Assembly (NCBI GenBank): GCA_963812945.1
Contig: CAWEXD010000010.1
Span: 62,001-126,000, forward strand
DNA from: DASRDR01 sp963812945 [NCBI: uncultured Candidatus Rokubacteria bacterium]
GTDB lineage: Bacteria; Methylomirabilota; Methylomirabilia; Rokubacteriales
Direction of reading: 5' to 3'
DNA length: 64,000 nucleotides
Both the position numbers and the translations under genes were made by a program. The notes under the pieces are model-generated. The model was not told the origin of the DNA. It did no database searches and saw only the letters and a list, made by a program, of their open reading frames with translations. Positions 1-64,000 of this stretch are shown here, piece by piece. Every line of letters begins with the position of its first letter. Position 1 is the stretch's first letter.

Positions 1-2438
1 ACGAACGGCAGAAAGGGGATCGCGAACGTCACGGCGATGATCGCGGCCGTCGACGTCCAGAGCAGCGTCCCCGGCCGGCTCCGGAAGAACGGGCGCCGCG
101 TGCGCACGACGAGCGCGATGACGAGCTCCGTGAGCAGGGACTCGACGAACCACCCGCTGCGAAAGAGCTGCGGCGTCGCGTCGAACAGCCGCAGGAGCGC
201 GCCGAACGTCATGAAGTCGAAGAGGGAGCTGAGCACGCCGAACACGACCATGAACCGGCCGATGAAGCGCATGTCCCAGCGCCGGGGGCGCTCGACGAGC
301 TCCGGATCCACGCTGTCGTCCGCGAGCCCGACTGCCGGCACGTCGGACAGGAAGTTGTTGAGGAGGATCTGCCCAGCCAGCAGCGGCAGGAACGGCAGGA
401 ACAGCGACGCCACCGCCATGCTGACCATGTTCCCGAGGTTCGCGCTCGTCGTCGTCAGGACGTACTTCAGCGTGTTGGCGAAGGTCTTTCTCCCCTCCTG
501 GATCCCGCGGCGGATCACTCCGAGGTGACGCTCGAGCAGGACGAAGTCCGCCGCTTCCTTCGCCACGTCCACGGCCTGATCCACGGACAGGCTGGTGTCC
601 GCCGCGTGCATCGCGGGCGCGTCGTTCACTCCGTCCCCCAGGAATCCGACCACGCGGCCCATCTTCTTGAGCGAGAGGATGATCCGCTCCTTCTGATTCG
701 GATCCACCTCGACGAAGAGGTCCGTGCGCTCGGCGGCGCTCCATAGGGCCTCATCGTGCAGCTCGTCGAGGTCCCTTCCCGTGAGAATCCGGTCCGTGCG
801 CATTCCCACCGCCGTCGCCACGTGCTTGGCGACGAGCTTGCTGTCCCCCGTGATCAGCTTGACTGAGACCCCCAGCTTCGCGAGGTCCGTCAGCGCTTCG
901 GCGACGCCCTCCTTCGGTCGATCCAGGAACGTGAGGAACCCCACGAAGTCGAGATCCCGCTCGTCATCGCGGCCGTAGGAGGGCTTGTCGTCCAGCACGC
1001 GCGAGGCGACCGCGAGGACACGGATGCCCTGGGCGCCCCACGCGAGATACCGGTTCCTCAGGACGGTCTGCCCGGCGGCATCCAGCGGCCGGCCGTCCGC
1101 GGACCGCGCGCACGCTTCCAGAACGTGCTCGAACGCGCCCTTGGTCACGAGGGTGACACCCGTGTGGCCTCGGATGACGACACTCAATCGCTTGCGGACG
1201 AAATCGTAAGGAACCTCGCCGAGCTTCTCCACGCCCCTCAGGTCCGCCTCGTGAGCGCGCAGGATGGCGTCGTCGAGCGGGTTGGCCAGGCCGGTCTGGA
1301 GCGCGGCATTGCGGCTCGCGAGCTCCAGGACGCCGGGCGACCGCTCTCCCTGCTCGTCATAGGCCCCCTCCAGCTGGACCACGCCCTCGGTCAGGGTGCC
1401 CGTCTTGTCGGTGCACAGGACGTCCATGCTCCCGAGGTTCTCGATGGCGTTGAGTCGCTTGACCAGCACCCCGTGGCGCGCCATGAGCTGCGCGCCGCGC
1501 GCCAGGTTGACGGAGAGAATGGCCGGAAGGAGCTCCGGGCTCAGCCCCACGGCCAGCGCGATGGAGAACAGCAACGTCTCGATCGGCGGGCGGCCGAGGA
1601 ACATGTTCGCCGCGAACACCACGAGCACCATGACGAGCATGGCGCTGGTGAGGAGATAGCCGAACCGACGGATCCCGCGGTCGAACTCCGTCTCCGGTGG
1701 CCGGAGGGTCAGCCGGTGGGCGATCGTGCCGAACTGGGTCGCCGGACCGGTCGCGACGACGAGACAGCGCGCGGTGCCGCTTCGCACGTTCGTGCCGAGG
1801 AAGACACAGTTCGAACGCTCGGTGAGGACCGACGCGCGGGCGACGACCCCCGGCGTCTTCTCGACGGGGAAGCTCTCGCCCGTCAGCACCGACTCGTTCA
1901 CGAAGCAGTCCGTCGCCTCCAGAACGATGGCATCGGCGGGAAGCAAGCTTCCCGCGGCCACCACCACCACGTCTCCCGGCACCACCTCGCGCAGCGGGAT
2001 CGTCACCGGCCGTGCGTCCCGAAGGACGGACGCGACCGCCTGCACGCGGGCTCTCAGCTTGTCGGCCGCAACCTGCGCGCGGTATTCCCGCGAGTACCCG
2101 ATGCCGACACTCGCGACGAGGATCGCGAACACGATGGCGGCGTCGATCCATTCACCCGTGAGCACCGAGGCCGCGGCGGCGAAGACCAGGAGCAGCAGCA
2201 GGGGGCTCCGGAGCTGGTTCCACAGGACGCGCGCCCTGGACAGCTGGCCCTGCTCCCGGAGCTCGTTGGGCCCATACTGGACCAGCCGGCGTGCCGCTTC
2301 CGCCGAGGACAGGCCCGCGGGCGCCGAGTGGAGACGCCGCGCCACCTCCGCCGGATCCAGCGTCCAGTAGGCGTCTGGCGTGTCCGGCTGGGCTCGCGCG
2401 CCGGCGGGCTGGGCCCGAGCCGCCTCGCTAGACGACAC
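1..2438 (-). CDS. mgtA: Mg2+-importing P-type ATPase (MgtA/MgtB), C-terminus outside window
   Basis: P-type ATPase of the P3B magnesium-import type, an inner-membrane Mg2+ uptake pump. The reading frame is open to base 1, giving about 812 of a usual 850-900 residues. Visible motifs are the phosphorylation site LCTDKTGTLTE (complement near 1390-1420), the phosphatase loop LTGES, the hinge GDGVNDAP and the TM4 motif SPELLP followed by VLVKRLNAIENLGS, which resembles MgtA more than Ca2+ pumps. I chose the GTG at 2438, which lies 10 bases inside the end of the upstream ABC gene, so translation is probably coupled. No ATG is available in frame near this point. It is the last gene seen of the exporter operon that begins at the sigma-54 site at 6007. 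The family call is firm; the exact start is less so. Confidence 0.9.
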   Translation of the reverse strand, partial: MSSSEAARAQPAGARAQPDTPDAYWTLDPAEVARRLHSAPAGLSSAEAARRLVQYGPNELREQGQLSRARVLWNQLRSPLLLLLVFAAAASVLTGEWIDAAIVFAILVASVGIGYSREYRAQVAADKLRARVQAVASVLRDARPVTIPLREVVPGDVVVVAAGSLLPADAIVLEATDCFVNESVLTGESFPVEKTPGVVARASVLTERSNCVFLGTNVRSGTARCLVVATGPATQFGTIAHRLTLRPPETEFDRGIRRFGYLLTSAMLVMVLVVFAANMFLGRPPIETLLFSIALAVGLSPELLPAILSVNLARGAQLMARHGVLVKRLNAIENLGSMDVLCTDKTGTLTEGVVQLEGAYDEQGERSPGVLELASRNAALQTGLANPLDDAILRAHEADLRGVEKLGEVPYDFVRKRLSVVIRGHTGVTLVTKGAFEHVLEACARSADGRPLDAAGQTVLRNRYLAWGAQGIRVLAVASRVLDDKPSYGRDDERDLDFVGFLTFLDRPKEGVAEALTDLAKLGVSVKLITGDSKLVAKHVATAVGMRTDRILTGRDLDELHDEALWSAAERTDLFVEVDPNQKERIILSLKKMGRVVGFLGDGVNDAPAMHAADTSLSVDQAVDVAKEAADFVLLERHLGVIRRGIQEGRKTFANTLKYVLTTTSANLGNMVSMAVASLFLPFLPLLAGQILLNNFLSDVPAVGLADDSVDPELVERPRRWDMRFIGRFMVVFGVLSSLFDFMTFGALLRLFDATPQLFRSGWFVESLLTELVIALVVRTRRPFFRSRPGTLLWTSTAAIIAVTFAIPFLPF

Positions 2439-3303
2439 GGCCTCGCATCGCCGGCTCCGACTGCTCCGGCCCGGCCTCGGCGCCCCGCTCCTCCTCACCC
2501 GGCGCGTCGGATGTCACCCCGAGCAGCCTCCCGGCGGAGCGCGCCCGGTGATGCGCCTTGGCCAGTTCCCGAATGCGGCCGTCCTCGATCAGGAGGATGC
2601 GGTCGGCCACGTGGGCGAGCCGGTCGTCGTGGGTGATCATGACGAACGCGACGTCATGCTCCCGGCTCATCTCCCGCATGAGGGCGAAGACCTCTTCGCC
2701 GGCGCGGCTGTCGAGGTTCCCGGTCGGCTCGTCGGCTAGGATGATTTTCGGCTCGTTTGCAAGCGCTCGCACGATCGCACAGCGCTGGTTCTGGCCACCG
2801 CTCATCTCGCCGGGCCGCTTGTGCAGCTGACCCTCCAGCCCCACCCGGCCCAGGAGTCCCACGACGCGCGCGTGCCGCGCGTCGGTGACGCCCCCGTGCC
2901 GGATGACGATGGGCATCAGAGCGTTCTCCAGGCAGCTGAACTCATCGAGCAGGTAATGATACTGGAACACGAAGCCGATCTCGTCGCTCCGGAAGTCGGC
3001 CAGCCCATCCTCGTCGAGCGTGGCGAGGTCCACGCCGTTGATGACGACGGTGCCGCCCGTCGGCGTGTCGAGGGCGCCCAGGAGGTTGAGGAGCGTGGTC
3101 TTCCCGCTCCCCGATTGCCCGATGATCGCGACGAACTCACCGGCCCGGATCGTGAGGTCGACACCGTGCAGCACCGGAACCGGTACCTTGCCGAGGTAAG
3201 TCTTCCGCAAGTCGCGTGTCTCGATCACGGCCGGACCTGGCCCCCCGCCCTCGCCCGCGCCGCGGCCAAACGAAAGTCCGGCCCGATCGCCTCCGGGGCT
3301 CAT
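2428..3303 (-). CDS. ABC transporter ATP-binding protein, LolD/MacB type
   Basis: Cytoplasmic ATPase subunit of an ABC exporter, 291 residues. Walker A is GQSGSGKTT, the Q-loop is followed by YHYLLDEFSCLEN, the signature is MSGGQNQR, Walker B is IILADEPTGNLDS and the switch histidine is in MITHDD. The ADEPTGNLD string and LSGGQ-Q-R pattern are typical of the LolD/FtsE/MacB group. The ATG at 3303 overlaps the TGA of the upstream permease (ATGA), which fixes the start. With the permease and the HlyD protein it makes a MacAB/DevBCA-like export set. The C-terminal 60 residues after the switch are Glu/Ala-rich and longer than usual. Substrate unknown. Confidence 0.9.
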   Translation of the reverse strand: MSPGGDRAGLSFGRGAGEGGGPGPAVIETRDLRKTYLGKVPVPVLHGVDLTIRAGEFVAIIGQSGSGKTTLLNLLGALDTPTGGTVVINGVDLATLDEDGLADFRSDEIGFVFQYHYLLDEFSCLENALMPIVIRHGGVTDARHARVVGLLGRVGLEGQLHKRPGEMSGGQNQRCAIVRALANEPKIILADEPTGNLDSRAGEEVFALMREMSREHDVAFVMITHDDRLAHVADRILLIEDGRIRELAKAHHRARSAGRLLGVTSDAPGEEERGAEAGPEQSEPAMRGRVV

Positions 3304-4565
3304 CGCATCACGTCGACCGGGTTCAACCGCGCGGCACGTCGGGAGGGCAGGTAGGCCGCCAGCACGGTCGCGACGATCGCCGCGCCCACCGCCAGGCCGA
3401 TGTACGACGGCAGGATCGCCACCGGAAAGAACTGCTCCGGCGGCTGACCCGGCCGGTACGCGGGTTGCTCGATCCGCCCGAGGACGTAGACGATCAGCGT
3501 GCCGATCGTCGCCCCCACGGCGCTCCCCACGAGGGCGATCCCGAGGCCCTCGAGGATGAAGATCCGGAGGATCTGGCGGCGCCGGGCTCCGATCGCCTTC
3601 AGGATGCCGATCTGCCTGGACTTCTGCAGAACCGAGACGATCAGCACCGACGCGATGGCGAACGCCGAGGCGACCAGGCTGAACGCCGAGATGAGATACG
3701 CGGTCGCGCTCTGCATCCGGAGGCGATCCAGGAAAACCGGAAACTCGCGCGACCACGACCTTGCCTCGTACGGCACCAGGGCCATGATTTGGTCCGCGAC
3801 CTGGTCCGCGCCGTAGATGTCACGCAGTTTCACGAACACGATGTTCACCGCGGTTCCCAGCCCGAAGAGGCTCTGGGCCGTCCGCAGGGTCACGTAAGCA
3901 TCGCCGCGCCCTTGTCCGCGGCTATAGATCCCTGCGACCGTGAACGCGTCGAAGGCGCCCGTGTTCGACGTCAGGCGGATGCGCTCGCCCACCACCAGGT
4001 TCAGGTCCTTCGCCAGCTCGGTGTCTACGACGATCTCGTCGCTGGCGAGGCCCCGGTACCGGCCCCCCACCATGTACTTCGAGATGGGGGAAACTTCCTC
4101 CTGGAGCGTCGGATCCGCCCCAACCACCCCGACCCCGACCGCGTGGCCGCCCTTGGAGACGAATCCCTGCTGACGGACCACCGGATTGACGAGCACCACG
4201 CCCGGCAGGGTCCGGATCGTCTCGGCGACCCTTGGCCAGTCGTCGATGTCCTTTTGCTGGGGAGTCAACTGTTCGAGGCGACTCGAGCTCGGTCCCGGCG
4301 GCGCACCCGGAACCTCCGCCAGCGGCATCGGCTTCGGGTCCGCGACGCGAACGGTCACGTGCGGGATGGCCTCGGTCAGGAGGTCGGTGAGCTTCTGCCG
4401 CAGCCCGAAGATCAGCCCCGTGACGAAGATCACGATGATCACCGCCGCGGCGACCGCGCTCATGGTCAGCCACGTCTGACCGCCTCCGGATCGGAGGTGG
4501 CGGACGGCCACCTGGATCTCGAAGCCCACTCCCCGCCGGCGTGCCGGAGACGGTCCCGAGCTCAC
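3300..4565 (-). CDS. ABC transporter permease, FtsX/MacB/LolC family
   Basis: Inner-membrane permease of 421 residues. One N-terminal membrane helix (about residues 32-58, after GGGQTWLTMSAVAAA) is followed by a large periplasmic MacB-PCD domain and three C-terminal helices (about 290-410), the FtsX fold. The region IGILKAIGARRRQILRIF is the conserved FtsX-domain motif. The start is GTG at 4565, overlapping the stop of the upstream HlyD gene (GTGA). Co-transcribed with the adaptor and the ATPase. It could move lipids, peptides or lipoproteins; the sequence does not say which. Confidence 0.88.
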   Translation of the reverse strand: MSSGPSPARRRGVGFEIQVAVRHLRSGGGQTWLTMSAVAAAVIIVIFVTGLIFGLRQKLTDLLTEAIPHVTVRVADPKPMPLAEVPGAPPGPSSSRLEQLTPQQKDIDDWPRVAETIRTLPGVVLVNPVVRQQGFVSKGGHAVGVGVVGADPTLQEEVSPISKYMVGGRYRGLASDEIVVDTELAKDLNLVVGERIRLTSNTGAFDAFTVAGIYSRGQGRGDAYVTLRTAQSLFGLGTAVNIVFVKLRDIYGADQVADQIMALVPYEARSWSREFPVFLDRLRMQSATAYLISAFSLVASAFAIASVLIVSVLQKSRQIGILKAIGARRRQILRIFILEGLGIALVGSAVGATIGTLIVYVLGRIEQPAYRPGQPPEQFFPVAILPSYIGLAVGAAIVATVLAAYLPSRRAARLNPVDVMR

Positions 4566-5977
4566 GGCTCCCCCCGCCCAGACGACGACCGGATCCTGAG
4601 GCGGTCTCCGGCCCGGATCGAGGCCGGGAGCGTGATCACGCGATCGTCGGCGTCGAGCCCGGACACCACCGGGACACCGTCCTTCGTCGGTGGCCGCGTC
4701 TGGACGGCCTTCTCCACGGCGCGACCGTCCTGCACGACCAGGACGACGATCCGGTCCCCGACGCGACGGAGTGCTGTTGCCGGCACCAAAAGCCGTTGGG
4801 CGGTCGGATTGGTCACGACGTTGACGTTGACCGTCTGGCCGGGGCGGAGCCAGGCAGGCGGCTGGATCGGAGCGACCGTCACCGTCACGGTCCCGCGTGT
4901 CTGGTCGACCGCCGGCGCGATCTCCCGGACGGATCCGGCGAAGGTGGAGCCGGGAAACGTGCTGGAGGACACGACGGCGGCCTGCCCCGGCGCCAGATCC
5001 GCGAGATTGGTCTCGTCGACCTCCACCCGGATCTCCATCTCGGTGCTGACCAGCTGCAGCACTCCCTGCGACCCGACGGTCTGGCCCACCTCGGCGTTGA
5101 TCGCGGTGACGACGCCCCCGAAGGGCGCGACCACGACGGCTTCCTGCGCCTGACGGCGAGCCACGGCGAGGGCTCGCTCGGCCTCCCGGACACGCTGCCG
5201 GGCGATCGCGATGTCTTCGGGACGGGCGCCGACCTCCAGGGTCCGCCGATGCGCCTCCTGCACCACGACGTTGGCCTCGGCGGCGGCCACGCCGCCGCGA
5301 AACGCGCGCACTACCGTCCCTGCAACGGCCACCGCCTGCCGCTGGGCGGCCACCTGCTGATCGACCACTCGGGATCGGGTGACCGCCTCCTCATGCTCGG
5401 CCCGGGCGATCAACCCTCGCTCGAGCAACCGCTCCGCTCGCTCCAGCTGACGAGCCGCCAGGTCCCGCTCCGCCTGGTGCTGGGCGAGCTGGGCCTCCGC
5501 CTGGACGACCGACTGCTCGGCCTGGGCCAGCGACGACCGCTGCTGGGCGAGTTGGGCGCGGGCCTGCTGGACCTGCGCGGCCGCCGCCTCCAGCTCTGAG
5601 GGCAACGCGCCGCGTGACACCTGGACAAGCGTGGCCTGGGCCGTGGTCAGCGCGGCCTCCGCCTGCGCCGCCCGCGCCTCGGCCACGTCGTTCTTCAGGA
5701 TGGCGAGCCGCTGTCCCGCCGAGACGCGGTCACCCTCGCGCACGAACAGCCGCTCGACGACCCCGGCCGCCTGCGCGCCCGCCAGGGTCTCGGTCACGCC
5801 TCGGACCCGGCCGCTGCTGGCGATCGATTCGTTGATGCTCGCGCGCACCGGCCGGGCCACGGACACTTCCTTGGCTCGCTGCCACGACCAGACCCCGAGT
5901 CCCGCGGCCAGGACTCCCAGCAGCAGGGTCATTGGCACGATCCAGCGACGACGGACCCGGGACTCCCTCCTCTCCAT
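4562..5977 (-). CDS. HlyD/RND-type periplasmic adaptor (efflux membrane fusion protein)
   Basis: Membrane fusion protein, 471 residues from the ATG at 5977. It has an N-terminal anchor helix (MTLLLGVLAAGLGVWSW), a split lipoyl domain (around GVVERLFVREGDRVSAGQRL and VVAPFGGVVTAINAEVGQTV), a very long Gln/Ala-rich coiled-coil hairpin of about 170 residues between them, then beta-barrel and membrane-proximal domains. The long hairpin suggests contact with a TolC-like outer-membrane channel or an equivalent span. An in-frame start exists at 6031, but the sigma-54 element at 6007-5992 would then lie inside the gene, so I prefer 5977 even though the predicted leader is only about 5 bases. First gene of the exporter operon. 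Confidence 0.85.
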   Translation of the reverse strand: MERRESRVRRRWIVPMTLLLGVLAAGLGVWSWQRAKEVSVARPVRASINESIASSGRVRGVTETLAGAQAAGVVERLFVREGDRVSAGQRLAILKNDVAEARAAQAEAALTTAQATLVQVSRGALPSELEAAAAQVQQARAQLAQQRSSLAQAEQSVVQAEAQLAQHQAERDLAARQLERAERLLERGLIARAEHEEAVTRSRVVDQQVAAQRQAVAVAGTVVRAFRGGVAAAEANVVVQEAHRRTLEVGARPEDIAIARQRVREAERALAVARRQAQEAVVVAPFGGVVTAINAEVGQTVGSQGVLQLVSTEMEIRVEVDETNLADLAPGQAAVVSSSTFPGSTFAGSVREIAPAVDQTRGTVTVTVAPIQPPAWLRPGQTVNVNVVTNPTAQRLLVPATALRRVGDRIVVLVVQDGRAVEKAVQTRPPTKDGVPVVSGLDADDRVITLPASIRAGDRLRIRSSSGRGEP

Positions 5978-5991
5978 CGAGGCCTCGAGGG

Positions 5992-6007
5992 TGCAATGGC
6001 GCTGCCA
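5992..6007 (-). promoter_or_regulatory. Sigma-54 promoter for HlyD/ABC/MgtA operon
   Basis: TGGCAGCGCCATTGCA on the minus strand. GG and GC are separated by exactly 10 bases as required for sigma-54. Predicted transcription start near 5982, unusually close to the ATG at 5977. Confidence 0.75.
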
Positions 6008-6093
6008 GCCGGTAACCCTGCGTCCCTGCAACGGAGATCGCCTCCCTCGCCATGGCTGCCAGGGGTCAGGACGACCTCACCCGGGGCGGGGCC

Positions 6094-6107
6094 GCCCCAT
6101 CCTGGGT
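6094..6107. promoter_or_regulatory. Putative NtrC-type enhancer palindrome
   Basis: GCCCCATCCTGGGT, an imperfect match to the shared palindrome GCCCCACCTGGGGC, centred about 93 bp upstream of the sigma-54 site at 6007. Inferred activator site. Confidence 0.5.
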
Positions 6108-6138
6108 CGATCGCCGGCAGGACGGGCATCCCGCTAGA

Positions 6139-6366
6139 CTAGGCGGGCTCGCGTCCCAGATCCTCCTCGACATCCTCCTGCGATCGCCGACACTGATCGC
6201 ACCGGCTTCGGAGCGACAGGCTCCCGTCCTCATCGTCGGGACCTCCGCTCTCGGCATGGAGCAGCCCGCCGCACACGCACGCCTCGGGATACTCCTGGAT
6301 GCACCCGGGGCATCGCGTGTTTCCGACGTGGTGGACGGCTTCCTCGTCGACCGGAACAAGCTGCAT
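6139..6366 (-). CDS. Small cysteine-rich zinc-ribbon-like protein
   Basis: 75 residues with the pattern CPGC then CVC, followed about 30 residues later by CDQC, suggesting one metal-binding ribbon; the C-terminus is acidic. The ATG at 6366 has a strong GGAGGAG ribosome site 6 bases upstream, which supports it being real despite its size. It follows the 307-residue protein by 39 bases on the same strand, so it is probably the last gene of the long operon that starts at 12635. No named family recognised; function unknown. Confidence 0.65.
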   Translation of the reverse strand: MQLVPVDEEAVHHVGNTRCPGCIQEYPEACVCGGLLHAESGGPDDEDGSLSLRSRCDQCRRSQEDVEEDLGREPA

Positions 6367-6405
6367 GGTTACTCCTCCGTGGTCATGGCTCGCGGCGTCG
6401 CGCCG

Positions 6406-7329
6406 TCATCCATCGCTCCGCCCGATCAGCTTCCCCGGAAGCAGAGACGAGCACGCCATCACGTGCGTGATCGCGTTGCGATCGTACTCGTCGTTCGAGC
6501 GGTAGGTGGCGAAGTAGCGCTGCAGCGCACGCACCCGGTCGGGATGGGCGCCGACCGCCTGGAGTCCGACCGACACCCCGTGATTCGTGAACGCGAACTT
6601 CACGTCGCGCAGGCCGGGCTCGCGACAGAAGTACCCGGGCGGATCGACCCACATCCGGTCGAGGGTCGCGAGCGAACGCTCGCGCAAGACCCGCGCCCAG
6701 GTCGCGCCGGGAAAGAAGTGGGACATCCACAGGATCATCCCCAGACCGAGGTCCTGGGTGACCTCGAGATCCCGGTACAGTCGCTGAACCAGCCCCTGCA
6801 TGTCCCGGATCTCCGCGGCGAGCTCGTCTTCGTCCAGCAGCCGGTAGACGACGTAGCCATGGAACGGATCGAGCGCTCCGAGGCCGAATCCAGGATAGGA
6901 GCCACTCAGGTCCTCGCGCATCTTCCAGATCACGCCGACGCCGGGCTGGACGAAGCGGGAATGGATCTGGCGGACCAACCCGACGGCCTGCGGGCGATAC
7001 GCGGGGCGCTGCTCCGCGAGCACGTGGAGCGCGAACAGCCACATCGCAAGGTAGTGGAAGTACTGCCCATCGCGGTCGGGAGCCTCGCCGATGCGGATGC
7101 CGCGCGGTCGGCCAAGCACCCGCGCGACGTCCGCCACCACCCACTCCGCCGCGTCCACGTACCGGTCGTCCCGCAACTCCTCGGCGAGCGACACGAGCAG
7201 CACCACGCCGAAGGCATCGGTCCAGAGGTAGCGGGGCCCGTTCGGCCAGATCCGCTCGCTGCGCATCCACTCGAGCATGCGCAGCGTCTCTTCGATCTCG
7301 CGCGACACGGCTCGCGAGCTCGGTTCCAC
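6406..7329 (-). CDS. Conserved hypothetical protein, likely alpha/alpha-barrel fold
   Basis: 307 residues, soluble, no signal peptide. It is made of repeated helical hairpins rich in Trp, Tyr and Arg (for example YLWTDAFGVVLLVSLAEEL, FHYLAMWLFALHVLAE, MILWMSHFFPG), reminiscent of six-hairpin glycosidase or lanthionine-cyclase-like helical barrels. I do not recognise catalytic residues. The gene starts 6 bases after the PCMT-esterase fusion stops, so the two are translated from one mRNA and may act together. Function not assigned. Confidence 0.7.
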   Translation of the reverse strand: MEPSSRAVSREIEETLRMLEWMRSERIWPNGPRYLWTDAFGVVLLVSLAEELRDDRYVDAAEWVVADVARVLGRPRGIRIGEAPDRDGQYFHYLAMWLFALHVLAEQRPAYRPQAVGLVRQIHSRFVQPGVGVIWKMREDLSGSYPGFGLGALDPFHGYVVYRLLDEDELAAEIRDMQGLVQRLYRDLEVTQDLGLGMILWMSHFFPGATWARVLRERSLATLDRMWVDPPGYFCREPGLRDVKFAFTNHGVSVGLQAVGAHPDRVRALQRYFATYRSNDEYDRNAITHVMACSSLLPGKLIGRSDG

Positions 7330-7335
7330 GCGGCC

Positions 7336-9342
7336 CTAGGCCGGCCCGGGACTGAACGGATGGAGCGCCGGCAGCGTCTGCGTTTCCGCCGCCAAGATGG
7401 GCCGGACCGCCTGCGTCTCATCGAACCAGATGTATTCATCGAACTGGTAGGGCAGCGAGGCGTGGAAGTAGTGGCTCTGGAGCTCGGTCTCCGGCCGGTA
7501 GACGACGCCCACGGCGCGCTCGAGCCGCGATGGCGCCAGCTCGGCGCGCACTTCCTCGCGTCTGGGATCGCGGAGATGTAGCCGGAAGGCCCTGACGCCC
7601 GACTCGTGGCACAGCCGCTCGTAGCTCTCGGGGTGCGCCGGGCGGAGGGTCATCACCCGCATCGGCCGGTCCCAGTCGTGCGCGGCGGCAACCGTTCCAT
7701 GGTCAGTGCCGAAGCCGACGAGGGAAGCCGCGTCGCCGAATCGCTGCCGGCACAGCTGTCCCAGGTTCAGCTCGCCGCGCGCGCTCATCTCGGTCGCCCG
7801 CGCGTCGCCCAGGTGCGAGTTGTGCGCCCACACGACGGCCTTCGACGCCGGCCCGTGGAACGCGAGCAGCCGCTCGAGCGTCTCGAACATGTGCCGGTCA
7901 CGCTGGTTCCAGGACTCGCTGGCTCCGTAGTACATCGCGCGGTAGTAGCGCTCGGCGTCGGCGACGAGGCGGGCATTCTGCACCGCGTCGAGGAACCGCT
8001 CGCCGTCCCGCTCGGCATACTCGAGCTCCCGGCTCAGCATGTCGCGCAACATCGCCACCGCCTCCTTCTCGCAGACGCGATAGCGTCCACTGATGGCGGC
8101 GCGCCCATAGGCCTGTGGATCGGCCTGCCAGGGCGTCAGGCAGGAGTACCGTTCGCGCGCGAGGCGCGCCGCCGGCGGGTCCACCCGCTCCAGGTACTCG
8201 AGGACCGAGCGAATCGACGTGAACAGGCTGTAGAGGTCGAGACCGTAGAAGCTGGCCTGCCGCGCGGGCTCGCGGACCTCGGCGTTGAAGACCCGCAGCC
8301 ACTCGACGAACCCCCAGGTCTCGTGGTTGCGCCACATCCACGTCGGGAAGCGCGCGAAGGCCGACTCCTCGGGACGGTGTCCGTCCGGAAGGGCCTGGAC
8401 GTAGCGATTGACGCGGCGCGCGTCGGGCCAGTCGGCCTCGACCGCGACGATCCCGAACCCGCCCGTGCGGATGAGCTCCTGGGTGATTCGGCCGCGCATC
8501 CGGTAGAACTCGGACGTGCCGTGCGTCGCCTCACCGATCAGCACCACCCGCGAGCGGGCCAGACGCTCGAGCAACGCGCCGAGATCCTGACCCTCGATCG
8601 ACTCGAGCGGCTCGGCGACCTCCCGCACGAGGCGGACCAGGGTGTCCGGACGGCTCAAGGGCTGCGCGGGACGCCCGTTCCACTCGCTGGGCTCCGCCAT
8701 CCAACCCTGAGCCCCGATCAGCGGCACGAACCGCACGTCACCGAGCTCCTCCTCGCGGAAACGGCCATCGGCCCCCCGCGTCACCCGCACCAGGCGCTGG
8801 ACGGTGCGGCCTTCGCCGACAGGGATCACGAGGCGACCGCCCGGCGCCAGCTGGTCCAGGAGCGCCTCGGGCACCTTCGGGCCTCCTGCTGCGACGATGA
8901 TCGCGTCGTACGGCGCGTGTTCGGGCCAGCCGAGCGTGCCGTCCCCGTGGAGCACCGACACGTTCCCGAATCCGAGACGGGCGAGGCGCTCGGCCGCGAC
9001 GCGTGTCAGCTCCTCGTGGCGCTCGACGGTGTAGACCTCACGCGCGATCCGGCCGAGAATCGCCGCCGCGTAGCCCGACCCCGTCCCCACCTCCAGCACA
9101 CGATCACCGGGTCGGAGGGCGGCCGCCGCCGTCATCAGCGCAACGATGTAGGGCTGCGAGATGGTTTGCCCGCGCTCGATCGGCAGGGGCGTGTCCGCGT
9201 GCGCGAACTCCTCGAGCTCGGGGGGGAGAAACGCCTCGCGCGGGACACTCCGCATCGCCGCGAGCACGGCCGGATCCCGGACACCCCGGGCCGCGATGTG
9301 CGTGCGGACCATCTTCTCTCGCGCATCTGTCAGATCAAGCAT
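7336..9342 (-). CDS. Fusion: protein-L-isoaspartate O-methyltransferase + erythromycin-esterase-like domain
   Basis: 668 residues. Residues 1-215 are a PCMT: the SAM motif VLEVGTGSGYAAAILG, the preceding ISQPYIVALMTAAA and the conserved DAIIVAAGGP. This enzyme repairs isoaspartyl damage in aged proteins. Residues 250-645 are an erythromycin-esterase-like domain with GEATHGTSEFYRMR, AVEADWP, FYGLDLYSL and VWAHNSHLGDAR, the histidines and acids of the Ere fold. In mycobacteria the esterase-like domain is fused to a phosphoribosyltransferase (Rv2030c) inside the DosR regulon, so this location fits a dormancy role. Real substrate of the esterase half is unknown; antibiotic resistance should not be assumed. 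ATG at 9342. Confidence 0.92.
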   Translation of the reverse strand: MLDLTDAREKMVRTHIAARGVRDPAVLAAMRSVPREAFLPPELEEFAHADTPLPIERGQTISQPYIVALMTAAAALRPGDRVLEVGTGSGYAAAILGRIAREVYTVERHEELTRVAAERLARLGFGNVSVLHGDGTLGWPEHAPYDAIIVAAGGPKVPEALLDQLAPGGRLVIPVGEGRTVQRLVRVTRGADGRFREEELGDVRFVPLIGAQGWMAEPSEWNGRPAQPLSRPDTLVRLVREVAEPLESIEGQDLGALLERLARSRVVLIGEATHGTSEFYRMRGRITQELIRTGGFGIVAVEADWPDARRVNRYVQALPDGHRPEESAFARFPTWMWRNHETWGFVEWLRVFNAEVREPARQASFYGLDLYSLFTSIRSVLEYLERVDPPAARLARERYSCLTPWQADPQAYGRAAISGRYRVCEKEAVAMLRDMLSRELEYAERDGERFLDAVQNARLVADAERYYRAMYYGASESWNQRDRHMFETLERLLAFHGPASKAVVWAHNSHLGDARATEMSARGELNLGQLCRQRFGDAASLVGFGTDHGTVAAAHDWDRPMRVMTLRPAHPESYERLCHESGVRAFRLHLRDPRREEVRAELAPSRLERAVGVVYRPETELQSHYFHASLPYQFDEYIWFDETQAVRPILAAETQTLPALHPFSPGPA

Positions 9343-9457
9343 CTCGACACCCCTTACTCGGGCGAGCCCCCTCGGCCAGAACTCAAACGCCGGTCACGCG
9401 AACCCTCGGGGACGGAGGAGCACCGCATTCTTGATCGCGCGGCATGGGGACCGAATC

Positions 9458-9877
9458 TCATTCCTCGGCGACGAGATCCTGGATCCCCCGCAGCACGTCG
9501 ATGTAGCTGACGATTCCCATCACGTCGCGCGTGTCACCGCGGACCACGGGGATGGCGCCCACCTTGTGCTCGAGCATGAGCTCGATGACGTCGTCCAGAT
9601 CGTCCTCCATCTCGACGAAGATCACGTCGGAGCTCATGACGGTGACGACCGGGGTGGCGAGCGCCCGCCGCAGAGCATCGGCGCCATCCGTCGTCAGCGC
9701 CCGCGCCACGTCGAGCGATGCGAGGTCGCGATCGCTCACCATGCCGGTCAGGACGCCCGCGTGGACGACCGGCACGTGGCGGATGACCGCCTCGCGCATG
9801 AGATCCCACACCTCCGCGAGCGTTGCGTCCGGGGTCACGGTGATCGGGTTCGGTGTCATCACGTCACGCGCCTTCAT
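9458..9877 (-). CDS. Two-CBS-domain protein
   Basis: 139 residues made only of a CBS pair (Bateman module). It starts MKARDVMTPNPITV, a pattern shared by other CBS proteins in this window. Each CBS ends in the usual G-hydrophobic-V(S/T)-D-x-D string (GMVSDRDL; the second has GIVSYIDVL). Such proteins bind adenosine nucleotides and act as energy sensors. It lies 21 bases after pfkB stops, within the same operon. Partner unknown. Confidence 0.9.
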   Translation of the reverse strand: MKARDVMTPNPITVTPDATLAEVWDLMREAVIRHVPVVHAGVLTGMVSDRDLASLDVARALTTDGADALRRALATPVVTVMSSDVIFVEMEDDLDDVIELMLEHKVGAIPVVRGDTRDVMGIVSYIDVLRGIQDLVAEE

Positions 9878-9898
9878 GGAATCCTCCTTCTTCTGCCC

Positions 9899-10837
9899 CT
9901 ACCCCGACGCCGTCATCACCTGCGGATAGAGCCGCTCGACGTCTTCGCGACGGCAGAGCGCGGTTCCGGGGTTCATCACGGCCCCGGCGCCGGCGGCCAC
10001 GCCGAAGCGGACGGCCTCGCCGAGCGGACGGCCTCCGGCGAGGGAGAGCACGATGCCCCCCACCATGCTGTCGCCCGCCCCCACGCTGCTCTTGATACGG
10101 ACGGCCGGGGATGCCAGCCGCTCCCGCTCCGAGGCGGTCACCCAGAGGGCTCCGCCTGCCCCGAGGGAGAGGACCAGGATCTCGCACCAGCCGCGCTTGA
10201 CGACCATGGCCGCGAGGCTCGCGAGATGGGACTCGTCGCCCTCGGGCTCGCCCATCAGGACCTGGAACTCCCGAAGGCTCGGTTTCAGGAGGTAGACGCC
10301 CTCCTCGACGGCGCGGGCCAGCGGCGCGCCGGACGTGTCCAGGACGACCCGGCTTCCAACCTGCCGGCCCACCGCAGCCAGGCGCGCATAGAAGTCGACC
10401 GGCACCCCGGGCGGCAAGCTGCCGCTCGCCACCAGGTAGTCCGGCGAGGGCCGCAGCTCGCGCACCCATTCGAGGAAGGTCGGCCACTCGTGGTCACCCA
10501 GGGCCGCGCCGGGCATGCAGAACCGGAACTGGCGGCCGCTCACCTCCTCCACCACGTTGAGGTTCTCGCGCGTCCAGCCGTTGACGGGCATCGCCACGTA
10601 ACGCACACCCTCGGCATCGAGCAGCCGCTTGAGCAGCTCGCCCGCCGGCCCTGCCACGGGGAAGCAGGCCAGCGCGTCTCCGCCGAGCTTCCGGATCGCT
10701 CGCGCGACGTTGATCCCCCCGCCTCCTGGCTCGTATGTCAGGGCCTGGCACCGAAGCTTGCGGTCGGGCAGAACATAGGGGACGGTCGTGCTCTCGTCGA
10801 CCGCGGGGTTCATCGTGAGGGTGACAATCGAGCGCAC
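9899..10837 (-). CDS. pfkB: PfkB-family sugar kinase, probable 6-phosphofructokinase/1-phosphofructokinase
   Basis: 312-residue ribokinase-fold kinase. N-terminal TLTMNPAVDES and the GGGGINVAR glycine motif are typical of the 1-phosphofructokinase/LacC/PfkB branch; the catalytic anion hole is SVGAGDSMVGG with the Asp base. I chose GTG 10837 over GTG 10861 because GGGAAGG lies 6 bases before it and the product then starts at the family's usual MxxIVTLTMNP. It sits directly after the class I aldolase, so the pair would phosphorylate fructose-6-P and cleave fructose-1,6-bisphosphate. PfkB is also a DosR-regulon member in mycobacteria. Confidence 0.9.
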   Translation of the reverse strand: MRSIVTLTMNPAVDESTTVPYVLPDRKLRCQALTYEPGGGGINVARAIRKLGGDALACFPVAGPAGELLKRLLDAEGVRYVAMPVNGWTRENLNVVEEVSGRQFRFCMPGAALGDHEWPTFLEWVRELRPSPDYLVASGSLPPGVPVDFYARLAAVGRQVGSRVVLDTSGAPLARAVEEGVYLLKPSLREFQVLMGEPEGDESHLASLAAMVVKRGWCEILVLSLGAGGALWVTASERERLASPAVRIKSSVGAGDSMVGGIVLSLAGGRPLGEAVRFGVAAGAGAVMNPGTALCRREDVERLYPQVMTASG

Positions 10838-10864
10838 GGGCTGCCTTCCCTGTACCGACACAGA

Positions 10865-11881
10865 TCAGGTGAGCGCGCGCTCGAGCGCGGGCGTGTATCG
10901 CCCGTCGCGCGCCGCCCCGTTGCAACGGGCGCGGTGATGGAGGGCCCGCTGAGCGGCGGCGGCGAAGGCGGGCTTCCCCTGCCACACCCTCATCGCCCGA
11001 TCCTGCAGGGCTCGCCCATAGGAGAAGCTCAGCGCCCAGGGATGGGGCCCGCCGGTGGCATTCATGGCGTTCAGGTGAGCCGTCGCGAGAACGTCGGTCT
11101 GCCCTCCCGACAGGAACACGATGCCGGGAACGGCCGCGGGAACGGCACGCCTCAGACACCGGAGCGTTGCCGCCGCCACCTCGTCTACGCCTGCCTGACG
11201 AGGGCAGCCCTTGCCGGCGAGCACCATGCTCGCCTTCAGGAGCATTGCCTCCGGGACGACCCGCTGATGACGGAGGGCCGCAAAGACGGTGTGCAGCGTG
11301 GCCTCGGTGACCTCGAAGCATCGCTCGATGGTGTGTTCGCCGTCCATCAGGACCTCGGGCTCCACGACCGGGACCAGGCCGCCCTCCTGGCACAGCGCCG
11401 CGTACCGGGCCAGCGCGTGGGCATTCGCCTCGAGGCAGGAGGCGCTCGGCATGTCCGGCCCGACGGTGATCACCGCGCGCCACTTCGCGAAGCGCGCCCC
11501 GAGCGCCTTGTACTCGCCGATCCGCTCGCGAAGCCCGTCGAGCCCCTCGGTGACCACTTCACCCGCCGCGCCGGCGAGCGGTTTCGTGCCCTTGTCCACC
11601 TTGATGCCGGGAACGATCCCCTGCCGGGTCAGGAGCCCGGCGATGGTCGTGCCGTCATCGGCCTTCTGCCGGAGGGTCTCGTCGAAGAGGATCACGCCGC
11701 TGATGAAGTCGGCGAGGCCCGGCGTCGTGAACAGCATTTGGCGATACAGGCGGCGGTTCTCCCCGGTGTTCTCGATGCCGAGCGCCGCGAACCGCTTGGT
11801 GATCGTGGGATGGCTCTCGTCGGCCGCCAGGATCCCCTTTCCGGGAGAGACCAGCGCGCGCGCAACCGACTCGAGGTCCAT
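10865..11881 (-). CDS. Class I fructose-bisphosphate aldolase
   Basis: 338 residues of the metal-independent, Schiff-base aldolase family. Visible family features are GKGILAADES near the N-terminus, KWRAVI, VPVVEPEVLMDG and the Schiff-base region PEAMLLKASMV, then GIVFLSGGQ. It cleaves fructose-1,6-bisphosphate to triose phosphates in the cytoplasm (or the reverse). The ATG is at 11881; the GGAG just before it is close to the start, so initiation may be weak. It lies between the BON protein and pfkB, 27 bases before the pfkB start. Confidence 0.93.
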   Translation of the reverse strand: MDLESVARALVSPGKGILAADESHPTITKRFAALGIENTGENRRLYRQMLFTTPGLADFISGVILFDETLRQKADDGTTIAGLLTRQGIVPGIKVDKGTKPLAGAAGEVVTEGLDGLRERIGEYKALGARFAKWRAVITVGPDMPSASCLEANAHALARYAALCQEGGLVPVVEPEVLMDGEHTIERCFEVTEATLHTVFAALRHQRVVPEAMLLKASMVLAGKGCPRQAGVDEVAAATLRCLRRAVPAAVPGIVFLSGGQTDVLATAHLNAMNATGGPHPWALSFSYGRALQDRAMRVWQGKPAFAAAAQRALHHRARCNGAARDGRYTPALERALT

Positions 11882-11914
11882 CTCCGTGTGTCTCGCCGCC
11901 TGCCCGGGGCCCGT

Positions 11915-12568
11915 TCAGTCGCCGAGGACGAGCTTGTTCGTGACGCTCGAGACGCCGGGTGACGCCCACGCCACGCGCTCGGCTTCCTGCTTCTCCGCCC
12001 ATGACCGCACGGTGCCCCGCAGGGTAACCGCGCTGCCGTCGAGGTCCACGCTGATGCGATGCGCGTCGACCTCGGCGCTGCGCCGGAATGCGTCCTCGAT
12101 CCTCGTCTTGATCGTGCCGGACGTGGCTCTCGGCTTGACCGTCACCAGATTCCAGACCCCCCGCACTCCGGTGAGGCGGCGCACCGCCTCCTCGGCTGTG
12201 GTCCGCTGGTACCCCCACTCCACCTCTCCCTCCAGGGTGATCCAACCCTTGTTGACGACGACCTTGATGCACTCTCGCGGGATCGAGCTGTTCCACTCGA
12301 GCGCGTGGACCGCGGTGCGCGCGATGTCCGCATCCGAGCGCTGGCTCACACCGGGAAGCTGAACGTCGATCGCACTCGCGATCCCCTTCACCCCGGCGAC
12401 CCGCAGCGCGGCCCGCTCGGCCTCGATCTTCTCGTGATAGCTTTCGACCTCGCCGCTCAGCGTGACGACGCCGTCCTTGACCGTCACGCCGATCCCGGCG
12501 GCCTTGATGCCGGGTTCCCACTCCAATTCTTCCAGCACCTGCTCCTTCACGACGATGTCGGGTTTCAT
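11915..12568 (-). CDS. Triple BON-domain protein
   Basis: 217 residues with three BON repeats (about 2-70, 78-146 and 150-217), each with the VxDGxVTLxGxV-type core ([39 protein letters not shown]). There is no signal peptide, so it is likely cytoplasmic. BON modules are linked to envelope stress and phospholipid or osmotic responses. The ATG at 12568 is preceded by GGGAGG. It is the first gene of the operon downstream of the sigma-54 site at 12635. Confidence 0.9.
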
Positions 12569-12619
12569 AGCGCCTCCCGTCTCTACCATGGCCCTGTTCG
12601 CGGAATACGTCTGGCAACG

Positions 12620-12635
12620 TGCAACCCGCCCGCCA
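12620..12635 (-). promoter_or_regulatory. Sigma-54 promoter for BON-aldolase-pfkB operon
   Basis: TGGCGGGCGGGTTGCA on the minus strand with correct 10-base GG/GC spacing; two mismatches in the -24 tail. Predicted leader about 42 bases. I see no clear enhancer palindrome upstream. Confidence 0.55.
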
Positions 12636-12674
12636 ATGCGGCCTGCCTCCACAGTCGCGCCGACCCTTTCCGTC

Positions 12675-13913
12675 TCATCGCGTTCGAACCGGAGCGGCGA
12701 TCCGCCTGGCTTGCGCCAGCAGGACAGTCGCCTCACGAATCGGCACGCCCAGCGCGGCGCTGTCGAAGTCCCGGGCCATGGCGCTGTTCAGCCCGATGAC
12801 CCGGCCCGACGCCGCGAAGATCGGCCCGCCACTTCCTCCGATGCTCGTTCCAGCGTCATGGGCGAGCTGGTGGGGCCGTTCGTCGGCCAAGCGGCCCCAC
12901 GTCGGGTATGGACGGATCTGCTTCAATCGAGAGAGTCCCTCCAGCAGGGCGGGAATGTCGACGGTCTCGTCGGTGATCTCCACCACCTCGCGGTCGACCA
13001 GCGTCGCGAGCAGGGCCGGGTCGACCCGCGTCAGGAGCAGATCGAGTCCCGCCGGATACCCCAACACGACGATCAGGCGGCCCGGCACGGCCTCCGCGCC
13101 CTCCAAGTCGAGCGGGAGCACGGGCACGGATCGGGGAGTCGTCCCGCGGAGGACGATCAGATCCACAGTCTCGGAGGCCTTGACGGAGCTCAGGGACACG
13201 GGATCCGGAACGCCGGGAAAGAACGCCCGCAACTGGGCCACGCGGGGCCGGAGGCCCTCCTGCTCGAGGAGGGCCGCCAGCTCCGGGTCCGCGTCCCAGG
13301 GTCGCGCCACATGACGGCTCGTCAGGATCGCCCCGTCTCGACTCGCCAGAAAGCCCGTGCCGAGGAAGGTCGTCCGCACGATGGGTCCCTGGCCGTCCGC
13401 GGACATCCGCGGCCCGCCGAGGCGCCCGCGCGCGGGGCGGCCCCTTTCATCGACCCCGACGTACCGGAGTGGCCGACCCGCGGTGTCCTCGTAGACCACG
13501 GCGCCCTGGATGAGCGGGACACCCGAGGCGTAGGCGTCGATGATCCGTTCGCCGGCATCCCGCTCCATCTCCAGCGCCCGGACCTTCCGCTCGATCCGGT
13601 CCAGCTGATCGCGGCGTGACGCGAGCAACTGCGCGACGTCCTGCCGATAGGCCATCAGACGCTGTCCCCTCTCCGCGATTTCACGCTCCAGCGCCTCTCG
13701 CCGGGCCCGTTCCGTCTCGAGCCGAATCGTGAGCTCCGAGGCGGCGTGTCGCATCGCGCGCTGGCCGGCGTACAGCCAGACTCCGCCAACCACCCCGAGG
13801 GCGACGACGACGAGAGCCAGGGCCGGGAGGAATCGGCGGAGGGAGCGGGCGATCCGCGCGGCCTTCGGGGTTCGACGGCCCGAGCCCGGCGGAAGGACGC
13901 TCCCTGGGTTCAT
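12675..13913 (-). CDS. Membrane-anchored trypsin-like serine protease with coiled coil
   Basis: 412 residues. It has a cytoplasmic Arg-rich N-terminus, one membrane helix ([20 protein letters not shown], about 30-50), an ExR-rich coiled coil (about 60-120), then a trypsin-like domain. The catalytic triad is readable: His in TSRHVARP, Asp in TVDLIVLRG and Ser in GGSGGPIF. No PDZ domain follows, unlike HtrA/DegP. The ATG overlaps the stop of the nucleotidyltransferase gene (ATGA). Likely a periplasmic stress protease. The substrate and the link to its sugar-nucleotide partner are unknown. Confidence 0.85.
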
Positions 13914-14878
13914 CGTCCGCTTCCCGCCGCGACCACGGCCGGAGCCAGCTCCGGATCGGCCCATTCCGGTCGGATGCCCAGCCGTCCCAGCGTGCCGACC
14001 ACCCGAGCCGGCTCGCCCCAATCACTCCAGGTGACTCCCCGCACCGGCAGCACCGCGAGATTGGCGGTCTTCGTGCTGAGCACGTCCTCAGAGAAGTTCG
14101 TGGATGGAAGCCGCGCGTAGAGCGATCGCATGGCCTCGCTTTCTCCCAGGGTCGACCGCCCGCGCCACGCGGTCATGAACGCGCCGTACAGATCGGGAGC
14201 GGCCGCTCGAATCAGGGCGAGGAGCGCCGGCACGCCCGCCACCAGCACGAAGGTGTTCCAGAGACATCCTCGCTCGAAGAGCGTCTCCGCCAGCGCCAAG
14301 GTCGGCTTTTCCCAGAATCGCCGGACTCCGTAGACGGGAAAGTCGGGCCCACCGAGGAGGCGGTCGCCCGCCTCGATCCAGCCGTACTGCACCTCGGGGC
14401 CTGCCGCTTCCATCCCCAAGAGGACGATCAGGTCAGAACGGGCCTCGGCCGCGGCAAGACCCGCGACCACGTGGGCCATGAAACCCGCATCGTCCGACAC
14501 GTAGTGATCCGACGGGAAGAGGGCGACCGTGGCCAGCGGTGCCGTCTCGGCGATGCGAAGCAGGCCGTAGAGGATGGCGGGAGCGGTGCCCCGGCCGTAC
14601 GGCTGAACGACCAGCGGCGCGCGTGGTCCCCTCGCGAGGAGTGGCGCATAGAACGGCTCGTGGTGGCGGGTCAGGACCAGGCACGTCCGATCGGGCGGCA
14701 CGATGCGGTGGACCCGGGCGCTCGTCCGGTCGAGCAACGTCTGCCCGTCCACGAATGGGCAGAACTGCTTGGGTCGCTCGTCGCCGGCAATGCGTCGTGT
14801 CAGCGGCCGGAGCCGCATCCCCTCGCCCCCGGCGAGGACCATCGCCCACCTGTCCGGCGCCTTCGCCCCGATCTCCAT
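13910..14878 (-). CDS. Mannose-1-phosphate guanylyltransferase-like nucleotidyltransferase
   Basis: 322 residues. N-terminal MVLAGGEGMRLRPLT is the nucleotide-sugar pyrophosphorylase signature, followed by RPKQFCPF (as in ManC/AlgA PKQF) and FPSDHYV and FWEKP. It would join a sugar-1-phosphate to GMP or another nucleotide. The ATG at 14878 has GGGAGAAGAA before it, but the sigma-54 site predicts a transcript starting within about 4 bases of it. Initiation at the internal ATG at 14842 (MVLAGG) is therefore an alternative. Coupled to the protease gene by an ATGA overlap. Confidence 0.88.
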   Translation of the reverse strand: MEIGAKAPDRWAMVLAGGEGMRLRPLTRRIAGDERPKQFCPFVDGQTLLDRTSARVHRIVPPDRTCLVLTRHHEPFYAPLLARGPRAPLVVQPYGRGTAPAILYGLLRIAETAPLATVALFPSDHYVSDDAGFMAHVVAGLAAAEARSDLIVLLGMEAAGPEVQYGWIEAGDRLLGGPDFPVYGVRRFWEKPTLALAETLFERGCLWNTFVLVAGVPALLALIRAAAPDLYGAFMTAWRGRSTLGESEAMRSLYARLPSTNFSEDVLSTKTANLAVLPVRGVTWSDWGEPARVVGTLGRLGIRPEWADPELAPAVVAAGSGR

Positions 14879-14891
14879 TTCTTCTCCCGAT

Positions 14892-14907
14892 AGCAATGAC
14901 GTTGCCA
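14892..14907 (-). promoter_or_regulatory. Sigma-54 promoter, leftward, for nucleotidyltransferase-protease
   Basis: TGGCAACGTCATTGCT on the minus strand, correct spacing. Divergent from the site at 15069; both flank the palindrome at 15002. Confidence 0.75.
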
Positions 14908-15001
14908 GTCCGCTCCTCGCCATGGACACTGCATTCCGGCGCATGGCGGGGCCGACGCGCCGACCGGTCGTGCGAGCGCGCGGGGCCGGTGCGGAGAGTC
15001 C

Positions 15002-15015
15002 GCCCCATGCGGGGC
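15002..15015. promoter_or_regulatory. Putative NtrC-type enhancer palindrome shared by divergent promoters
   Basis: GCCCCATGCGGGGC has perfect 5-bp arms, followed at +18 by TGGGACACC, an arrangement repeated at 24724 and, less well, at 30937. Centred about 60 bp from the rightward and 101 bp from the leftward sigma-54 site. Confidence 0.6.
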
Positions 15016-15068
15016 AGGGGTGGGACACCTCCATGGCGAGCGCGTCGCCTGGTGACTGGGCATTCCAG

Positions 15069-15084
15069 TGGCACCTGGGTTGCA
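15069..15084 (+). promoter_or_regulatory. Sigma-54 promoter for Usp-ATPase operon
   Basis: TGGCACCTGGGTTGCA, near-perfect consensus with correct spacing. Predicted leader about 54 bases to the ATG at 15149. Confidence 0.85.
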
Positions 15085-15148
15085 GCCTGCCGGGCGACGC
15101 CACGCCGGCAACGCCGGGAAACGAGAGTTCCCGACAAGGGAGGGGAGC

Positions 15149-15979
15149 ATGGGGCTCAAGGACCTGCTGGTGCACGTGGACAATGACCCGGCCTGCGACA
15201 CACGGATGGATGTCGCGGTCGCGCTCGCCGCTGCGCACGGGGCTCACCTCACGGGCCTCCACGTACCGGAAGCGCTCCCGTTGCCCGGCTACGTCGAGAT
15301 CGAGCTGCCACCGAGCCTCCGGGAAGAGGTGCGGCGCCGCCAGGATGAACTCGCGCGCCAGGCGGAGGAACGGTTCCACGGACGGGCACGCCGGCTCGGG
15401 ATCCGCGGCGAATGGCGGCTCGAGAGAGGCGACATCGTCGGAGCGATGAAGCTCCATGCCCGGTACGCCGACCTCACGGTCGTCGGACAAGGAGTCGACC
15501 TGAAGGAGGCGCCTCATGATCTGGCCTTCCTGCCGGAAGAGCTGGCCCTGGGCGTGGGACGACCCGTGCTCGTCGTCCCGCGCTATGGCACGTTCGAGAC
15601 CGTCGGCGAGCGGGTCCTGATCGCGTGGAACGGAAGCCGCGAGGCGACGCGGGCCGTCCATGACGCGCTCCCGCTCCTGACGCGCGCGACGAAGGTCACC
15701 GTGCTCTCGATCGACCCCGAGCACGATTCGGGGTCCAGGGTGCCGAGCGCGGACATCACGCTCCACCTGACGCGTCACGATGTCTCGGCCGAAGCGGACT
15801 CGACGGTGGCCCTCGATCTCGCGGTCGGCGATGTGCTCCTCTCTCGCGCGGCCGATCTCGGCGCGGATCTCATCGTCATGGGAGCCTACGGCCACTCGCG
15901 CGTGCGCGAGATGGTGCTGGGCGGGGCGACCCGGCACATCCTCCAGCACATGACCGTGCCGGTGCTCATGTCCCACTGA
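15149..15979 (+). CDS. Tandem universal stress protein (two Usp domains)
   Basis: 276 residues, two UspA folds. The first (1-145) is degenerate, ending VGRPVLVVPRYG without a clear nucleotide loop. The second (150-276) ends with GAYGHSRVREMVLGGATRHIL, the G-2x-G-9x-G-(S/T) ATP-binding loop. The domain order resembles the UspE/tandem type. The ATG at 15149 has AGGGGAG just upstream and is downstream of the sigma-54 site; an in-frame ATG at 15068 would sit on the promoter and is rejected. First gene of the unit that continues into the P-type ATPase. Confidence 0.92.
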   Translation: MGLKDLLVHVDNDPACDTRMDVAVALAAAHGAHLTGLHVPEALPLPGYVEIELPPSLREEVRRRQDELARQAEERFHGRARRLGIRGEWRLERGDIVGAMKLHARYADLTVVGQGVDLKEAPHDLAFLPEELALGVGRPVLVVPRYGTFETVGERVLIAWNGSREATRAVHDALPLLTRATKVTVLSIDPEHDSGSRVPSADITLHLTRHDVSAEADSTVALDLAVGDVLLSRAADLGADLIVMGAYGHSRVREMVLGGATRHILQHMTVPVLMSH

Positions 15980-16168
15980 ACGGGCCGGACGCGGCGATCC
16001 GCGATCGGGCACGCGAGGGCGCGAAGCTCACACTCGATCTGGCCACAGAGAGGTGATGGAGACACCCCCGGCCGCCGTGGTCCTGTGCGTTCCCAGAAGT
16101 TGGGCGGCCGTGCGGGAACTCCGGACTCGTCGGCGGGCGGACTGTCAGCCGCCGACGGGCACCGGCCG

Positions 16169-18763
16169 ATGAGTCGTGAGTGGCACGCCCTCTCGCCTGC
16201 GGAAGTCCTGAAGCTCCTGGCCGTCGATCCGGAGGCAGGGCTCGGTGCCGACGAGGCGCGACGCCGGCTCGCGCGCGTCGGGCCAAACGCCGTGGGCGAG
16301 CACCCCGACACGCCGCTCTGGCGTCTCGTCCTCGCGCAGTTTCGCAGCCTCGTCGTCCTGCTCCTCCTGGCCGCGTCGGCCATTGCGGCGACGCTGGGGC
16401 AGCACGTCGAAGCGCTCGCGATCCTGGCCGCGCTTCTCCTCAACGCGGGGATCGGGTTCGTCACCGAGTGGCGAGCCCGCATCTCGCTGGCGAAGCTGCG
16501 GGCCCTGGCGGTGCCTCTTGCGCTCGCCCGGCGGGAGGGGAACCTCGTCCGGATCCGCGCCGCCGAGGTCGTTCCTGGCGATCTGCTCGTCCTGGAGGCG
16601 GGAGGTCATGTCCCGGCCGACGCGCGGCTCGTCCGGGGCAGCCGTCTCCGCACCGCCGAGGCTGCCCTGACCGGGGAGAGCGTGCCGGTGGACAAGGACG
16701 TCGACGCGCGGCTCGCCCCCGAGACCCCGCTGGCCGACCGGCGCACGATGGTCTATCTCGGGACCACGGTGGTCGCCGGGAGCGGCCTGGCAGTCGCGAC
16801 CGGAACCGGGCTGGCAACGGAGCTCGGCCGAGTCGGCCAGCTGGTCGCCCTCGCCGGCGAACGGACCACGCCCCTCGAACGGGAAGTCGAGGAACTCGGC
16901 CGCCGGCTGATCGGCCTCGCGCTCGGGACCTGCGGGGTCGTCGGCCTGGCGGGAATCCTCCAGGGCCAGCCGGTCGGGCTCATGCTCGAGACGGCCCTCA
17001 CCCTGGCGATCGCGGCGATCCCGGAGGGCTTGCCGGCCGTGACGACGGTGGCGCTCGCCGCGGGCCTCTGGCGGCTCGCGCGCTCGGGCGCGCTGGTGCG
17101 GCGGCTCCCAGCCGTGGAAACCCTCGGCTCGACGACGGTGATCTGCGCCGACAAGACCGGCACCATGACTGAGAACCGCATGACGGTGAGCCGTCTCCAC
17201 GTGGCCCCGGAGACGATCGCCCTCGTCTCCCGGAAACCGGGGGAGATCAGGGAATTCGTGCGGGGCGATGTGGTCCTCGATCCGCTCGCCGATACGCAGC
17301 TCGCGCGCCTCCTGACGGTCGGCGCCCTCGTCAACGACGCGAGCGTAACTCGCGGCGCGGATGGCCTCGCGTTCCAGGGCGATCCGACGGAGACCGCCCT
17401 GCTGGCGGCCGCCCTGGATGCCGGGCTCGACCCCCTGGCCCTCGGCCGGCGGTGGCCGCGGCGCGGGGAGCTCCCCTTTGATCCCGCGGTGCGACTGATG
17501 GTCACCTACCACGAGGGCGAGGACGGCCGCCTGCTCTGCGTGAAAGGGGCGCCCGCCGCCGTGGTCGAGGCGTCGATCCAGTACGACACGCGAGCCGGCC
17601 TGGCGGCCCTGACCGACGAGACCCGAGTCGCGCTCCTCGAGGCGAACCGGGCGCTGGCTCGCAATGGGCTGCGCGTGCTCGCGATGGCCTGGCGCCCCGG
17701 TGACTGGCCGGAGGGGGACGTCATCGAGGGGCTGACCTTCCTCGGGTTCGTTGGCCTCGAGGACCCGGTGCGGACCGGGGTCCGGGAGGCGATCGCGAGC
17801 TGCGCCACGGCGGGGATCCGCACCATCATGCTCACGGGCGATCAGCGCCTGACGGCGGAAGCCGTCGGTCGCCAGCTCGGCCTTGCGCCCGAATCGATCC
17901 GCAGTCGCGTCAGCCCCCAGGACAAGCTCGATCTCATCGCCGCACTCCAGGCGGGGGGCGAGATCGTGGCCATGACCGGCGACGGGGTCAACGATGCCCC
18001 GGCCCTGGCGCGCGCGGACATCGGGGTCGCCATGGGCCGCCAGGGCACGGACATCGCCCGCGAAGCGGCCGACATCGTCCTCACCGACGACAACTTCGCG
18101 ACGATCGCCCGGGCCGTCCAGGAAGGCCGGGTGATCTACGCCAACCTGCGCAAGGTCATCCACTTCCTGTTCACGTGCAACCTGTCCGAGATCCTGGCCA
18201 TCTTCGTCGCGATCCTGTTGGGCTTCCCTGCCCCGCTCCTGCCCCTCCAGATCCTGTGGGTGAACCTGGTCACCGACATCCTGCCGGCGATGGCGCTGAT
18301 CCGCGATCCCGCCGAGCCCGACGTCATGCGGCGGCCGCCGCGAGGCCGGCAGGACGCCCTGGTCACCTGGCGCCTTGGACGGCGCATGCTGGCCGAGGGC
18401 GCGCTCCTGAGTGCGGGCGTCCTCGGCGCCTACCTGTGGACGGTCTGGCAGGATGGACCGGGGCCTCGCGCGACCACCATGGCGTTCGTCGCGCTCGTCC
18501 TGATCCACCCGCTCCAGGCGATGAACTGCCGCTCGGAGCGGGTCGGATGGTGGCGACTGCCGCCGAACGGCCTCTCGTGGGCCGCGCTCGCGGTCCTCGG
18601 GGCCGTTCAGTGGGCAGCCGTGTCCTGGGCCCCGCTCGCACGGCTGCTTGGCACGGTGAACCTGTCGGCCTGGGACTGGGGCGGGGCGATGCTGTGGATC
18701 TTGTGCCCCGTGCTCCTCCTGGAAGCCCTCAAGGCCGTTCGGGCTCGAGGCGGCCCGCGTTGA
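16169..18763 (+). CDS. Cation-transporting P-type ATPase (P2, Ca2+-ATPase-like)
   Basis: 864-residue inner-membrane pump. It contains an N-terminal cation-ATPase domain (WHALSPAEVLKLLAVDPEAG), the actuator motif LTGESVPV, TM4 IPEGLPAVTT, the phosphorylation site CADKTGTMTENR, KGAP in the nucleotide domain, TGDGVNDAPAL, and a C-terminal cation-ATPase domain. PEGLP indicates the P2-type (SERCA/PMCA-like) group rather than heavy-metal pumps. CtpF of the mycobacterial DosR regulon is the same type. The start ATG 16169 (MSREWHALS) was chosen over upstream in-frame starts because family homology begins here. Follows the Usp gene by 190 bases with no sigma-54 site of its own. Confidence 0.92.
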   Translation: MSREWHALSPAEVLKLLAVDPEAGLGADEARRRLARVGPNAVGEHPDTPLWRLVLAQFRSLVVLLLLAASAIAATLGQHVEALAILAALLLNAGIGFVTEWRARISLAKLRALAVPLALARREGNLVRIRAAEVVPGDLLVLEAGGHVPADARLVRGSRLRTAEAALTGESVPVDKDVDARLAPETPLADRRTMVYLGTTVVAGSGLAVATGTGLATELGRVGQLVALAGERTTPLEREVEELGRRLIGLALGTCGVVGLAGILQGQPVGLMLETALTLAIAAIPEGLPAVTTVALAAGLWRLARSGALVRRLPAVETLGSTTVICADKTGTMTENRMTVSRLHVAPETIALVSRKPGEIREFVRGDVVLDPLADTQLARLLTVGALVNDASVTRGADGLAFQGDPTETALLAAALDAGLDPLALGRRWPRRGELPFDPAVRLMVTYHEGEDGRLLCVKGAPAAVVEASIQYDTRAGLAALTDETRVALLEANRALARNGLRVLAMAWRPGDWPEGDVIEGLTFLGFVGLEDPVRTGVREAIASCATAGIRTIMLTGDQRLTAEAVGRQLGLAPESIRSRVSPQDKLDLIAALQAGGEIVAMTGDGVNDAPALARADIGVAMGRQGTDIAREAADIVLTDDNFATIARAVQEGRVIYANLRKVIHFLFTCNLSEILAIFVAILLGFPAPLLPLQILWVNLVTDILPAMALIRDPAEPDVMRRPPRGRQDALVTWRLGRRMLAEGALLSAGVLGAYLWTVWQDGPGPRATTMAFVALVLIHPLQAMNCRSERVGWWRLPPNGLSWAALAVLGAVQWAAVSWAPLARLLGTVNLSAWDWGGAMLWILCPVLLLEALKAVRARGGPR

Positions 18764-19863
18764 ACCGATCAGCGATCCACGGGCCGTCGGCCGGATCGAC
18801 GCTTCGTCTGGGGAAGCTTCCACCTGCCCTGCTCGAGCGGTTACTGCGCTGGCGCGGGGTGAAGGACGGTCAGGTGCTGGTAGGGCCCGGCTGTGGCGTG
18901 GATGCGGCGGTCGTCAGGATCGGCTCCCGGGGACTCGTGCTGAAAAGCGACCCGGTGACGTTCACGACGACGCATCTCGGCTGGTACGTCGTGCAGGTGA
19001 ACGCGAACGACGTCGCCGTCATGGGCGCCCGGCCCCGCTGGTTCCAGCCGACGATCCTCTTGCCCCCGGGCACACGGCCCTCCGAGGTCCTCGCCATCGT
19101 CCGTGACATCGACCGGGCCTGTCGGACGCTCGGCATCGCCGTGACGGGAGGACACACGGAGGTCACGGAGGGGGTCACTCGGGCGATCGTGGCCGGCGAC
19201 ATGCAGGGGCTCCTGGTCGGGCGCCGCCCGATCACGGCCGCCGACGCCCGCCCGGGCGACGTCGTGCTCCTCACCAAGGCCGCGGGCCTGGAAGGTACGG
19301 CGATTCTCTCTCAGGAGCGCGCCCGGGAGCTCCGGCGGGCCCTGCCCGCGGCCCTCCTTCGCCGGGCCCAGGGCTTTCGTCGCCGCCCCGGGATCTCCGT
19401 GGTGACCGAGGCGATGATGGCGACCCGGCACGGAGCCTCCGCCATGCACGACCCGACGGAGGGGGGCGTGCGCGCCGCCCTCCATGAGCTGGCGCACGCG
19501 TCCGGTGTGCGCCTTCGGATCGAGCTCGATCGCGTGGCGATCCTCCGCGAGACGGACCAAGTGTGTCGCCACTTCGGCATCGACCCGCTCGGCCTCATCG
19601 GATCCGGGGCCCTCCTGGTGGCGATCGCCTCGAGCCGGGTCGCTCCGTTGCTGCGCGCCTGGCAACGGAACGGCATCGCCGGCCGCGTGATCGGCCGGGC
19701 CGAGCGCGGTCAGGGCGTCGTCGCGCGGCGGGGTGGACGACCGGTCCCGTTCCCGTGGGTGGCGCAGGACGAGATCGTCAAGGCGCTCGGCCAACGGACG
19801 CAGCGGATGATGCTCAGGCGCCGCCGCCGTGCGATCGCGGCGCGTGTGCCAGGGAGGGCGTGA
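18760..19863 (+). CDS. AIR-synthase-related protein (HypE/SelD-like fold)
   Basis: 367 residues. The N-terminal half has GVDAAVVRIGSRGLVLKSDPVTF and VQVNANDVAVMGARPRWFQPT, and the C-terminal half has HDPTEGGVRAALHELA, all matching the PurM/HypE ATP-binding and dimer core. HypE-type proteins need a C-terminal Cys for carbamoyl transfer; the C-terminus here is Arg-rich with no terminal Cys, so it is not a working HypE. I start it at TTG 18760, overlapping the ATPase stop (TTGA). Specific reaction unknown. Confidence 0.8.
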   Translation: MNRSAIHGPSAGSTLRLGKLPPALLERLLRWRGVKDGQVLVGPGCGVDAAVVRIGSRGLVLKSDPVTFTTTHLGWYVVQVNANDVAVMGARPRWFQPTILLPPGTRPSEVLAIVRDIDRACRTLGIAVTGGHTEVTEGVTRAIVAGDMQGLLVGRRPITAADARPGDVVLLTKAAGLEGTAILSQERARELRRALPAALLRRAQGFRRRPGISVVTEAMMATRHGASAMHDPTEGGVRAALHELAHASGVRLRIELDRVAILRETDQVCRHFGIDPLGLIGSGALLVAIASSRVAPLLRAWQRNGIAGRVIGRAERGQGVVARRGGRPVPFPWVAQDEIVKALGQRTQRMMLRRRRRAIAARVPGRA

Positions 19864-19972
19864 CATGCGCAAGGCAACGGGGTGGGCCGTGTTGGGGAGT
19901 ACTCGCCTCACCACCTGTGGCGCGGCAGGACATGAAGCGGCCGTCGCATGCTCCATTTCCCCAGGTCTTCTC

Positions 19973-19988
19973 TGGCACCTCGGTTGCA
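19973..19988 (+). promoter_or_regulatory. Sigma-54 promoter for ribosome hibernation factor
   Basis: TGGCACCTCGGTTGCA, correct spacing. Predicted leader about 37 bases to the ATG at 20035. No convincing enhancer palindrome in the 110 bases upstream. Confidence 0.82.
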
Positions 19989-20034
19989 CGCTAGGCCGTC
20001 AACGCAAACCGACGGATCGACAAGGAGCGAGACC

Positions 20035-20454
20035 ATGGCGATCGAGATCCGAGGCGTCCCGACCGACCGCGCCCTGCGCGCACATGTCACGGCGCGGCTG
20101 ACCCCCAGCCTTCTGCACGTGGCCACGAAGCCGATCGCGGCTCAGGTCACCTTCTTCGACGAGAACGGACCGAAGGGTGGGCCCGCGATGCGCTGCGCGG
20201 TCACCGTGCGCCTGCCGTACCGCCCGCACGTCCACGTCGAGGATACCGCGGAGACGCTGCGGACCGCGTTCGACGGCGCGTTCGCGAAGCTCGAGCGGGA
20301 GCTCGCGCGGTACCAGGACCGCGACCGGGAGAGCAAGCGACATCCCAAGAAGTACTACATCGCCAGGCGACTCATGACGCCGGAGGCCGGGAGTGCGGCC
20401 CCCGCCCCCGAGCGCAGGTCGGGTCGGCGGGGCCTCGGCCCACGCCGCGGCTGA
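20035..20454 (+). CDS. hpf: Ribosome hibernation promoting factor (HPF/RaiA family, short form)
   Basis: 139 residues. The fold matches the HPF/YfiA (S30AE) domain: MAIEIRGVPTDRALRAHV at the N-terminus, the basic helix region TAETLRTAFDGAFAKLERELARYQDRDRE, then a Lys/Arg-rich tail. These proteins bind the decoding centre of the 30S subunit and idle ribosomes in stasis. There is no long C-terminal dimerisation domain, so this is the short type. The ATG at 20035 has AAGGAG 8 bases upstream. It is monocistronic; the next gene is on the other strand. Rv0079 plays a comparable role in mycobacterial dormancy. Confidence 0.82.
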   Translation: MAIEIRGVPTDRALRAHVTARLTPSLLHVATKPIAAQVTFFDENGPKGGPAMRCAVTVRLPYRPHVHVEDTAETLRTAFDGAFAKLERELARYQDRDRESKRHPKKYYIARRLMTPEAGSAAPAPERRSGRRGLGPRRG

Positions 20455-20584
20455 GTCTCGCGCGTGGTGGCCGATCGCGGTCGACGACGGCATCGACGAG
20501 ATCCCCCGCCGGAACACGGGCGCCAGCACGCTCACGATCTACGGGCGCCCGATGCCACGCCATGGCCCGGGGCGAGGACAGGAT

Positions 20585-20893
20585 TCAGTGGATGCGCCAG
20601 TGACCGCCGATCCACACGTGACCGGTGATCGTCGGCGCCCAGTAGGGCGAGATCCACACGTACGCCGGCGCGGGGGGAACGGCATAGCGACCCGGCATCC
20701 AGACGTAGCCCGGGTGCCGCCAGGCCCAGTAGCCCGGTACCCAGACATGCGGCGGCCCGGGCCAGACGGGCGCGTATTCGACGTACGGCGTGGGCACCGG
20801 CGGTGGAACATCGACGACCGGCGCCGGGACGACGACACAGGCCGACGCCATCACCAGGATGCCCAGGACAACGAGGCTTCGCACGACTATCAC
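20585..20893 (-). CDS. YXWGXW-repeat-like lipoprotein
   Basis: 102 residues. A signal helix ends in the lipobox LVMASAC, so the mature protein is probably a lipoprotein. The rest is Pro/Trp/Tyr-rich with three repeats of the form W/YVW-x-PGYW (HVWVPGYWAWR, YVWMPGRYAVPP, YVWISPYWAPT) and ends GHVWIGGHW. Such repeat lipoproteins are common in soil bacteria with unknown roles in the envelope. The start is GTG 20893 with GGGAGG 8 bases upstream. It has its own leftward sigma-54 site at 20961. Confidence 0.8.
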   Translation of the reverse strand: MIVVRSLVVLGILVMASACVVVPAPVVDVPPPVPTPYVEYAPVWPGPPHVWVPGYWAWRHPGYVWMPGRYAVPPAPAYVWISPYWAPTITGHVWIGGHWRIH

Positions 20894-20945
20894 CGTCTCG
20901 CCTCCCTTCTGGCGTCAGCCGGTTCACCGACGCCGTCGTGGCTAC

Positions 20946-20961
20946 TGCAATAGGACGGCCA
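20946..20961 (-). promoter_or_regulatory. Sigma-54 promoter for YXWGXW lipoprotein
   Basis: TGGCCGTCCTATTGCA on the minus strand, spacing correct; -24 tail differs from consensus. Predicted leader about 43 bases. No enhancer palindrome noticed nearby. Confidence 0.6.
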
Positions 20962-21001
20962 GAGCCGGGCGCCGGTCCTCCGCGCCTGAACCCAACAAAC
21001 C

Positions 21002-23692
21002 ATGGCACCGTCCACCACGCTGATCGAGGTCGCGGACGGTCTCCTCGCTCACGGCGAACGGCCTGCTCTGGTCGCCTTTGGAGCAAGAGAGCGCCGCGAG
21101 TGGACCTACGGGCACCTGGCCAGAACCGTGCGCGAGCTGGCCGCGGGGCTCGCGTCCGCCGGGCTCGAGCCGGGAGCGCGCGTGGCCCTGTTCGCGCCGG
21201 ACGGACCGGAGTGGATCGCCTCGGCGCTCGCCGTCATCCGGGCCGGCGGCGTCGTGGTTCCGCTGGACGCGCAGCTCACGGACGATGCTCTCGCCCATAC
21301 CTTGATCGACAGCGCGGCACGCCTCGTCTTCACGACGGCCAACCGGGCGGACCGCGTGGTCCGCCTGGCCTCGGCGACCCGCATCGTCCTGCTGGACGCG
21401 GCGGAGGGGCGCGCGAGCTGGCGCGAGCTGCGCGGCTCGACCGAGCTCTTGCCCGAGCGGCGGGACGCCGACCCCGCCGCCCTCTTCTACACCTCGGGCA
21501 CGACGGGACCGCCCAAGGGCGTCCCGCTCAGTCACGGCAATCTGACGTTTCAGATCGACACGCTCGCCGGCATCGGGCTCGTCATCCCGGGCGACCGGGT
21601 GTGCCTGCCCCTCCCCCTGCATCACGTCTATCCGTTCGTCGTCGGCCTGCTCACCCCTCTCGCGCTCGGGTTGCCCCTCGTGCTGCCGCACGCCCTCACC
21701 GGCCCCCAGATCGTCCGGGCGCTGAAGGAGGGCGAGGCGACGGTCCTGCTGGGGGTGCCGCGTCTGTACAGTGCCCTGCTCTCGGCCATCGAGATCGAGC
21801 TGGCCAGTCGTGGGCGGAGCGTGGCGACGGCCGCCCGGCTCGCGCTCGACCTGTCCGTCTGGGGGCGGCGGCGGCTCGGCCTGCGCTCGGGCACGCGCCT
21901 GTTTCGCGCCGTTCGCACGCGGATCGGCCCCAGGCTCCGGCTACTGACCTCGGGAGGCGCGGCGCTCGAGCCGGCCGTCGCCCGGACACTCGAAGGCTTG
22001 GGCTGGGAGCTGGCGAGCGGGTACGGACTCACCGAGACCTCGCCGATGCTCACGCTCAACCTGCCCGGCAGCGGTCGCGTGGACAGCGCCGGGCGGCCGA
22101 TTCCCGGAGTCGAGCTCCGCATCGCCTCATCAGCGGGCCAGGAGCCCGGCGCGGGCGAGATCCAAGCGCGGGGTCCCGGCGTGTTCACCGAGTACCTGAA
22201 TCTGCCCGATAAGACGCGGGAGGCCTTCACCGGCGACGGCTGGTTCCGGACCGGCGATCTCGGCTATCTCGACGCACAGGGCTTCCTCTTCATCACGGGT
22301 CGCGCGGACGAGATGCTGGTGACGCCGGGTGGCGAGAACGTGAACCCCGAGAACGTCGAGGCCGCCTTCCTGCGGCACGCCTTCCTCCGGGACTTCGCGG
22401 TCCTGCAGCGGGACGGTCGTCTGGTGGGGCTGGCGTTGCCCGACATGGCGATGATCGAGCGTGCCGGCCGCCGGGACGTGGTCCAGGCCGTGCACGATGC
22501 GGTCGCCGAGATCGATCCCACACTCCCCTCGTACCAGCGAATGACCGACGTGGCCGTCACGCGGGATCCTCTGCCCCGGACTCGCCTGGGGAAGCTGCGG
22601 CGTCGAGAGCTTCCGGGCCTCTACACCGCCGCCCAGGCCATGGCCGGCGAGCCGAGCCAACGCGGCCCGATCGCGGTGACGGACATGGTCGAGGCGGATC
22701 GGTTGCTCCTGGAGCACCCGCCCGCGAAGGTGATCTGGGACTGGCTGTCAGAGCGCTATCCCGCGCGCCGGCTCACCATGGACGTGAGCCTGGGCTTGGA
22801 TCTCGCCGTGGACTCGCTCGAGTGGCTCGGCCTCACGCTCGAGATCGAGCGGCGGGCGGGCGTGCAGCTCGACGAGGCCGAGATCGCCCGTGTCGCGACG
22901 ATCCGCGACCTCCTCCGAGCGGTCGCCGACGCCCCGCCGGCCGGAGTCGGGTCCTGGGGCGCGCTCTGGGACGAGCCCGAGCGGCTGCTGTCGCCGGCGC
23001 AGGCTCGCTGGCTCGCGCCGTTGGGACCCGGTCTGACCTTGCTGTCGCGGACGCTGTTGACCGTGAACGGCACGCTCATGCGCCTCGTGTTCCGGCTGCG
23101 GACGGCGGGGCTGGAGCATCTTCCCCGAGAGCCTTGGGTCCTCGTCGCCAACCACGTGAGCTTCCTGGACCCGCTGGTCCTGTCCGCGGCGCTGGGCCGC
23201 CGCGAGCTCGAGCGGAGCTACTGGGGCGGCTGGACCGGCGTGGCGTTCGCCAATCCCCTGATGCGAGGGATCAGCCGGCTGTGGCGGGTCCTCCCGATCG
23301 ACCAGGCGCGGGGCGCCGGATCCAGCCTGGCTCTCGCGGCGGCGGTCTTGAAGCGGAAAGGCTGCCTGATCTGGTTCCCCGAGGGAGAGCGGTCCCGGAC
23401 CGGCCGGCTCCTGCCCTTCCGCCCGGGCATCGGCCTCCTGCTCGCCCGGTTCCCGCGCCCGGTCGTGCCGGTCTCCATCCGGGGCACGCGTGAGGCGTTG
23501 CCACGGGGCCGCTGGGTGATCAGGCCACATCCCGTAGCCGTGACGTTCGGGGTCCCCCTGGACCCTCGAGAGCTGGTCCCGCCCGGGACGCCGCCGGAGG
23601 AGGCCGCGCGCCGGATCGTGCGGGCGCTCGAGACAGCGGTGATCGACCTGGCAAGCGACGCGGGAGCAGGACGGGGGAAGCCTGCCCCGTGA
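21002..23692 (+). CDS. Fusion: acyl-CoA/acyl-ACP synthetase + acyl carrier domain + PlsC acyltransferase
   Basis: 896 residues in three parts. Residues 1-560 are an AMP-forming ligase (P-loop YTSGTTGPPKGVPLSHGN, motif ASGYGLTETSP, hinge WFRTGDLGYLDAQG). Residues 580-655 are a carrier domain with the phosphopantetheine serine in LAVDSLEWLGL. Residues 690-890 are a PlsC-type lysophospholipid acyltransferase with ANHVSFLDPL and FPEGERSRTG. The layout would activate a fatty acid, load it on the built-in carrier and pass it to a lysolipid, the same job as Aas but with the domains reversed and a carrier inserted. Likely membrane repair or fatty-acid salvage. ATG at 21002; no sigma-54 element seen for it. 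Confidence 0.92.
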   Translation: MAPSTTLIEVADGLLAHGERPALVAFGARERREWTYGHLARTVRELAAGLASAGLEPGARVALFAPDGPEWIASALAVIRAGGVVVPLDAQLTDDALAHTLIDSAARLVFTTANRADRVVRLASATRIVLLDAAEGRASWRELRGSTELLPERRDADPAALFYTSGTTGPPKGVPLSHGNLTFQIDTLAGIGLVIPGDRVCLPLPLHHVYPFVVGLLTPLALGLPLVLPHALTGPQIVRALKEGEATVLLGVPRLYSALLSAIEIELASRGRSVATAARLALDLSVWGRRRLGLRSGTRLFRAVRTRIGPRLRLLTSGGAALEPAVARTLEGLGWELASGYGLTETSPMLTLNLPGSGRVDSAGRPIPGVELRIASSAGQEPGAGEIQARGPGVFTEYLNLPDKTREAFTGDGWFRTGDLGYLDAQGFLFITGRADEMLVTPGGENVNPENVEAAFLRHAFLRDFAVLQRDGRLVGLALPDMAMIERAGRRDVVQAVHDAVAEIDPTLPSYQRMTDVAVTRDPLPRTRLGKLRRRELPGLYTAAQAMAGEPSQRGPIAVTDMVEADRLLLEHPPAKVIWDWLSERYPARRLTMDVSLGLDLAVDSLEWLGLTLEIERRAGVQLDEAEIARVATIRDLLRAVADAPPAGVGSWGALWDEPERLLSPAQARWLAPLGPGLTLLSRTLLTVNGTLMRLVFRLRTAGLEHLPREPWVLVANHVSFLDPLVLSAALGRRELERSYWGGWTGVAFANPLMRGISRLWRVLPIDQARGAGSSLALAAAVLKRKGCLIWFPEGERSRTGRLLPFRPGIGLLLARFPRPVVPVSIRGTREALPRGRWVIRPHPVAVTFGVPLDPRELVPPGTPPEEAARRIVRALETAVIDLASDAGAGRGKPAP

Positions 23693-23770
23693 CCCGCGCG
23701 CCGGCGCGAAGTCACCAGCCTCGCCGACCTCCCGGTGGACGGCTCGTCACTCGGGAACACCGAGTGTGAG

Positions 23771-24226
23771 TCAGCCCAGGTAGAGCTCGGCCGGATCCGG
23801 GGACTCGCCCGCCGTCCGGAACGCGTCGAAGAGGTCACGCTCGGTCACGATCCCGACGAGCGTTCCGTGCTCCGTGACCGGCAGACTCCCGATGCGCCGC
23901 GTGAACATCAAGAAAGCCGCCCGGACGAGATCCGCGTCCGGGTCGATCGTCACGACGTTCCAGCTCATGACGTCCCGAGCTCGCGGCGCCGTCAGCCATC
24001 GCTCCTCCCACGCAAGGTATCGGGCGAGCATGGGCAGAAACATCGAATGCCGGAGGTCGCGGTCCGTCACGATGCCGATCAACCGCTCCTGCTCGTCGGT
24101 CACGAGCACATGTCTCACCTGCCGGCTGCGCATGAGCTCCGCCGCCACCCTCGCGGGAGCGTCCGGCCGGACCGTCACGAGGGCCTGCCGCATGATCTCT
24201 CGCACCTTCATCTCTCGCACCTTCAT
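23771..24226 (-). CDS. Two-CBS-domain protein
   Basis: About 151 residues, two CBS repeats (GIVTDRDLRHSMF and GIVTERDLFDAF at their ends). The N-terminus reads MKVREMKVREIM, because 15 bases (ATGAAGGTGCGAGAG) are repeated in tandem. By comparison with the other CBS proteins here, the original start was MKVREIM at 24211. Starts at 24226 or at GTG 24235 (which overlaps the stop of the DUF3175-like gene) are also possible. Same operon as the DUF3175-like gene. Confidence 0.87.
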   Translation of the reverse strand: MKVREMKVREIMRQALVTVRPDAPARVAAELMRSRQVRHVLVTDEQERLIGIVTDRDLRHSMFLPMLARYLAWEERWLTAPRARDVMSWNVVTIDPDADLVRAAFLMFTRRIGSLPVTEHGTLVGIVTERDLFDAFRTAGESPDPAELYLG

Positions 24227-24231
24227 GGACG

Positions 24232-24546
24232 TCACGACCTGGCCCGTTCGGTTTCGATCGTCTTCCGCATGAGCCGTTTGGCCTTCTCGAGCTCGGCCCG
24301 GCGAGGCCGCGAGAGCTGCCGGCCTGCGCGATTGATGAAGAAGGACAGCATCCGCAAGCCGGAGACCGGCCCCTTGGGGCTGACGCGCGGCAAGGCGAGC
24401 GTCCGCGCGATGGTCGCGGCGTCCCGCGTGAACAGCCCCGCTGGCGTCGTCGTGGAGACGGTGGTGACCGTCTTGACCCAGCGCCGTGGGTTGCGACGCC
24501 GAGCGTGCTGCCGAGATCCTGACGGTTTCGGTCTCATCGTTCCCAT
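24232..24546 (-). CDS. DUF3175-like small protein
   Basis: 104 residues, highly basic. The stretch TPAGLFTRDAATIARTL, followed by MLSFFINRAGRQL and ELEKAKRLMRK, resembles proteins annotated DUF3175: small basic proteins of unknown function seen in proteobacteria and acidobacteria. The ATG at 24546 has AGGAG 5 bases upstream and lies just downstream of a weaker leftward sigma-54 element at 24582. Overlaps the CBS gene start region, so the two are probably coupled. The family match is from memory. Confidence 0.72.
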   Translation of the reverse strand: MGTMRPKPSGSRQHARRRNPRRWVKTVTTVSTTTPAGLFTRDAATIARTLALPRVSPKGPVSGLRMLSFFINRAGRQLSRPRRAELEKAKRLMRKTIETERARS

Positions 24547-24566
24547 GCGCTCCTCACGATCCTCCG

Positions 24567-24582
24567 TGCGAGTCTCGTGCCC
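24567..24582 (-). promoter_or_regulatory. Probable sigma-54 promoter, leftward
   Basis: GGGCACGAGACTCGCA on the minus strand. Good -24 element and spacing; the -12 element is TCGC instead of TTGC. Divergent from the site at 24814 across one palindrome. Confidence 0.45.
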
Positions 24583-24723
24583 GGATTGGAAGCCCCCTCC
24601 CGGTCGATCTGGGTCCACGCCCGCCAGGGGACACCGGGGGCCGATGAGGACTCGTAGCGACGCTCGACCCCCACTGCCGGCGTGCCGAAGGGCCCGGTTC
24701 GATGGTGGGTGAGCGGCGCGCCT

Positions 24724-24737
24724 TCCCCAGGTGGGGA
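24724..24737. promoter_or_regulatory. Putative NtrC-type enhancer palindrome
   Basis: TCCCCAGGTGGGGA, a perfect palindrome, with ATGGGACACC starting 18 bp from its left edge as at 15002. Centre about 83 bp upstream of the groEL sigma-54 site. The 364-base gap 24547-24909 holds this, both promoters and a 13-codon leader ORF. Confidence 0.6.
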
Positions 24738-24813
24738 CGTGATGGGACACCACGCCACCCCCCGCCGCAGGCCGGCTGCCCGAGGGCACGGGACTTTGCC
24801 GATGCGCGATCCC

Positions 24814-24829
24814 CGGCACATGCATTGCA
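24814..24829 (+). promoter_or_regulatory. Sigma-54 promoter for groEL operon
   Basis: CGGCACATGCATTGCA, correct spacing, first base differs from consensus. Predicted transcript start near 24839, just before the AAGGAGG of the leader ORF. Confidence 0.75.
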
Positions 24830-24852
24830 CTCGAGCCTCGAAGGAGGCCCCG

Positions 24853-24894
24853 ATGACTGGGACCTCGCCCGTGGGCTTGGCCGAGCGACCGTGA
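24853..24894 (+). CDS. Possible 13-residue leader peptide upstream of groEL
   Basis: ATG preceded by a perfect AAGGAGG (24841-24847), encoding MTGTSPVGLAERP and ending 15 bases before the groEL start. Such a strong ribosome site on so short a frame suggests a translated leader or a ribosome-loading site for groEL. It could also be chance. Confidence 0.4.
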   Translation: MTGTSPVGLAERP

Positions 24895-24909
24895 GGGAGG
24901 GCGCGAACG

Positions 24910-26523
24910 ATGCCGTACAAGCAGGTCCTGTTCCGATCCGAGGCCCGCGAGAAGATCCTGCGCGGGGCGTCGACCCTGGCCGACGCCGTGCGTGTGACGC
25001 TCGGCCCCAAGTCCAAGTGCGTGCTGATCCAGCGGAGCTACGGCCCTCCGCTCGTCTGCAACGACGGCGTCACCATCGCCAAGGAGATGGCCCTCAAGGA
25101 CCCCTCCGAGAATCTCGGCGCCCAGATGATCCGGCAGGCAGCGGAGCGCACCGGGGATGCCGTCGGGGACGGCACCAGCACGTCGACCGTGCTCGCCCAC
25201 GCCATCTTCGCCGACGGGGTCCGCAACGTCACCGCCGGCGCCAGTGCGATCGACCTCAAGCGCGGCCTCGATCGCGGCGTCCGGGTCGCCGTCGAGGCCA
25301 TCCGCGGCCAGTCGCGTCCCGTCAAGAGCCGCCTCGAGAAGGCCCAGGTCGCCACCATCTCGGCCCACAACGACCCCTCGATCGGCGAGCTCGTCGCCGA
25401 CGCGATGGAGAAGGTCGGCGGCGAGGGCGTGATCACCGTCGAGGAGTCGAAGACCACCGAGACACAACTGGAGGTCGTCGAGGGCCTGCAGTTTGATCGC
25501 GGGTACGTCTCGCCCTACTTCGTCACCGACGCGGAGAAGATGGAGGCCGTCCTGGAAGACGCTGCCATCCTCCTCACCGACCGGAAGATCGGGGTCATGA
25601 AGGACCTTCTCCCGCTGCTCGAGCAGATGGCGCGAGCGGGGGATTCCATCCTGGTCATCGCCGAGGACGTCGAGGGCGAGGCGCTGGCCACTCTCGTCGT
25701 CAACAAGCTCCGGGGCACGCTCCGCTGCGTCGCCGTCAAGGCGCCCGGGTTCGGCGACCGTCGCAAGGACATGCTGGAGGACATGGCCATCCTCACGGGC
25801 GGCCGCGTGCTCTCCGAAGAGCTCGGCGTGAAGCTGGAGAACGTCGATCCCAGCCACCTCGGCCGGGCGAAGCGCATCGTGGTCGATCGAGAGAGCACCA
25901 CGATCATCAGCGGGGCCGGCGACAAGAAGGCGATCGAGGCCCGGAAGCAGCAGATCCGCCAGCTCATCGAGAAGACGACGAGCGACTACGACCGGGAGAA
26001 GCTCGAAGAGCGGTTGGCCAAGCTGTCCGGGGGCGTGGCGGTCATCCGCGTCGGCGCGCCCTCCGAGGCGGAGATGAAGAGCCGCAAGGAGGCCTTGGAG
26101 GACGCGATCGCCGCGACCAAGGCGGCCGTGGCGGAGGGCATCGTCCCGGGGGGCGGGCTTGCCCTCCTGCGCGCCATCGACGCCGTGAGCCTGGAAGAGG
26201 CGAAGGCGGAGGGAGACGAGCGGACCGGCCTACAGATCCTGCGCCGCGCGCTCGACGCGCCGACCCGCCAGATCGCGGAGAACTCCGGCGTCGACGGCGG
26301 CGTCGTCGTGAACCAGATGCGGAGCGGCACCGGCCACGTCGGCTTCGACGCCGCCCGGCAAACGTACGTCGACCTGTTCGAGGCCGGCATCGTCGATCCG
26401 ACCAAGGTGGTCCGGGTGGGCCTCGAGAACGCGGTCTCGGCCGCGAGCCTGCTGCTCCTGAGCGAGGCGACGCTGACGGAGGTGCCGGAGCCCAAGGCCG
26501 AGCGCGCCCCCGTGATGGAGTAA
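24910..26523 (+). CDS. groEL: GroEL-family chaperonin, stand-alone paralogue
   Basis: 537 residues of group I chaperonin. The ATPase site [15 protein letters not shown], the apical segment and the equatorial [12 protein letters not shown] are intact. Differences from housekeeping GroEL are the N-terminal [30 protein letters not shown] in place of the usual GRNVVLDKSFGAP, and a tail ([14 protein letters not shown]) with no Gly-Gly-Met repeat. No groES is adjacent. It likely serves as a stress or dormancy chaperonin using a groES encoded elsewhere. The Usp gene starts 4 bases after its stop. ATG at 24910. Confidence 0.95.
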
Positions 26524-26527
26524 ATCA

Positions 26528-26980
26528 ATGTACAAGCGGATCCTCGTCGCCATCGACGACAGTAAGATGGCCGAGGGCGTGCTCCGCGAAGCGCTAGCGC
26601 TGGCGAAGGCCCATACGGCCCAGGTGCGGATCGTCCACGCCGTCGACTCACCCTACGCGTACCCGGAGAGCTGGTACACGGAGATCCGTACCGATCTCGA
26701 GGCCCTGCGAGAGATCTGGCGCCAGGCCGGACTCCGAGTGCTGGAGCGGGCGGCCACGCTCGCGCGCGAGTCCGGGATCGTCGTCGAGACGGCGTTGCTC
26801 GAGCTGGATGGCCGGCGCGTGAGCCGCGTGATCGTCGACGACGCGACGCGGTGGCAGGCAGATCTTGTCGTCCTCGGCACTCACGGCCGTCATGGCATCG
26901 AGCACCTCTTGCTCGGAAGCGTCGCCGAGGCGGTGGCGCGGATGGCCCCCGGGTCGGTTCTGCTCGTCCGCGCTCGCTGA
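26528..26980 (+). CDS. Universal stress protein (UspA family)
   Basis: 150 residues, single Usp domain. It begins MYKRILVAIDDSKMAE and ends with the ATP loop GTHGRHGIEHLLLGSVAEAV and VLLVRAR. Ile-Asp-Asp in the first strand and the full G-2x-G-9x-G-S loop indicate the ATP-binding class. ATG 4 bases after the groEL stop, so co-translated. Confidence 0.93.
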   Translation: MYKRILVAIDDSKMAEGVLREALALAKAHTAQVRIVHAVDSPYAYPESWYTEIRTDLEALREIWRQAGLRVLERAATLARESGIVVETALLELDGRRVSRVIVDDATRWQADLVVLGTHGRHGIEHLLLGSVAEAVARMAPGSVLLVRAR

Positions 26981-27091
26981 AGCCATGGGCTCGCCCTTCG
27001 GTAGCTCTGGACGGTCGAGCACGTCATCCCGACGGCTCCGTGCCTCCATTCCTCCACGGCGGGGTGGCGAGCCGAACAGAGGAGCCCTCTG

Positions 27092-27214
27092 ATGTCGCCC
27101 GATGCCGCCGTCGCAAGAGAGGCGCTGAACATCGCCGAGGGACATCTCCAGGTCAAGGACACCCGCAAACGTGTCCACACGGTCGTCACGGGCGAGGTCC
27201 GCCTCATCCAGTGA
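27092..27214 (+). CDS. Small hypothetical protein, 40 residues
   Basis: Starts MSPDAAVAREALNIAEGH and ends VVTGEVRLIQ. A GAGGAG lies 9 bases upstream of the ATG. It fills part of the 290-base gap between two Usp genes. No family recognised; it could be a remnant of a larger gene. Confidence 0.4.
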   Translation: MSPDAAVAREALNIAEGHLQVKDTRKRVHTVVTGEVRLIQ

Positions 27215-27269
27215 GCCACATCGCGGCATCTCGCGTCGCCCCCACGCCGCCAAGCAAGGAGACAGTGCG

Positions 27270-27716
27270 ATGAGCCAGTTCCGACGTATCCTGCACGCGT
27301 CCGACTTCTCCCCGGCCTCGCGCCCCGCGTTTCGCCGTGCGCTCGACCTCGCACGAGCGAACCGGGCCACCCTGACCCTCGTCCACGTCTACTCGACCTT
27401 CATCCCCGTGACGGGCGAGGGGTATGTCGGCGGACAGGTCTACGACAAGATGCTCACCGACATCCGAACAGATGCGCAGCGCCGGCTCGGGCGGCTCGTG
27501 GCCGAGGCTAGGAAGAAGGGGGTCCGGGCCAAGGGTCTCGCGCTCGAGGGAATCCCCCACGACCGCATCGTGCGGGCAGCCCGATCTACGCGGGCGGATC
27601 TCATCGTGCTGGGGACTCACGGCCGCACGGGCCTCAACCGCTTCTTTCTCGGCAGCATCGCCGCGCGTGTCCTGACGCTCGCCCCCTGCCCGGTCCTGAC
27701 CGTCCGGGCGAAGTAG
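27270..27716 (+). CDS. Universal stress protein (UspA family)
   Basis: 148 residues, single domain. MSQFRRILHASDFSPASRPA at the N-terminus and GTHGRTGLNRFFLGSIAARV for the ATP loop. It is very close in pattern to the Usp at 50452 (MKAFRRILHATDFSSASRPA), so the two look like recent paralogues. CAAGGAG lies 8 bases before the ATG at 27270. No sigma-54 site immediately upstream; probably read through from groEL. Confidence 0.93.
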   Translation: MSQFRRILHASDFSPASRPAFRRALDLARANRATLTLVHVYSTFIPVTGEGYVGGQVYDKMLTDIRTDAQRRLGRLVAEARKKGVRAKGLALEGIPHDRIVRAARSTRADLIVLGTHGRTGLNRFFLGSIAARVLTLAPCPVLTVRAK

Positions 27717-27789
27717 CTCGCCGGCGCCGCGATCCGCCCAGACGAGAGCGACCCCTCGCAGAAGCCTGAGTGACGCGGGAGAGAAGACG

Positions 27790-28257
27790 ATGAAGGTCAA
27801 GGATGTGATGACCCGGAACCCGATCACCATCGATCCCGAGGCGCCGCTGGCCACGGCGATGGCCGTCATGAAGAAGGAGGGGATCCGCCACCTGCCGGTG
27901 ATCGACGACGCCGGCCGGCTGTTCGGCATCATCACCGACCGGGATCTCCGGAGCGCCGCTTTCGCGCCAGCGCTGATCGAGCACCTCTCCGTCACCGCCC
28001 AGCGCCGCCAGCGCGGGGTGGCCCAGGCCCTGGAGGAGCTCCGCGTGCGCGATGCCATGACCTGGGACGTCGTGACCACGCATCCCGAGGTCGCCCTCGG
28101 GCATGCGGCGCGCGCGCTGTTCTTCGGACGATTCGGCAGCCTCCCGGTGCTCGACGGCACGAAGCTGGTGGGGGTCCTCACCGAGCGAGACCTGCTGAGA
28201 GCCGTGAGCATCCTGGCGCCAGACCCGCCCGTCGATGTCGAGGGCTTTCTCTGGTAG
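27790..28257 (+). CDS. Two-CBS-domain protein
   Basis: 155 residues: MKVKDVMTRNPITIDPEAPL, then GIITDRDLRSAAF closing CBS1 and GVLTERDLLRAV closing CBS2. It is a paralogue of the CBS proteins at 23771 and 54368, which share the insert between repeats (LIEHLSVTAQ- or VYRQIGTV-like). Probably an adenine-nucleotide sensor. Follows the Usp by 73 bases. Confidence 0.92.
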   Translation: MKVKDVMTRNPITIDPEAPLATAMAVMKKEGIRHLPVIDDAGRLFGIITDRDLRSAAFAPALIEHLSVTAQRRQRGVAQALEELRVRDAMTWDVVTTHPEVALGHAARALFFGRFGSLPVLDGTKLVGVLTERDLLRAVSILAPDPPVDVEGFLW

Positions 28258-28518
28258 CCCTGCCGCGAGCGGACCGAGCGATGACCTCGGTGATGCGCGT
28301 GAACCCCTCACCGCGGGGTGAGCCTGGGACCCGCCCCCGGACGAGGGAACGCCAGAGCCGAGCGCCGCTGGGCCCCGGCCAGCTTCGCCGGCCACTGCCG
28401 GACCCGCCTGAACCGGCCCCGGAGCCTGACCCGCCCCGGCCGCCGGGACCCCCGCCGCCAGAACCTTCCCGCGCGGAACACACCGAGCCGCTCGAGGCGG
28501 AGACACCTGGAGGAGATC

Positions 28519-28605
28519 ATGGAAGCACTGTGGATCGTCGCAGCGCTGGCCGGGTATGTCGTCATCATGCGGTGGATCCTGCCCCGCCTGGGCGTGCCCA
28601 CCTGA
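28519..28605 (+). CDS. 28-residue single-helix membrane peptide
   Basis: A short frame of one hydrophobic helix (IVAALAGYVVIMRWILP) with a short polar tail, preceded by GGAGGAG 5 bases before the ATG. Its size and layout match the 30-residue peptide at 31092 and the 35-residue oxidase subunit at 57746. It lies at the end of a 262-base stretch (28258-28518) that is very Pro/Arg-codon-rich and where I see nothing else. Function unknown. Confidence 0.55.
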   Translation: MEALWIVAALAGYVVIMRWILPRLGVPT

Positions 28606-28706
28606 ATGGCTCCACGGGTCGAGGATCGACCCGGCGCCCGACGCCACGGTTGCCGGCCGGCAGAACAGGACTCCCGGGTCACACGTCACCCGATCGATGA
28701 GGCGAG

Positions 28707-29732
28707 ATGACACGCCGGCCCATGGTGCTCGTGACCGGAGGGAGCGGGGAGATGGCGCACGGCCTGATCCACCGCTTCGCCGAGATCGGGGCCGTCGACG
28801 TGGTGGCGCTCGACGTGCGTCCGCTCGACCCCGAGCTGGCGCGTCGGTGCGCGGTCACCCTCACGGGGGACATCCGCGATCGCCGCCTCCTCGAGCGGCT
28901 CCGTAGCGAGTTCGAGATCCACGCGATCTACCATCTCGCCGCGATCCTCTCCACGCGCGCGGAGTTCGTCCCCGAGACTGCCCACGACGTCAACGTCGGA
29001 GGGACGCTGAACCTGCTGCAGCTGGCCGTCGAGGAGGCGCGCTGGCATGGCCACCGCGTGCGGTTCCTCTTCCCCAGCTCGATCGCGGTCTACGGGCTGC
29101 CGGACGTGGAGGCGAAGCGAAAGGCCGGGCCCGTCGCGGAGGATGCGTGGACGCTGCCGATCACCATGTACGGGTGCAACAAGCTCTACGGCGAGCACCT
29201 GGGCCGCTACTACAGCCGACACTACGGGCAGCTCGCGGCCGAGGAGGAGGCGCGCGGCGTCGACTTCCGGGCGATCCGCTTGCCCGGGCTCATCTCCGCG
29301 TTCACGACGCCCAGCGGGGGGACGAGCGACTACGCGCCCGAGATGCTCCACGCCGCCGCGCAGGGACGCCCGTACGCATGCTTCGTCCGTGAGGACACGC
29401 GGATCCCGTTCATGGCGATGCCCGACGCCGTGGATGCGCTGCTGGCGCTCGCTGACGCGCCGGTTGAGGGCCTGGCCAACCCGGTCTACAACGTCACCGC
29501 CTTCAACCCGAGCGCGGGCGAGCTGGCCGATCTGGTGCGCTCCGCCTTCCCGGCAGCGGCCATCACCTTTGCGCCCGATCGGCGCCGGCAGCGGATCGTC
29601 GACTCCTGGCCGGAGGACGTGGACGACGCCCGGGCGCGACGCGACTGGGGGTTCCGCCCCCGGTACGACCTCGATCGTGCGATGCGCGAATACCTCGTGC
29701 CGAACATCCGGCGACGCTACGGGAGCGCATGA
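28707..29732 (+). CDS. SDR-type L-threonine 3-dehydrogenase
   Basis: 341-residue extended SDR. The NAD motif [17 protein letters not shown], the active-site PSSIAVYG and the catalytic YGCNKLYGE (Tyr-x-x-x-Lys) are visible, and the sequence resembles UDP-sugar epimerase-like threonine dehydrogenases. I prefer this over an epimerase because the next gene, 1 base after the stop, is 2-amino-3-ketobutyrate CoA ligase. It would oxidise threonine to 2-amino-3-ketobutyrate with NAD+. ATG at 28707 assigned from the family N-terminus. No sigma-54 site seen in front of it. Confidence 0.85.
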
Positions 29733-29733
29733 C

Positions 29734-30918
29734 ATGGACGCCGCCACGCGACTGCGGATCCAGGCCGAGCTCGACGAGATCGAGGCCGCGGGGCTGACCA
29801 AGCACGAGCGCGTCATCGAGAGCCCCCAGGGGGCGACGATCAGCGTCGGGGGCCGGACGCTCCTCAATTTCTGCGCGAACAACTACCTCGGCCTTGCCGA
29901 CGATCCCCGCCTCGTCCGCGCCGCCCGGGAAGGCCTGGAACGATGGGGGCTCGGCCTCTCGAGCGTCCGGTTCATCTGCGGCACCCAGGCCATCCACAAG
30001 GAGCTCGAGGCGGCGATCACGCGCTTCCTCGGGACGGAGGACACGATCCTCTACACGTCCTGCTTCGATGCCAACGGCGGCCTGTTCGAGACGCTTCTCG
30101 ACGAGCGGGACGCGGTGATCTCCGACGCCCTGAACCATGCGTCCGTCATCGACGGCATCCGGCTGTCAAAGGCCCAGCGCCACCGGTACGCTCACGGCGA
30201 CATGGGGGACCTCGACCGGCTGCTTCGAGACACCGCCGGAGCGCGGACCCGGCTCATCGCGACCGACGGCGTGTTCTCCATGGACGGCGACGTCGCGCCG
30301 CTGCGCGAGATCTGCGACCTCGCCGACAGGCACCGCGCGCTGGTCATGGTGGACGACAGCCACGCCACCGGATTCTTCGGGCCGACGGGCCGCGGGACGC
30401 CCGAGCACTGGGAGGTGGGCGGCCGGATCGACATCGTCACCTCGACCCTCGGCAAGGCCCTCGGCGGCGCCAGCGGGGGCTTCACGACGGGCCGGCGCGA
30501 GATCGTCGCGCTGCTGCGGCAGCGGTCGCGGCCCTACCTCTTCTCGAACACGCTCGCGCCGGCTGTCGTGTGCGCGTCCCTCACCTGCCTGGAGCTGCTC
30601 TCGCGGAGCACCGAGCGGCGCGACCGGCTCGCCGTCAACACGCGGTGGTTCCGGGAGGCGATGACACACGCGGGCTTCCGGATCCGCCCCGGGGAGCATC
30701 CGATCGTCCCGATCATGCTCGGCGACGCGCGCCTCGCCCGCGCCATGGCGTCCGACCTCTTCGCCGAGGGGATCCACGTCGTGGGCTTCTGGTTCCCGGT
30801 GGTACCGAGAGACCAGGCCCGGATCCGCGTCCAGATCAGCGCGGCGCACTCGCAGGAGCACCTCGAGCGCGCCGTGGCCGCGTTTACCAAGGTAGGCCGG
30901 GTCCACCGAGTGGTCTGA
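29734..30918 (+). CDS. kbl: Glycine C-acetyltransferase (2-amino-3-ketobutyrate CoA ligase)
   Basis: 394-residue PLP enzyme of the alpha-oxoamine synthase family. [38 protein letters not shown] and the PLP-lysine region [15 protein letters not shown] are visible. RFICGTQ is typical of Kbl rather than BioF or HemA. It cleaves 2-amino-3-ketobutyrate with CoA to glycine and acetyl-CoA, completing threonine degradation begun by the preceding enzyme. ATG at 29734. Confidence 0.93.
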
Positions 30919-30936
30919 GCGGCATGGGACCGGCCC

Positions 30937-30950
30937 GCCCCACCTGAGGC
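30937..30950. promoter_or_regulatory. Putative NtrC-type enhancer palindrome
   Basis: GCCCCACCTGAGGC, with AGGACACC at the same offset as the ACACC element at 15002 and 24724. Centred about 73 bp upstream of the sigma-54 site at 31017. Confidence 0.55.
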
Positions 30951-31016
30951 GACGGCAGGACACCGGGCGGGAGGCGGCTCACGCCGCCTGCCGCCTCCCC
31001 TCCCGGGGTTCCGAGC

Positions 31017-31032
31017 TGGCACTCCCGATGCA
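31017..31032 (+). promoter_or_regulatory. Sigma-54 promoter for membrane peptide/end-repair operon
   Basis: TGGCACTCCCGATGCA; spacing correct, -12 element ATGC instead of TTGC. Predicted leader about 50 bases to the ATG at 31092. Confidence 0.6.
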
Positions 31033-31091
31033 CCCCAGGCCGCCGATAGAGAAGGGACGCCGGCCGGCGGCGCAAACCGAGGAGGACGCAA

Positions 31092-31184
31092 ATGGTCGAA
31101 GCCATTCAGGACCAGTGGGCCATCGTGGCCGCCGTCGTCGTGCTCGTCGTCGCCGCGATCGTCTGGGTCTATGCCAGGCGGTAG
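31092..31184 (+). CDS. 30-residue single-helix membrane peptide
   Basis: Starts MVEAIQDQWAIVAAVVVL and ends AAIVWVYARR: one hydrophobic helix with a basic C-terminus. GAGGAGG lies 6 bases before the ATG and a sigma-54 site and palindrome lie upstream, so it is very likely made. It overlaps the next gene by 14 bases. It may have an accessory membrane role; no family recognised. Confidence 0.65.
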   Translation: MVEAIQDQWAIVAAVVVLVVAAIVWVYARR

Positions 31185-31725
31185 GACGCGGCGCCCCGGC
31201 AGGCCGCGGCCGGCGACGCGGCTCGGGCGGGCAGCCCGCGGGCGCTTCGTCGTGCACGAGCACAAGGCCTCCCGCCTCCACTACGACTTCCGGCTCGAGC
31301 TCGCCGGCGTCCTCAAGTCGTGGGCCATCCCCAAGGGCCCATCCCTGAACCCCGCCGATCGGCGGCTCGCGGTGATGGTGCCCGACCATCCCGTCGGCTA
31401 CATCGGCTTCCAGGGCATCATCCCGGCCGGACAGTACGGCGCCGGCCCGGTGGTGGTCTGGGATCGCGGCACCTACAGGGTCGAGGACGGTGTGAGTCCG
31501 CGGGGTCAGCTCCGGGCCGGCAAGCTCGCCTTCGTGCTGAAAGGCAGGAAGCTGAAGGGGCGCTTCGCGCTGGCCCGCCTTCGGAGCGGCAAGACCGGCA
31601 AGGAATGGCTCCTCATGAAGAAGACCGACGCCGACGCGGACCGATCGTGGAAGCTCCGCACCGAGCTGACGCGCGCCCGGCTCGCGCGCCTCGCGCAGCG
31701 GACACCTCCCTGCAAGACCGCGTGA
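31171..31725 (+). CDS. Stand-alone LigD 3'-phosphoesterase (PE) domain protein
   Basis: 184 residues. The PE domain of bacterial NHEJ ligase LigD is complete: FVVHEHKASRLHYDFRLEL carries the catalytic His/His/Asp set, VPDHPVGYIGFQG and GQYGAGPVVVWD follow, and it ends with GKEWLLMKKTD. These enzymes trim 3'-ribonucleotide or 3'-phosphate ends at DNA breaks using Mn2+. No ligase or polymerase domain is attached and no Ku is in the window. ATG 31171 lies inside the end of the peptide gene; the next gene overlaps by GTGA. Confidence 0.9.
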   Translation: MPGGRTRRPGRPRPATRLGRAARGRFVVHEHKASRLHYDFRLELAGVLKSWAIPKGPSLNPADRRLAVMVPDHPVGYIGFQGIIPAGQYGAGPVVVWDRGTYRVEDGVSPRGQLRAGKLAFVLKGRKLKGRFALARLRSGKTGKEWLLMKKTDADADRSWKLRTELTRARLARLAQRTPPCKTA

Positions 31726-32675
31726 ACAGCTCGGCCGTCGGAGCGGCACTCGACCGGACGCCGGACTCCCTCAGCGTGAACCAGCAGGTCGCCGACAAGC
31801 TTCGACAGGCCGCTGATCTCCTCGCGCAGCAGGGGGCCAATCCGTTCCGCGTCTCCGCCTACCGGCGGGCGGCCGACGCCATCACAGGCCAGAGCTGGGA
31901 TCTCCGTGACATCCTTGAGCGGGAGGGGCCGGCCGGACTGGTCGCGCTCCCTTGCATCGGGCGGGGCATCGCGGCGGCGATCGTCGAGATGGTCCGGACC
32001 GGCCGCTGGAGCCAACTGGATCGGCTCCGGGGCGCCCTCGATCCGGTCCGCGTCTTTCGGACGGTCCCCGGCATCGGGCCCGCACTCGCCCAGCGCGTGC
32101 ACGATACCCTCGGCGTCGACACCCTCGAGGCTCTCGAGATCGCGGCGCACGACGGGCGTCTCGACGCGGTGCCCGGTATCGGCGCCCGCCGCGCCGCCAT
32201 GATCCGAGGGGCGCTGCAGAACCTGCTGGGCTCGACCCCGGCGAGCCGCCGGCTGCCGGGCGGCCCCTCGGTCGCAACGCTGCTCGACGTCGATCGTGAG
32301 TATCGGGAGAAGGCGGCGGCAGGAGCGCTGCGGACGATCGCGCCCCGGCGCTTCAACCCCGAGGGAAAGTCTTGGCTCCCCGTGCTCCATGCACGTCGTG
32401 GCCGGTGGCACTTCACCGCGCTCTACTCGAACACCGCGCGTGCCCATGACCTGGGGCGAACCGAGGACTGGGTGGTGGTCTACTTCTACGACGACGATCA
32501 CCAGGAGGGACAGCACACGATCGTCACGGAGACGCAGGGTCCTCTCACAGGCCAGCGCGTCGTGCGGGGTCGCGAGGCGGAGTGCCAGACGCGCGCTGCC
32601 CGGCCCGGCGAATCACGGGTCGACCATGTCGATGTCGGCCGGGCACGGCCGGTAGCGCGAGTCGCACAGCCGTGA
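31722..32675 (+). CDS. Helix-hairpin-helix protein related to PolX N-terminal domain
   Basis: 317 residues. It begins with a PolX-type 8-kDa domain (NQQVADKLRQAADLLAQQG, NPFRVSAYRRAADAI) and has several HhH motifs (LPCIGRGIAAAIVEM, VPGIGPALAQRVHD, VPGIGARRAAMIRG). After about residue 200 a Trp/Tyr-rich domain (RGRWHFTALYSNTARAHDLG, EDWVVVYFYDDD) replaces the PolX palm; I see no nucleotidyltransferase acid triad. It probably binds DNA ends or gaps rather than synthesising DNA. GTG start overlapping the PE stop (GTGA). Likely partner of the LigD-PE protein. Confidence 0.82.
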   Translation: MNSSAVGAALDRTPDSLSVNQQVADKLRQAADLLAQQGANPFRVSAYRRAADAITGQSWDLRDILEREGPAGLVALPCIGRGIAAAIVEMVRTGRWSQLDRLRGALDPVRVFRTVPGIGPALAQRVHDTLGVDTLEALEIAAHDGRLDAVPGIGARRAAMIRGALQNLLGSTPASRRLPGGPSVATLLDVDREYREKAAAGALRTIAPRRFNPEGKSWLPVLHARRGRWHFTALYSNTARAHDLGRTEDWVVVYFYDDDHQEGQHTIVTETQGPLTGQRVVRGREAECQTRAARPGESRVDHVDVGRARPVARVAQP

Positions 32676-33346
32676 GCGGGCGTCCTGCCCGGCCCGGTCC
32701 GGCAACCCCGGAGCCCACACCAGCCCCCCGGCGGGAGCCACCCGATCACGTCTCCGATCGGCCGCACGAGCCGACCTCTGGCCCGAAGGCGCCAGCGGCC
32801 GGGGCGGTGAGCCTGTGGCTGGACACCTACGAGGACATCTTCTCGGACTTCGATCCCCACCCCTTCGGGCAGCGCGCGCTGTCCGAGGACTTCCTGGTCG
32901 AGGCCAAGCGCGCGGTGCGGGATCGTCGCGACGAGGTGCCGGAGCTGCGATTGCTGGTCCCCACGCGCATTCGCAACCTCGACGACGAGACCACCATCCG
33001 GAAGCGCCTCCGCGATCACTTCCGGCGACACGCGGACCGGCTCGCCAGGGAGCGCCGGCGAGCGATCTGGGTGAGTGTCGCCATCGCGGCGGCGGGGTTC
33101 GCCGTCATGACCGCGTCGGCGCTGCTCCGACGGCAGCCGGAGACCGTCACCCGCACCGTCCTCCACGTGCTCCTGGAGCCGGCCGGATGGTTCGCGGTGT
33201 GGTTCGGCCTCGATCAGCTGTTCTACGGCACCCGGGAGCTGGCCCGCGAGTACGCCTTCTACCGGAAGATGGCGCGGGCCGACGTGGTCTTCACGGCCTA
33301 CGCCGACGAAGAGCCGATCAGGACCTCCGGGTCCGAGCGCGCCTGA
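32672..33346 (+). CDS. Two-helix membrane protein of unknown function
   Basis: 224 residues from GTG 32672, which overlaps the previous stop; GTG starts at 32738 or 32808 are possible, and homology-like sequence begins at SLWLDTYEDIFSDFDPHPFG. It has a long charged N-terminal domain, two membrane helices (IWVSVAIAAAGFAVMTASAL and LLEPAGWFAVWFGLDQLFYG), then a cytoplasmic tail. Last gene of the end-repair operon. No family name recognised. Confidence 0.72.
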   Translation: MSGRPARPGPATPEPTPAPRREPPDHVSDRPHEPTSGPKAPAAGAVSLWLDTYEDIFSDFDPHPFGQRALSEDFLVEAKRAVRDRRDEVPELRLLVPTRIRNLDDETTIRKRLRDHFRRHADRLARERRRAIWVSVAIAAAGFAVMTASALLRRQPETVTRTVLHVLLEPAGWFAVWFGLDQLFYGTRELAREYAFYRKMARADVVFTAYADEEPIRTSGSERA

Positions 33347-33384
33347 GCCCGGCTGGGGTGCGCGCGCCTCGACGGGGCAGCGAC

Positions 33385-33398
33385 GCCCCATGCCGGCT
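33385..33398. promoter_or_regulatory. Weak enhancer-like palindrome
   Basis: GCCCCATGCCGGCT: left half matches the shared palindrome, right half is poor. An overlapping inverted repeat GGGGCAGCGACGCCCC spans 33374-33389. Centred about 50-60 bp upstream of the sigma-54 site at 33442. Confidence 0.35.
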
Positions 33399-33441
33399 GC
33401 GGGCTGGCGTGCCGATTGCTCTGCGAGCATCGTGTTTCCAG

Positions 33442-33457
33442 TGGCATCGCGGTTGCA
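33442..33457 (+). promoter_or_regulatory. Sigma-54 promoter for Usp-ppsA-gap-trx operon
   Basis: TGGCATCGCGGTTGCA, correct spacing. Predicted leader about 20 bases to the ATG at 33487. Confidence 0.82.
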
Positions 33458-33486
33458 GCCGACCGTCGGGGGGGGGCTGACCCACG

Positions 33487-33993
33487 ATGAAGATCGTCCA
33501 TCCGACCGACTTCTCTCCGTGCGCCGAGGATGCCCGGGCGCTCGCGGTGCGGCTCGCCCGCGCGCTGGGTGCGGAGCTGATCCTGCTCCACGTCGCCGTC
33601 GAAACGCCGCTGTTCCGCGAAGGCCTGATGGGTGCGCGCGAGCTGGAGCGCTGGTTCGAGGAGCAGCGAGCATGGGCCAGGCAGGCGCTGGAAGAGCGCG
33701 CGGCCGACTGTCGGGGGCAAGGCGTTCCCACGCTCGCTCGCGTCGTCCCGGGCGCTCCCCATCAGGTGATCGTGGACACCGCCAAGCGGGAGGGCACCGA
33801 CTTCATCGTGATGGGCACACACGGTCGCGGCGCTCTCGAGCGCTTCTTCATCGGAAGCGTGGCGGACCGGGTCATCCGGGCCGCGCCGTGCGCGGTGGTC
33901 ACGACGCGCGAAACCGGAAGAACCACCGAGGGGGCCTCGCCCGCAGCGCCGGCTGCACCGGGGAACCCCGGCTCGCAGAGCGGGGCAGCGTGA
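33487..33993 (+). CDS. Universal stress protein (UspA family)
   Basis: 168 residues. MKIVHPTDFSPCAEDARALAV opens the Usp fold and GTHGRGALERFFIGSVADRV is the ATP loop. After residue 145 comes a low-complexity Ala/Pro/Gly tail. First gene of an operon with three central-carbon or redox genes. The start ATG is fixed by the nearby sigma-54 site. Confidence 0.93.
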   Translation: MKIVHPTDFSPCAEDARALAVRLARALGAELILLHVAVETPLFREGLMGARELERWFEEQRAWARQALEERAADCRGQGVPTLARVVPGAPHQVIVDTAKREGTDFIVMGTHGRGALERFFIGSVADRVIRAAPCAVVTTRETGRTTEGASPAAPAAPGNPGSQSGAA

Positions 33994-34030
33994 CGTCGAC
34001 GGGCTCGAGCCGCGTCGGGGGGACTGCGTA

Positions 34031-36496
34031 GTGACCGGATACATCGCGTGGTTCAGGGATATCCGCCTCGAGGATCTTCCGCGCGTCGGTGGCAAGAACG
34101 CCTCGCTCGGCGAGCTCTATGGGGAGCTGACGACGGCCGGCGTGCGGGTGCCGAACGGCTTCGCGGTTACCGGCGAGGCGTACGCCGCGCTCCTCGATGA
34201 AACCGGCCTACGGCCCCGCGTGGCAGCGATCCTGGAGGGCGTCTCGGGCGAGGACGTGGCCGTGCTGGCCAGAGCCGCGGCCGCGGTCCGCGGGCTCATC
34301 CTGGAGGCACCCTGGCCGGCCGGCCTCGACCGGGAGATCCGTGAGGCCTACGACGCCCTCGCACAGGAAGGCGGGCCGGATCCGAGCGTCGCCGTCCGCT
34401 CGAGCGCGACCGCCGAGGATCTGCCGGATGCGAGCTTCGCCGGGCAGCAGGAGACGTACCTCGGGGTGCGGGGTGCCGACGCGGTCGTCGCCGCGTGCCG
34501 GCGCTGCTTCGCCTCGCTCTTCACCGACCGGGCCATCGTCTACCGGAACCAGCACGGGTTCGACCACCTGGCGGTCCGCCTCTCCATCGGCGTCCAGCAC
34601 ATGGTCCGCGCCGATCTGGGAGCGGCCGGGGTCATGTTCACCCTCGATCCGGAGAGCGGTTCCCGGGACGTGGTGGTGATCAACAGCGCCTACGGCCTCG
34701 GGGAAGCCGTCGTCCAGGGACAGCTCGACCCCGATGAGTTCTGGGTCTTCAAGCCGACGCTCCGCGCGGGCCAGCAGGCGATTCTCAAGCGCACCCTCGG
34801 CCGGAAGGACTGGAAGCTCGGGCTCGGCGCCGACGGCACGCCGGCACGGGTCGAGGTCCCCGCCGAGGCGAGACCACGCCTCAGCCTGGCGGACACCGAG
34901 GTGCTCGAGCTGTCGCGTCTCGGGATCGCGATCGAGACCCACTACTCGGCGAAGGCCGGTCGGCCGACGCCGATGGACATCGAGTGGGCGCGCGACGGCG
35001 CGGACGGGCGCCTCTACATTCTCCAGGCGCGCCCCGAGACGGTGCACGGGGCCGAGCGCCGGCCGCTGATCCAGGTGTTCACGCTCGGAGCGACCGCCGG
35101 GTTCGAGCGGCTGGTCTCCGGCAAGGCGATCGGTCAGCGGATCGGGGTCGGCCGCGCGCGGCGCCTCCAGGGCCCCCGGGATCTCGCCCGGCTGGCCCCC
35201 GGCGAGGTGCTCGTGGCGCCCATGACCGATCCCGACTGGGAGCCCGTCATGAAGCAGGCGGCGGCGATCGTCACCGATCGCGGCGGCCGGACCTGCCACG
35301 CCGCCATCGTGAGCCGGGAGCTCGGCGTCCCGTGCGTCGTCGGCACCGAGCGGGGCACCGAGCTCATCCCGGAGGGCGAGACCGTCACCGTGAGCTGCGC
35401 CGAGGGCGAGCTCGCGTCCGTCTACCGGGGGGCCGTGCCCTTCGAGCGGCGGACCGTCGATCTCACGAGCCTGCCCTCCCGGGCCACGAAGGTCATGCTG
35501 AACGTCGGGAATCCGAGCGAGGCGTTCCGCCTCGGCGTCCTGCCGACCGACGGCGTCGGCCTGGCCCGGATCGAGTTCATCATCGCGAGCGTGGTCCGGG
35601 TGCATCCGCTCGCGCTCCTTCACCCGGAGCGCGTCTCCGATCCGGCGGCGCGCGCCACGATCGACGCGCTCACGCGCGGGTACGCGGATCCCGCGGATTA
35701 CTTCGTGGACCGCCTGGCCGAAGGGGTGGGCGTCATCGCCGCCGCCTTCTACCCGCGGGACGTGATCGTCCGCCTCTCCGACTTCAAGTCGAACGAGTAT
35801 GCGGGGCTGGTCGGCGGCAGGGCCTTCGAGCCCGCGGAGGCGAACCCCATGCTCGGCTTCCGGGGCGCCTACCGCTACGCGCATCCGCACTACCGGGAGG
35901 GCTTCGCCCTCGAGTGCCGGGCGATGCGGCGCGTGCGGGACGAGATGGGGCTGACCAACGTCAAGCTCATGATCCCGTTCTGCCGGACTCCCGAGGAAGG
36001 GGAGCGCGTCGTGGCGTTGATGGGAGAGCACGGGCTCCGGCGAGGCGAGCGGGGTCTCGAGGTCTACGTGATGTGCGAGATCCCCTCGAACGTCCTCCAG
36101 GCCCGCGACTTCGCCCGGATCTTCGACGGCTTCTCGATCGGGTCCAACGACCTCACGCAGCTGGTCCTGGGCGTCGACCGGGACTCGGCGCTCGTCGCGC
36201 CGATCTTCGACGAGCGGAACCCCGCGGTGCTGACGATGGTCGCCTCCGTGATCGAAGCGGCCCGATCGGCCGGCCGGAAGATCGGCATCTGCGGCCAGGC
36301 CCCGAGCGACTATCCGGAGTTCACCCGCTTCCTGGTCGAGCGGGGCATCACCAGCATTTCCCTGAACCCGGACGCCCTGATCGCCGGGCTGGAGGCCATC
36401 GCCGCGGCGGAGAACGCGGCGACCAGCCCAGCCCCGCTGATCGCGGCGCCCCTGACCGTGCCGGAGGCGACCGCGGGGACGCGCCGCCCGGCGTGA
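34031..36496 (+). CDS. ppsA: Phosphoenolpyruvate synthase (pyruvate, water dikinase)
   Basis: 821 residues. N-terminal ATP-grasp domain (GGKNASLGELYGEL, VAVRSSATAEDLPDASFAGQQETYLG), central phosphohistidine domain with the catalytic His in GGRTCHAAIVSRELGVPCVVG, and C-terminal PEP/pyruvate TIM barrel (SDFKSNEYAGLVGG, GSNDLTQLVLGVDRD, GICGQAPSD). It interconverts pyruvate plus ATP and PEP. The start is GTG 34031. Located between Usp and GAPDH, suggesting control of the pyruvate/PEP step under stress. Confidence 0.95.
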   Translation: MTGYIAWFRDIRLEDLPRVGGKNASLGELYGELTTAGVRVPNGFAVTGEAYAALLDETGLRPRVAAILEGVSGEDVAVLARAAAAVRGLILEAPWPAGLDREIREAYDALAQEGGPDPSVAVRSSATAEDLPDASFAGQQETYLGVRGADAVVAACRRCFASLFTDRAIVYRNQHGFDHLAVRLSIGVQHMVRADLGAAGVMFTLDPESGSRDVVVINSAYGLGEAVVQGQLDPDEFWVFKPTLRAGQQAILKRTLGRKDWKLGLGADGTPARVEVPAEARPRLSLADTEVLELSRLGIAIETHYSAKAGRPTPMDIEWARDGADGRLYILQARPETVHGAERRPLIQVFTLGATAGFERLVSGKAIGQRIGVGRARRLQGPRDLARLAPGEVLVAPMTDPDWEPVMKQAAAIVTDRGGRTCHAAIVSRELGVPCVVGTERGTELIPEGETVTVSCAEGELASVYRGAVPFERRTVDLTSLPSRATKVMLNVGNPSEAFRLGVLPTDGVGLARIEFIIASVVRVHPLALLHPERVSDPAARATIDALTRGYADPADYFVDRLAEGVGVIAAAFYPRDVIVRLSDFKSNEYAGLVGGRAFEPAEANPMLGFRGAYRYAHPHYREGFALECRAMRRVRDEMGLTNVKLMIPFCRTPEEGERVVALMGEHGLRRGERGLEVYVMCEIPSNVLQARDFARIFDGFSIGSNDLTQLVLGVDRDSALVAPIFDERNPAVLTMVASVIEAARSAGRKIGICGQAPSDYPEFTRFLVERGITSISLNPDALIAGLEAIAAAENAATSPAPLIAAPLTVPEATAGTRRPA

Positions 36497-37513
<1,017 letters not shown>

Positions 37514-37535
37514 CCCGGCAGAGGGACTTGGTGGC

Positions 37536-37991
37536 ATGAGCACTCCCGGCGAGGTGCAGTGCGGCGCCTGCGGGGCCACGAACCGCATCCCGCCCGACGC
37601 CGGGCATCGCCGCGCCCGCTGTGGACGGTGCCATGTCCCCCTCGGAACCGAGCCGGCGGGCCCTCGGGTCGTCACCGATGCCTCGTTCGAAGACGACGTG
37701 CTCCGGTCTCCCCTCCCCGTCCTCCTCGACTGCTGGGCGCCCTGGTGCGGGCCGTGCCGGACGCTGGCCCCCGTGATCGACGCCCTCGCCGGCGCGTACG
37801 CCGGACGTGTCCGCGTGGCCAAGCTCGACGTCGACGAGAACCCGGGCGTCGCGGCGCGCTACGCCGTCCAGGGGATCCCGACACTGCTCCTCTTCGATGG
37901 CGGCCAGCTGCGGGATCGCCTGGCCGGCGTGCCGCCGCGCGCCACCCTGCAAGCGCGTCTCGAGTCGCTGCTGGCTCGAACGCCTCGCTAG
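37536..37991 (+). CDS. trxC: Thioredoxin 2-type protein with N-terminal zinc ribbon
   Basis: 151 residues. An N-terminal ribbon with CGAC and CGRC about 17 residues apart precedes a thioredoxin fold with WAPWCGPCRTLAP and the cis-Pro GIPTLLLF. This is the Trx2/TrxC layout, a zinc-binding thioredoxin tied to oxidative stress in other bacteria. The ATG at 37536 was preferred over the in-frame 37464, which would lie inside gap. Last gene of the operon. Confidence 0.93.
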   Translation: MSTPGEVQCGACGATNRIPPDAGHRRARCGRCHVPLGTEPAGPRVVTDASFEDDVLRSPLPVLLDCWAPWCGPCRTLAPVIDALAGAYAGRVRVAKLDVDENPGVAARYAVQGIPTLLLFDGGQLRDRLAGVPPRATLQARLESLLARTPR

Positions 37992-38011
37992 CCAGCCGGT
38001 GAGACTCCGCC

Positions 38012-38025
38012 GCCCCACCTGGGGC
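38012..38025. promoter_or_regulatory. Putative NtrC-type enhancer palindrome (best match)
   Basis: GCCCCACCTGGGGC, perfect 5-bp arms around ACCT. Centre about 83 bp upstream of the sigma-54-like element at 38102. Confidence 0.6.
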
Positions 38026-38101
38026 AGTGGCGGGAGGGCTGGCTCGCCCCGCATCCGCTGATGCGCGTGGCCCGCCGAGCTCGGCCGAGGCCCTCGATGG
38101 C

Positions 38102-38117
38102 TTGCACGGCACTTGCA
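38102..38117 (+). promoter_or_regulatory. Probable sigma-54 promoter for CBS-glgP
   Basis: TTGCACGGCACTTGCA. -24 tail (GCACG) and -12 (TTGC) match with correct spacing, but the first G of the GG pair is T. Leader about 41 bases. Confidence 0.55.
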
Positions 38118-38167
38118 ACCAGGCGACAGTGACGCCGCTCACATCCACACTCACGAGGAGATTGACC

Positions 38168-38596
38168 ATGATCGGAGCGATCTGCAGCAAGCCCGCCATC
38201 ACAGCGTCACCCGACACGACAGCTCGGGAAGCCGCCCACCGAATGCGGACCCGAAACGTGGGGGCCGTCGTGGTGGTCAACGGGCAGGGCAAGCCGATCG
38301 GGGTCGTGACGGACCGGGACATCGCGGTGAAGGTCGTCGCCCAGGGATCCGACCCGGCTCTCGTTCGCGTAGGCGGCCTGATCACGCGGAAGCCAACCGT
38401 GATCCGCGAAGATGCCGGGATTCTCGACGCGACCAAGCTCCTGAGCGGCCGAGGAGTCCGACGCTTGCCGGTGGTGAATCGGGCAGGAAAGCTGGTCGGG
38501 ATCATCTCCCTGGACGACTTGCTGATGCTCCTCGGCAGCGAGCTCGGCCACATCGCCTCGACCCTCGCGGGCGAGCTCGGTCGGCGCCGGATCTGA
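38168..38596 (+). CDS. Two-CBS-domain protein
   Basis: 142 residues. CBS1 ends GVVTDRDIAVKVV and CBS2 ends GIISLDDLLMLL. The first repeat begins GAICSKPAITASPDTTAREAA. The pattern is close to the Hrp1/YhcV-type CBS proteins seen in mycobacterial dormancy (Rv2626c). AGGAG 8 bases before the ATG. Followed by glycogen phosphorylase 63 bases on. Confidence 0.92.
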   Translation: MIGAICSKPAITASPDTTAREAAHRMRTRNVGAVVVVNGQGKPIGVVTDRDIAVKVVAQGSDPALVRVGGLITRKPTVIREDAGILDATKLLSGRGVRRLPVVNRAGKLVGIISLDDLLMLLGSELGHIASTLAGELGRRRI

Positions 38597-38659
38597 CGGG
38601 CTCCGGGAAGCCTGCCGGGGGCGACCGGGGATGGAAACTGACGGACTTCAGCCGTCGTG

Positions 38660-40357
38660 ATGACCGAGGGGGTGATCGCGTACTTCTCGATGGAGATCGC
38701 CCTCGATAGCCGCATCCCGACGTACAGCGGCGGACTCGGCGTCCTGGCCGGGGATACACTCCGGGCGGCGGCCGACCTCGGGGTGCCCATGGTCGGTGTG
38801 ACCCTCCTCCACCGCCAGGGGCACTTCACGCAGCGCCTCGAGGCCGACGGCACCCAGCGCGAAGAGCCCGTCACCTGGTCAGTCACTGACCGGCTCGAGT
38901 CCACCGATGGAGTCTGTTCGGTACAGGTCGAGGGCCGTGACGTCATGGTGCGAGCGTGGCGCTACCTCGTCCACGGGGTGGCGGGCGCCACGGTGCCCGT
39001 GTACCTCCTCGACACGGACATCCTGGGCAACGAGCCGCAAGACCGTCGCCTGACGGATCGCCTCTACGGCGGCGACGCTCGCTACCGCCTCTGTCAGGAG
39101 CTGATCCTAGGGGCGGGCGGCGTGCGGATGCTGCGGGCCCTCGGCTACACGCGCGTCGCGCGATACCACATGAACGAGGGCCACGCGGCGCTGCTCGCGC
39201 TCGAGCTCTTGGCCGAGGAAGAGTCGCACACCGGTGAGCCCACGGCCGAGGCGATCGAGCAGGTGAAGCGACGATGCGTGTTCACGACTCACACGCCGGT
39301 GCCGGCCGGCCACGATCAGTTCGAGCTCGGCCTCGCGCGGGCGGTGCTCGGCCCGTCCCGCGTCGAGGCTCTGCAGACCCTCAAGTGCTGCAACAGCGCG
39401 CTGAACCTCACGCTGGTCGCCCTCGAGCTGTCCCACTACGTCAACGGGGTGACCCAGCGCCACGGCGAGGTGTCGCGCTCGATGTTTCCCGGCTATCCGA
39501 TCGGCTCGATCACGAACGGGGTGCACTCGCCCACGTGGACCGCTCCCCCGTTCGCCGCCCTGTACGACCGCTACATCCCCGATTGGCGGCGGGACAGCTT
39601 CTCCCTGCGCTACGCGCTGGGAGTTCCCGTGACCGCCATTCAAGAGGCCCACCGACAGGCCAAGGCACAGCTGGTCCGGACCGTGCACGCCCGGACGGGC
39701 GCTCGATTCGAGCCCGAGCGCTTCACGATCGGGTTCGCCCGCCGGGCCACCGCCTACAAGCGCCCCACGCTGCTGCTGCGTGATCCGGTCCGGCTTCGCC
39801 GGCTGGCCGCCGCCCACGGCCCCCTGCAGGTCGTCTTCGCCGGAAAGGCGCACCCCCATGACGCCGAGGGCAAACGCCTGATCCGGGAGATCGTCAACCA
39901 GGCGGCGCTGCTCGCGCCCGACGTCAGGATCGCGTACCTGCCCGACTACGACCTCGAGCTCGCCCGGGACGTCGTCGCCGGCGCGGACCTCTGGCTGAAC
40001 ACGCCCAAGCCTCCCCTGGAGGCCTCGGGCACCAGCGGGATGAAAGCCGCCCACAACGGCGTCCCCAGCCTCAGCGTTCTCGACGGCTGGTGGCTGGACG
40101 GTCACGTCGAAGGGGTCACCGGCTGGTCGATCGGACGCCGGGACGGTGCAGCCGCGGCCAGTGACGAGGAGGACGCGCGGCATCTCTACGCCGCGCTCGA
40201 GGAGACGATCCTCCCCCTGTACGCCGACCGGCCCGCGGGCTGGGGCGAGGTGATGCGCCTGACCATCGCGCTCAACGCCTCGTTCTTCAACGCCCAGCGG
40301 ATGCTCCAGGAGTACGTGTTCCACGCCTACCAGGACCCCGTGGCGTCCAGCCCGTGA
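38660..40357 (+). CDS. glgP: Alpha-glucan (glycogen) phosphorylase, short GT35 form
   Basis: 565 residues. It starts IAYFSMEIALDSRIPTYSGGLGVLAGD, typical of the short bacterial/archaeal phosphorylases; HMNEGHAALLALEL, CVFTTHTPVPAGHDQF, and the PLP-lysine site EASGTSGMKAAHNGV are intact. It releases glucose-1-phosphate from glycogen or maltodextrin using phosphate, so no ATP is spent on entry to glycolysis. Frame also has GTG at 38657; I use ATG 38660. No glycogen synthase is in the window. Confidence 0.94.
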   Translation: MTEGVIAYFSMEIALDSRIPTYSGGLGVLAGDTLRAAADLGVPMVGVTLLHRQGHFTQRLEADGTQREEPVTWSVTDRLESTDGVCSVQVEGRDVMVRAWRYLVHGVAGATVPVYLLDTDILGNEPQDRRLTDRLYGGDARYRLCQELILGAGGVRMLRALGYTRVARYHMNEGHAALLALELLAEEESHTGEPTAEAIEQVKRRCVFTTHTPVPAGHDQFELGLARAVLGPSRVEALQTLKCCNSALNLTLVALELSHYVNGVTQRHGEVSRSMFPGYPIGSITNGVHSPTWTAPPFAALYDRYIPDWRRDSFSLRYALGVPVTAIQEAHRQAKAQLVRTVHARTGARFEPERFTIGFARRATAYKRPTLLLRDPVRLRRLAAAHGPLQVVFAGKAHPHDAEGKRLIREIVNQAALLAPDVRIAYLPDYDLELARDVVAGADLWLNTPKPPLEASGTSGMKAAHNGVPSLSVLDGWWLDGHVEGVTGWSIGRRDGAAAASDEEDARHLYAALEETILPLYADRPAGWGEVMRLTIALNASFFNAQRMLQEYVFHAYQDPVASSP

Positions 40358-40399
40358 AGACTTTCGAGATCGCCCGCCAGTTCGACCTGATGAGCGCCC

Positions 40400-40780
40400 C
40401 TACCAAACCGAGCCGTGGTCTCCCAGGACACGCTCGACGGCCTCGCGGAACGCGGCGTTCGCCAGGGGCTTCGTCAGGAACGCGCTGACCCCGGTCTCTC
40501 GCGCAGCCACCCGCGCCTGGTCGGAGTCGTGGGCGCTGATGAGGAATACCGAGATCGGCGGGACACGGGCGCGAGCATGGCGCGCGACGGCCAGCCCGTC
40601 GACTCCCCCGGGCAGATGGAGATCAGTCACGACGAGGTCGGGAGCCTCCCGGTCGATGAGTGTGATCGCGGCGGGTCCGGAACTGGCGGTCAGGCAGGCG
40701 TGCCCGAGCGGCCGGAGAACCCGCTCCCAGCTTGCGAGCAGGTCCGGCTCGTCGTCCACCAGCAAGATCTTGCGCGCCAC
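40400..40780 (-). CDS. Single-domain response regulator (CheY-like receiver)
   Basis: About 126 residues, receiver only. KILLVDDEPDLLASWERVL carries the acidic pocket; the phospho-acceptor Asp is in LVVTDLHLPGG, and the Lys is in AFLTKPLANA. No DNA-binding domain. It is a paralogue of the receiver at 48300, sharing LVDDEPDL, SGPAAITLIDREAPDLVV and TKP-ANA-F. I start it at GTG 40780 because the sigma-54 element at 40818-40803 would overlap the longer frame. It sits divergent from the histidine kinase at 40974 and is a likely phosphorelay partner. Confidence 0.85.
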   Translation of the reverse strand: MARKILLVDDEPDLLASWERVLRPLGHACLTASSGPAAITLIDREAPDLVVTDLHLPGGVDGLAVARHARARVPPISVFLISAHDSDQARVAARETGVSAFLTKPLANAAFREAVERVLGDHGSVW

Positions 40781-40802
40781 GTCCGGGTGCCGGTAACTAC
40801 AA

Positions 40803-40818
40803 AGCAATAACGATGCCC
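40803..40818 (-). promoter_or_regulatory. Sigma-54 promoter for receiver protein
   Basis: GGGCATCGTTATTGCT on the minus strand, spacing correct, first base off consensus. Leader about 13 bases to GTG 40780. Confidence 0.65.
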
Positions 40819-40873
40819 CGGAAGGACTGAGGCCGCTACCCCTGCGCTAGCGTGCGGTCCATGACCTGGGGTC

Positions 40874-40887
40874 GTCCCGGGTGGGGC
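40874..40887. promoter_or_regulatory. Putative NtrC-type enhancer palindrome
   Basis: GTCCCGGGTGGGGC, centred about 62 bp upstream of the leftward sigma-54 site at 40818. It also lies upstream of the rightward kinase gene, for which I found no sigma-54 element. Confidence 0.5.
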
Positions 40888-40973
40888 ATCGCCACCCCGG
40901 AAGAGACACCGGCACCCCAGCTTGTGCGCCGTCTGCCTTGACGGCCCGATGGGCCACGGCCGAGAATGCCGGC

Positions 40974-42692
40974 ATGCCGGCGAATGGGCGACCGCCAGGG
41001 CAGAACCGCAGGACGGCGAGCTCTGGAGGACGCGGGGTCACCCGGAAACCTGCACCCCCACCTCAGGGGTCGCCCGACACGGCCCTCAGCCGCCGGGCGG
41101 CCCTGGCCGACGCCGTTCTCGAGACGTCGTCCCTGGGAGTCGTGATGGTGGACGGCGCGGGACGGATCGTGCGGGCCAACGCTCGCCTCGCTCAGATGTT
41201 CGGCTACGCGCAGCAGGACCTCGACGGTGAGACGATCGAAGCGCTCTTGCCCGAGCGGCTCCGGGTTGCTCACGCGCAACACCGCCGTGGCTTCTTCGGC
41301 GACCCGCGGGTGCGACCCATGGGATACGGTCTCGAGCTCACCGCCCGCCGCAAGGACGGGACCGAGTTTCCCGTGGAGATCAGCCTGAGCTTTGTCGAGA
41401 GCGACCAGGGCCTCCTGGCCCTCGGCTTCGTGACCGACATCACGCCCCGCCGGAACGCGGAGCAGCGCCTTCAAGCGGAGTTCCTGGTGACGCGCGTGTT
41501 CGCGGACCCGGACGATTCGGGAAATCTACTTCCGCGCCTGCTTCAGGCCCTGTGCGAGAGCCTCGCCTGGGATCTCGGGGAGTTCTGGCGCGTGGACGGC
41601 GACGTCCTCCGGCACGAGGCCGGGTGGCATCGGCCGGGACTCGACACGCGGGAGTTCGACGAAGTCAGTCGCAAAACGGTGTTGTCATGCGGGATGGGGC
41701 TGGCCGGCCGCGTCTGGGAGACGGGCCAGGCGTGCTGGGTCCAGTCGGGCGAGCACCTCGGGGGGGGCCGCGCGGCTGCGGCGGCCCGGATCGGGCTGAA
41801 GCCGGCTTGCGCCTTCCCGATCCGCGGCCAGGACTCGTTCATCGGCGCCATCGTGATGCTGAATCGAGCCCCGCGCGAGCCCGATGACACCCTGCTCGCG
41901 ATGCTCACCGATATCGGCAACCGGATCGGTCAGCACCTCGATCACCGTCGTGTCCAGACCCAGCTCCGCCAGCAGCGCGAAGTCTTGTTCCAGAGCGAGA
42001 AGCTGTCGGCCCTCGGGCGCCTCGTGGCCGGGGTCGCCCACGAAATGAACAATCCCCTGGGTATCATCTCGTCGCGGATCGAGCTGATGCTCGGCGAGGC
42101 CGAAGGTCAGACGATTCCCGCCCAGTTTCTCGACGACCTCCGGGTGGTCCACCGCAACGTCATGCGCGTGGCCGGCGTGGCCCAGGCGCTGCGATCCTTT
42201 GCGCGCCAGTCCACCGGGGAGCGGCAGCCGATCGACCTGAACACGGTGGTCGGAGAGACACTGCTGCTCGTCGGCAAGTCCATGAGCACGGAAGACGTCC
42301 GCATCACGACGGCACTCGATCCGGCGCTTCCCTCGATTCTGGGCGACGCCAACGCGCTCCAGCAGGTCTTGCTGAATCTTCTGACGAACGCGCGAGAAGC
42401 CTTGACGGGCGGCGGGGAGATCTCGATCCAGACAGGACGCGACGCCGAGCACCCGGGTCACCTGCACCTGATCGTGAAAGATACCGGACCCGGAATTCCC
42501 CCGGCGCATCTCCCCCACCTGTTCGAGCCGTTCTACACGACCAAGCCATCGGGAACGGGTCTGGGCCTCGCGGTGAGCTACGGGATCGTTCAGAGCCACC
42601 TGGGGACGATCGACGTCCATTCCCTCCCGAGCCAGGGCGCGACGTTCATCCTCAGGTTCCCGGTGCTGGAGAGTCTGTCGGGCCCTGCGTAG
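40974..42692 (+). CDS. PAS-GAF sensor histidine kinase
   Basis: About 572 residues from ATG 40974; the start is uncertain (in-frame ATG at 40881 too). Order: disordered basic N-terminus, PAS (45-150: SSLGVVMVDGAGRIVRANARLAQMFGY, then EFPVEISLSF), GAF (165-310), HisKA with the phospho-His near residue 356 in VAGVAHEMNNPLG, and HATPase with LLNLLTNAREAL, KDTGPGIPP and GTGLGLAVSYGIVQSH. No membrane segment, so a cytoplasmic sensor. DosS/DosT-type kinases also use GAF domains, but I see no clear haem-binding signature here. Its neighbour is a receiver-only protein; the real target may be the NtrC-like regulator. Confidence 0.9.
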   Translation: MPANGRPPGQNRRTASSGGRGVTRKPAPPPQGSPDTALSRRAALADAVLETSSLGVVMVDGAGRIVRANARLAQMFGYAQQDLDGETIEALLPERLRVAHAQHRRGFFGDPRVRPMGYGLELTARRKDGTEFPVEISLSFVESDQGLLALGFVTDITPRRNAEQRLQAEFLVTRVFADPDDSGNLLPRLLQALCESLAWDLGEFWRVDGDVLRHEAGWHRPGLDTREFDEVSRKTVLSCGMGLAGRVWETGQACWVQSGEHLGGGRAAAAARIGLKPACAFPIRGQDSFIGAIVMLNRAPREPDDTLLAMLTDIGNRIGQHLDHRRVQTQLRQQREVLFQSEKLSALGRLVAGVAHEMNNPLGIISSRIELMLGEAEGQTIPAQFLDDLRVVHRNVMRVAGVAQALRSFARQSTGERQPIDLNTVVGETLLLVGKSMSTEDVRITTALDPALPSILGDANALQQVLLNLLTNAREALTGGGEISIQTGRDAEHPGHLHLIVKDTGPGIPPAHLPHLFEPFYTTKPSGTGLGLAVSYGIVQSHLGTIDVHSLPSQGATFILRFPVLESLSGPA

Positions 42693-43221
42693 CGCTGCCC
42701 GTCGATTCGACGGCAGGCCAGCGAGACTCGTGCGGCCCCAGAAGCAAGGACACCACTCCCGAGTCGAGCTTCCGCTCCAGGATCGTCGCGACCCGCCCGA
42801 TGAGCTTGAGCATGCGCAGGTTGTCGGCGAGGACGTAGGCCCGGAAACGGCGAATGCCCCTCGCTTCCGCGTAGCCAACCAGCTCGCCGAGCAGTCGCGT
42901 TCCGAGGCCCCGTCCCTGCCACCGGTCCTCGATGACGACGGCGATCTCGGCCTCCTGGGCCCGCTCATCGTGGACGTAGCGCGCCACCCCGATCAGCTCG
43001 CCGCTGGGGTCGAGAGCGACGATCGCCATGCGCCGGTCGTAGTCCACGTTCGCCAGGATGTGCGTCCAGTCCGGCGGCAGCCGGCGCATCACCGTGAAGA
43101 ACCGCTGGTACGAGGTCTCCGGGCTGAGCCGCTCGTAGAGCGCCGTCAGGGCGGATTCGTCCTCGGGCCGGATGTGGCGCAGGGTGACCGGGGTGCCGTC
43201 CGTCAGGATCACCGGCCTCAT
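42652..43221 (-). CDS. GNAT-family N-acetyltransferase
   Basis: 189 residues. TLRHIRPEDESALTALYERLSPETSYQRFF at the N-terminus, acetyl-CoA motif EDRWQGRGLGTRLLGEL, and YVLADNLRMLKL. The N-terminal wording is that of the acetyltransferase domain found at the end of Pat-type protein acetyltransferases that act on acetyl-CoA synthetases. Here it stands alone, and an ADP-forming acyl-CoA synthetase lies elsewhere in the island. It converges with and overlaps the kinase gene by 41 bases. ATG 43221 chosen because longer frames run into the hsp20 control region. Confidence 0.85.
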   Translation of the reverse strand: MRPVILTDGTPVTLRHIRPEDESALTALYERLSPETSYQRFFTVMRRLPPDWTHILANVDYDRRMAIVALDPSGELIGVARYVHDERAQEAEIAVVIEDRWQGRGLGTRLLGELVGYAEARGIRRFRAYVLADNLRMLKLIGRVATILERKLDSGVVSLLLGPHESRWPAVESTGSATQGPTDSPAPGT

Positions 43222-43252
43222 GGGGCCAGCGTGCCCCACCGGACCCGCCGAT

Positions 43253-43266
43253 GCCCCACCCGTGGC
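43253..43266. promoter_or_regulatory. Putative NtrC-type enhancer
   Basis: GCCCCACCCGTGGC, with a second TGCCCCACC exactly 20 bp earlier (43232). Centre about 52 bp upstream of the hsp20 sigma-54 site. Confidence 0.5.
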
Positions 43267-43311
43267 AGCCGCCCCGGTGGCTAACTCGCGATCCGACCGG
43301 CCATTTTCCTC

Positions 43312-43327
43312 TGGCATTGCGGTTGCT
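43312..43327 (+). promoter_or_regulatory. Sigma-54 promoter for hsp20
   Basis: TGGCATTGCGGTTGCT, correct spacing. Predicted leader about 39 bases. Confidence 0.82.
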
Positions 43328-43375
43328 CCGGCTCTCTGATGACCGATTAGAACACCAAACCAGGAGGACCGGGCG

Positions 43376-43813
43376 ATGCGAGCACTGACACCGTGGACGG
43401 GGCTCTCGACGATGAAGAAGGAGATGGACCGCCTGTTCGATCGGGTCTGGGAGGGGGATTTCCCGCAGCTGCCCTCGATGGGCGAGTGGGCGCCCGCCCT
43501 GGACGTGTCCGAGACGAAGGACACGGTGATGGTGAAGGCCGAGGTCCCGGGGATGGATCCCAAGGAGATCCAGCTCTCCCTCGAGGACCAGCTCCTCACC
43601 CTCAAGGGCGAGAAGAAGCAGGAGAAGGAAGAGAAGGACGAGCACTACTACCGCTCGGAGCGGTCCTATGGAGCCTTCGTGCGGACGGTGCGGCTCCCGG
43701 CGACGGTCGACGGCTCGAAGGTCACGGCCACCTTCAAGAACGGGCTGCTCAAGGTGACCCTGCCGAAGGCCGCCACCGCGAAGGGAACGACCATTCCGAT
43801 CAAGGCCGAGTAG
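43376..43813 (+). CDS. Small heat-shock protein Hsp20 (alpha-crystallin family)
   Basis: 145 residues. A short N-terminal arm with MDRLFDRVWEGDFP precedes an alpha-crystallin domain (about 42-135) including ALDVSETKDTVMVKAEVPGM, LTLKGEKKQEKEEKDEHYYRSERSYGAF, and the C-terminal A-x-x-x-NGLLKVTLPK. The tail TIPIKAE carries the I-x-I motif for oligomerisation. ATP-independent holdase. GGAGGA 8 bases before the ATG. HspX, a core mycobacterial dormancy protein, is the same family. Confidence 0.96.
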   Translation: MRALTPWTGLSTMKKEMDRLFDRVWEGDFPQLPSMGEWAPALDVSETKDTVMVKAEVPGMDPKEIQLSLEDQLLTLKGEKKQEKEEKDEHYYRSERSYGAFVRTVRLPATVDGSKVTATFKNGLLKVTLPKAATAKGTTIPIKAE

Positions 43814-43850
43814 GCCGCCACCACGGCAGTACCGACGGGGTGGTGGCCGC
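43814..43850 (+). terminator. Stem-loop directly after hsp20
   Basis: GCCGCCACCAC (43814-43824) can pair with GTGGTGGCCGC (43840-43850) with one mismatch. There is no T-run, so it is either an attenuator or mRNA-processing/stability element rather than a classic terminator. Confidence 0.35.
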
Positions 43851-43968
43851 ACGGGGCGGCTGAGGGAGGACCGTGCTTCATGCGCGGTCAACGCCCCAGC
43901 GCTCACTGGCAGCCACCGCGTCGGCATCGCCGTCCGAGAACGATAGGGGTCCGAGGGCACCCCACACC

Positions 43969-45096
43969 ATGACGCTAGCCGAGCAGATCGTCCGACTGTC
44001 GAAGCTGAAGGCGTCCACCGGGCCGGTGGTGAGCGTCTATCTCAATACCCGGTGGACCGACGAGCACCAGCGCGAGCGTACCCGGCTCTTCCTCAAGGGC
44101 GAGCTCCGCCGCGCCCGCGAGGCGAGCCCCGGGGAGGGCTGGGCCGATGCCCTCGACTGGATCGAGACCGAGGGAGAGGCGCTCATCAGCCAGGCGAGCC
44201 ACGCCGATGCCCGCGGCGTGGCGCTCTTCGCCTGCCCCGCCCTCGGCCTCCGAGAGGTGATCCCGGTCCGGGCTCCCCTGGAGAACGCGGTCGTCGTGGC
44301 TGACCGGCCCTTCCTGCGTCCCCTCGCCGCCGCCGAGGGGGAGACGCCGCCCACGCTGGTGGTGTTCATCGATGCGGAGAGCGCGCGCCTGATCCCCCTC
44401 CTCGAGGCCGGGGCCGGCGAGGAGGTGCGTCTGGAGAGCGAGATCCCCGGCCATCACCGCCGGGGCGGCTGGGCCCAGCTCGCCCTGGGCCACTATCAGC
44501 GCCGCATCGAGGAACGCCGCGAGCGGCATCTCGAAGCGGTGGCGGAAGCGCTCGCTCGGCTCGTCGAGGAGCAGGGCCTCGAGCGCATCGTCATCGCGGG
44601 GAGCCCCGACAGCGCCGCAGCCTTCCGACGGGCCCTACCCTCGACGGTCGTCGCGCGGGTGGCCGGGGTCGTGGCGGGGCGCCGAGACGAGCCGGCCAGC
44701 GAGCTCGTCGCGCGCGCCGCCGAGCTGGTCGGCCGGGCCGCGGCCCGGGAGGTTGACGCGGCCGTCGATGGCCTCCTGACGGAGGCGGCCAAGGGGGGGC
44801 AGGCCGCGGCGAGTCTCGAGGGAGTGCTGGAGGCGGTGGGGCGCGGAGCGGTCGACCGGCTCTATCTCCTGCGTGAGTTCCGGGAGCGGGGGCGGGCGTG
44901 CACCGCCTGCGCCACGCTCCAGCCGGGAGACGCGGCCGCGTGCCGGCTGTGCCGCCAGGCCACTGCGTCGGTCGAGCTTGGCGAGGCGATGGTGACCCGC
45001 ACGATCGCGGCGGGCGGAACGGTGACGATGGTCGACGCGCATGCGGCGCTGGGCGCGGTCGGCGGCGTCGCCGCGCGCCTGCGATTCGCCCTGTAA
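43969..45096 (+). CDS. Bacterial eRF1/Vms1-like protein (baeRF family, Rv2629-like)
   Basis: 375 residues from ATG 43969. It begins with LSKLKASTGPVVSVYLNTRW and carries HHRRGGWAQLALGHYQRRIEE, the GGWSQ-like region of bacterial relatives of the archaeal/eukaryotic release factor fold. A C4 zinc ribbon (CTACATLQPGD then CRLC) is near residue 340, and a short C-terminal region ends the protein. Vms1-type proteins act on stalled peptidyl-tRNA; whether bacterial members do is not settled. Rv2629 of the mycobacterial dormancy regulon belongs here. In-frame upstream starts (43873) seem less likely. Confidence 0.85.
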   Translation: MTLAEQIVRLSKLKASTGPVVSVYLNTRWTDEHQRERTRLFLKGELRRAREASPGEGWADALDWIETEGEALISQASHADARGVALFACPALGLREVIPVRAPLENAVVVADRPFLRPLAAAEGETPPTLVVFIDAESARLIPLLEAGAGEEVRLESEIPGHHRRGGWAQLALGHYQRRIEERRERHLEAVAEALARLVEEQGLERIVIAGSPDSAAAFRRALPSTVVARVAGVVAGRRDEPASELVARAAELVGRAAAREVDAAVDGLLTEAAKGGQAAASLEGVLEAVGRGAVDRLYLLREFRERGRACTACATLQPGDAAACRLCRQATASVELGEAMVTRTIAAGGTVTMVDAHAALGAVGGVAARLRFAL

Positions 45097-45107
45097 CGCC
45101 GGACGCC

Positions 45108-45240
45108 GTGCGACCTCCCTCCCGCGTGCTCATCCTGGGAGCCGCGGATCCTCGCGCTGCGTCAGCCGGTGGTTCGCGTGCACTGCGAGATCGAGGAAGC
45201 CGGTCGACCGGGCTTCGCCGAGATACTCGGACACCTCTGA
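45108..45240 (+). pseudogene. Internally deleted remnant, cyclic 2,3-diphosphoglycerate synthetase/GTPase-like
   Basis: GTG 45108 begins VRPPSRVLILGAA, the nucleotide-binding start typical of the COG2403 GTPase/cyclic-2,3-DPG-synthetase family. One base out of frame the sequence continues RQPVVRVHCEIEEAGRPGFAEIL and stops at 45240, matching the C-terminal wording of that family (PVVRVRYE-E---GRP). About 400 codons in between are missing. I read this as a deletion scar of a once full-length gene at the end of the hsp20 operon. The family call is from memory. Confidence 0.45.
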
Positions 45241-45267
45241 AGGGGCGGGAACGATGCCCCGCTGGTG

Positions 45268-46649
45268 TCAGGCCTTGATCCCGTGCTTGGCCAGCAGGCG
45301 GTGCAGCGTCTTCCGGTCGACGCCGGCCGTCTTCGCGGCCTGCGAGATGTTCCCCCCGTGCCGTCGGAGCAGATCGGTCAGGTACCTCTGGGCGAAGGCC
45401 TGCAGCCAGGCTTCGCGAGCCTGAGCGAGGGGCAGGTCCTTGCCCGGGACCGCGGCGGCCGGACGACCGCGGCCGCGGATGTGGTCGGAAAGATCTCGGA
45501 CCTGGATCATCGGTCCATCCGTCAGCGCGCAGGCACGCTCGATCACGTTCTGGAGCTCGCGGACGTTACCGGGCCAGGCGTAGGCTTCGAGGCATGCGAG
45601 TGCGTCCGGCTCGATCCCCGCAAGCAGCGGCTCACGGTTCCGCCCGTAGCGTCGCAGGAAGTGGTGCGCGAGGAGCGCCACGTCCCCCGACCGCTCTCGG
45701 AGCGGCGGTAGCGTGATCGTGATCACGTTGACGCGGTAGAAGAGGTCGTCCCGGAATTCCCCCTTCCGGACCAGCTCCGCGGCATCCCGGTTGGTCGCCG
45801 ACACGAGGCGGACGTCCACGTCGTGAAGCGGGTCGCGCCGACGCGACGGATCTGCCGTTCCTGTAGGGCCCGGAGGAGCTTGGACTGGAGCGCCTGGGGC
45901 AGCTCCCCGATCTCGTCGAGGAAGAGCGTGCCCCGGTCCGCGACCTCGATCATCCCCGGCTTGGTCCGGTCCGCGCCGGTGAACGCGCCGCGCTCGTGCC
46001 CGAACAGCTCCGACTCGAGCAGCGCATCGGGCAGCGCCGCGCAGTCCACGGGAACGAACACCTCGGCGGCCCGGGCGCTCTGCGCGTGAATCGCCCGGGC
46101 GATCAGCTCTTTCCCGGTCCCGGACTCCCCCTGGATCAGGATGTTGGCCTCCGACCGGGCGCCCTTCCGGACGAGGTCGAACACGGCCTCCATGGCCGCG
46201 CTCTTGCCGACCACGTGGTCGAAGCCGGCGCGCGGCGCAAGCGGCTCCCGAAGCCGGCGGTTCTCCTCGATCAGGCGGCGCCGTTCGGCCGCGCGCTCGA
46301 CGGCCAGACGGAGCACGTCGTTGGACGGCAGCGGCTTCAGCAGGTAGTCGAATGCCCCCGCTCGCATGGCTTCCACCGCGGACTCGACGCTCCCGTGTCC
46401 GGTGATCATGATCACGACGACGTCGGGATCCAGCTCGCGGGCGCGGGTCAGAACCTGCATCCCATCGACCCGAGGCATCTTGAGATCGGTGAGGACGATC
46501 TCGGGACGCTCGCTCTCGAGCAGCGCCAGCGCGCGTTCACCGTCGGTCGCCGTCACGCAGGCATAGTCGTCCCGGCCGAGGAGGCGGCTCCAGTTGGCGA
46601 CGACGTCGGGCTCGTCGTCGACGATCAGGACGCGCGGCTTCGCGCTCAC
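45268..46649 (-). CDS. NtrC-family sigma-54 activator, frameshifted near 45826
   Basis: About 460 residues in two frames. Receiver domain ([18 protein letters not shown], acceptor Asp in [17 protein letters not shown]), AAA+ domain with Walker A GESGTGKE, the sigma-54 contact loop [14 protein letters not shown], Walker [12 protein letters not shown], then VSATNRD, and a Fis-type helix-turn-helix at the end ([24 protein letters not shown]). The first frame reads VGATRF then degenerates; the second resumes [14 protein letters not shown]. One C is missing in TTC(C)ACGAC at about 45826. I start it at GTG 46649. This is the only sigma-54 activator in the window, so it is the natural candidate regulator of the 18 promoters. 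The shift may be a sequencing error or recent inactivation. Confidence 0.88.
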
Positions 46650-46721
46650 AAGGCACCCACGGTGCACATAAGGTAGCATGGCGTGGCGGGCTTTGGCCGC
46701 TCGCGCCACCGGACGACGACG

Positions 46722-48293
46722 TCAGACGAGGAGGACCTCCAGGGCGGCCCGCATCGCCGCTCCCGGCGGCCCCGTCGTGTCGACGCGAACGTGCTCGCCG
46801 GCGCCGAGCTCGGTGACCGGCTCGAATTCCGCGCGCACGCGCTCCAGCAGCGCTTCACCGGCGTCGGAGATCGACGGGCCGGCGGCCCGGCGACGAAGGC
46901 GCTCCCGGAGCGTGGCCTCGTCGCAGACCGTCTCGACAAAGTGGAACCGGCGCCCGTGGCGCTCGGCCAGGTCCCGCGCGCGGAGCCGGAGCGCTCGCTC
47001 GCGGAACGTCGCGTCGAGCACGACACCGCGTCCGGAGTCCAGTACCACTCCGGCCCGCCGGAACACCTCGTCGAACGTCCGCGCCGAGAACGCCGCCGAG
47101 TAGGCGCCCTCCGGGGCCCGCTCGGTGGCGCGGACCCCCGCCAGCGCCTTCCGGACCCGGTCCGACGAGACGACCGGGACGCCGAGGGCCCGGCCGAGCG
47201 CCTCCGCCAGCGTGCTCTTGCCGCTGCCGATCACCCCGCCAACGGCGATCACCGGCGGCGTCCCCGGCCGAGCCTCCGCGTAGAAGCGGGCGAGGGCGAA
47301 CAGCGACCGGGCCTCCTCGGCCTTCCGGGCGGCCTTCTCGGGCGGCGTGGACGAGTCGGCGGCCAGGAAGGCGGCGACCTTCCCACGGACCCAGGCGCGG
47401 TACCCGGCGTAGAAGTCGACGACCCCGTAGAGGTCGTGGTCGTCGGACGCCACGGCGAAGTCGGCCAGGAACCGCTCCGCGAGGTCGGCGCGCGATCGGG
47501 CGGTCAGCTCCATGGCCAGGAACGCCACATCGGCGGCGGCATCCCCGCCGCGGAGTCGCTCGTTGAACTCGACGCAGTCGATGACGAGCGGCTCGGCGTC
47601 CTCGAAGTAGACGTGCTCGAGCCGGAGGTCGCCGTGCCCGTCGCGGATCCGCCCCTGCTCGACCCGCGCCCGGAACCGGCCGGCGTGCCGCGCCAGGACT
47701 CCGAGCTGCCAGGCCCGCACGGCGTCGGACGTGTCCTGCGAGACGAACCGGCCCACGAACGGCTCCACCTGCACGAAGTTCTCGACGACGTTGTCGCGAA
47801 TGGCCTCGATGGCGCCCGCCTCAGGTGCCGGAGCCGCGTCGCTGAAGAAACGGGCGAGTCTCGCCGCCAGGCGTGTCAGATGATCGGGCGTCAGGATCCC
47901 CCGTCTGAGCAATGCTTCGGCGCCATGCTCGTCCGCGAGCCTCCGCATGCGGACGGCGTAGTCGACGATCTCACCGTCAGCGCCGAACCAGTGGCCCTGC
48001 GGGCCGAGCCGGACCGGGGCGACCCCGAGATAGACGTCGGGCGCGAGCCGCCGGTTCAGCCGCACCTCGTCCTCGCAGCAGCGCCGGCGCCGCTCGAGCG
48101 TCGTGTAGTTCACGAACCCGTAGTCGACGGGGCGCTTGAGCTTCCAGGCTTCCCGGTCGGTGAGGAACACCCAGGAGATGTGCGTCGTGACCTGCGTGAC
48201 CTGCGAGGGTCGCGGGGCGGGATAGGCCTCCGGGCGCCGGAGGTCATCGAGGAGCGACCGGGCTTGCTCCTCCTTCGTCACCACGACGCCCAT
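46722..48293 (-). CDS. Bifunctional protein: APH-like kinase domain + AAA P-loop kinase
   Basis: 523 residues. Residues 1-330 are a COG2187-type aminoglycoside-phosphotransferase-like domain (HISWVFLTDREAWKLKRPVDYGFVNY, catalytic RDGHGDLRLEHVYF, VIDCVEFNERLR). Residues 345-523 are a P-loop kinase (GVIGSGKSTLAEAL, DSGRGVVLDATFRERALR). The same two-part protein, Rv2004c, is in the mycobacterial dormancy regulon; the substrate is unknown. ATG 48293, 7 bases after the receiver gene stops and 73 bases before the NtrC-like start, so it forms part of the regulator operon. Confidence 0.9.
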   Translation of the reverse strand: MGVVVTKEEQARSLLDDLRRPEAYPAPRPSQVTQVTTHISWVFLTDREAWKLKRPVDYGFVNYTTLERRRRCCEDEVRLNRRLAPDVYLGVAPVRLGPQGHWFGADGEIVDYAVRMRRLADEHGAEALLRRGILTPDHLTRLAARLARFFSDAAPAPEAGAIEAIRDNVVENFVQVEPFVGRFVSQDTSDAVRAWQLGVLARHAGRFRARVEQGRIRDGHGDLRLEHVYFEDAEPLVIDCVEFNERLRGGDAAADVAFLAMELTARSRADLAERFLADFAVASDDHDLYGVVDFYAGYRAWVRGKVAAFLAADSSTPPEKAARKAEEARSLFALARFYAEARPGTPPVIAVGGVIGSGKSTLAEALGRALGVPVVSSDRVRKALAGVRATERAPEGAYSAAFSARTFDEVFRRAGVVLDSGRGVVLDATFRERALRLRARDLAERHGRRFHFVETVCDEATLRERLRRRAAGPSISDAGEALLERVRAEFEPVTELGAGEHVRVDTTGPPGAAMRAALEVLLV

Positions 48294-48299
48294 CCTACG

Positions 48300-48689
48300 T
48301 CAGCCTTCAGCCACCTCGTCGGTCGACTTGGGAGGCAAGGCTCGCCAGATGGCGTCGAGGAACACGGCATTCGCGAACGGCTTGGCGAGGTAGATGCTGA
48401 CCCCGCTTTCTCGGGCGGCGGACCGCGCCTGCGGGGAATCGTAGGCGGTGATCAGGATCACGGGGATGGGCGGAGCATGGCCACGGGCGTGGCGTGCCAC
48501 GACCAGGCCATCGACCCCGGGGAGCCGCAGATCGGCCACCACCAGGTCCGGCCTCTCTCGGTCGATCAGCGCGATCGCGTCCGGCCCCGTGTGGGCCCGA
48601 AGGGATTCGTGCCCTGCGCGCTGGAGAAGCCGCTCACAGTTCGCGACGAGATCCGGCTCGTCATCGACGACCAGGATGGTCCGAGTCAC
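48300..48689 (-). CDS. Single-domain response regulator (CheY-like receiver)
   Basis: 129 residues, receiver only: ILVVDDEPDLVANCERLLQ, acceptor Asp in LVVADLRLPG, Thr in ILITAYDS and Lys in IYLAKPFAN. No output domain, so a relay or competitor for the NtrC-like receiver in the same operon. The start is GTG 48689, with CGAGGA 7 bases before it and a sigma-54 element at 48728. A paralogue of the receiver at 40400. Confidence 0.9.
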   Translation of the reverse strand: MTRTILVVDDEPDLVANCERLLQRAGHESLRAHTGPDAIALIDRERPDLVVADLRLPGVDGLVVARHARGHAPPIPVILITAYDSPQARSAARESGVSIYLAKPFANAVFLDAIWRALPPKSTDEVAEG

Positions 48690-48712
48690 GTGGGTGTCCT
48701 CGGCTCACTCCG

Positions 48713-48728
48713 AGCAATCGTGGTGCCA
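48713..48728 (-). promoter_or_regulatory. Sigma-54 promoter for receiver-APH/AAA-NtrC operon
   Basis: TGGCACCACGATTGCT on the minus strand, near-consensus with correct spacing. Leader about 14 bases. It puts the regulator under sigma-54 control itself. Confidence 0.82.
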
Positions 48729-48818
48729 GGCCAGGTGAGGCCGCCGGACCAGGCTGAGGCTCGAGATGCACGGAGGCCAACGGTGGGCTCGGGCGGAGGG
48801 GTGCCCTGAGGCGCGACC

Positions 48819-48832
48819 GTCCCATCCGGGCG
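48819..48832. promoter_or_regulatory. Putative NtrC-type enhancer shared by divergent promoters
   Basis: GTCCCATCCGGGCG, with GTCCCACC exactly 20 bp on (48839). About 73 bp from the rightward site at 48899 and 97 bp from the leftward one at 48728. The 281-base gap 48690-48970 holds only these control elements. Confidence 0.5.
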
Positions 48833-48898
48833 GGCAATGTCCCACCACCCACGCCGGGAATGCATGCGCAAGTCCTGATTCTCACGGGAGAGTGGGTC

Positions 48899-48914
48899 TG
48901 GCACCGTCATTGCT
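48899..48914 (+). promoter_or_regulatory. Sigma-54 promoter for CBS-ACT operon
   Basis: TGGCACCGTCATTGCT, correct spacing. Predicted leader about 47 bases to ATG 48971. Confidence 0.85.
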
Positions 48915-48970
48915 CTAGGTGCGTCGGGGCGCTGGGCCAGATGGCCTGACGGCCTGGAGGTGGATGACTC

Positions 48971-49609
48971 ATGCTGGTCCAGGACGTGATGCAGACGAAG
49001 CTCTTCACCGTCACGCCCGAGACGACGCTCCCCGAAGCGCTTCGCCTGACCGGCCAGCGCGGGGTCCGCCACCTCCCCGTGCTCGATGGCGACCGGCTGG
49101 TGGGCATCCTGTCGGACCGCGACCTGAAGCGGGCCATGGCCTCGCCGGCCACGAGCCTCGAGGCGCACGAGCTCACCTATCTCCTCGACCGCCTGCGGGT
49201 CGGCGAGGTCATGACCCGGACGGTCATCACGATCGGCCGGATGTTCCCCATCGAGGCGGCGGCGTGTCTCATGCTGCAGGAGAAGATCGGGGCGCTGCCG
49301 GTCACGGACGGCGAGCGGCTGGTCGGGCTCGTGACGGAGACCGACGTGCTGCGTCTCTTCGTCCGAGCCCTGGGCGCCGGCGAGCCGTCCAGCCGGCTCG
49401 ACATCGTCCTCGGCAACCGGCCCCACGCGCTCGCCGAGGCCGTGCAGGCGGTCGACGCCGCCGGCGCCGACATCTCGAGCATCATGACCCTGGCCGGCGA
49501 GGGCGGGTTCAAGGAAGTGGTCCTCCGCGTCCGGACGATCAACCCGGCTCCGGTCGTCTGGGCGCTCGAAGCCCGGGGATTCACCGCCCGGGACGCCTGG
49601 CGGCGATGA
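48971..49609 (+). CDS. CBS pair with C-terminal ACT-like domain (AcuB type)
   Basis: 212 residues. The CBS pair (1-140) ends GILSDRDLKRAM and GLVTETDVLRLF; residues 150-205 (HALAEAVQAVDAAGADISSIMTL, FKEVVLRVRTINPAPVVWALEARGF) form an ACT-like ligand-binding fold. AcuB proteins of this layout are linked to acetoin/acetyl-CoA metabolism. The stop overlaps the cytochrome start (ATGA). Confidence 0.9.
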   Translation: MLVQDVMQTKLFTVTPETTLPEALRLTGQRGVRHLPVLDGDRLVGILSDRDLKRAMASPATSLEAHELTYLLDRLRVGEVMTRTVITIGRMFPIEAAACLMLQEKIGALPVTDGERLVGLVTETDVLRLFVRALGAGEPSSRLDIVLGNRPHALAEAVQAVDAAGADISSIMTLAGEGGFKEVVLRVRTINPAPVVWALEARGFTARDAWRR

Positions 49610-49950
49610 TGGGGCGCCTCAGGGTCGCAGGTCTCGCCGTGGCCTCGCTGCTGGTGACGGGTCTCGGAACCGGCTGCGCCCAGCTCGACGCCCAGGGCCG
49701 AGACGCGCTGGTCGCCCAGGGACGGCAGCTCTTCACCGACAAAGGGTGCTACGGCTGTCACACGATCGGCGCCGCCGGGACGCCCATCGCTCCGGACCTC
49801 CGCCGGGCAGTCGCCCGCTACTCGGAGGAGACGCTGGCGCGGTGGCTGCGCGATCCGGCCGCCCAGGCGCAGACCCGCCACATGCCCAACCTGCAGCTGA
49901 GCGAGGCCGAGGCGCGCGCCCTCGCCGCCTACCTGGCGTCGCTCCCGTGA
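49606..49950 (+). CDS. Small c-type cytochrome, probable lipoprotein
   Basis: 114 residues. The signal ends LVTGLGTGC, a lipobox, so the protein is probably lipid-anchored to the envelope. One haem site CYGCH and a downstream Met ligand in HMPNLQLSEAEARALAAYL mark a class I cytochrome c. It may carry electrons to the ba3 oxidase at 58347 or NrfHA; neither link is shown directly. Confidence 0.92.
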   Translation: MMGRLRVAGLAVASLLVTGLGTGCAQLDAQGRDALVAQGRQLFTDKGCYGCHTIGAAGTPIAPDLRRAVARYSEETLARWLRDPAAQAQTRHMPNLQLSEAEARALAAYLASLP

Positions 49951-49978
49951 GCGCGAAGCCAAGAGGAGGGGGCCCGGC

Positions 49979-50455
49979 ATGAAGCTCGGCACGATTCTTG
50001 TTCCTCTGGATGGGTCGATCCTGGCGGAGGCGGCCCTCCCGAAGGCCCTGGAGCTCGCGGAGGTCTCGGGCGCGCGCCTGCTCCTGTTGCGGGCGGCCGA
50101 GGCCAAGACGCTGCTCGGCGCCGATCCCACCGAGGCCCAGGTGAAGGTGGTGAGCGAAGCGGAGGCCTACCTTGCCCGGATCCGGAAGCGGCTGACCCGG
50201 CGGGATCGCGTCACGGTCGAGACGGCGGTCTGGTACGGGCCCGCCGCTCATGCGATCGTGGAGGCGGCGCGGAGCCGGAAGGTCGACCAGATCGTGATGA
50301 CCACCCATGGCCGGAGCGGCTTGGGACGACTCCTCCTCGGAAGCGTGGCGGAGTCCGTCCTGCGCGGCACCACCACGCCCCTCCTGCTCCTCCGCACGGC
50401 AGGTGCCGCCGTCCAAACGCCGAGCGGTGCAGCCAAACCCTGGGAGGCGCCATGA
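49979..50455 (+). CDS. Universal stress protein (UspA family)
   Basis: 158 residues: MKLGTILVPLDGSILAEAAL at the N-terminus and TTHGRSGLGRLLLGSVAESVL for the ATP loop. A paralogue of the Usp at 53835 (LVPLDGSELAEAIL). AGAGGAGGGGG precedes the ATG. The stop overlaps the next Usp start (ATGA). Confidence 0.93.
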   Translation: MKLGTILVPLDGSILAEAALPKALELAEVSGARLLLLRAAEAKTLLGADPTEAQVKVVSEAEAYLARIRKRLTRRDRVTVETAVWYGPAAHAIVEAARSRKVDQIVMTTHGRSGLGRLLLGSVAESVLRGTTTPLLLLRTAGAAVQTPSGAAKPWEAP

Positions 50456-50898
50456 AAGCGTTCCGACGCATCCTCCACGCAACCGACTTCTCCAGCGCTT
50501 CGCGCCCGGCGCTCGCCCGGGCGATTGCGCTCGCCCGGCAGAACCGGGCCCTGCTGTCGATCGCTCACGCGCTGCCGCCGCCGACCATGATCGTCGGGGA
50601 TGGCTTCGTCTCCCCCGGGACCTACGAGATGATCGACCGCAGCGCTCGCCAGTACGCCCGGAAGCAGCTCACGGCACGCGTCGGGCGGGCGAGAAAGGCC
50701 GGCGTGCGCGCAACGGGCCTCCTGCTCGACGGTGCACCGCACGAGCAGATTCTGCGTGCCGCGCGGCGCGCACGCGCGGACCTGATCGTGATCGGGACCC
50801 ACGGCCGGAGCGGCCTCTCCAAGGTGCTCCTCGGGAGCGTCGCCGAGCGTGTCGTCCGCCTCGCCCCCTCTCCCGTCCTCACCGTCCGGGGCCGCTGA
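50452..50898 (+). CDS. Universal stress protein (UspA family)
   Basis: 148 residues: MKAFRRILHATDFSSASRPALA and GTHGRSGLSKVLLGSVAERV. It is closest in the window to the Usp at 27270. Translationally coupled to the preceding Usp by the ATGA overlap, making a possible heteromeric Usp pair. Confidence 0.93.
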   Translation: MKAFRRILHATDFSSASRPALARAIALARQNRALLSIAHALPPPTMIVGDGFVSPGTYEMIDRSARQYARKQLTARVGRARKAGVRATGLLLDGAPHEQILRAARRARADLIVIGTHGRSGLSKVLLGSVAERVVRLAPSPVLTVRGR

Positions 50899-50911
50899 GA
50901 GGAGGCGCGCG

Positions 50912-51115
50912 ATGCCACGCCAAGGACCCCCGATCCGGCCGACCCGTTCGAAGAAGGCTGGCCAGCCGCCCCAGCCGGTCGCCGTCGCTCCGCGGGTGCG
51001 GCGCCGACAGAAGACGGCGCAGGCCGCGGTCCGGAAGGACACGAGCCTGCTCCAGTCGCCCGCCGATCCGCGCGCGCGCTGGCCGGCCTCGAAGCCGAAG
51101 TTCCCGAAGCGGTAG
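50912..51115 (+). CDS. Small basic protein, 67 residues
   Basis: Starts MPRQGPPIRPTRSKKAG and ends ASKPKFPKR; Pro/Arg/Lys-rich and probably unstructured. GAGAGGAGG precedes the ATG at 50912, 13 bases after the Usp stop. Likely nucleic-acid or ribosome binding by composition only; no family recognised. Confidence 0.55.
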   Translation: MPRQGPPIRPTRSKKAGQPPQPVAVAPRVRRRQKTAQAAVRKDTSLLQSPADPRARWPASKPKFPKR

Positions 51116-51179
51116 GGCGCGACTCCGTTCGGACCGTGGTCGTCCTAGCGCTCAACTACGGGAGCTCGTCCCTCGAGTC

Positions 51180-51875
51180 GTGACCACAACGCCGGGCCTG
51201 GGCCTGTCCGTGACCGAGGTCGACGTAACCTTCCTGATCGCGGACCTCGCGGGCTTCACGGCTCTCACGGAAATCCACGGCAGCGTCCACGCCGCCTGGG
51301 TCGTGACACGGTACGTGGAGATCGTCCGCGCCGCCCTGCACCCGGACGCTCGGCTCGCGGAGCGAGTCGGGGACGCCGTCCTCATCGTCGCCCCGGGCGC
51401 GGCGAGCGCCCTGAGGACGGCCATCGACCTGCGCGCGGCGACGGAGCGTGAGCCGCTGTTTCCGCTGCTGCGGCTCGGGGTCCACGGCGGCCCGGTCGTC
51501 GAGCTCAATGGGAGCTACTTCGGGACGCCGCTCAACCTCACGGCGCGGCTGGCCGCCCACGCGATGCCCGGCCAGATCCTCTGCACCGAGTCCATCGCGG
51601 CGGCCGCCTCGGGCCTCGAGGGCGTGGAGTTCCGGAGCCTCGGGCCGGTGTCGCTCAAGAACATTCTCGCGCCGGTCTCGGTCTTCGAGGTCCTCGCCGC
51701 GAACCGGAAGGAGGAGATGCAGCCGATCGACCCCGTCTGCCAGATGCGGGTCGACCCGGCGACCGCCGCGTCGCAGCTGACCCACGCGGGCCGGGTCTTC
51801 CACTTCTGCTCGCTCGTGTGCGCCCGGACGTTCGCGACGGAGGCCCAGCGACCCGGCGGCTCGACGTGGACGTAG
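51180..51875 (+). CDS. Class III nucleotidyl-cyclase-like domain with C-terminal YHS domain
   Basis: 231 residues from GTG 51180 (start tentative). Residues 10-175 are a class III cyclase homology domain: TFLIADLAGFTALTE and RVGDAVLIVA give the two metal-binding Asp, and YFGTPLNLTARL gives the Asn/Arg transition-state pair. Residues 185-225 are a YHS domain (IDPVCQMRVDPATA, FHFCSLVC) with metal-binding cysteines. It could be a small cyclase sensing metal or redox, or a non-catalytic relative. No cAMP receptor protein is in the window. Overlaps the permease start by 10 bases. Confidence 0.82.
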   Translation: MTTTPGLGLSVTEVDVTFLIADLAGFTALTEIHGSVHAAWVVTRYVEIVRAALHPDARLAERVGDAVLIVAPGAASALRTAIDLRAATEREPLFPLLRLGVHGGPVVELNGSYFGTPLNLTARLAAHAMPGQILCTESIAAAASGLEGVEFRSLGPVSLKNILAPVSVFEVLAANRKEEMQPIDPVCQMRVDPATAASQLTHAGRVFHFCSLVCARTFATEAQRPGGSTWT

Positions 51876-53212
51876 CCACGCCGCCGCGGCCGGTCCCGGA
51901 GCGGGGACCGGCCCCGGCGCTCCGGCGGACGCTCCGGCTCTGGCAGGTCTCCCTGGCCGGGATCGGCGTCATCCTCGGGGCCGGGGTCTACGCGCTGATC
52001 GGTCCGGCCGCGGGGCTCGCGGGCAACGCGCTCTGGCTCGCCTTTCTCCTGGCCGGCATCGCCGCCGGCCTGACCGCCTATTCGTACGCCCGCCTCGGCA
52101 CGATGCGGCCGAAGGACTCGCCGGAGTTCCAGTACACGGCGCTGGCCTTCGGGCCGCGGATTGGCTTCCTGGCGGGGTGGCTGATGCTGGCCGCCGACCT
52201 GCTCGCGGTGGCCGCCGTCGCCCTCGGGTTCGGCGGCTACCTCGCTCACCTCGCGGGAACGCCCGCCGTGGCGAACGCGCTCGCGCTCCTGGCGGTGACA
52301 CTCGTCGTCCTCCTGGTCGGCATCGGTGAGTCCGTCGGGCTGGCCGTCCTGCTCACCGGGGTCGAGGCGGCCGGCTTGCTGTTCGTGATTGCGATCGGGC
52401 TCCCCGATTGGGGCCGCGTCAGCTACCTGGAGGCGCCCCACGGCGTCGCCGGCCTGTCCGGGGCCGCCGCGCTGATCTTCTTCGCGTACCTGGGATTCGA
52501 CGAGATCGGGAACTTCGCCGAGGAGATGCATCAGCCGGAGAGGAACCTTCCGCGCGCCCTGTTCTTCTCGATGGCCGGCGCCACCCTGATCTACCTGCTC
52601 GTGGCCCTGTCGGTGACGGCCGCGGTCAGCTGGCAGGACCTCAGCGCGTCGACGGCCCCCCTGGCGCTGGTGGCCCGACAGGCGCTGGGGCCAACGGCGG
52701 AGACCGCCATCAGCGTGATCGCCCTGGCCGCGACGGCGAACACGGTGCTGCTGCTCCTGGTGGCGGCCGCGCGCTCGGTGTACGGGATGGCGGCGGGCGG
52801 CGTGTTGCCCCGGCGGCTCGGCGCCGTCGGGGGCCGGGGCATTCCCCTCCCCGCGACCCTTCTCGTGACCGGCATCACGGGGTCCCTGGTCCTCCTGGGT
52901 GACCTCGCGCAGGTGGCGGCCATGACCGACGCGGCGGTGCTCCTGAGCTTCATGCTCGTCAACCTCAGCCTGCCGTGGCTGGCGCGCCGTGGAGCGACGG
53001 GCCCCGGACTCGTCCGCCGGGGACTCGACGTCGGCCTGCCCGCGCTGGCCCTGCTCATGTGCGGGTGGCTGCTCGTGCACACCGGGTGGCTGAGCCTCGC
53101 CGCGGCCGCCGGCCTGGCGGTCCTCGGCCTGGCGGTGGGGCGCCGGCGCCCGGAGCGGGGCACGGACGCCGCACCGCCGGTCCCGGATCGAGATGCCCGG
53201 CCGATCGCCTGA
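51866..53212 (+). CDS. APC-family amino acid permease
   Basis: 448 residues with about 12 membrane helices. [26 protein letters not shown] is the TM1 GxGxGA substrate/sodium motif of the APC family; [28 protein letters not shown] is the conserved TM6-loop region. No regulatory tail. GTG 51866 starts inside the end of the cyclase gene, so coupled. Substrate unknown (amino acid or polyamine). Confidence 0.9.
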
Positions 53213-53249
53213 GCCCACGAAATCGGCCGTTTTCCACGCGGTCAGCTCG

Positions 53250-53265
53250 GGGCACCGGGGTTGCA
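53250..53265 (+). promoter_or_regulatory. Sigma-54 promoter for dps operon
   Basis: GGGCACCGGGGTTGCA, correct spacing; first base off consensus. Leader about 80 bases to ATG 53355. No clear palindrome found upstream, where the permease gene ends. Confidence 0.72.
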
Positions 53266-53354
53266 ACGTCACGCGACGGTATCACGCGGTGCAGAATCAG
53301 GCGCTCTTCGAGAACACGGCCCGTGCCATGGGCGACGCGCCGACGGAGAAAGCC

Positions 53355-53822
<468 letters not shown>

Positions 53823-53834
53823 ACGAGGGACTCC

Positions 53835-54308
53835 GTGTACGAGCGCGTCCTGGTTCCCCTCGATGGCTCCGAGCTGGCCGAGGCCATCCTGCCCTTCGCC
53901 GAGCAGGTGGCCGGCCCACTCGATGCGGAGGTGGTCCTCCTCCGCGTGATCGAGCCGCCTTCCCCGATTGAGCTGGTGGCATCTGCCGGCGTCGTCGCTC
54001 CGGATACCTTCACGCTCCGTAACATGGACGCCAAGACCTACCTCTCCGAAGTCCAGCGCCGGCTGTCGAAAAAAGGCCTCCGCGTTCGCACACGCGTCGC
54101 CCTCGGCGGCCCCCCGGCGGAGGAAATCCTGGCTGCCATCAAGGCCACTGGCGCCGATCTCATCGCCATGGCCACGCACGGCCGGTCGGGCCTCGGCCGC
54201 GCGCTGTTAGGCTCCGTGGCGGAGTCCGTGCTTCGAGCCTCGCCGGTGCCGGTCCTCCTGATCCGGACGATGGCCAGGAGCGACGCGGCGCCCGGGCACG
54301 GGGTCTAG
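53835..54308 (+). CDS. Universal stress protein (UspA family)
   Basis: 157 residues from GTG 53835: VYERVLVPLDGSELAEAIL and ATHGRSGLGRALLGSVAESVL (ATP loop). Between them lies a helical insert around NMDAKTYLSEVQRRLSKKG typical of the larger Usp subgroup. Starts 12 bases after dps. Confidence 0.93.
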   Translation: MYERVLVPLDGSELAEAILPFAEQVAGPLDAEVVLLRVIEPPSPIELVASAGVVAPDTFTLRNMDAKTYLSEVQRRLSKKGLRVRTRVALGGPPAEEILAAIKATGADLIAMATHGRSGLGRALLGSVAESVLRASPVPVLLIRTMARSDAAPGHGV

Positions 54309-54367
54309 TCGTGGCGCGCCGAGGCTCTCCGCCGCCAACTGGTCAAGTGACGCCCGAAGGCTAAGGC

Positions 54368-54823
54368 ATGCGAGTCAGCGAGCTCATGAGCCGCGACGTC
54401 GTGACGATCGGTGACACCGACACGTGCCTCGAGGCCGTCGAGCAGATGTGCCGCCGGAAGGTCCGTCACCTGCCGGTGCTGGATCGCGCGGGCACGCTCG
54501 TCGGCATCGTCACCGACCGCGATCTCCGCCACCGCCTGTTCTCGCCCGACGTCTATCGGCAGATCGGAACGGTTCCGCTGAGAGTGCTCCTGCAGCAGGC
54601 GCCCGTGCGGGCCGTGATGTCGGCGCCGGTCCTCAGCATCGGCGCGGCGGCGGACGTGGCGGAGGCGGCCACCCGGATGTGTCGAGAGAAGGTCGGGTGC
54701 CTGCCCGTCGTCGAGGGCTCGCGCGTCGTCGGCATGCTCACCGAGATCGACGTCCTGCGTCACATCGCGGGGGCCGAAGCGCCCGGGAGTCCGGAGCTGG
54801 ACATCGTGATCTCCTACCCGTGA
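54368..54823 (+). CDS. Two-CBS-domain protein
   Basis: 151 residues: MRVSELMSRDVVTIGDTD, CBS1 ending GIVTDRDLRHRLF, CBS2 ending GMLTEIDVLRHI. The spacer between repeats resembles the CBS proteins at 23771 and 27790. Member of the dps operon. Confidence 0.92.
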   Translation: MRVSELMSRDVVTIGDTDTCLEAVEQMCRRKVRHLPVLDRAGTLVGIVTDRDLRHRLFSPDVYRQIGTVPLRVLLQQAPVRAVMSAPVLSIGAAADVAEAATRMCREKVGCLPVVEGSRVVGMLTEIDVLRHIAGAEAPGSPELDIVISYP

Positions 54824-54889
54824 CCACGAGGCGCTCGCGGGCGGCCACACAATCCGAGGCGGTTCCGGCGGCGAAGAAGGGGGGCCACC

Positions 54890-55315
54890 ATGCGCAAGAT
54901 CATCGAGATTCCTGTCGGCGACCTCATGTCGGCGCCGGCTTTGACCGTGACGCCGGAGACAACGATCGATGAGCTGACGCGGCTCTTCGCCGAGCACGAG
55001 TTCAATGGCCTGCCGGTCGTGAACGACCTCAGGCTTCTTCAGGGGATCGTGACACAGCTGGATCTCTTCAAGCTCCACCTCCAGCCCTACCCGCGGTTCA
55101 TCCCCGCACTGGAGAACGCCTGGGTCTCCTCGGTCGGCGCCATCATGAGCCCGGGCGCGATCACGCTGTACCCGCTCGAACCGGCGATCAGGGCGATGGC
55201 CTTGATGGTGGACTACCGCATCCGCACGATTCCCGTCGTGAACGACGCGGCGGGCGGCAAGGTGGTGGTCGGGGTCCTCACGCGGCGGGACCTGATAACC
55301 GCGCTCAAGGCCTGA
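54890..55315 (+). CDS. Two-CBS-domain protein
   Basis: 141 residues: IPVGDLMSAPALTVTPETTIDEL at the N-terminus, GIVTQLDLFKLHL closing CBS1, and GVLTRRDLITALK closing CBS2. It is less like the other CBS proteins here; FNGLPVVND and IRTIPVVND mark the beta strands of each repeat. Ends 11 bases before the formate/nitrite channel gene, so it may gate that channel; this is inference from position. Confidence 0.92.
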   Translation: MRKIIEIPVGDLMSAPALTVTPETTIDELTRLFAEHEFNGLPVVNDLRLLQGIVTQLDLFKLHLQPYPRFIPALENAWVSSVGAIMSPGAITLYPLEPAIRAMALMVDYRIRTIPVVNDAAGGKVVVGVLTRRDLITALKA

Positions 55316-55326
55316 GGACGGCGAGG

Positions 55327-56211
55327 ATGCGGCCAATCGATGACGCATCGGGCAGCGACTCGCCACTCGACGCGCTCCTGCCGCCCGAGATGGCGCGCCG
55401 GGCCGAGGAGGTTGGCGTCCGGAAGGCCGCCATGGACGCCATCACCGCCTTCACGCTGGCCGTCCTCGCCGGCGCCTTCATCGCGCTGGGCGGGGTCTTC
55501 GCCACCACGGCGCTGACCGGGGCCGGCTCGGCTCCCTGGGGCGCCGTCCGCGTCCTGGCCGGCGTGGCGTTCAGCGTCGGCCTGGTCCTCGTCGTGGTGG
55601 GCGGCGCCGAGCTGTTCACCGGGAACAACCTCATCGTCATGGCGTGGGCGAGCCGTCGCGTGTCGACGCGGGCGCTTCTGCGCAACTGGCTGATCGTCTT
55701 CGCCGGGAACTTCGTAGGCGCCGGCGGCACCGCCGCGCTGGTCTATCTCGCCGGCACTCACCGCAGTGGCGGTGGCACGTTCGGAGCCACGGCCCTCGCG
55801 ATCGCGCACGCGAAGGTCCAGCTCGGCTTCACGCAAGCGGTCGCGCTCGGCGTGCTCTGCAATACCCTCGTCTGCCTGGCAGTCTGGCTGACGCTGTCCG
55901 CCCGCTCGACCGCCGACCGCGTGCTGGCCATCGTGCCGCCGATCAGCGCGTTCGTGGCCACGGGCTTCGAGCATTCCGTCGCCAACATGTACTTTGTCCC
56001 GTTCGGTCTCTTGATCGCCAGCCTCGACGGCGAGTTCGCCGCCGCGGCTTCGCAGCCGGCGGTCCCCGCCCTCACGTGGGGCGCCTTCCTGGGTCGCAAT
56101 CTCCTGCCGGTGACGATCGGCAACGTGATCGGGGGCGCGGGCCTGGTCGGTCTGGTCTACTGGTTCGTCTACCTCCGGACCCGATCGACGCCAGCCTCGC
56201 GGCCCGGCTGA
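55327..56211 (+). CDS. Formate/nitrite transporter (FNT/FocA family)
   Basis: 294 residues, six membrane helices. GAFIALGGVFATTAL, GGAELFTGNNLIVMAWASRR and FVATGFEHSVANMYFVPFGL are the FNT signatures; the His of FEHSVANM is the central pore histidine. Moves formate, nitrite or hydrosulfide across the inner membrane. Nitrite would link it to NrfHA at the right edge, formate to fermentation. ATG 55327. Confidence 0.92.
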   Translation: MRPIDDASGSDSPLDALLPPEMARRAEEVGVRKAAMDAITAFTLAVLAGAFIALGGVFATTALTGAGSAPWGAVRVLAGVAFSVGLVLVVVGGAELFTGNNLIVMAWASRRVSTRALLRNWLIVFAGNFVGAGGTAALVYLAGTHRSGGGTFGATALAIAHAKVQLGFTQAVALGVLCNTLVCLAVWLTLSARSTADRVLAIVPPISAFVATGFEHSVANMYFVPFGLLIASLDGEFAAAASQPAVPALTWGAFLGRNLLPVTIGNVIGGAGLVGLVYWFVYLRTRSTPASRPG

Positions 56212-56260
56212 GCACGGGGTAGACGCGATCGCCGGCGAGCCCGACGCTTCATTCCAGCGC

Positions 56261-57541
56261 TCAGGGGCCCGGACGGAGGCCGAGGAGGGCCGCGAGGCTC
56301 GCGACGGCCAAGCCGGCGAGGCCGAAGCCAGCGATCCGTCGGAAGGTCCCGTGCCCGACCACCAGGACCAGGACCAGCTTCAAGACCGTGTTCGCGAGCA
56401 CGCCCACCGCGAGCGCCTGCGCGGCCGTCGCAGTGTCCACACCGTCGGCCGGGAACCGCGTCATCGCGTAGGTGAGCGCGTCCACGTCCGTGAGCCCGAG
56501 CCCGGCGGCGGACAGGAGCACGCCAGGAGAGCCGAACCAGCGACGGACCCATTCCACGACGTACAGCACCGCCTGGAAGGCCAGCGCCATCTGGATGGCC
56601 GCGCCGAGGCGGAGCGGGTTTCCCGGCAAGGACGCCCCGGTGGCGCCGGTCTCCCACCGTCTGATGGCGACCGAGAGCCCGAGCCCGGCGGCGAGCGGCA
56701 GGAGCAGGTAGGGCCAGACCCGCCACCCCACGGCGGGATACAGGATGGTCGCCAGGACCCCGACGCGGACCAGCAAGATCGTGCAGGCCGCGACCACCCC
56801 TGCTCCCAGCGCGCGTCCCGGGGCCGCCTCGCGCCGGCTCTCGCGCGAGAAGCTCAGGGTCACCATGGTCGAGGAGACCACACCCCCGAGAAGCCCGGCC
56901 AGCGCATACCCACGGTCGGGGCCGACGAGGCGCAAGGCGAGGAAGCCCCCGAAGCTCAAGCCCGAGAAGAGCAGGACCAGCGCCCAGAGCTCGCGCGGCC
57001 GGAGCCCTGGGACGGGACCGAACGGCCCCTCGGGCAAGAGAGGCAACACCACCAGGGCGAGCACGGCAAAGCGCGCCGCCGCCTCGAGCGTCTCCGACTG
57101 GAGTCGATGCACCAGCGCGTGGATCCGCCCTTTCTCCACCAACACGAGGGCGGTCAGTGCGGACAGCGCGCTCGCGAGGGCCAGGCGTCCTGTCCCGGCG
57201 AGCGCACCCGCTGCCAGGACGACAAGGGCGGACACCTCTGTCGTGCCGTCGACGTCACCGCCACCGCGCGCCGTGACCATGTAGGCACCGACCACCAGGG
57301 CCGCGGACGCCGCCACGATGACGAGGCCGACCGCCGGGCCGGCGAGCTCGGACAGCGTGGCGCCGAGGCCGCCGAGGAGTCCGAGCAGCAGGAACGTGCG
57401 CACGCCCGCGAAACGGGCCGGCCGGCCGCGCGCGCGGGCCGACCACTCGCGCTCGATCCCGACGGCGAGTCCGCCGAGCGCAGCCACGCCAAGCCGCGTC
57501 GCGACGTCCAACGCCTCGGACCAGGTCACGCCAACCCCCAC
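56261..57541 (-). CDS. MgtC/DUF4010 family membrane protein
   Basis: About 426 residues, roughly 12 membrane helices. The N-terminal part is MgtC-like (VAALGGLAVGIEREWSARARGRPARFAGVRTFLLLGLLGGLGA, with the GxERE/RT-F pattern), followed by a DUF4010 domain (LLGGVVSSTMVTLSFSRES, GLTDVDALTYAMTR). The start is unclear: GTG 57541 keeps the enhancer palindrome at 57578 outside the gene, while GTG 57604 is the longest frame. It is the only gene in this part read leftwards and has no sigma-54 element that I could find. Confidence 0.85.
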   Translation of the reverse strand: MGVGVTWSEALDVATRLGVAALGGLAVGIEREWSARARGRPARFAGVRTFLLLGLLGGLGATLSELAGPAVGLVIVAASAALVVGAYMVTARGGGDVDGTTEVSALVVLAAGALAGTGRLALASALSALTALVLVEKGRIHALVHRLQSETLEAAARFAVLALVVLPLLPEGPFGPVPGLRPRELWALVLLFSGLSFGGFLALRLVGPDRGYALAGLLGGVVSSTMVTLSFSRESRREAAPGRALGAGVVAACTILLVRVGVLATILYPAVGWRVWPYLLLPLAAGLGLSVAIRRWETGATGASLPGNPLRLGAAIQMALAFQAVLYVVEWVRRWFGSPGVLLSAAGLGLTDVDALTYAMTRFPADGVDTATAAQALAVGVLANTVLKLVLVLVVGHGTFRRIAGFGLAGLAVASLAALLGLRPGP

Positions 57542-57577
57542 GGTCTCTTCAAGCGAGATCTCCGCTGGGGCCGGAGC

Positions 57578-57591
57578 GCCCCACCTGGGAC
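57578..57591. promoter_or_regulatory. Putative NtrC-type enhancer palindrome
   Basis: GCCCCACCTGGGAC with a second GCCCCAC exactly 20 bp on (57598). Centred about 104 bp upstream of the oxidase sigma-54 site. Confidence 0.58.
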
Positions 57592-57688
57592 GGTGACGCC
57601 CCACTCAAGAGCGGCGCACCCGCCCACCGGCGGCCCGGATCGCTTGCCATCCCGCGAGGATGTTACCTCGTGGCGGGAGCGTGCCATC

Positions 57689-57704
57689 TGGCACCCGGGT
57701 TGCT
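57689..57704 (+). promoter_or_regulatory. Sigma-54 promoter for ba3-type oxidase operon
   Basis: TGGCACCCGGGTTGCT, correct spacing, near-consensus. Predicted leader about 32 bases to GTG 57746. Confidence 0.85.
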
Positions 57705-57745
57705 CTCGACCCTCCGGAGCCCGCCCGCGCGAAAGGAGCCGCCAC

Positions 57746-57853
57746 GTGAACGAGAACGACCATCCGAAGGGAGCCTTGCTCTTCATGCTCGTCTACCTCG
57801 CCCTGCTCGCCTTCATGTGGACCAACCTGTACTTGAAGCTCTGGACGAGGTGA
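57746..57853 (+). CDS. ba3-type cytochrome c oxidase subunit IIa (35-residue single helix)
   Basis: GTG start with AAAGGAGC upstream; the product is a polar VNENDHPKG head and one helix (ALLFMLVYLALLAFMWTNLYL) with a basic end. Position directly before subunits II and I and length match the 34-residue subunit IIa (CbaD) of Thermus ba3 oxidase, which fills the place of the missing first helix of subunit II. Stop overlaps a GTG alternative start of subunit II. Confidence 0.8.
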   Translation: MNENDHPKGALLFMLVYLALLAFMWTNLYLKLWTR

Positions 57854-57861
57854 AGAGCGCG

Positions 57862-58350
57862 ATGAGGCAGGGCACGACCGTCTACCTCTACGAGCTGGCC
57901 TGGATCCTGCCGAGCATCGCGATCCCGGTGGGGATGCTGGTCGCCCTCGTCGTCACCGCCTTCGGCGTCGGGGTTCACCTGCCGAGCGACGCCGGGCGCG
58001 TCGACGTGACCAAGCTCGCCGAGACGCCGCCGTTCGACCAGCCCGGCGTGGTCCAGACCGGCCCCGACCGCTACGAGGTCCGGATGATCGCCGGCATCTG
58101 GAGCTTCACGCCGAACGAGATCCGGGTGCCGGCGGGCTCGACGGTGACGTTCGTCGCGACCAGCCGCGACGTCGTCCATGGCCTTCACGTGGACCGCCAC
58201 AACGTCAACGTGATGCTGCTACCGGGCCAGATCGCGCGCGTGACGGCCCGCTTCGCCCGACCGGGGGAGTACCCGTTCGTCTGTCACGAGTACTGCGGGA
58301 TCGCCCACCACACCATGTGGGGCAAGGTGATCGTGGAGGCCCGGCCATGA
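57862..58350 (+). CDS. Cytochrome c oxidase subunit II, ba3 type
   Basis: 162 residues, short as in B-family oxidases. One membrane helix (IAIPVGMLVALVVTAFGVGV), then a CuA domain with the ligand His in DVVHGLHVD and the cluster CHEYCGIAHHTMWG supplying Cys, Cys, His and Met. It accepts electrons from cytochrome c outside the membrane. The single helix (most subunit II have two) fits the separate IIa peptide. Coupled to subunit I by an ATGA overlap; GTG 57850 is an alternative start. Confidence 0.94.
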   Translation: MRQGTTVYLYELAWILPSIAIPVGMLVALVVTAFGVGVHLPSDAGRVDVTKLAETPPFDQPGVVQTGPDRYEVRMIAGIWSFTPNEIRVPAGSTVTFVATSRDVVHGLHVDRHNVNVMLLPGQIARVTARFARPGEYPFVCHEYCGIAHHTMWGKVIVEARP

Positions 58351-60008
58351 CCCCGGTCACGTCGTCCGAGTCGGCGCTCGACCTCTCGGCGGAGCAGCGG
58401 GTTGCCGGGGTCAACCTGGTGGTGGCGCTCGTCGCCCTCTTCGGCGGCGTCACCGTGGGCCTCTTCCAGGCGCTGGAGCATGCCGGGCTGAATCTCTATC
58501 CGGCCCTCGTGCCCGTGATCCGCTCCTACTACCACGGGCTGACGCTGCACGGCGTCCTCAACGTGCTCGTCTTCACCACGTTCTTCATCTGCGGGTTCGT
58601 GCCGCTCCTGGTCGCGCGGGCCCTCGAGCGTCCGCTCTGGAGCCGGCCGCTCGCCCGGGGCACGTTCTGGCTCATGGTGGGTGGACTGGTCCTGGCCGCC
58701 ATCCCTCTGGTCGGGAACGCGGCAAGCGTGATGTTCACCTTCTACCCGCCCCTCAAGGCGCACTGGGCATTCTACGTAGGCCTGACTCTGGTCGTCGTCG
58801 GGACCTGGCTGGTCACCTTGAACCTGGCGCTCACCCTGCGCGCCTGGCGGGCGCAGAACCCCGGACGCCGCACACCGCTGGCAGCCTTCATGGGCATGGT
58901 GACCTTCGCGATGTGGTCGATCGCCTCGCTGGGGATCGCCGCCGAGATGCTGTTCCTCCTGATTCCGTGGTCCATCGGGCTCCTGAGCGGCACCGATGCC
59001 CTCCTGGCGCGCGCCCTCTTCTGGTTCAGCGGCCATCCCATCGTCTACTTCTGGCTCCTGCCGGCCTACATGTCCTGGTACACGCTCGTGCCTCGCCAGG
59101 CGGGAGGCAAGCTCTTCAGCGATCCCCTGGCGCGCACGTCGTTCATCCTGTTCCTGGTCCTCTCGACGCCGCTCGGCTTCCACCACCAGTACACGGATCC
59201 GGGCATCCATCACGGGTGGAAGCTGGTCCACGCCTTCCTGACATTCGCTGTCTTCTTCCCAAGCCTCCTCACGTTCTTCAACGTCGTCGCCTCCCTGGAG
59301 AGCGGGGCGCGCGCCCGGGGAGGCCGGGGCTGGGTGGCCTGGTTCGGCAAGCTACCCTGGGGCGATCCGTCGGTGGCCGCGCAGGTGCTGGCGATGCTCC
59401 TGTTCGTCTTCGGCGGGGTCGGCGGGCTCATCAACGCCTCCTACAACCTGAACCTGGTCGTTCACAACACGGCCTGGATCCCGGGCCACCTCCACCTCAC
59501 CGTGGGCACGGCGGTGACGCTCTCGTTCATGGGCATCACCTACTGGCTGATCCCCGTGCTCCGGGGCCGGGCGCTGTGGAGCCGCCGCCTGGCGCTCGTC
59601 CAGGCCTGGCTCTGGTTCGTCGCGATGTCGGTCTTCTCGCACGCCCAGCACAACCTCGGCCTCGCGGGCGCGCCCCGCCGCACCATGCTGAGCGCCGCCC
59701 CGTACGTCCGGCCGGAGTGGCAGTGGGACCTCATGTGGGTCGGGATCGGGGGAACCGGCCTGTTCCTGAGCTCCCTGCTCTACTTCCTCAACATCGTGGG
59801 CACGCTGGCATGGTCGCGAGGGCCCGCGCCCGCGATGCCGGGCTTCGCAGAGGCGCTCTCGGGGCCGGACCACGCCCCGCCCATCCTCGATCGATGGCGG
59901 CCCTGGCTCGCCCTGGCCGCCGGGCTGATCGTCATCGCCTACGGTCCATCCCTAGCCCGGCTGGTGGTGACGACCCCGCTCACGACTCCGGGCTTCCGGG
60001 TCTGGTAG
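58347..60008 (+). CDS. Cytochrome c oxidase subunit I, ba3 type (B-family haem-copper oxidase)
   Basis: 553 residues, about 13 helices. Haem and copper ligands are readable: YYHGLTLHGVLN (low-spin haem His), FWFSGHPIVYFWLLPAY (CuB His with the cross-linked Tyr), FHHQYTDPG (CuB His pair) and HNTAWIPGHLHLTVG (both haem histidines). The GHPIVYFWLLP string without the A-family D-channel Asn/Asp pattern points to the B (ba3) family, which usually works at low oxygen. It reduces O2 to water and pumps protons. Confidence 0.95.
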   Translation: MTPVTSSESALDLSAEQRVAGVNLVVALVALFGGVTVGLFQALEHAGLNLYPALVPVIRSYYHGLTLHGVLNVLVFTTFFICGFVPLLVARALERPLWSRPLARGTFWLMVGGLVLAAIPLVGNAASVMFTFYPPLKAHWAFYVGLTLVVVGTWLVTLNLALTLRAWRAQNPGRRTPLAAFMGMVTFAMWSIASLGIAAEMLFLLIPWSIGLLSGTDALLARALFWFSGHPIVYFWLLPAYMSWYTLVPRQAGGKLFSDPLARTSFILFLVLSTPLGFHHQYTDPGIHHGWKLVHAFLTFAVFFPSLLTFFNVVASLESGARARGGRGWVAWFGKLPWGDPSVAAQVLAMLLFVFGGVGGLINASYNLNLVVHNTAWIPGHLHLTVGTAVTLSFMGITYWLIPVLRGRALWSRRLALVQAWLWFVAMSVFSHAQHNLGLAGAPRRTMLSAAPYVRPEWQWDLMWVGIGGTGLFLSSLLYFLNIVGTLAWSRGPAPAMPGFAEALSGPDHAPPILDRWRPWLALAAGLIVIAYGPSLARLVVTTPLTTPGFRVW

Positions 60009-60059
60009 GCGATCTCGCGGGGTGACAGCCATGCGACGGTGGGGCCACCCTGCCCCCCT

Positions 60060-60075
60060 GTCCCGGGATTGGGAC
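60060..60075. promoter_or_regulatory. Putative NtrC-type enhancer palindrome (6-base centre)
   Basis: GTCCCGGGATTGGGAC: same arms as the others but with 6 instead of 4 central bases; GGTGGGGCC lies about 22 bp before. Centred about 82 bp upstream of the sigma-54 site at 60150. Confidence 0.45.
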
Positions 60076-60149
60076 AGCCGAGCCCGCGCCAGGTTGGAGC
60101 CGGTCAGGCCAACCCTCGGTGAGCACGCCGCGCGGCGGCCGAATGGGCC

Positions 60150-60165
60150 CGGCATCGAGGTTGCA
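60150..60165 (+). promoter_or_regulatory. Sigma-54 promoter for Met-rich protein, acyl-CoA synthetase and nrfHA
   Basis: CGGCATCGAGGTTGCA, correct spacing; first base off consensus. Predicted leader about 53 bases to ATG 60228. Confidence 0.72.
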
Positions 60166-60227
60166 ATTGGGGAGGCCAGGATCAGACCTGGCCAAGCGCA
60201 GCCGTCGCTGCAGGAAGGAGTCGCCCC

Positions 60228-60587
60228 ATGAGCCGTCTCCTCACGATCGCCCTAGCCGTCATCCTGACCGCCGCCGTCGGTACCGTGCTCGCCCAGACAG
60301 GGTTGCCGGCGGGAGGGTCTGCTCCACCAGGGTCCGCGTCCGACACGGCCAAGATGATGGAGCAGATGACCTCGATGCAGGCCGAGATGACGCGAATGCA
60401 GGAGCAGATGAAACAGATGTCCGAGCAGATGAAGGGCATGGCCGGGATGGGCCCCATGCATGGACGCATGGGGCACATGTCGGGCATGATGGGCCAGATG
60501 CGGGGGACGATGGCGCAGCACCAGCAGATGATGATGCAGCACTGCCCCATGATGCCCCCGGGTCAGGCGCCGAAACCGGGCGGCTAG
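60228..60587 (+). CDS. Methionine-rich secreted protein, possible copper binder
   Basis: 119 residues. A signal peptide (LLTIALAVILTAAVGTVLAQ) leads to a mature part with about 27 Met in MxxM and MxxxM spacing, plus His, Gln and one Cys near the end (HCPMM). It looks like a helical Met-rich strip able to bind Cu(I) or Ag(I) in the periplasm. It sits between the copper-containing oxidase and the nrf genes, which would fit copper handling. Function inferred from composition only. Confidence 0.75.
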   Translation: MSRLLTIALAVILTAAVGTVLAQTGLPAGGSAPPGSASDTAKMMEQMTSMQAEMTRMQEQMKQMSEQMKGMAGMGPMHGRMGHMSGMMGQMRGTMAQHQQMMMQHCPMMPPGQAPKPGG

Positions 60588-60606
60588 TCTGCAGGACGCG
60601 GCCGGC

Positions 60607-62766
60607 ATGAACGGCGGCTGGCGCCGTCTGGGGCTGACGCCGTTCTTCGAGCCGCGAAGCGTGGCCGTGATCGGCGCCTCGCGCGATCCGTCACGGGTTG
60701 GCGGCAGCGTCGTCGCCAACCTCCGCGCAGCAGGGTTCGAGGGTCGCATCGTGCCCGTGAACCCCAGTGCCGACGTGGTCCAGGGGTTGCCGGCGAGGCC
60801 GTCCCTCCGCGCCGTCGACGGGGCCGTGGACCTCGCGGTGATCGCCGTGCCCGCGCCGGCCGTGTTGCCGACACTGAAGGAGTGCGTCGCCAAGGGGGTC
60901 GGCGGCGCGGTGGTGATCTCCGCGGGGTTCCGCGAGGCCGGCCCCGATGGGCGGGAGCGCGAGGCCGAGCTGCGGACGTGGCTCGCCAACCAGCCCATCC
61001 GGGTGCTCGGTCCCAACTGCCTCGGCTGGATCCGGCCCGCGCGCCGGCTCAACGCCTCGTTCGCGCCCGGAATGCCGCTGGCCGGCGGCATCGCGTTCGT
61101 CTCGCACTCGGGCGCCGTGGCGACGGCCATCCTGGACTGGGCACGCGATCGCCGGCTGGGCTTCTCGCTCTTCGCGACCCTCGGCAACCAGGCCGACCTC
61201 ACCGAGTCCGACGTCCTGGAGGCGGTCGCGCACGATCCCGAGACACGCGTGATCGCCACGTACCTCGAAGGCCTCGCGGACGGCCGGCGCTTCTTCGAGG
61301 TGCTCCGCCGGACCGTCGCCCGCAAACCGGTGGTCGTCCTCAAGACCGGACGCTCCGCCGAGGGTGCCCGCGCCGTCTCCTCCCACACGGGCGCCCTCGC
61401 GGGCTCCGACGTGGCGTTCGAGGCGGCCGTCCGGCAGGCCGGCGCCGTGCGGGCCCGGGGTGTCGAGGAGCTGTTCGACCTGGCGCGGAGCCTCGCCAGT
61501 CAGCCGGTGCCGCGCGGCCGCCGCCTTCTCGTCGTCACCAACGGAGGCGGGCTCGGGGTCGTCGCGACAGACGCCGCTCGCGACGGGGGGCTCGACGTCG
61601 CGCCCCTTGACGCGCCCGCTCAGGCTCGGCTCCGGGAGGTGCTGCCTGGCACGGCGAGCCTCGGGAACCCCGTCGACCTCGTGGGCGACGCGGATGCCGC
61701 CCGCTACGCGAACGCGCTGCACGCCGTCGGCCCCGATGCGGGGGTCGACGCCGCGCTGATCATCGTGACGGCGCAGGCGGCCACGGACGCCGGCGGCATC
61801 GCCCGCGCCGTGCTCGGGGCCACCCGAGGCTGGTCGCGCCCGGTCGTCGCCGCGCTGGTGGGCGGCGGCCGGGTCGCGCCGGGCGCCCGGATCCTCGAGG
61901 AGGCCGGGGTGCCCTGCTTCGCCTTCCCCGAGCCTGCGGTCACGGCGCTCGCCGGCATGGCGCTCGTCACCGAGCGCGCCCGGGCGAACCCCGCCGAGCC
62001 GAGCCCATCGGCGCGGCCGACCGCGGCCGTCGCCGCGCTGGAGGGGCTGCGGGCCGCCGACGGGGAGCGGCTCGGCCTCGCCGAGCTGGCGCCCCTCCTG
62101 ATCGCGTACGACATCCCGATCCTGACACCGCGACTGGCTCGCAGTCCCGAGGAGGCGGCCGCCCTCGCCGCGCAGCTCGCGTGTCCGGTAGCCCTCAAGA
62201 TCGCGTCGGCCGACATCAGCCACAAGACCGACGTCGGCGGCGTCACGCTCGGCCTGACGTCACCCGCCGACGTCGCCGACGCGGCCGTCGTGATGCTCGC
62301 ACGTGCCCGGGTGCGGCGCCCCGACGCGACGATTCGCGGGCTCCTGGTCCAGCCGATGGCCCCGCCGGGCAAGGAGTTGCTGCTGGGCGCCATCCGCGAC
62401 CCGCAGTTCGGACCCCTGGTGGTGGTCGGTCTTGGCGGGATCTACGTCGAGGTGCTGCGAGACACCGTGACGCGCCTCGCGCCCGTCTCCCCCGCCGAGG
62501 CGCTCCGGATGCTCGACGAGCTGAAGGCGGCCGCGCTGCTCCGGGGCGTGCGCGGCGAGCCGCCGGTGAACCGGACGGCCCTGGCGGCGACCGTCTCGCG
62601 CTTCAGCCAGCTCGCCGCCGACTGCCCGGACCTCCTGGAAGTCGAGCTGAACCCGCTCGTGGCGACCACCACGGGCGTCGTCGCGGTGGATGCGCGGGCG
62701 ACGCTCGCCCGACCCGCGGGGGCCAGCGCACCCGATACCACACCCGGCGCGGGCGCCGACCGCTGA
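60607..62766 (+). CDS. ADP-forming acetyl-CoA/acyl-CoA synthetase, fused alpha-beta
   Basis: 719 residues. CoA-binding domain (SVAVIGASRDPSRVGGSVVANL), two succinyl-CoA-ligase-like domains with the phospho-His in FVSHSGAVATAIL and ATYLEGLADGRRFFEVL, then an ATP-grasp domain (VALKIASADISHKTDVGGVTLGL, LLVQPMAPPGKELLLG, LEVELNPLV). It converts acetyl-CoA, ADP and phosphate to acetate, CoA and ATP, so it makes ATP at substrate level, or works in reverse. Starts 19 bases after the Met-rich gene. Confidence 0.94.
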   Translation: MNGGWRRLGLTPFFEPRSVAVIGASRDPSRVGGSVVANLRAAGFEGRIVPVNPSADVVQGLPARPSLRAVDGAVDLAVIAVPAPAVLPTLKECVAKGVGGAVVISAGFREAGPDGREREAELRTWLANQPIRVLGPNCLGWIRPARRLNASFAPGMPLAGGIAFVSHSGAVATAILDWARDRRLGFSLFATLGNQADLTESDVLEAVAHDPETRVIATYLEGLADGRRFFEVLRRTVARKPVVVLKTGRSAEGARAVSSHTGALAGSDVAFEAAVRQAGAVRARGVEELFDLARSLASQPVPRGRRLLVVTNGGGLGVVATDAARDGGLDVAPLDAPAQARLREVLPGTASLGNPVDLVGDADAARYANALHAVGPDAGVDAALIIVTAQAATDAGGIARAVLGATRGWSRPVVAALVGGGRVAPGARILEEAGVPCFAFPEPAVTALAGMALVTERARANPAEPSPSARPTAAVAALEGLRAADGERLGLAELAPLLIAYDIPILTPRLARSPEEAAALAAQLACPVALKIASADISHKTDVGGVTLGLTSPADVADAAVVMLARARVRRPDATIRGLLVQPMAPPGKELLLGAIRDPQFGPLVVVGLGGIYVEVLRDTVTRLAPVSPAEALRMLDELKAAALLRGVRGEPPVNRTALAATVSRFSQLAADCPDLLEVELNPLVATTTGVVAVDARATLARPAGASAPDTTPGAGADR

Positions 62767-62773
62767 GGAGACC

Positions 62774-62899
62774 ATGCCCGATCGAGCCCGCTTCGGCGTG
62801 GTGGTCGCGACGGACGGGTCCCGCCCCGCGCAGGCCGCGGTCGCCACTGGTCGTCCGATGAAGACCACGGCCGGTGCGGGAAGAGGCGGCGTGGCGTGA
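62774..62899 (+). pseudogene. Truncated universal stress protein remnant
   Basis: 41 codons: [20 protein letters not shown] matches the first strand and helix of a Usp domain, then runs into unrelated sequence ([10 protein letters not shown]). GAGGAG precedes the ATG. Likely a deletion scar of a full usp gene between the acyl-CoA synthetase and nrfH. Its stop overlaps the nrfH GTG start. Confidence 0.55.
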
Positions 62900-63351
62900 G
62901 ACCGCGTGGGGCCTTTCTGGTCGCTGCGCTCCTGGGCGCCCTCGTCGGGCTGGGCGCCTACACGTTTCGGTACGCCGAGGGGCTCTCGTACTTCAGCACC
63001 GACCCGCGCGCCTGCGTGAACTGTCACATCATGCGCGAGCCCTACGACTCCTGGCAGAAGGCGAGCCATCACGCGGCCGCCACGTGCGTGGAGTGCCATC
63101 TGCCGACCGCGTTCGTCGCCAAGTACCTGGCCAAGGCCGAGAACGGCTTCTGGCACTCGAAGGGGTTCACGCTCCAGGACTTCCCCGAGCCGATCCGGGT
63201 CAAGCCCAGGGACCGGAGGCTCCTCCAGGAGAACTGCGTGCGCTGCCACGGAGAGCTCGTCAGCGAGATCGCGGCGCCCCACGAGCGCGAGGCCGCGGCG
63301 GTCCGCTGCGTCACCTGTCACCTCCAGGTGGGCCACGGGCCCGCGCGCTGA
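62896..63351 (+). CDS. nrfH: NapC/NirT-type tetrahaem cytochrome, NrfH-like
   Basis: 151 residues from GTG 62896. One N-terminal membrane helix ([19 protein letters not shown]) and four haem sites CVNCH, CVECH, CVRCH and CVTCH. It takes electrons from menaquinol and passes them to NrfA. Its small size and position before nrfA identify it as NrfH. Confidence 0.92.
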
Positions 63352-63363
63352 GAGAGGTCCCCG

Positions 63364-64000
63364 ATGAAGCTCCGCCTGCTCGCAGTCGCCGTGCTTGCCG
63401 CCGCCGGCATTGTCGGCGTCACCGCGCTCCTCCTCAACATCGCCGAGCGGAAGCGGGAGGCCAAGGAGCACTACCTGGAGCTGGTCAAGCTGACGGAGGA
63501 CACGATCGATCCGGCCGAGTGGGGCAAGAACTTCCCCCGCCAGTACGACGGCTATCGCCGGACGGTGGACACCGCACGCACGCGGCACGGCGGGAGCGAG
63601 GCCTTCCAGAGGCTCGACGAGGATCCCCGCTGGCGGCGGATCTTCAAGGGCTACGCCTTCGGGCTCGACTACCGCGAGGAGCGCGGTCACGCCTACATGC
63701 TCTCGGACCAGGACGAGACGCGGCGCACACAGGAACGGCCCCAGCCGGGCACGTGCCTGCACTGCCACTCCGCGGTCATGCCTGCCTACCGGAAGCTCGG
63801 GAACGGCGATGTGATGAAGGGCTTCGACCTCCTGAACGCGATGTCCTGGAAGGAGGCGCGCCAGCACGTCTCGCATCCCATCTCGTGCGGCGACTGTCAC
63901 GACCCGGCGAGCATGCAGCTGCGCGTGACGCGCCCGGGATTCCTCGCGGGCATCGCCGCCTACAAGGCCAGCCAGCGCGTGACGGGCTACGACGTGAACA
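63364..64000 (+). CDS. nrfA: Cytochrome c nitrite reductase NrfA, C-terminus outside window
   Basis: The first 212 residues are present; the frame runs off the right edge. A signal/anchor helix (LLAVAVLAAAGIVGVTALLL) precedes NrfA-like sequence (WGKNFPRQYDGYRRT, YREERGHAYMLSDQDETRR). The first two haem sites are CLHCH (63754-63768) and CGDCH (63886-63900). Classical NrfA has CxxCK at the first, catalytic site; here it is CxxCH. It reduces nitrite to ammonium in the periplasm. ATG 63364, 12 bases after nrfH. Confidence 0.9.
   Translation, partial: MKLRLLAVAVLAAAGIVGVTALLLNIAERKREAKEHYLELVKLTEDTIDPAEWGKNFPRQYDGYRRTVDTARTRHGGSEAFQRLDEDPRWRRIFKGYAFGLDYREERGHAYMLSDQDETRRTQERPQPGTCLHCHSAVMPAYRKLGNGDVMKGFDLLNAMSWKEARQHVSHPISCGDCHDPASMQLRVTRPGFLAGIAAYKASQRVTGYDVN

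Follow-up and report, generated by a model that had tools for sequence, protein, structure and literature searches.

Hypoxia and dormancy regulons are usually viewed as DosR-, FNR- or FixK-type systems. The outputs of DosR, FNR and Anr regulons include universal stress proteins (Usp), alpha-crystallin Hsp20, CBS proteins, ferritin, and nitrite and fermentation functions. The output of the locus described here resembles theirs, but their activators are of the LuxR or CRP/FNR type and work with sigma-70-family polymerase, whereas the promoters here are of the sigma-54 type.

Closer in mechanism is NmpR of Myxococcus xanthus, described in PMC11841059 and PMC6211767 as an NtrC-like response regulator which acts with sigma-54 at paired palindromic enhancers and is autoregulated; a double-receiver protein of the NmpRSTU system is a presumed phosphate sink, CBS-domain and universal stress proteins are among the targets, together with a P-type ATPase and a terminal oxidase, and mxan_4236 is hypoxia-induced. 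Our locus shares with NmpRSTU, as far as its sequence alone can tell, an NtrC-type sigma-54 activator (EBP), sigma-54 promoters, palindromes, sites at the activator's own operon, receiver proteins, and CBS, Usp, P-type ATPase and oxidase genes. It differs in its operator, which is TGGGRC-N6-GYCCCA and not the NmpR enhancer GCGCA-N5-TGCGC (PMC11841059), and in its layout, with some 15 promoters in one 55-kb block where the NmpR regulon is described as spread over several loci, with seven promoters and 23 genes in all. Neither the protoglobin kinase NmpU, the REC-HisKA kinase NmpS nor the double-receiver NmpT was recognised within the window (by which we mean the whole 64-kb stretch analysed, 71% GC), where the only recognised kinase is a PAS-GAF-HisKA protein and the receivers besides that of the EBP are all single-domain. 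Control of CBS and Usp genes by an NtrC-type EBP with sigma-54, as in the NmpR regulon, is indicated here by position only.

In layout, the nearest precedent is the NifA-sigma54 nif island of Pseudomonas stutzeri A1501 (49 kb, 11 operons, 52 genes; PMC2820453), which, as described there, likewise has one EBP acting with sigma-54 on adjacent operons over about 50 kb, with the EBP gene inside and palindromes upstream. That island carries nitrogen fixation genes and TGT-N10-ACA sites, in contrast to the stress, dormancy and micro-oxic genes and the two-component NtrC-type EBP found here. The EBP regulons of Desulfovibrio vulgaris, as presented in PMC4641369, are similar in that EBP sites lie mostly at most 100 bp upstream and EBP genes often adjoin their targets, but mostly comprise one to four operons, and twelve at the largest, unlike our island; the term ‘universal stress’ was not found when the main text of that paper was searched.

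We propose, with a probability of roughly 0.8, that positions ~6-61 kb of the window form a sigma-54 expression island for hypoxia and dormancy, predicted to be run by one EBP.

Results

Promoters and their genes

A sequence-only reading had listed 18 -24/-12 elements, all of which we found at the positions and on the strands given and which, as a set, are far above chance; 15 are supported. On the minus strand, 6007- (TGGCAGCGCCATTGCA, 5992-6007) lies upstream of a unit (genes 4-1) encoding MFP, ABC transporter and P-type ATPase proteins, 14907- (TGGCAACGTCATTGCT, 14892-14907) upstream of nucleotidyltransferase and trypsin-like protease genes, 40818- (GGGCATCGTTATTGCT, 40803-40818) upstream of a single-domain receiver gene and 48728- (TGGCACCACGATTGCT, 48713-48728), an exact match, upstream of the operon that contains the EBP gene. 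On the plus strand, 15069+ (TGGCACCTGGGTTGCA, 15069-15084) precedes the Usp gene 15149-15979; 19973+ (TGGCACCTCGGTTGCA, 19973-19988) the ribosome hibernation (S30AE) gene 20035-20454; 24814+ (CGGCACATGCATTGCA, 24814-24829, one mismatch) Cpn60 and Usp genes; 31017+ (TGGCACTCCCGATGCA, 31017-31032) a small ORF, LigD_N phosphoesterase and HHH genes; 33442+ (TGGCATCGCGGTTGCA, 33442-33457) a unit of Usp, PEP synthase, GAPDH and thioredoxin genes; 38102+ (TTGCACGGCACTTGCA, 38102-38117) CBS and alpha-glucan phosphorylase genes; 43312+ (TGGCATTGCGGTTGCT, 43312-43327) the Hsp20 gene 43376-43813; 48899+ (TGGCACCGTCATTGCT, 48899-48914) CBS, cytochrome c and two Usp genes; 53250+ (GGGCACCGGGGTTGCA, 53250-53265) ferritin-like, Usp, two CBS and formate/nitrite transporter genes; 57689+ (TGGCACCCGGGTTGCT, 57689-57704) a small ORF and cytochrome oxidase subunits II and I; and 60150+ (CGGCATCGAGGTTGCA, 60150-60165) a small ORF and an ADP-forming acyl/acetate-CoA ligase gene. 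Despite a single mismatch that breaks the -24 GG itself, 38102+ was retained because of its enhancer (see below).

Three minus-strand elements, 12635- (TGGCGGGCGGGTTGCA, 12620-12635), 20961- (TGGCCGTCCTATTGCA, 20946-20961) and 24582- (GGGCACGAGACTCGCA, 24567-24582), are graded weak because each has two mismatches and no significant enhancer in a leave-one-out test; the last, for which the next called gene is 340 bp away, is probably no promoter.

Motif end and start codon are 13-80 bp apart in 15 of the 18 cases as called. Should translation of the genes behind 38102+ and 53250+ begin at the in-frame ATGs 38168 and 53328, respectively, these two distances would shrink to about 50 and about 62 bp. 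That these elements precede nearly every transcription unit was an overstatement, as a supported site stands at 15 of 30 units (38 of the 63 called genes), with only a weak site at two more, when units are defined by a 100-bp gap rule and two start codons are changed by hand; a 60-bp rule gives 15 of 38. Pfam and NCBIfam scans assign the window stress, hypoxia and energy type genes, and several of the supported promoters are followed by Usp or CBS genes. A hypoxia signal is suggested by gene content alone, and the output of the island would be a switch to micro-oxic or fermentative survival.

A shared enhancer-like palindrome and a probable resident activator

Upstream of most -24/-12 elements we found, de novo, an 18-bp palindrome, TGGGRC-N6-GYCCCA, which was absent from the sequence-only reading. 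Its centre lies 60-101 bp upstream in 14 of the 15 supported promoters, two divergent pairs sharing one. Copies are at 6082-6099 (centre -83 from 6007-), 14990-15007 (common to the divergent 14907- and 15069+), 19893-19910 (-71 from 19973+), 30925-30942 (TGGGACCGGCCCGCCCCA; -83 from 31017+), 33373-33390 (-60 from 33442+, with a second copy at 33354), 38000-38017 (-93 from 38102+), 40882-40899 (p = 0.04; -72 from 40818-), 43221-43238 (TGGGGCCAGCGTGCCCCA; -82 from 43312+), 48807-48824 (common to the divergent 48728-, from which it is at -87, and 48899+), 53156-53173 (p = 0.006; -85 from 53250+, with a second copy at 53136) and 60040-60057 (p = 0.024; -101 from 60150+), while 57689+ has two in tandem, 57566-57583 and 57586-57603, which are offset by 20 bp and centred at about -115 and -94.

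In the leave-one-out test the palindrome reached p < 0.05 in 12 of 15 independent upstream regions (Fisher ~3e-19, with individual p values floored at 0.001) and was not significant in three, one of these being the upstream region common to 24582- and 24814+ (p = 0.09). The 12 top matches in 64 kb to a PWM trained on these same upstream regions all fall in intergenic DNA ahead of a claimed promoter. The palindrome offsets cluster with a periodicity of 11 bp (R = 0.75; about 0.0085 once the scan over periods is taken into account), and extra copies lie 19-20 bp away at three promoters. Since the motif-finder score of the real regions (90) was approached by a coding-sequence control (maximum 84), it is the leave-one-out and location tests that carry weight. 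A bEBP enhancer is expected some 70-150 bp upstream and the palindromes of 12 of the 15 regions, centred 60-101 bp from the -24 element, correspond to this. Judged by its position, the palindrome has the layout of a sigma-54 activator enhancer, a second element which confirms the sigma-54 reading. Palindromes also occur 25-62 bp upstream of gene 56261-57541 and, in moderate form, 115-132 bp upstream of nrfH, in both cases without a recognised sigma-54 site.

Only one recognised sigma-54 activator is encoded in the window. This gene (45268-46649, minus strand) has the Response_reg receiver, Sigma54_activat AAA+ (with GAFTGA), AAA lid and Fis-type HTH (HTH_8) domains of an NtrC-family two-component EBP, spread over two reading frames: the frame is broken near 45820 and the two pieces were domain-scanned separately. 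The break is either an assembly error or a real lesion; in the latter case a different EBP has to do the work, or the island is silent. The EBP gene is the last of a likely operon (receiver, AAA_33 protein, EBP) bearing both promoter 48728- and the palindrome. The first gene of this operon (48300-48689, minus strand) encodes a single-domain receiver, possibly a phosphate sink, which is 65% identical to that encoded by 40400-40780 (minus strand), the two being 43% identical to the EBP receiver. A candidate partner for the EBP is the PAS-GAF-HisKA-HATPase sensor kinase encoded at 41145-42692 (plus strand), whose gene has no sigma-54 site in the 300 bp upstream. RpoN was not recognised in the Pfam or NCBIfam scans, which covered 60 of the 63 genes called in the window. 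We infer the pairing of this EBP with TGGGRC-N6-GYCCCA from co-location only.

A common palindrome at sigma-54-typical distance upstream of most promoters, and a bEBP operon within the island that carries both elements, thus support the earlier suggestion of a contiguous stress/dormancy regulon under sigma-54. Its description as unusual should be tempered, given the precedents of the 49-kb NifA/sigma-54 island (PMC2820453) and the NtrC-like/sigma-54 hypoxia regulon (PMC11841059), as those sources describe them. Alternatively, the promoters could be shared out among several EBPs, some encoded elsewhere, with the palindrome belonging to another regulator whose control only overlaps with theirs, such as a repressor or an FNR-like activator. 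This would fit the three upstream regions without a significant palindrome, the interrupted EBP frame and the palindromes before gene 56261-57541 and nrfH, but the enhancer distance, rough helical phasing and second copies at three promoters are as a bEBP predicts, and the sole recognised bEBP of the window ends a likely operon with the same element pair, so that we consider this alternative unlikely.

Frequency in the window and in other genomes

The strict core TGGCA-N6-TTGC occurs nine times in the window, exactly as had been counted, against a mean of 0.17 and a maximum of 3 in 100 simulations; with spacers of 2, 3, 4, 5, 7, 8, 9, 10 and 11 the same window gave 0, 0, 0, 0, 1, 0, 0, 0 and 1 matches. 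The pattern TGGCAY-N5-TTGCW with a GG...GC core had 7 exact and 9 one-mismatch matches (40 Markov-3 simulations: means 0.025 and 1.1, maxima 1 and 5), and these, with the spacer control, display the GG and GC separated by 10 bases that mark a sigma-54 promoter. Fifteen of these 16 sites are intergenic in a window that is 12% intergenic (p ~2e-13), a count which includes one hand-changed boundary, that of the ferritin gene at 53.3 kb, the automatic start giving 14 of 16. In an alignment of 8 upstream regions, invariant columns were confined to the two promoter elements. Fourteen of the 16 sites had been listed before; of the others, 20347- is genic and probably chance, and 33405+ is intergenic, 37 bp upstream of 33442+.

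Exact matches were also counted in 30 whole genomes of other bacteria, the richest of which had 43 in 4.4 Mb (~0.6 per 64 kb). The window has 7 in 64 kb, a density ~11-fold or more above the average of any genome counted. Searches of three genome sets revealed no relative that shares the regulon, matching genomes having only one or two promoter-palindrome matches each. Composite matches occurred in 1 of 55 genomes (reversed control 0), in 4 of 299 (reversed control 7 genomes) and in 8 of 117 (9 matches; reversed control 1, and thus above control). At four of nine composite places inspected a one-mismatch promoter accompanied a palindrome scoring >10, each the sole match in its genome. An exact promoter combined with a good palindrome was seen at none of the nine, and so they provide no phylogenetic footprint. 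The nearest EBP C-terminal pieces were at most 53% identical, among the matches listed for 51 genomes, and the promoter-palindrome pair was absent from the 15 loci inspected.

Were the entire host genome rich in sigma-54 promoters, the window would be an ordinary sample and no island. Rich genomes do exist, with 87 such promoters in D. vulgaris and 108 in Geobacter sulfurreducens according to PMC4641369, but at the density seen here, 15 supported promoters per 55 kb, a 4-Mb genome would have about a thousand, against the 43 exact matches of the richest genome counted, and the common palindrome argues for a single regulon; we regard this as very improbable. That the matches arise by chance, from the high GC composition or as a dispersed repeat is scarcely credible: when one mismatch is allowed, some unrelated loci have a similar site density (two of them up to 5 sites across ~22 kb), but a chance origin is contradicted by the strict-core excess, the 0 or 1 matches at other spacers, the intergenic placement, the ~11-fold or greater density of exact matches and the restriction of invariant columns to the two elements.

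Discussion

Our preferred reading, a sigma-54 island run by one EBP, agrees with the nif-type layout in having adjacent operons with sigma-54 sites (15 of 30 units), one common enhancer and an EBP gene inside (45.3-46.6 kb). The block is probably coordinately induced, as indicated by the common promoter type, the mostly common palindrome and the likely activator gene in the same stretch. Low oxygen or low energy may lead a sensor kinase, for which the PAS-GAF kinase 41145-42692 is a candidate, to phosphorylate the EBP, which would form an ATPase ring on the palindromes, loop to sigma-54 RNA polymerase at -24/-12 and open the promoters, boosting its own operon via 48728-. The receiver-only paralogues 40400-40780 and 48300-48689, made from such promoters, could be phosphate sinks which damp or end the response. 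The output would comprise universal stress proteins, CBS proteins, chaperones, a ribosome hibernation factor, ferritin, PEP synthase, GAPDH and glucan phosphorylase, a heme-copper oxidase and an ADP-forming CoA ligase. We give even odds to the full version of this scheme, in which one two-component EBP runs a contiguous dormancy/hypoxia island of ~15 sigma-54 promoters that is self-amplifying via its own operon and self-limiting via the two co-induced receiver-only sinks. By analogy, and as far as the published accounts of those systems go, the best reading is that the island works like NmpRSTU (a scattered regulon with another palindrome) and is laid out like the NifA nif island.

We found no description of the operator TGGGRC-N6-GYCCCA in the literature searched, and it could serve directly as a pattern with which to look for this regulon in other uncultured bacteria. 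Sigma-54 polymerase stays closed until an ATP-driven activator acts, so that basal expression would be very low and the switch would be tied to the energy and phosphorylation state of the cell. If our reading is true, the island would represent a nif-island-style architecture for survival genes, and would be to sigma-54 what the DosR or Anr regulons are to their own polymerases.

Sigma-54 promoter elements and their controls

The 18 -24/-12 (sigma-54) elements claimed by the sequence-only reading, each named here by window position and strand, were all found at their positions when read directly from the sequence, and 15 of them are supported. Its count of nine elements with both TGGCA and TTGC intact also held, with TGGCA-N6-TTGC occurring nine times against 0.17 expected from 100 simulations. 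When the GG...GC core was required, TGGCAY-N5-TTGCW gave 7 exact and 9 one-mismatch matches in the window, against means of 0.025 and 1.1, respectively, in 40 third-order Markov simulations. Setting the TGGCA and TTGC halves at spacers of 2, 3, 4, 5, 7, 8, 9, 10 and 11 bases gave 0, 0, 0, 0, 1, 0, 0, 0 and 1 matches. Only about 12% of the window is intergenic, yet of the 16 sites carrying one mismatch or none, 15 fall between genes (14 if the automatic, uncorrected ferritin gene start is used).

A repeat element as the source of the promoters was rejected after alignment of eight upstream regions; and chance, or an effect of GC content, is rejected by the simulations and by the spacer and intergenic controls. 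The window has 7 exact matches in its 64 kb; among 30 whole genomes of other bacteria the highest count was 43, in 4.4 Mb, equivalent to some 0.6 per 64 kb. One-mismatch sites reach similar numbers per kb at some AT-richer unrelated loci, so it is the exact-match and intergenic tests that carry weight. Three of the claimed elements (12635-, 20961- and 24582-) have two mismatches apiece and a non-significant enhancer. A second one-mismatch element, absent from the earlier list, lies at 33405-33420 (+), 37 bp 5′ of 33442+, with which it may form a tandem promoter.

A palindrome upstream of the promoters

On reading the DNA 5′ of the promoters, a recurrent G+C-rich palindrome was noticed. With a hand-written pattern, 7 of 9 matches at up to three mismatches, and 5 of 5 at up to two (0.33 expected), lay upstream of promoters; this good result is not independent, as the pattern was drawn up after inspecting the same regions. 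A de novo motif search returned TGGGGCGnnnnCGCCCCA, i.e. TGGGRC-N6-GYCCCA, with a score of 89.8, against 46 (maximum 59) in 24 Markov sets and 76 (maximum 84) in 24 sets drawn at random from coding sequence. The coding-stretch control thus comes close to the real score, and the positional evidence is the stronger. With a matrix trained on these same upstream regions, the 12 top-scoring matches of the whole window all fell between genes, each 61-115 bp 5′ of a claimed promoter. In a leave-one-out test each region was scored by a matrix built without it, with 1039 overlapping 200-bp windows outside the promoter regions as background; 12 of 15 independent regions gave p < 0.05, and the combined p, with individual values floored at 0.001, was about 3e-19. 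The regions without a significant palindrome in this test were those of 12635- and 20961- and the common region of 24582- and 24814+.

The palindromes lie at offsets of -60, -70, -71, -72, -82, -83 (three times), -85, -93, -94 and -101, which cluster in steps of about 11 bp (R = 0.75, chance 0.0085 after period scanning), and three promoters have a second copy 19-20 bp from the first. This is the layout expected of paired dimers of an NtrC-type enhancer-binding protein (EBP) on one helix face. The divergent MgtC/DUF4010 gene 56261-57541, for which no sigma-54 site was found, likewise has tandem palindromes (57541-57603) 25-62 bp 5′ of it, and these may there serve in repression or in double use. 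A moderate palindrome match (62764-62781) is also present 5′ of nrfH (62896), where no -24/-12 element is recognisable.

Genes of the island

By a 100-bp gap rule the window has 30 transcription units, of which 15 (38 of the 63 called genes) stand behind a supported promoter and 2 further units behind a weak one only. The earlier claim that the elements precede nearly every transcription unit was therefore too strong: it stands for half of the units. A domain scan found, behind supported promoters, universal stress protein (Usp) genes at 15149, 26528, 33487, 49979, 50452 and 53835; CBS-domain genes at 38168, 48971, 54368 and 54890; and genes for Cpn60, Hsp20 and the S30AE ribosome hibernation protein, for PEP synthase, GAPDH, thioredoxin and alpha-glucan phosphorylase, for a ferritin-like protein and a formate/nitrite transporter, for cytochrome oxidase subunits II and I and cytochrome c, for an ADP-forming acetate/acyl-CoA ligase, and for a P-type ATPase of the magnesium type, truncated by the window boundary, alongside genes of an ABC exporter. 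No promoter was recognised for NrfH and the cut NrfA-type cytochrome at the right window edge. In the window, no Rfam family reached the gathering threshold and a scan for tRNAs was empty.

At 31252-32675 (+), a stand-alone LigD_N 3′-phosphoesterase and then a helix-hairpin-helix protein are encoded behind a sigma-54 promoter with an enhancer, and these may be DNA repair genes within the regulon. The gene at 7336-9342 (-) encodes a protein-L-isoaspartate methyltransferase fused to an erythromycin-esterase-like domain (Pfam), while a single 896-residue ORF at 21002-23692 (+), with no sigma-54 site found upstream, joins AMP-binding (acyl-CoA synthetase) and acyltransferase domains. In plasmid searches the Cpn60 paralogue 24910-26523 (+) reached 71% identity, with a GroEL carried on a Sinorhizobium plasmid, and the CoA ligase 44%.

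Adjoining Hsp20 is a bacterial release-factor-like protein of baeRF family 10 (43969-45096, +). Among samples reached from PEP synthase loci and labelled by inferred phylum, homologues were found in 16 of 117 genomes (Myxococcota-like), 23 of 148 (Desulfobacterota-like; 17 of 99 in an overlapping sample), 21 of 100 (Nitrospirota-like; 11 of 61 in an overlapping sample), 1 of 299 (Pseudomonadota-like, marginal) and 1 of 20 in one further sample. Their identity is at most 36%, bar one marginal 72-residue match at 40%; no close relative was found in these four inferred phyla and the 20-genome sample.

Regulators and a proposed mechanism

Pfam or NCBIfam scans covered 60 of the 63 called genes, all but three very short ORFs, and among these just one encodes a Sigma54_activat protein: the EBP at 45723-46649 (-), with a receiver domain ahead and GAFTGA in this first piece. 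Its open frame stops early, and the remaining AAA+, lid and Fis-type HTH run on in another frame to about 45270. Both pieces of the unmended sequence, which together span 45268-46649, match their domains well, so the frame break near 45820 would reflect an error of assembly or else a genuine, recent lesion. The EBP gene closes a likely operon that starts at 48728-, an exact-match promoter whose palindrome lies at -87, and encodes first a protein consisting of a receiver only (48300-48689), then one whose C-terminal domain is AAA_33 (46722-48293). Another receiver-only protein, 40400-40780, is encoded behind a promoter and palindrome of its own; the two share 65% identity with each other and about 43% with the receiver of the EBP. 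Adjoining 40400-40780, in divergent orientation, is the gene for a PAS-GAF-HisKA-HATPase kinase, upstream of which no sigma-54 site was found.

What the sequence itself shows is the promoters, the palindrome and its pairing with them, the domains of the EBP and the order of the genes. We propose, as the most likely mechanism, that the PAS-GAF kinase, which we infer to be the partner of the EBP, phosphorylates it in response to a fall in oxygen or energy; the phosphorylated EBP would then bind the palindromes, assemble there and, at the expense of ATP, bring sigma-54 polymerase at the -24/-12 sites into its open state. With the EBP operon among its own targets this would give positive feedback, while the two receiver-only proteins may drain phosphate and so provide negative feedback.

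Search for the regulon in other bacteria

A composite pattern of palindrome plus -24/-12 element, which matches twice in the window, matched 1 of 55 genomes (reversed control 0), 4 of 299 (including the match from the 55-genome set; reversed control 7 genomes) and 8 of 117 (9 matches; reversed control 1 genome), so that the 117-genome set lies above its own control. Matched genomes had one or two matches each. All nine in this Myxococcota-like set, those at loci L109-L113 among them, are on the forward strand. Nine of the 13 distinct matches were inspected (four from the 299-genome set and five of the nine from the 117-genome set): two (L111 and L113) share an exact -24/-12 element but score poorly for the palindrome, four combine a promoter of one mismatch with a palindrome scoring above 10, and open frames of at least 300 codons contain six of the nine. 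Eight of the nine matched genomes with loci have a single match, and the places inspected are isolated; thus no series is formed, and the composite pattern found no relative with the same regulon in the 55-, 299- and 117-genome sets.

The best 80 PEP synthase loci in a genome-contig scan, at most 60% identical and from many phyla, had no comparable promoter set; of about 90 loci scanned, 20 passed the listing rule, each with at most five sites at up to one mismatch. Among the matches listed from 51 genomes, the closest EBPs reach at most 53% identity over the C-terminal piece. The promoter-palindrome pair was found at none of the 15 loci of the nearest listed EBPs, and a kinase-like match adjoins the EBP at all 15. 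Kinases were scanned at three of these, and in one (L144) an NmpS-like REC-HisKA kinase is beside the EBP. There (4702-10951, genome G033) the close relative of the EBP is surrounded by three kinases, two of REC-HisKA and one of REC-REC-GAF type; the arrangement is NmpS-like, but the promoter-palindrome pair is absent. The case for the regulon, as a reading of sequence, thus rests on the within-window statistics, which are strong, and not on a phylogenetic footprint.

Comparison with known systems

The closest functional relative found, and the only close match in the open-licence literature searched, is NmpRSTU of Myxococcus xanthus, described (PMC11841059; PMC6211767) as NtrC-like, sigma-54-dependent and autoregulated, with a double-receiver protein as presumed phosphate sink. 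The NmpR regulon comprises 23 genes behind 7 promoters, among them genes for CBS and Usp proteins, a P-type ATPase and a cbb3 oxidase, and its target mxan_4236 is induced in hypoxia. However, the NmpR operator given there, GCGCA-N5-TGCGC (PMC11841059), differs from the TGGGRC-N6-GYCCCA of the island, so a simple copy of the NmpR system is rejected; the kinases of NmpRSTU, as there described, also differ from that of the island. The island thus resembles NmpR in the way it would work.

In architecture the closest system is the NifA-sigma54 nif island of Pseudomonas stutzeri A1501, a block of 49 kb with 11 operons (PMC2820453). EBP regulons of Desulfovibrio vulgaris are mostly of 1-4 operons, the largest having 12 (PMC4641369). 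A 2025 survey of sigma-54 regulons names GroEL/IbpA and Usp categories, and the passages found in it have no such island (PMC12316311); nor was any description of a sigma-54 dormancy island found in the open-licence literature searched.

The island (about 6-61 kb of the window) is real and, at the level of sequence, well supported, and it is consistent with a single sigma-54/EBP regulon. To the strongest version, a sigma-54 dormancy island run by a single EBP with feedback receivers, we would give about even odds (roughly 0.5). Judged by its genes, the island would serve dormancy and survival under micro-oxic or anaerobic conditions, for which falling oxygen or energy would be the signal.
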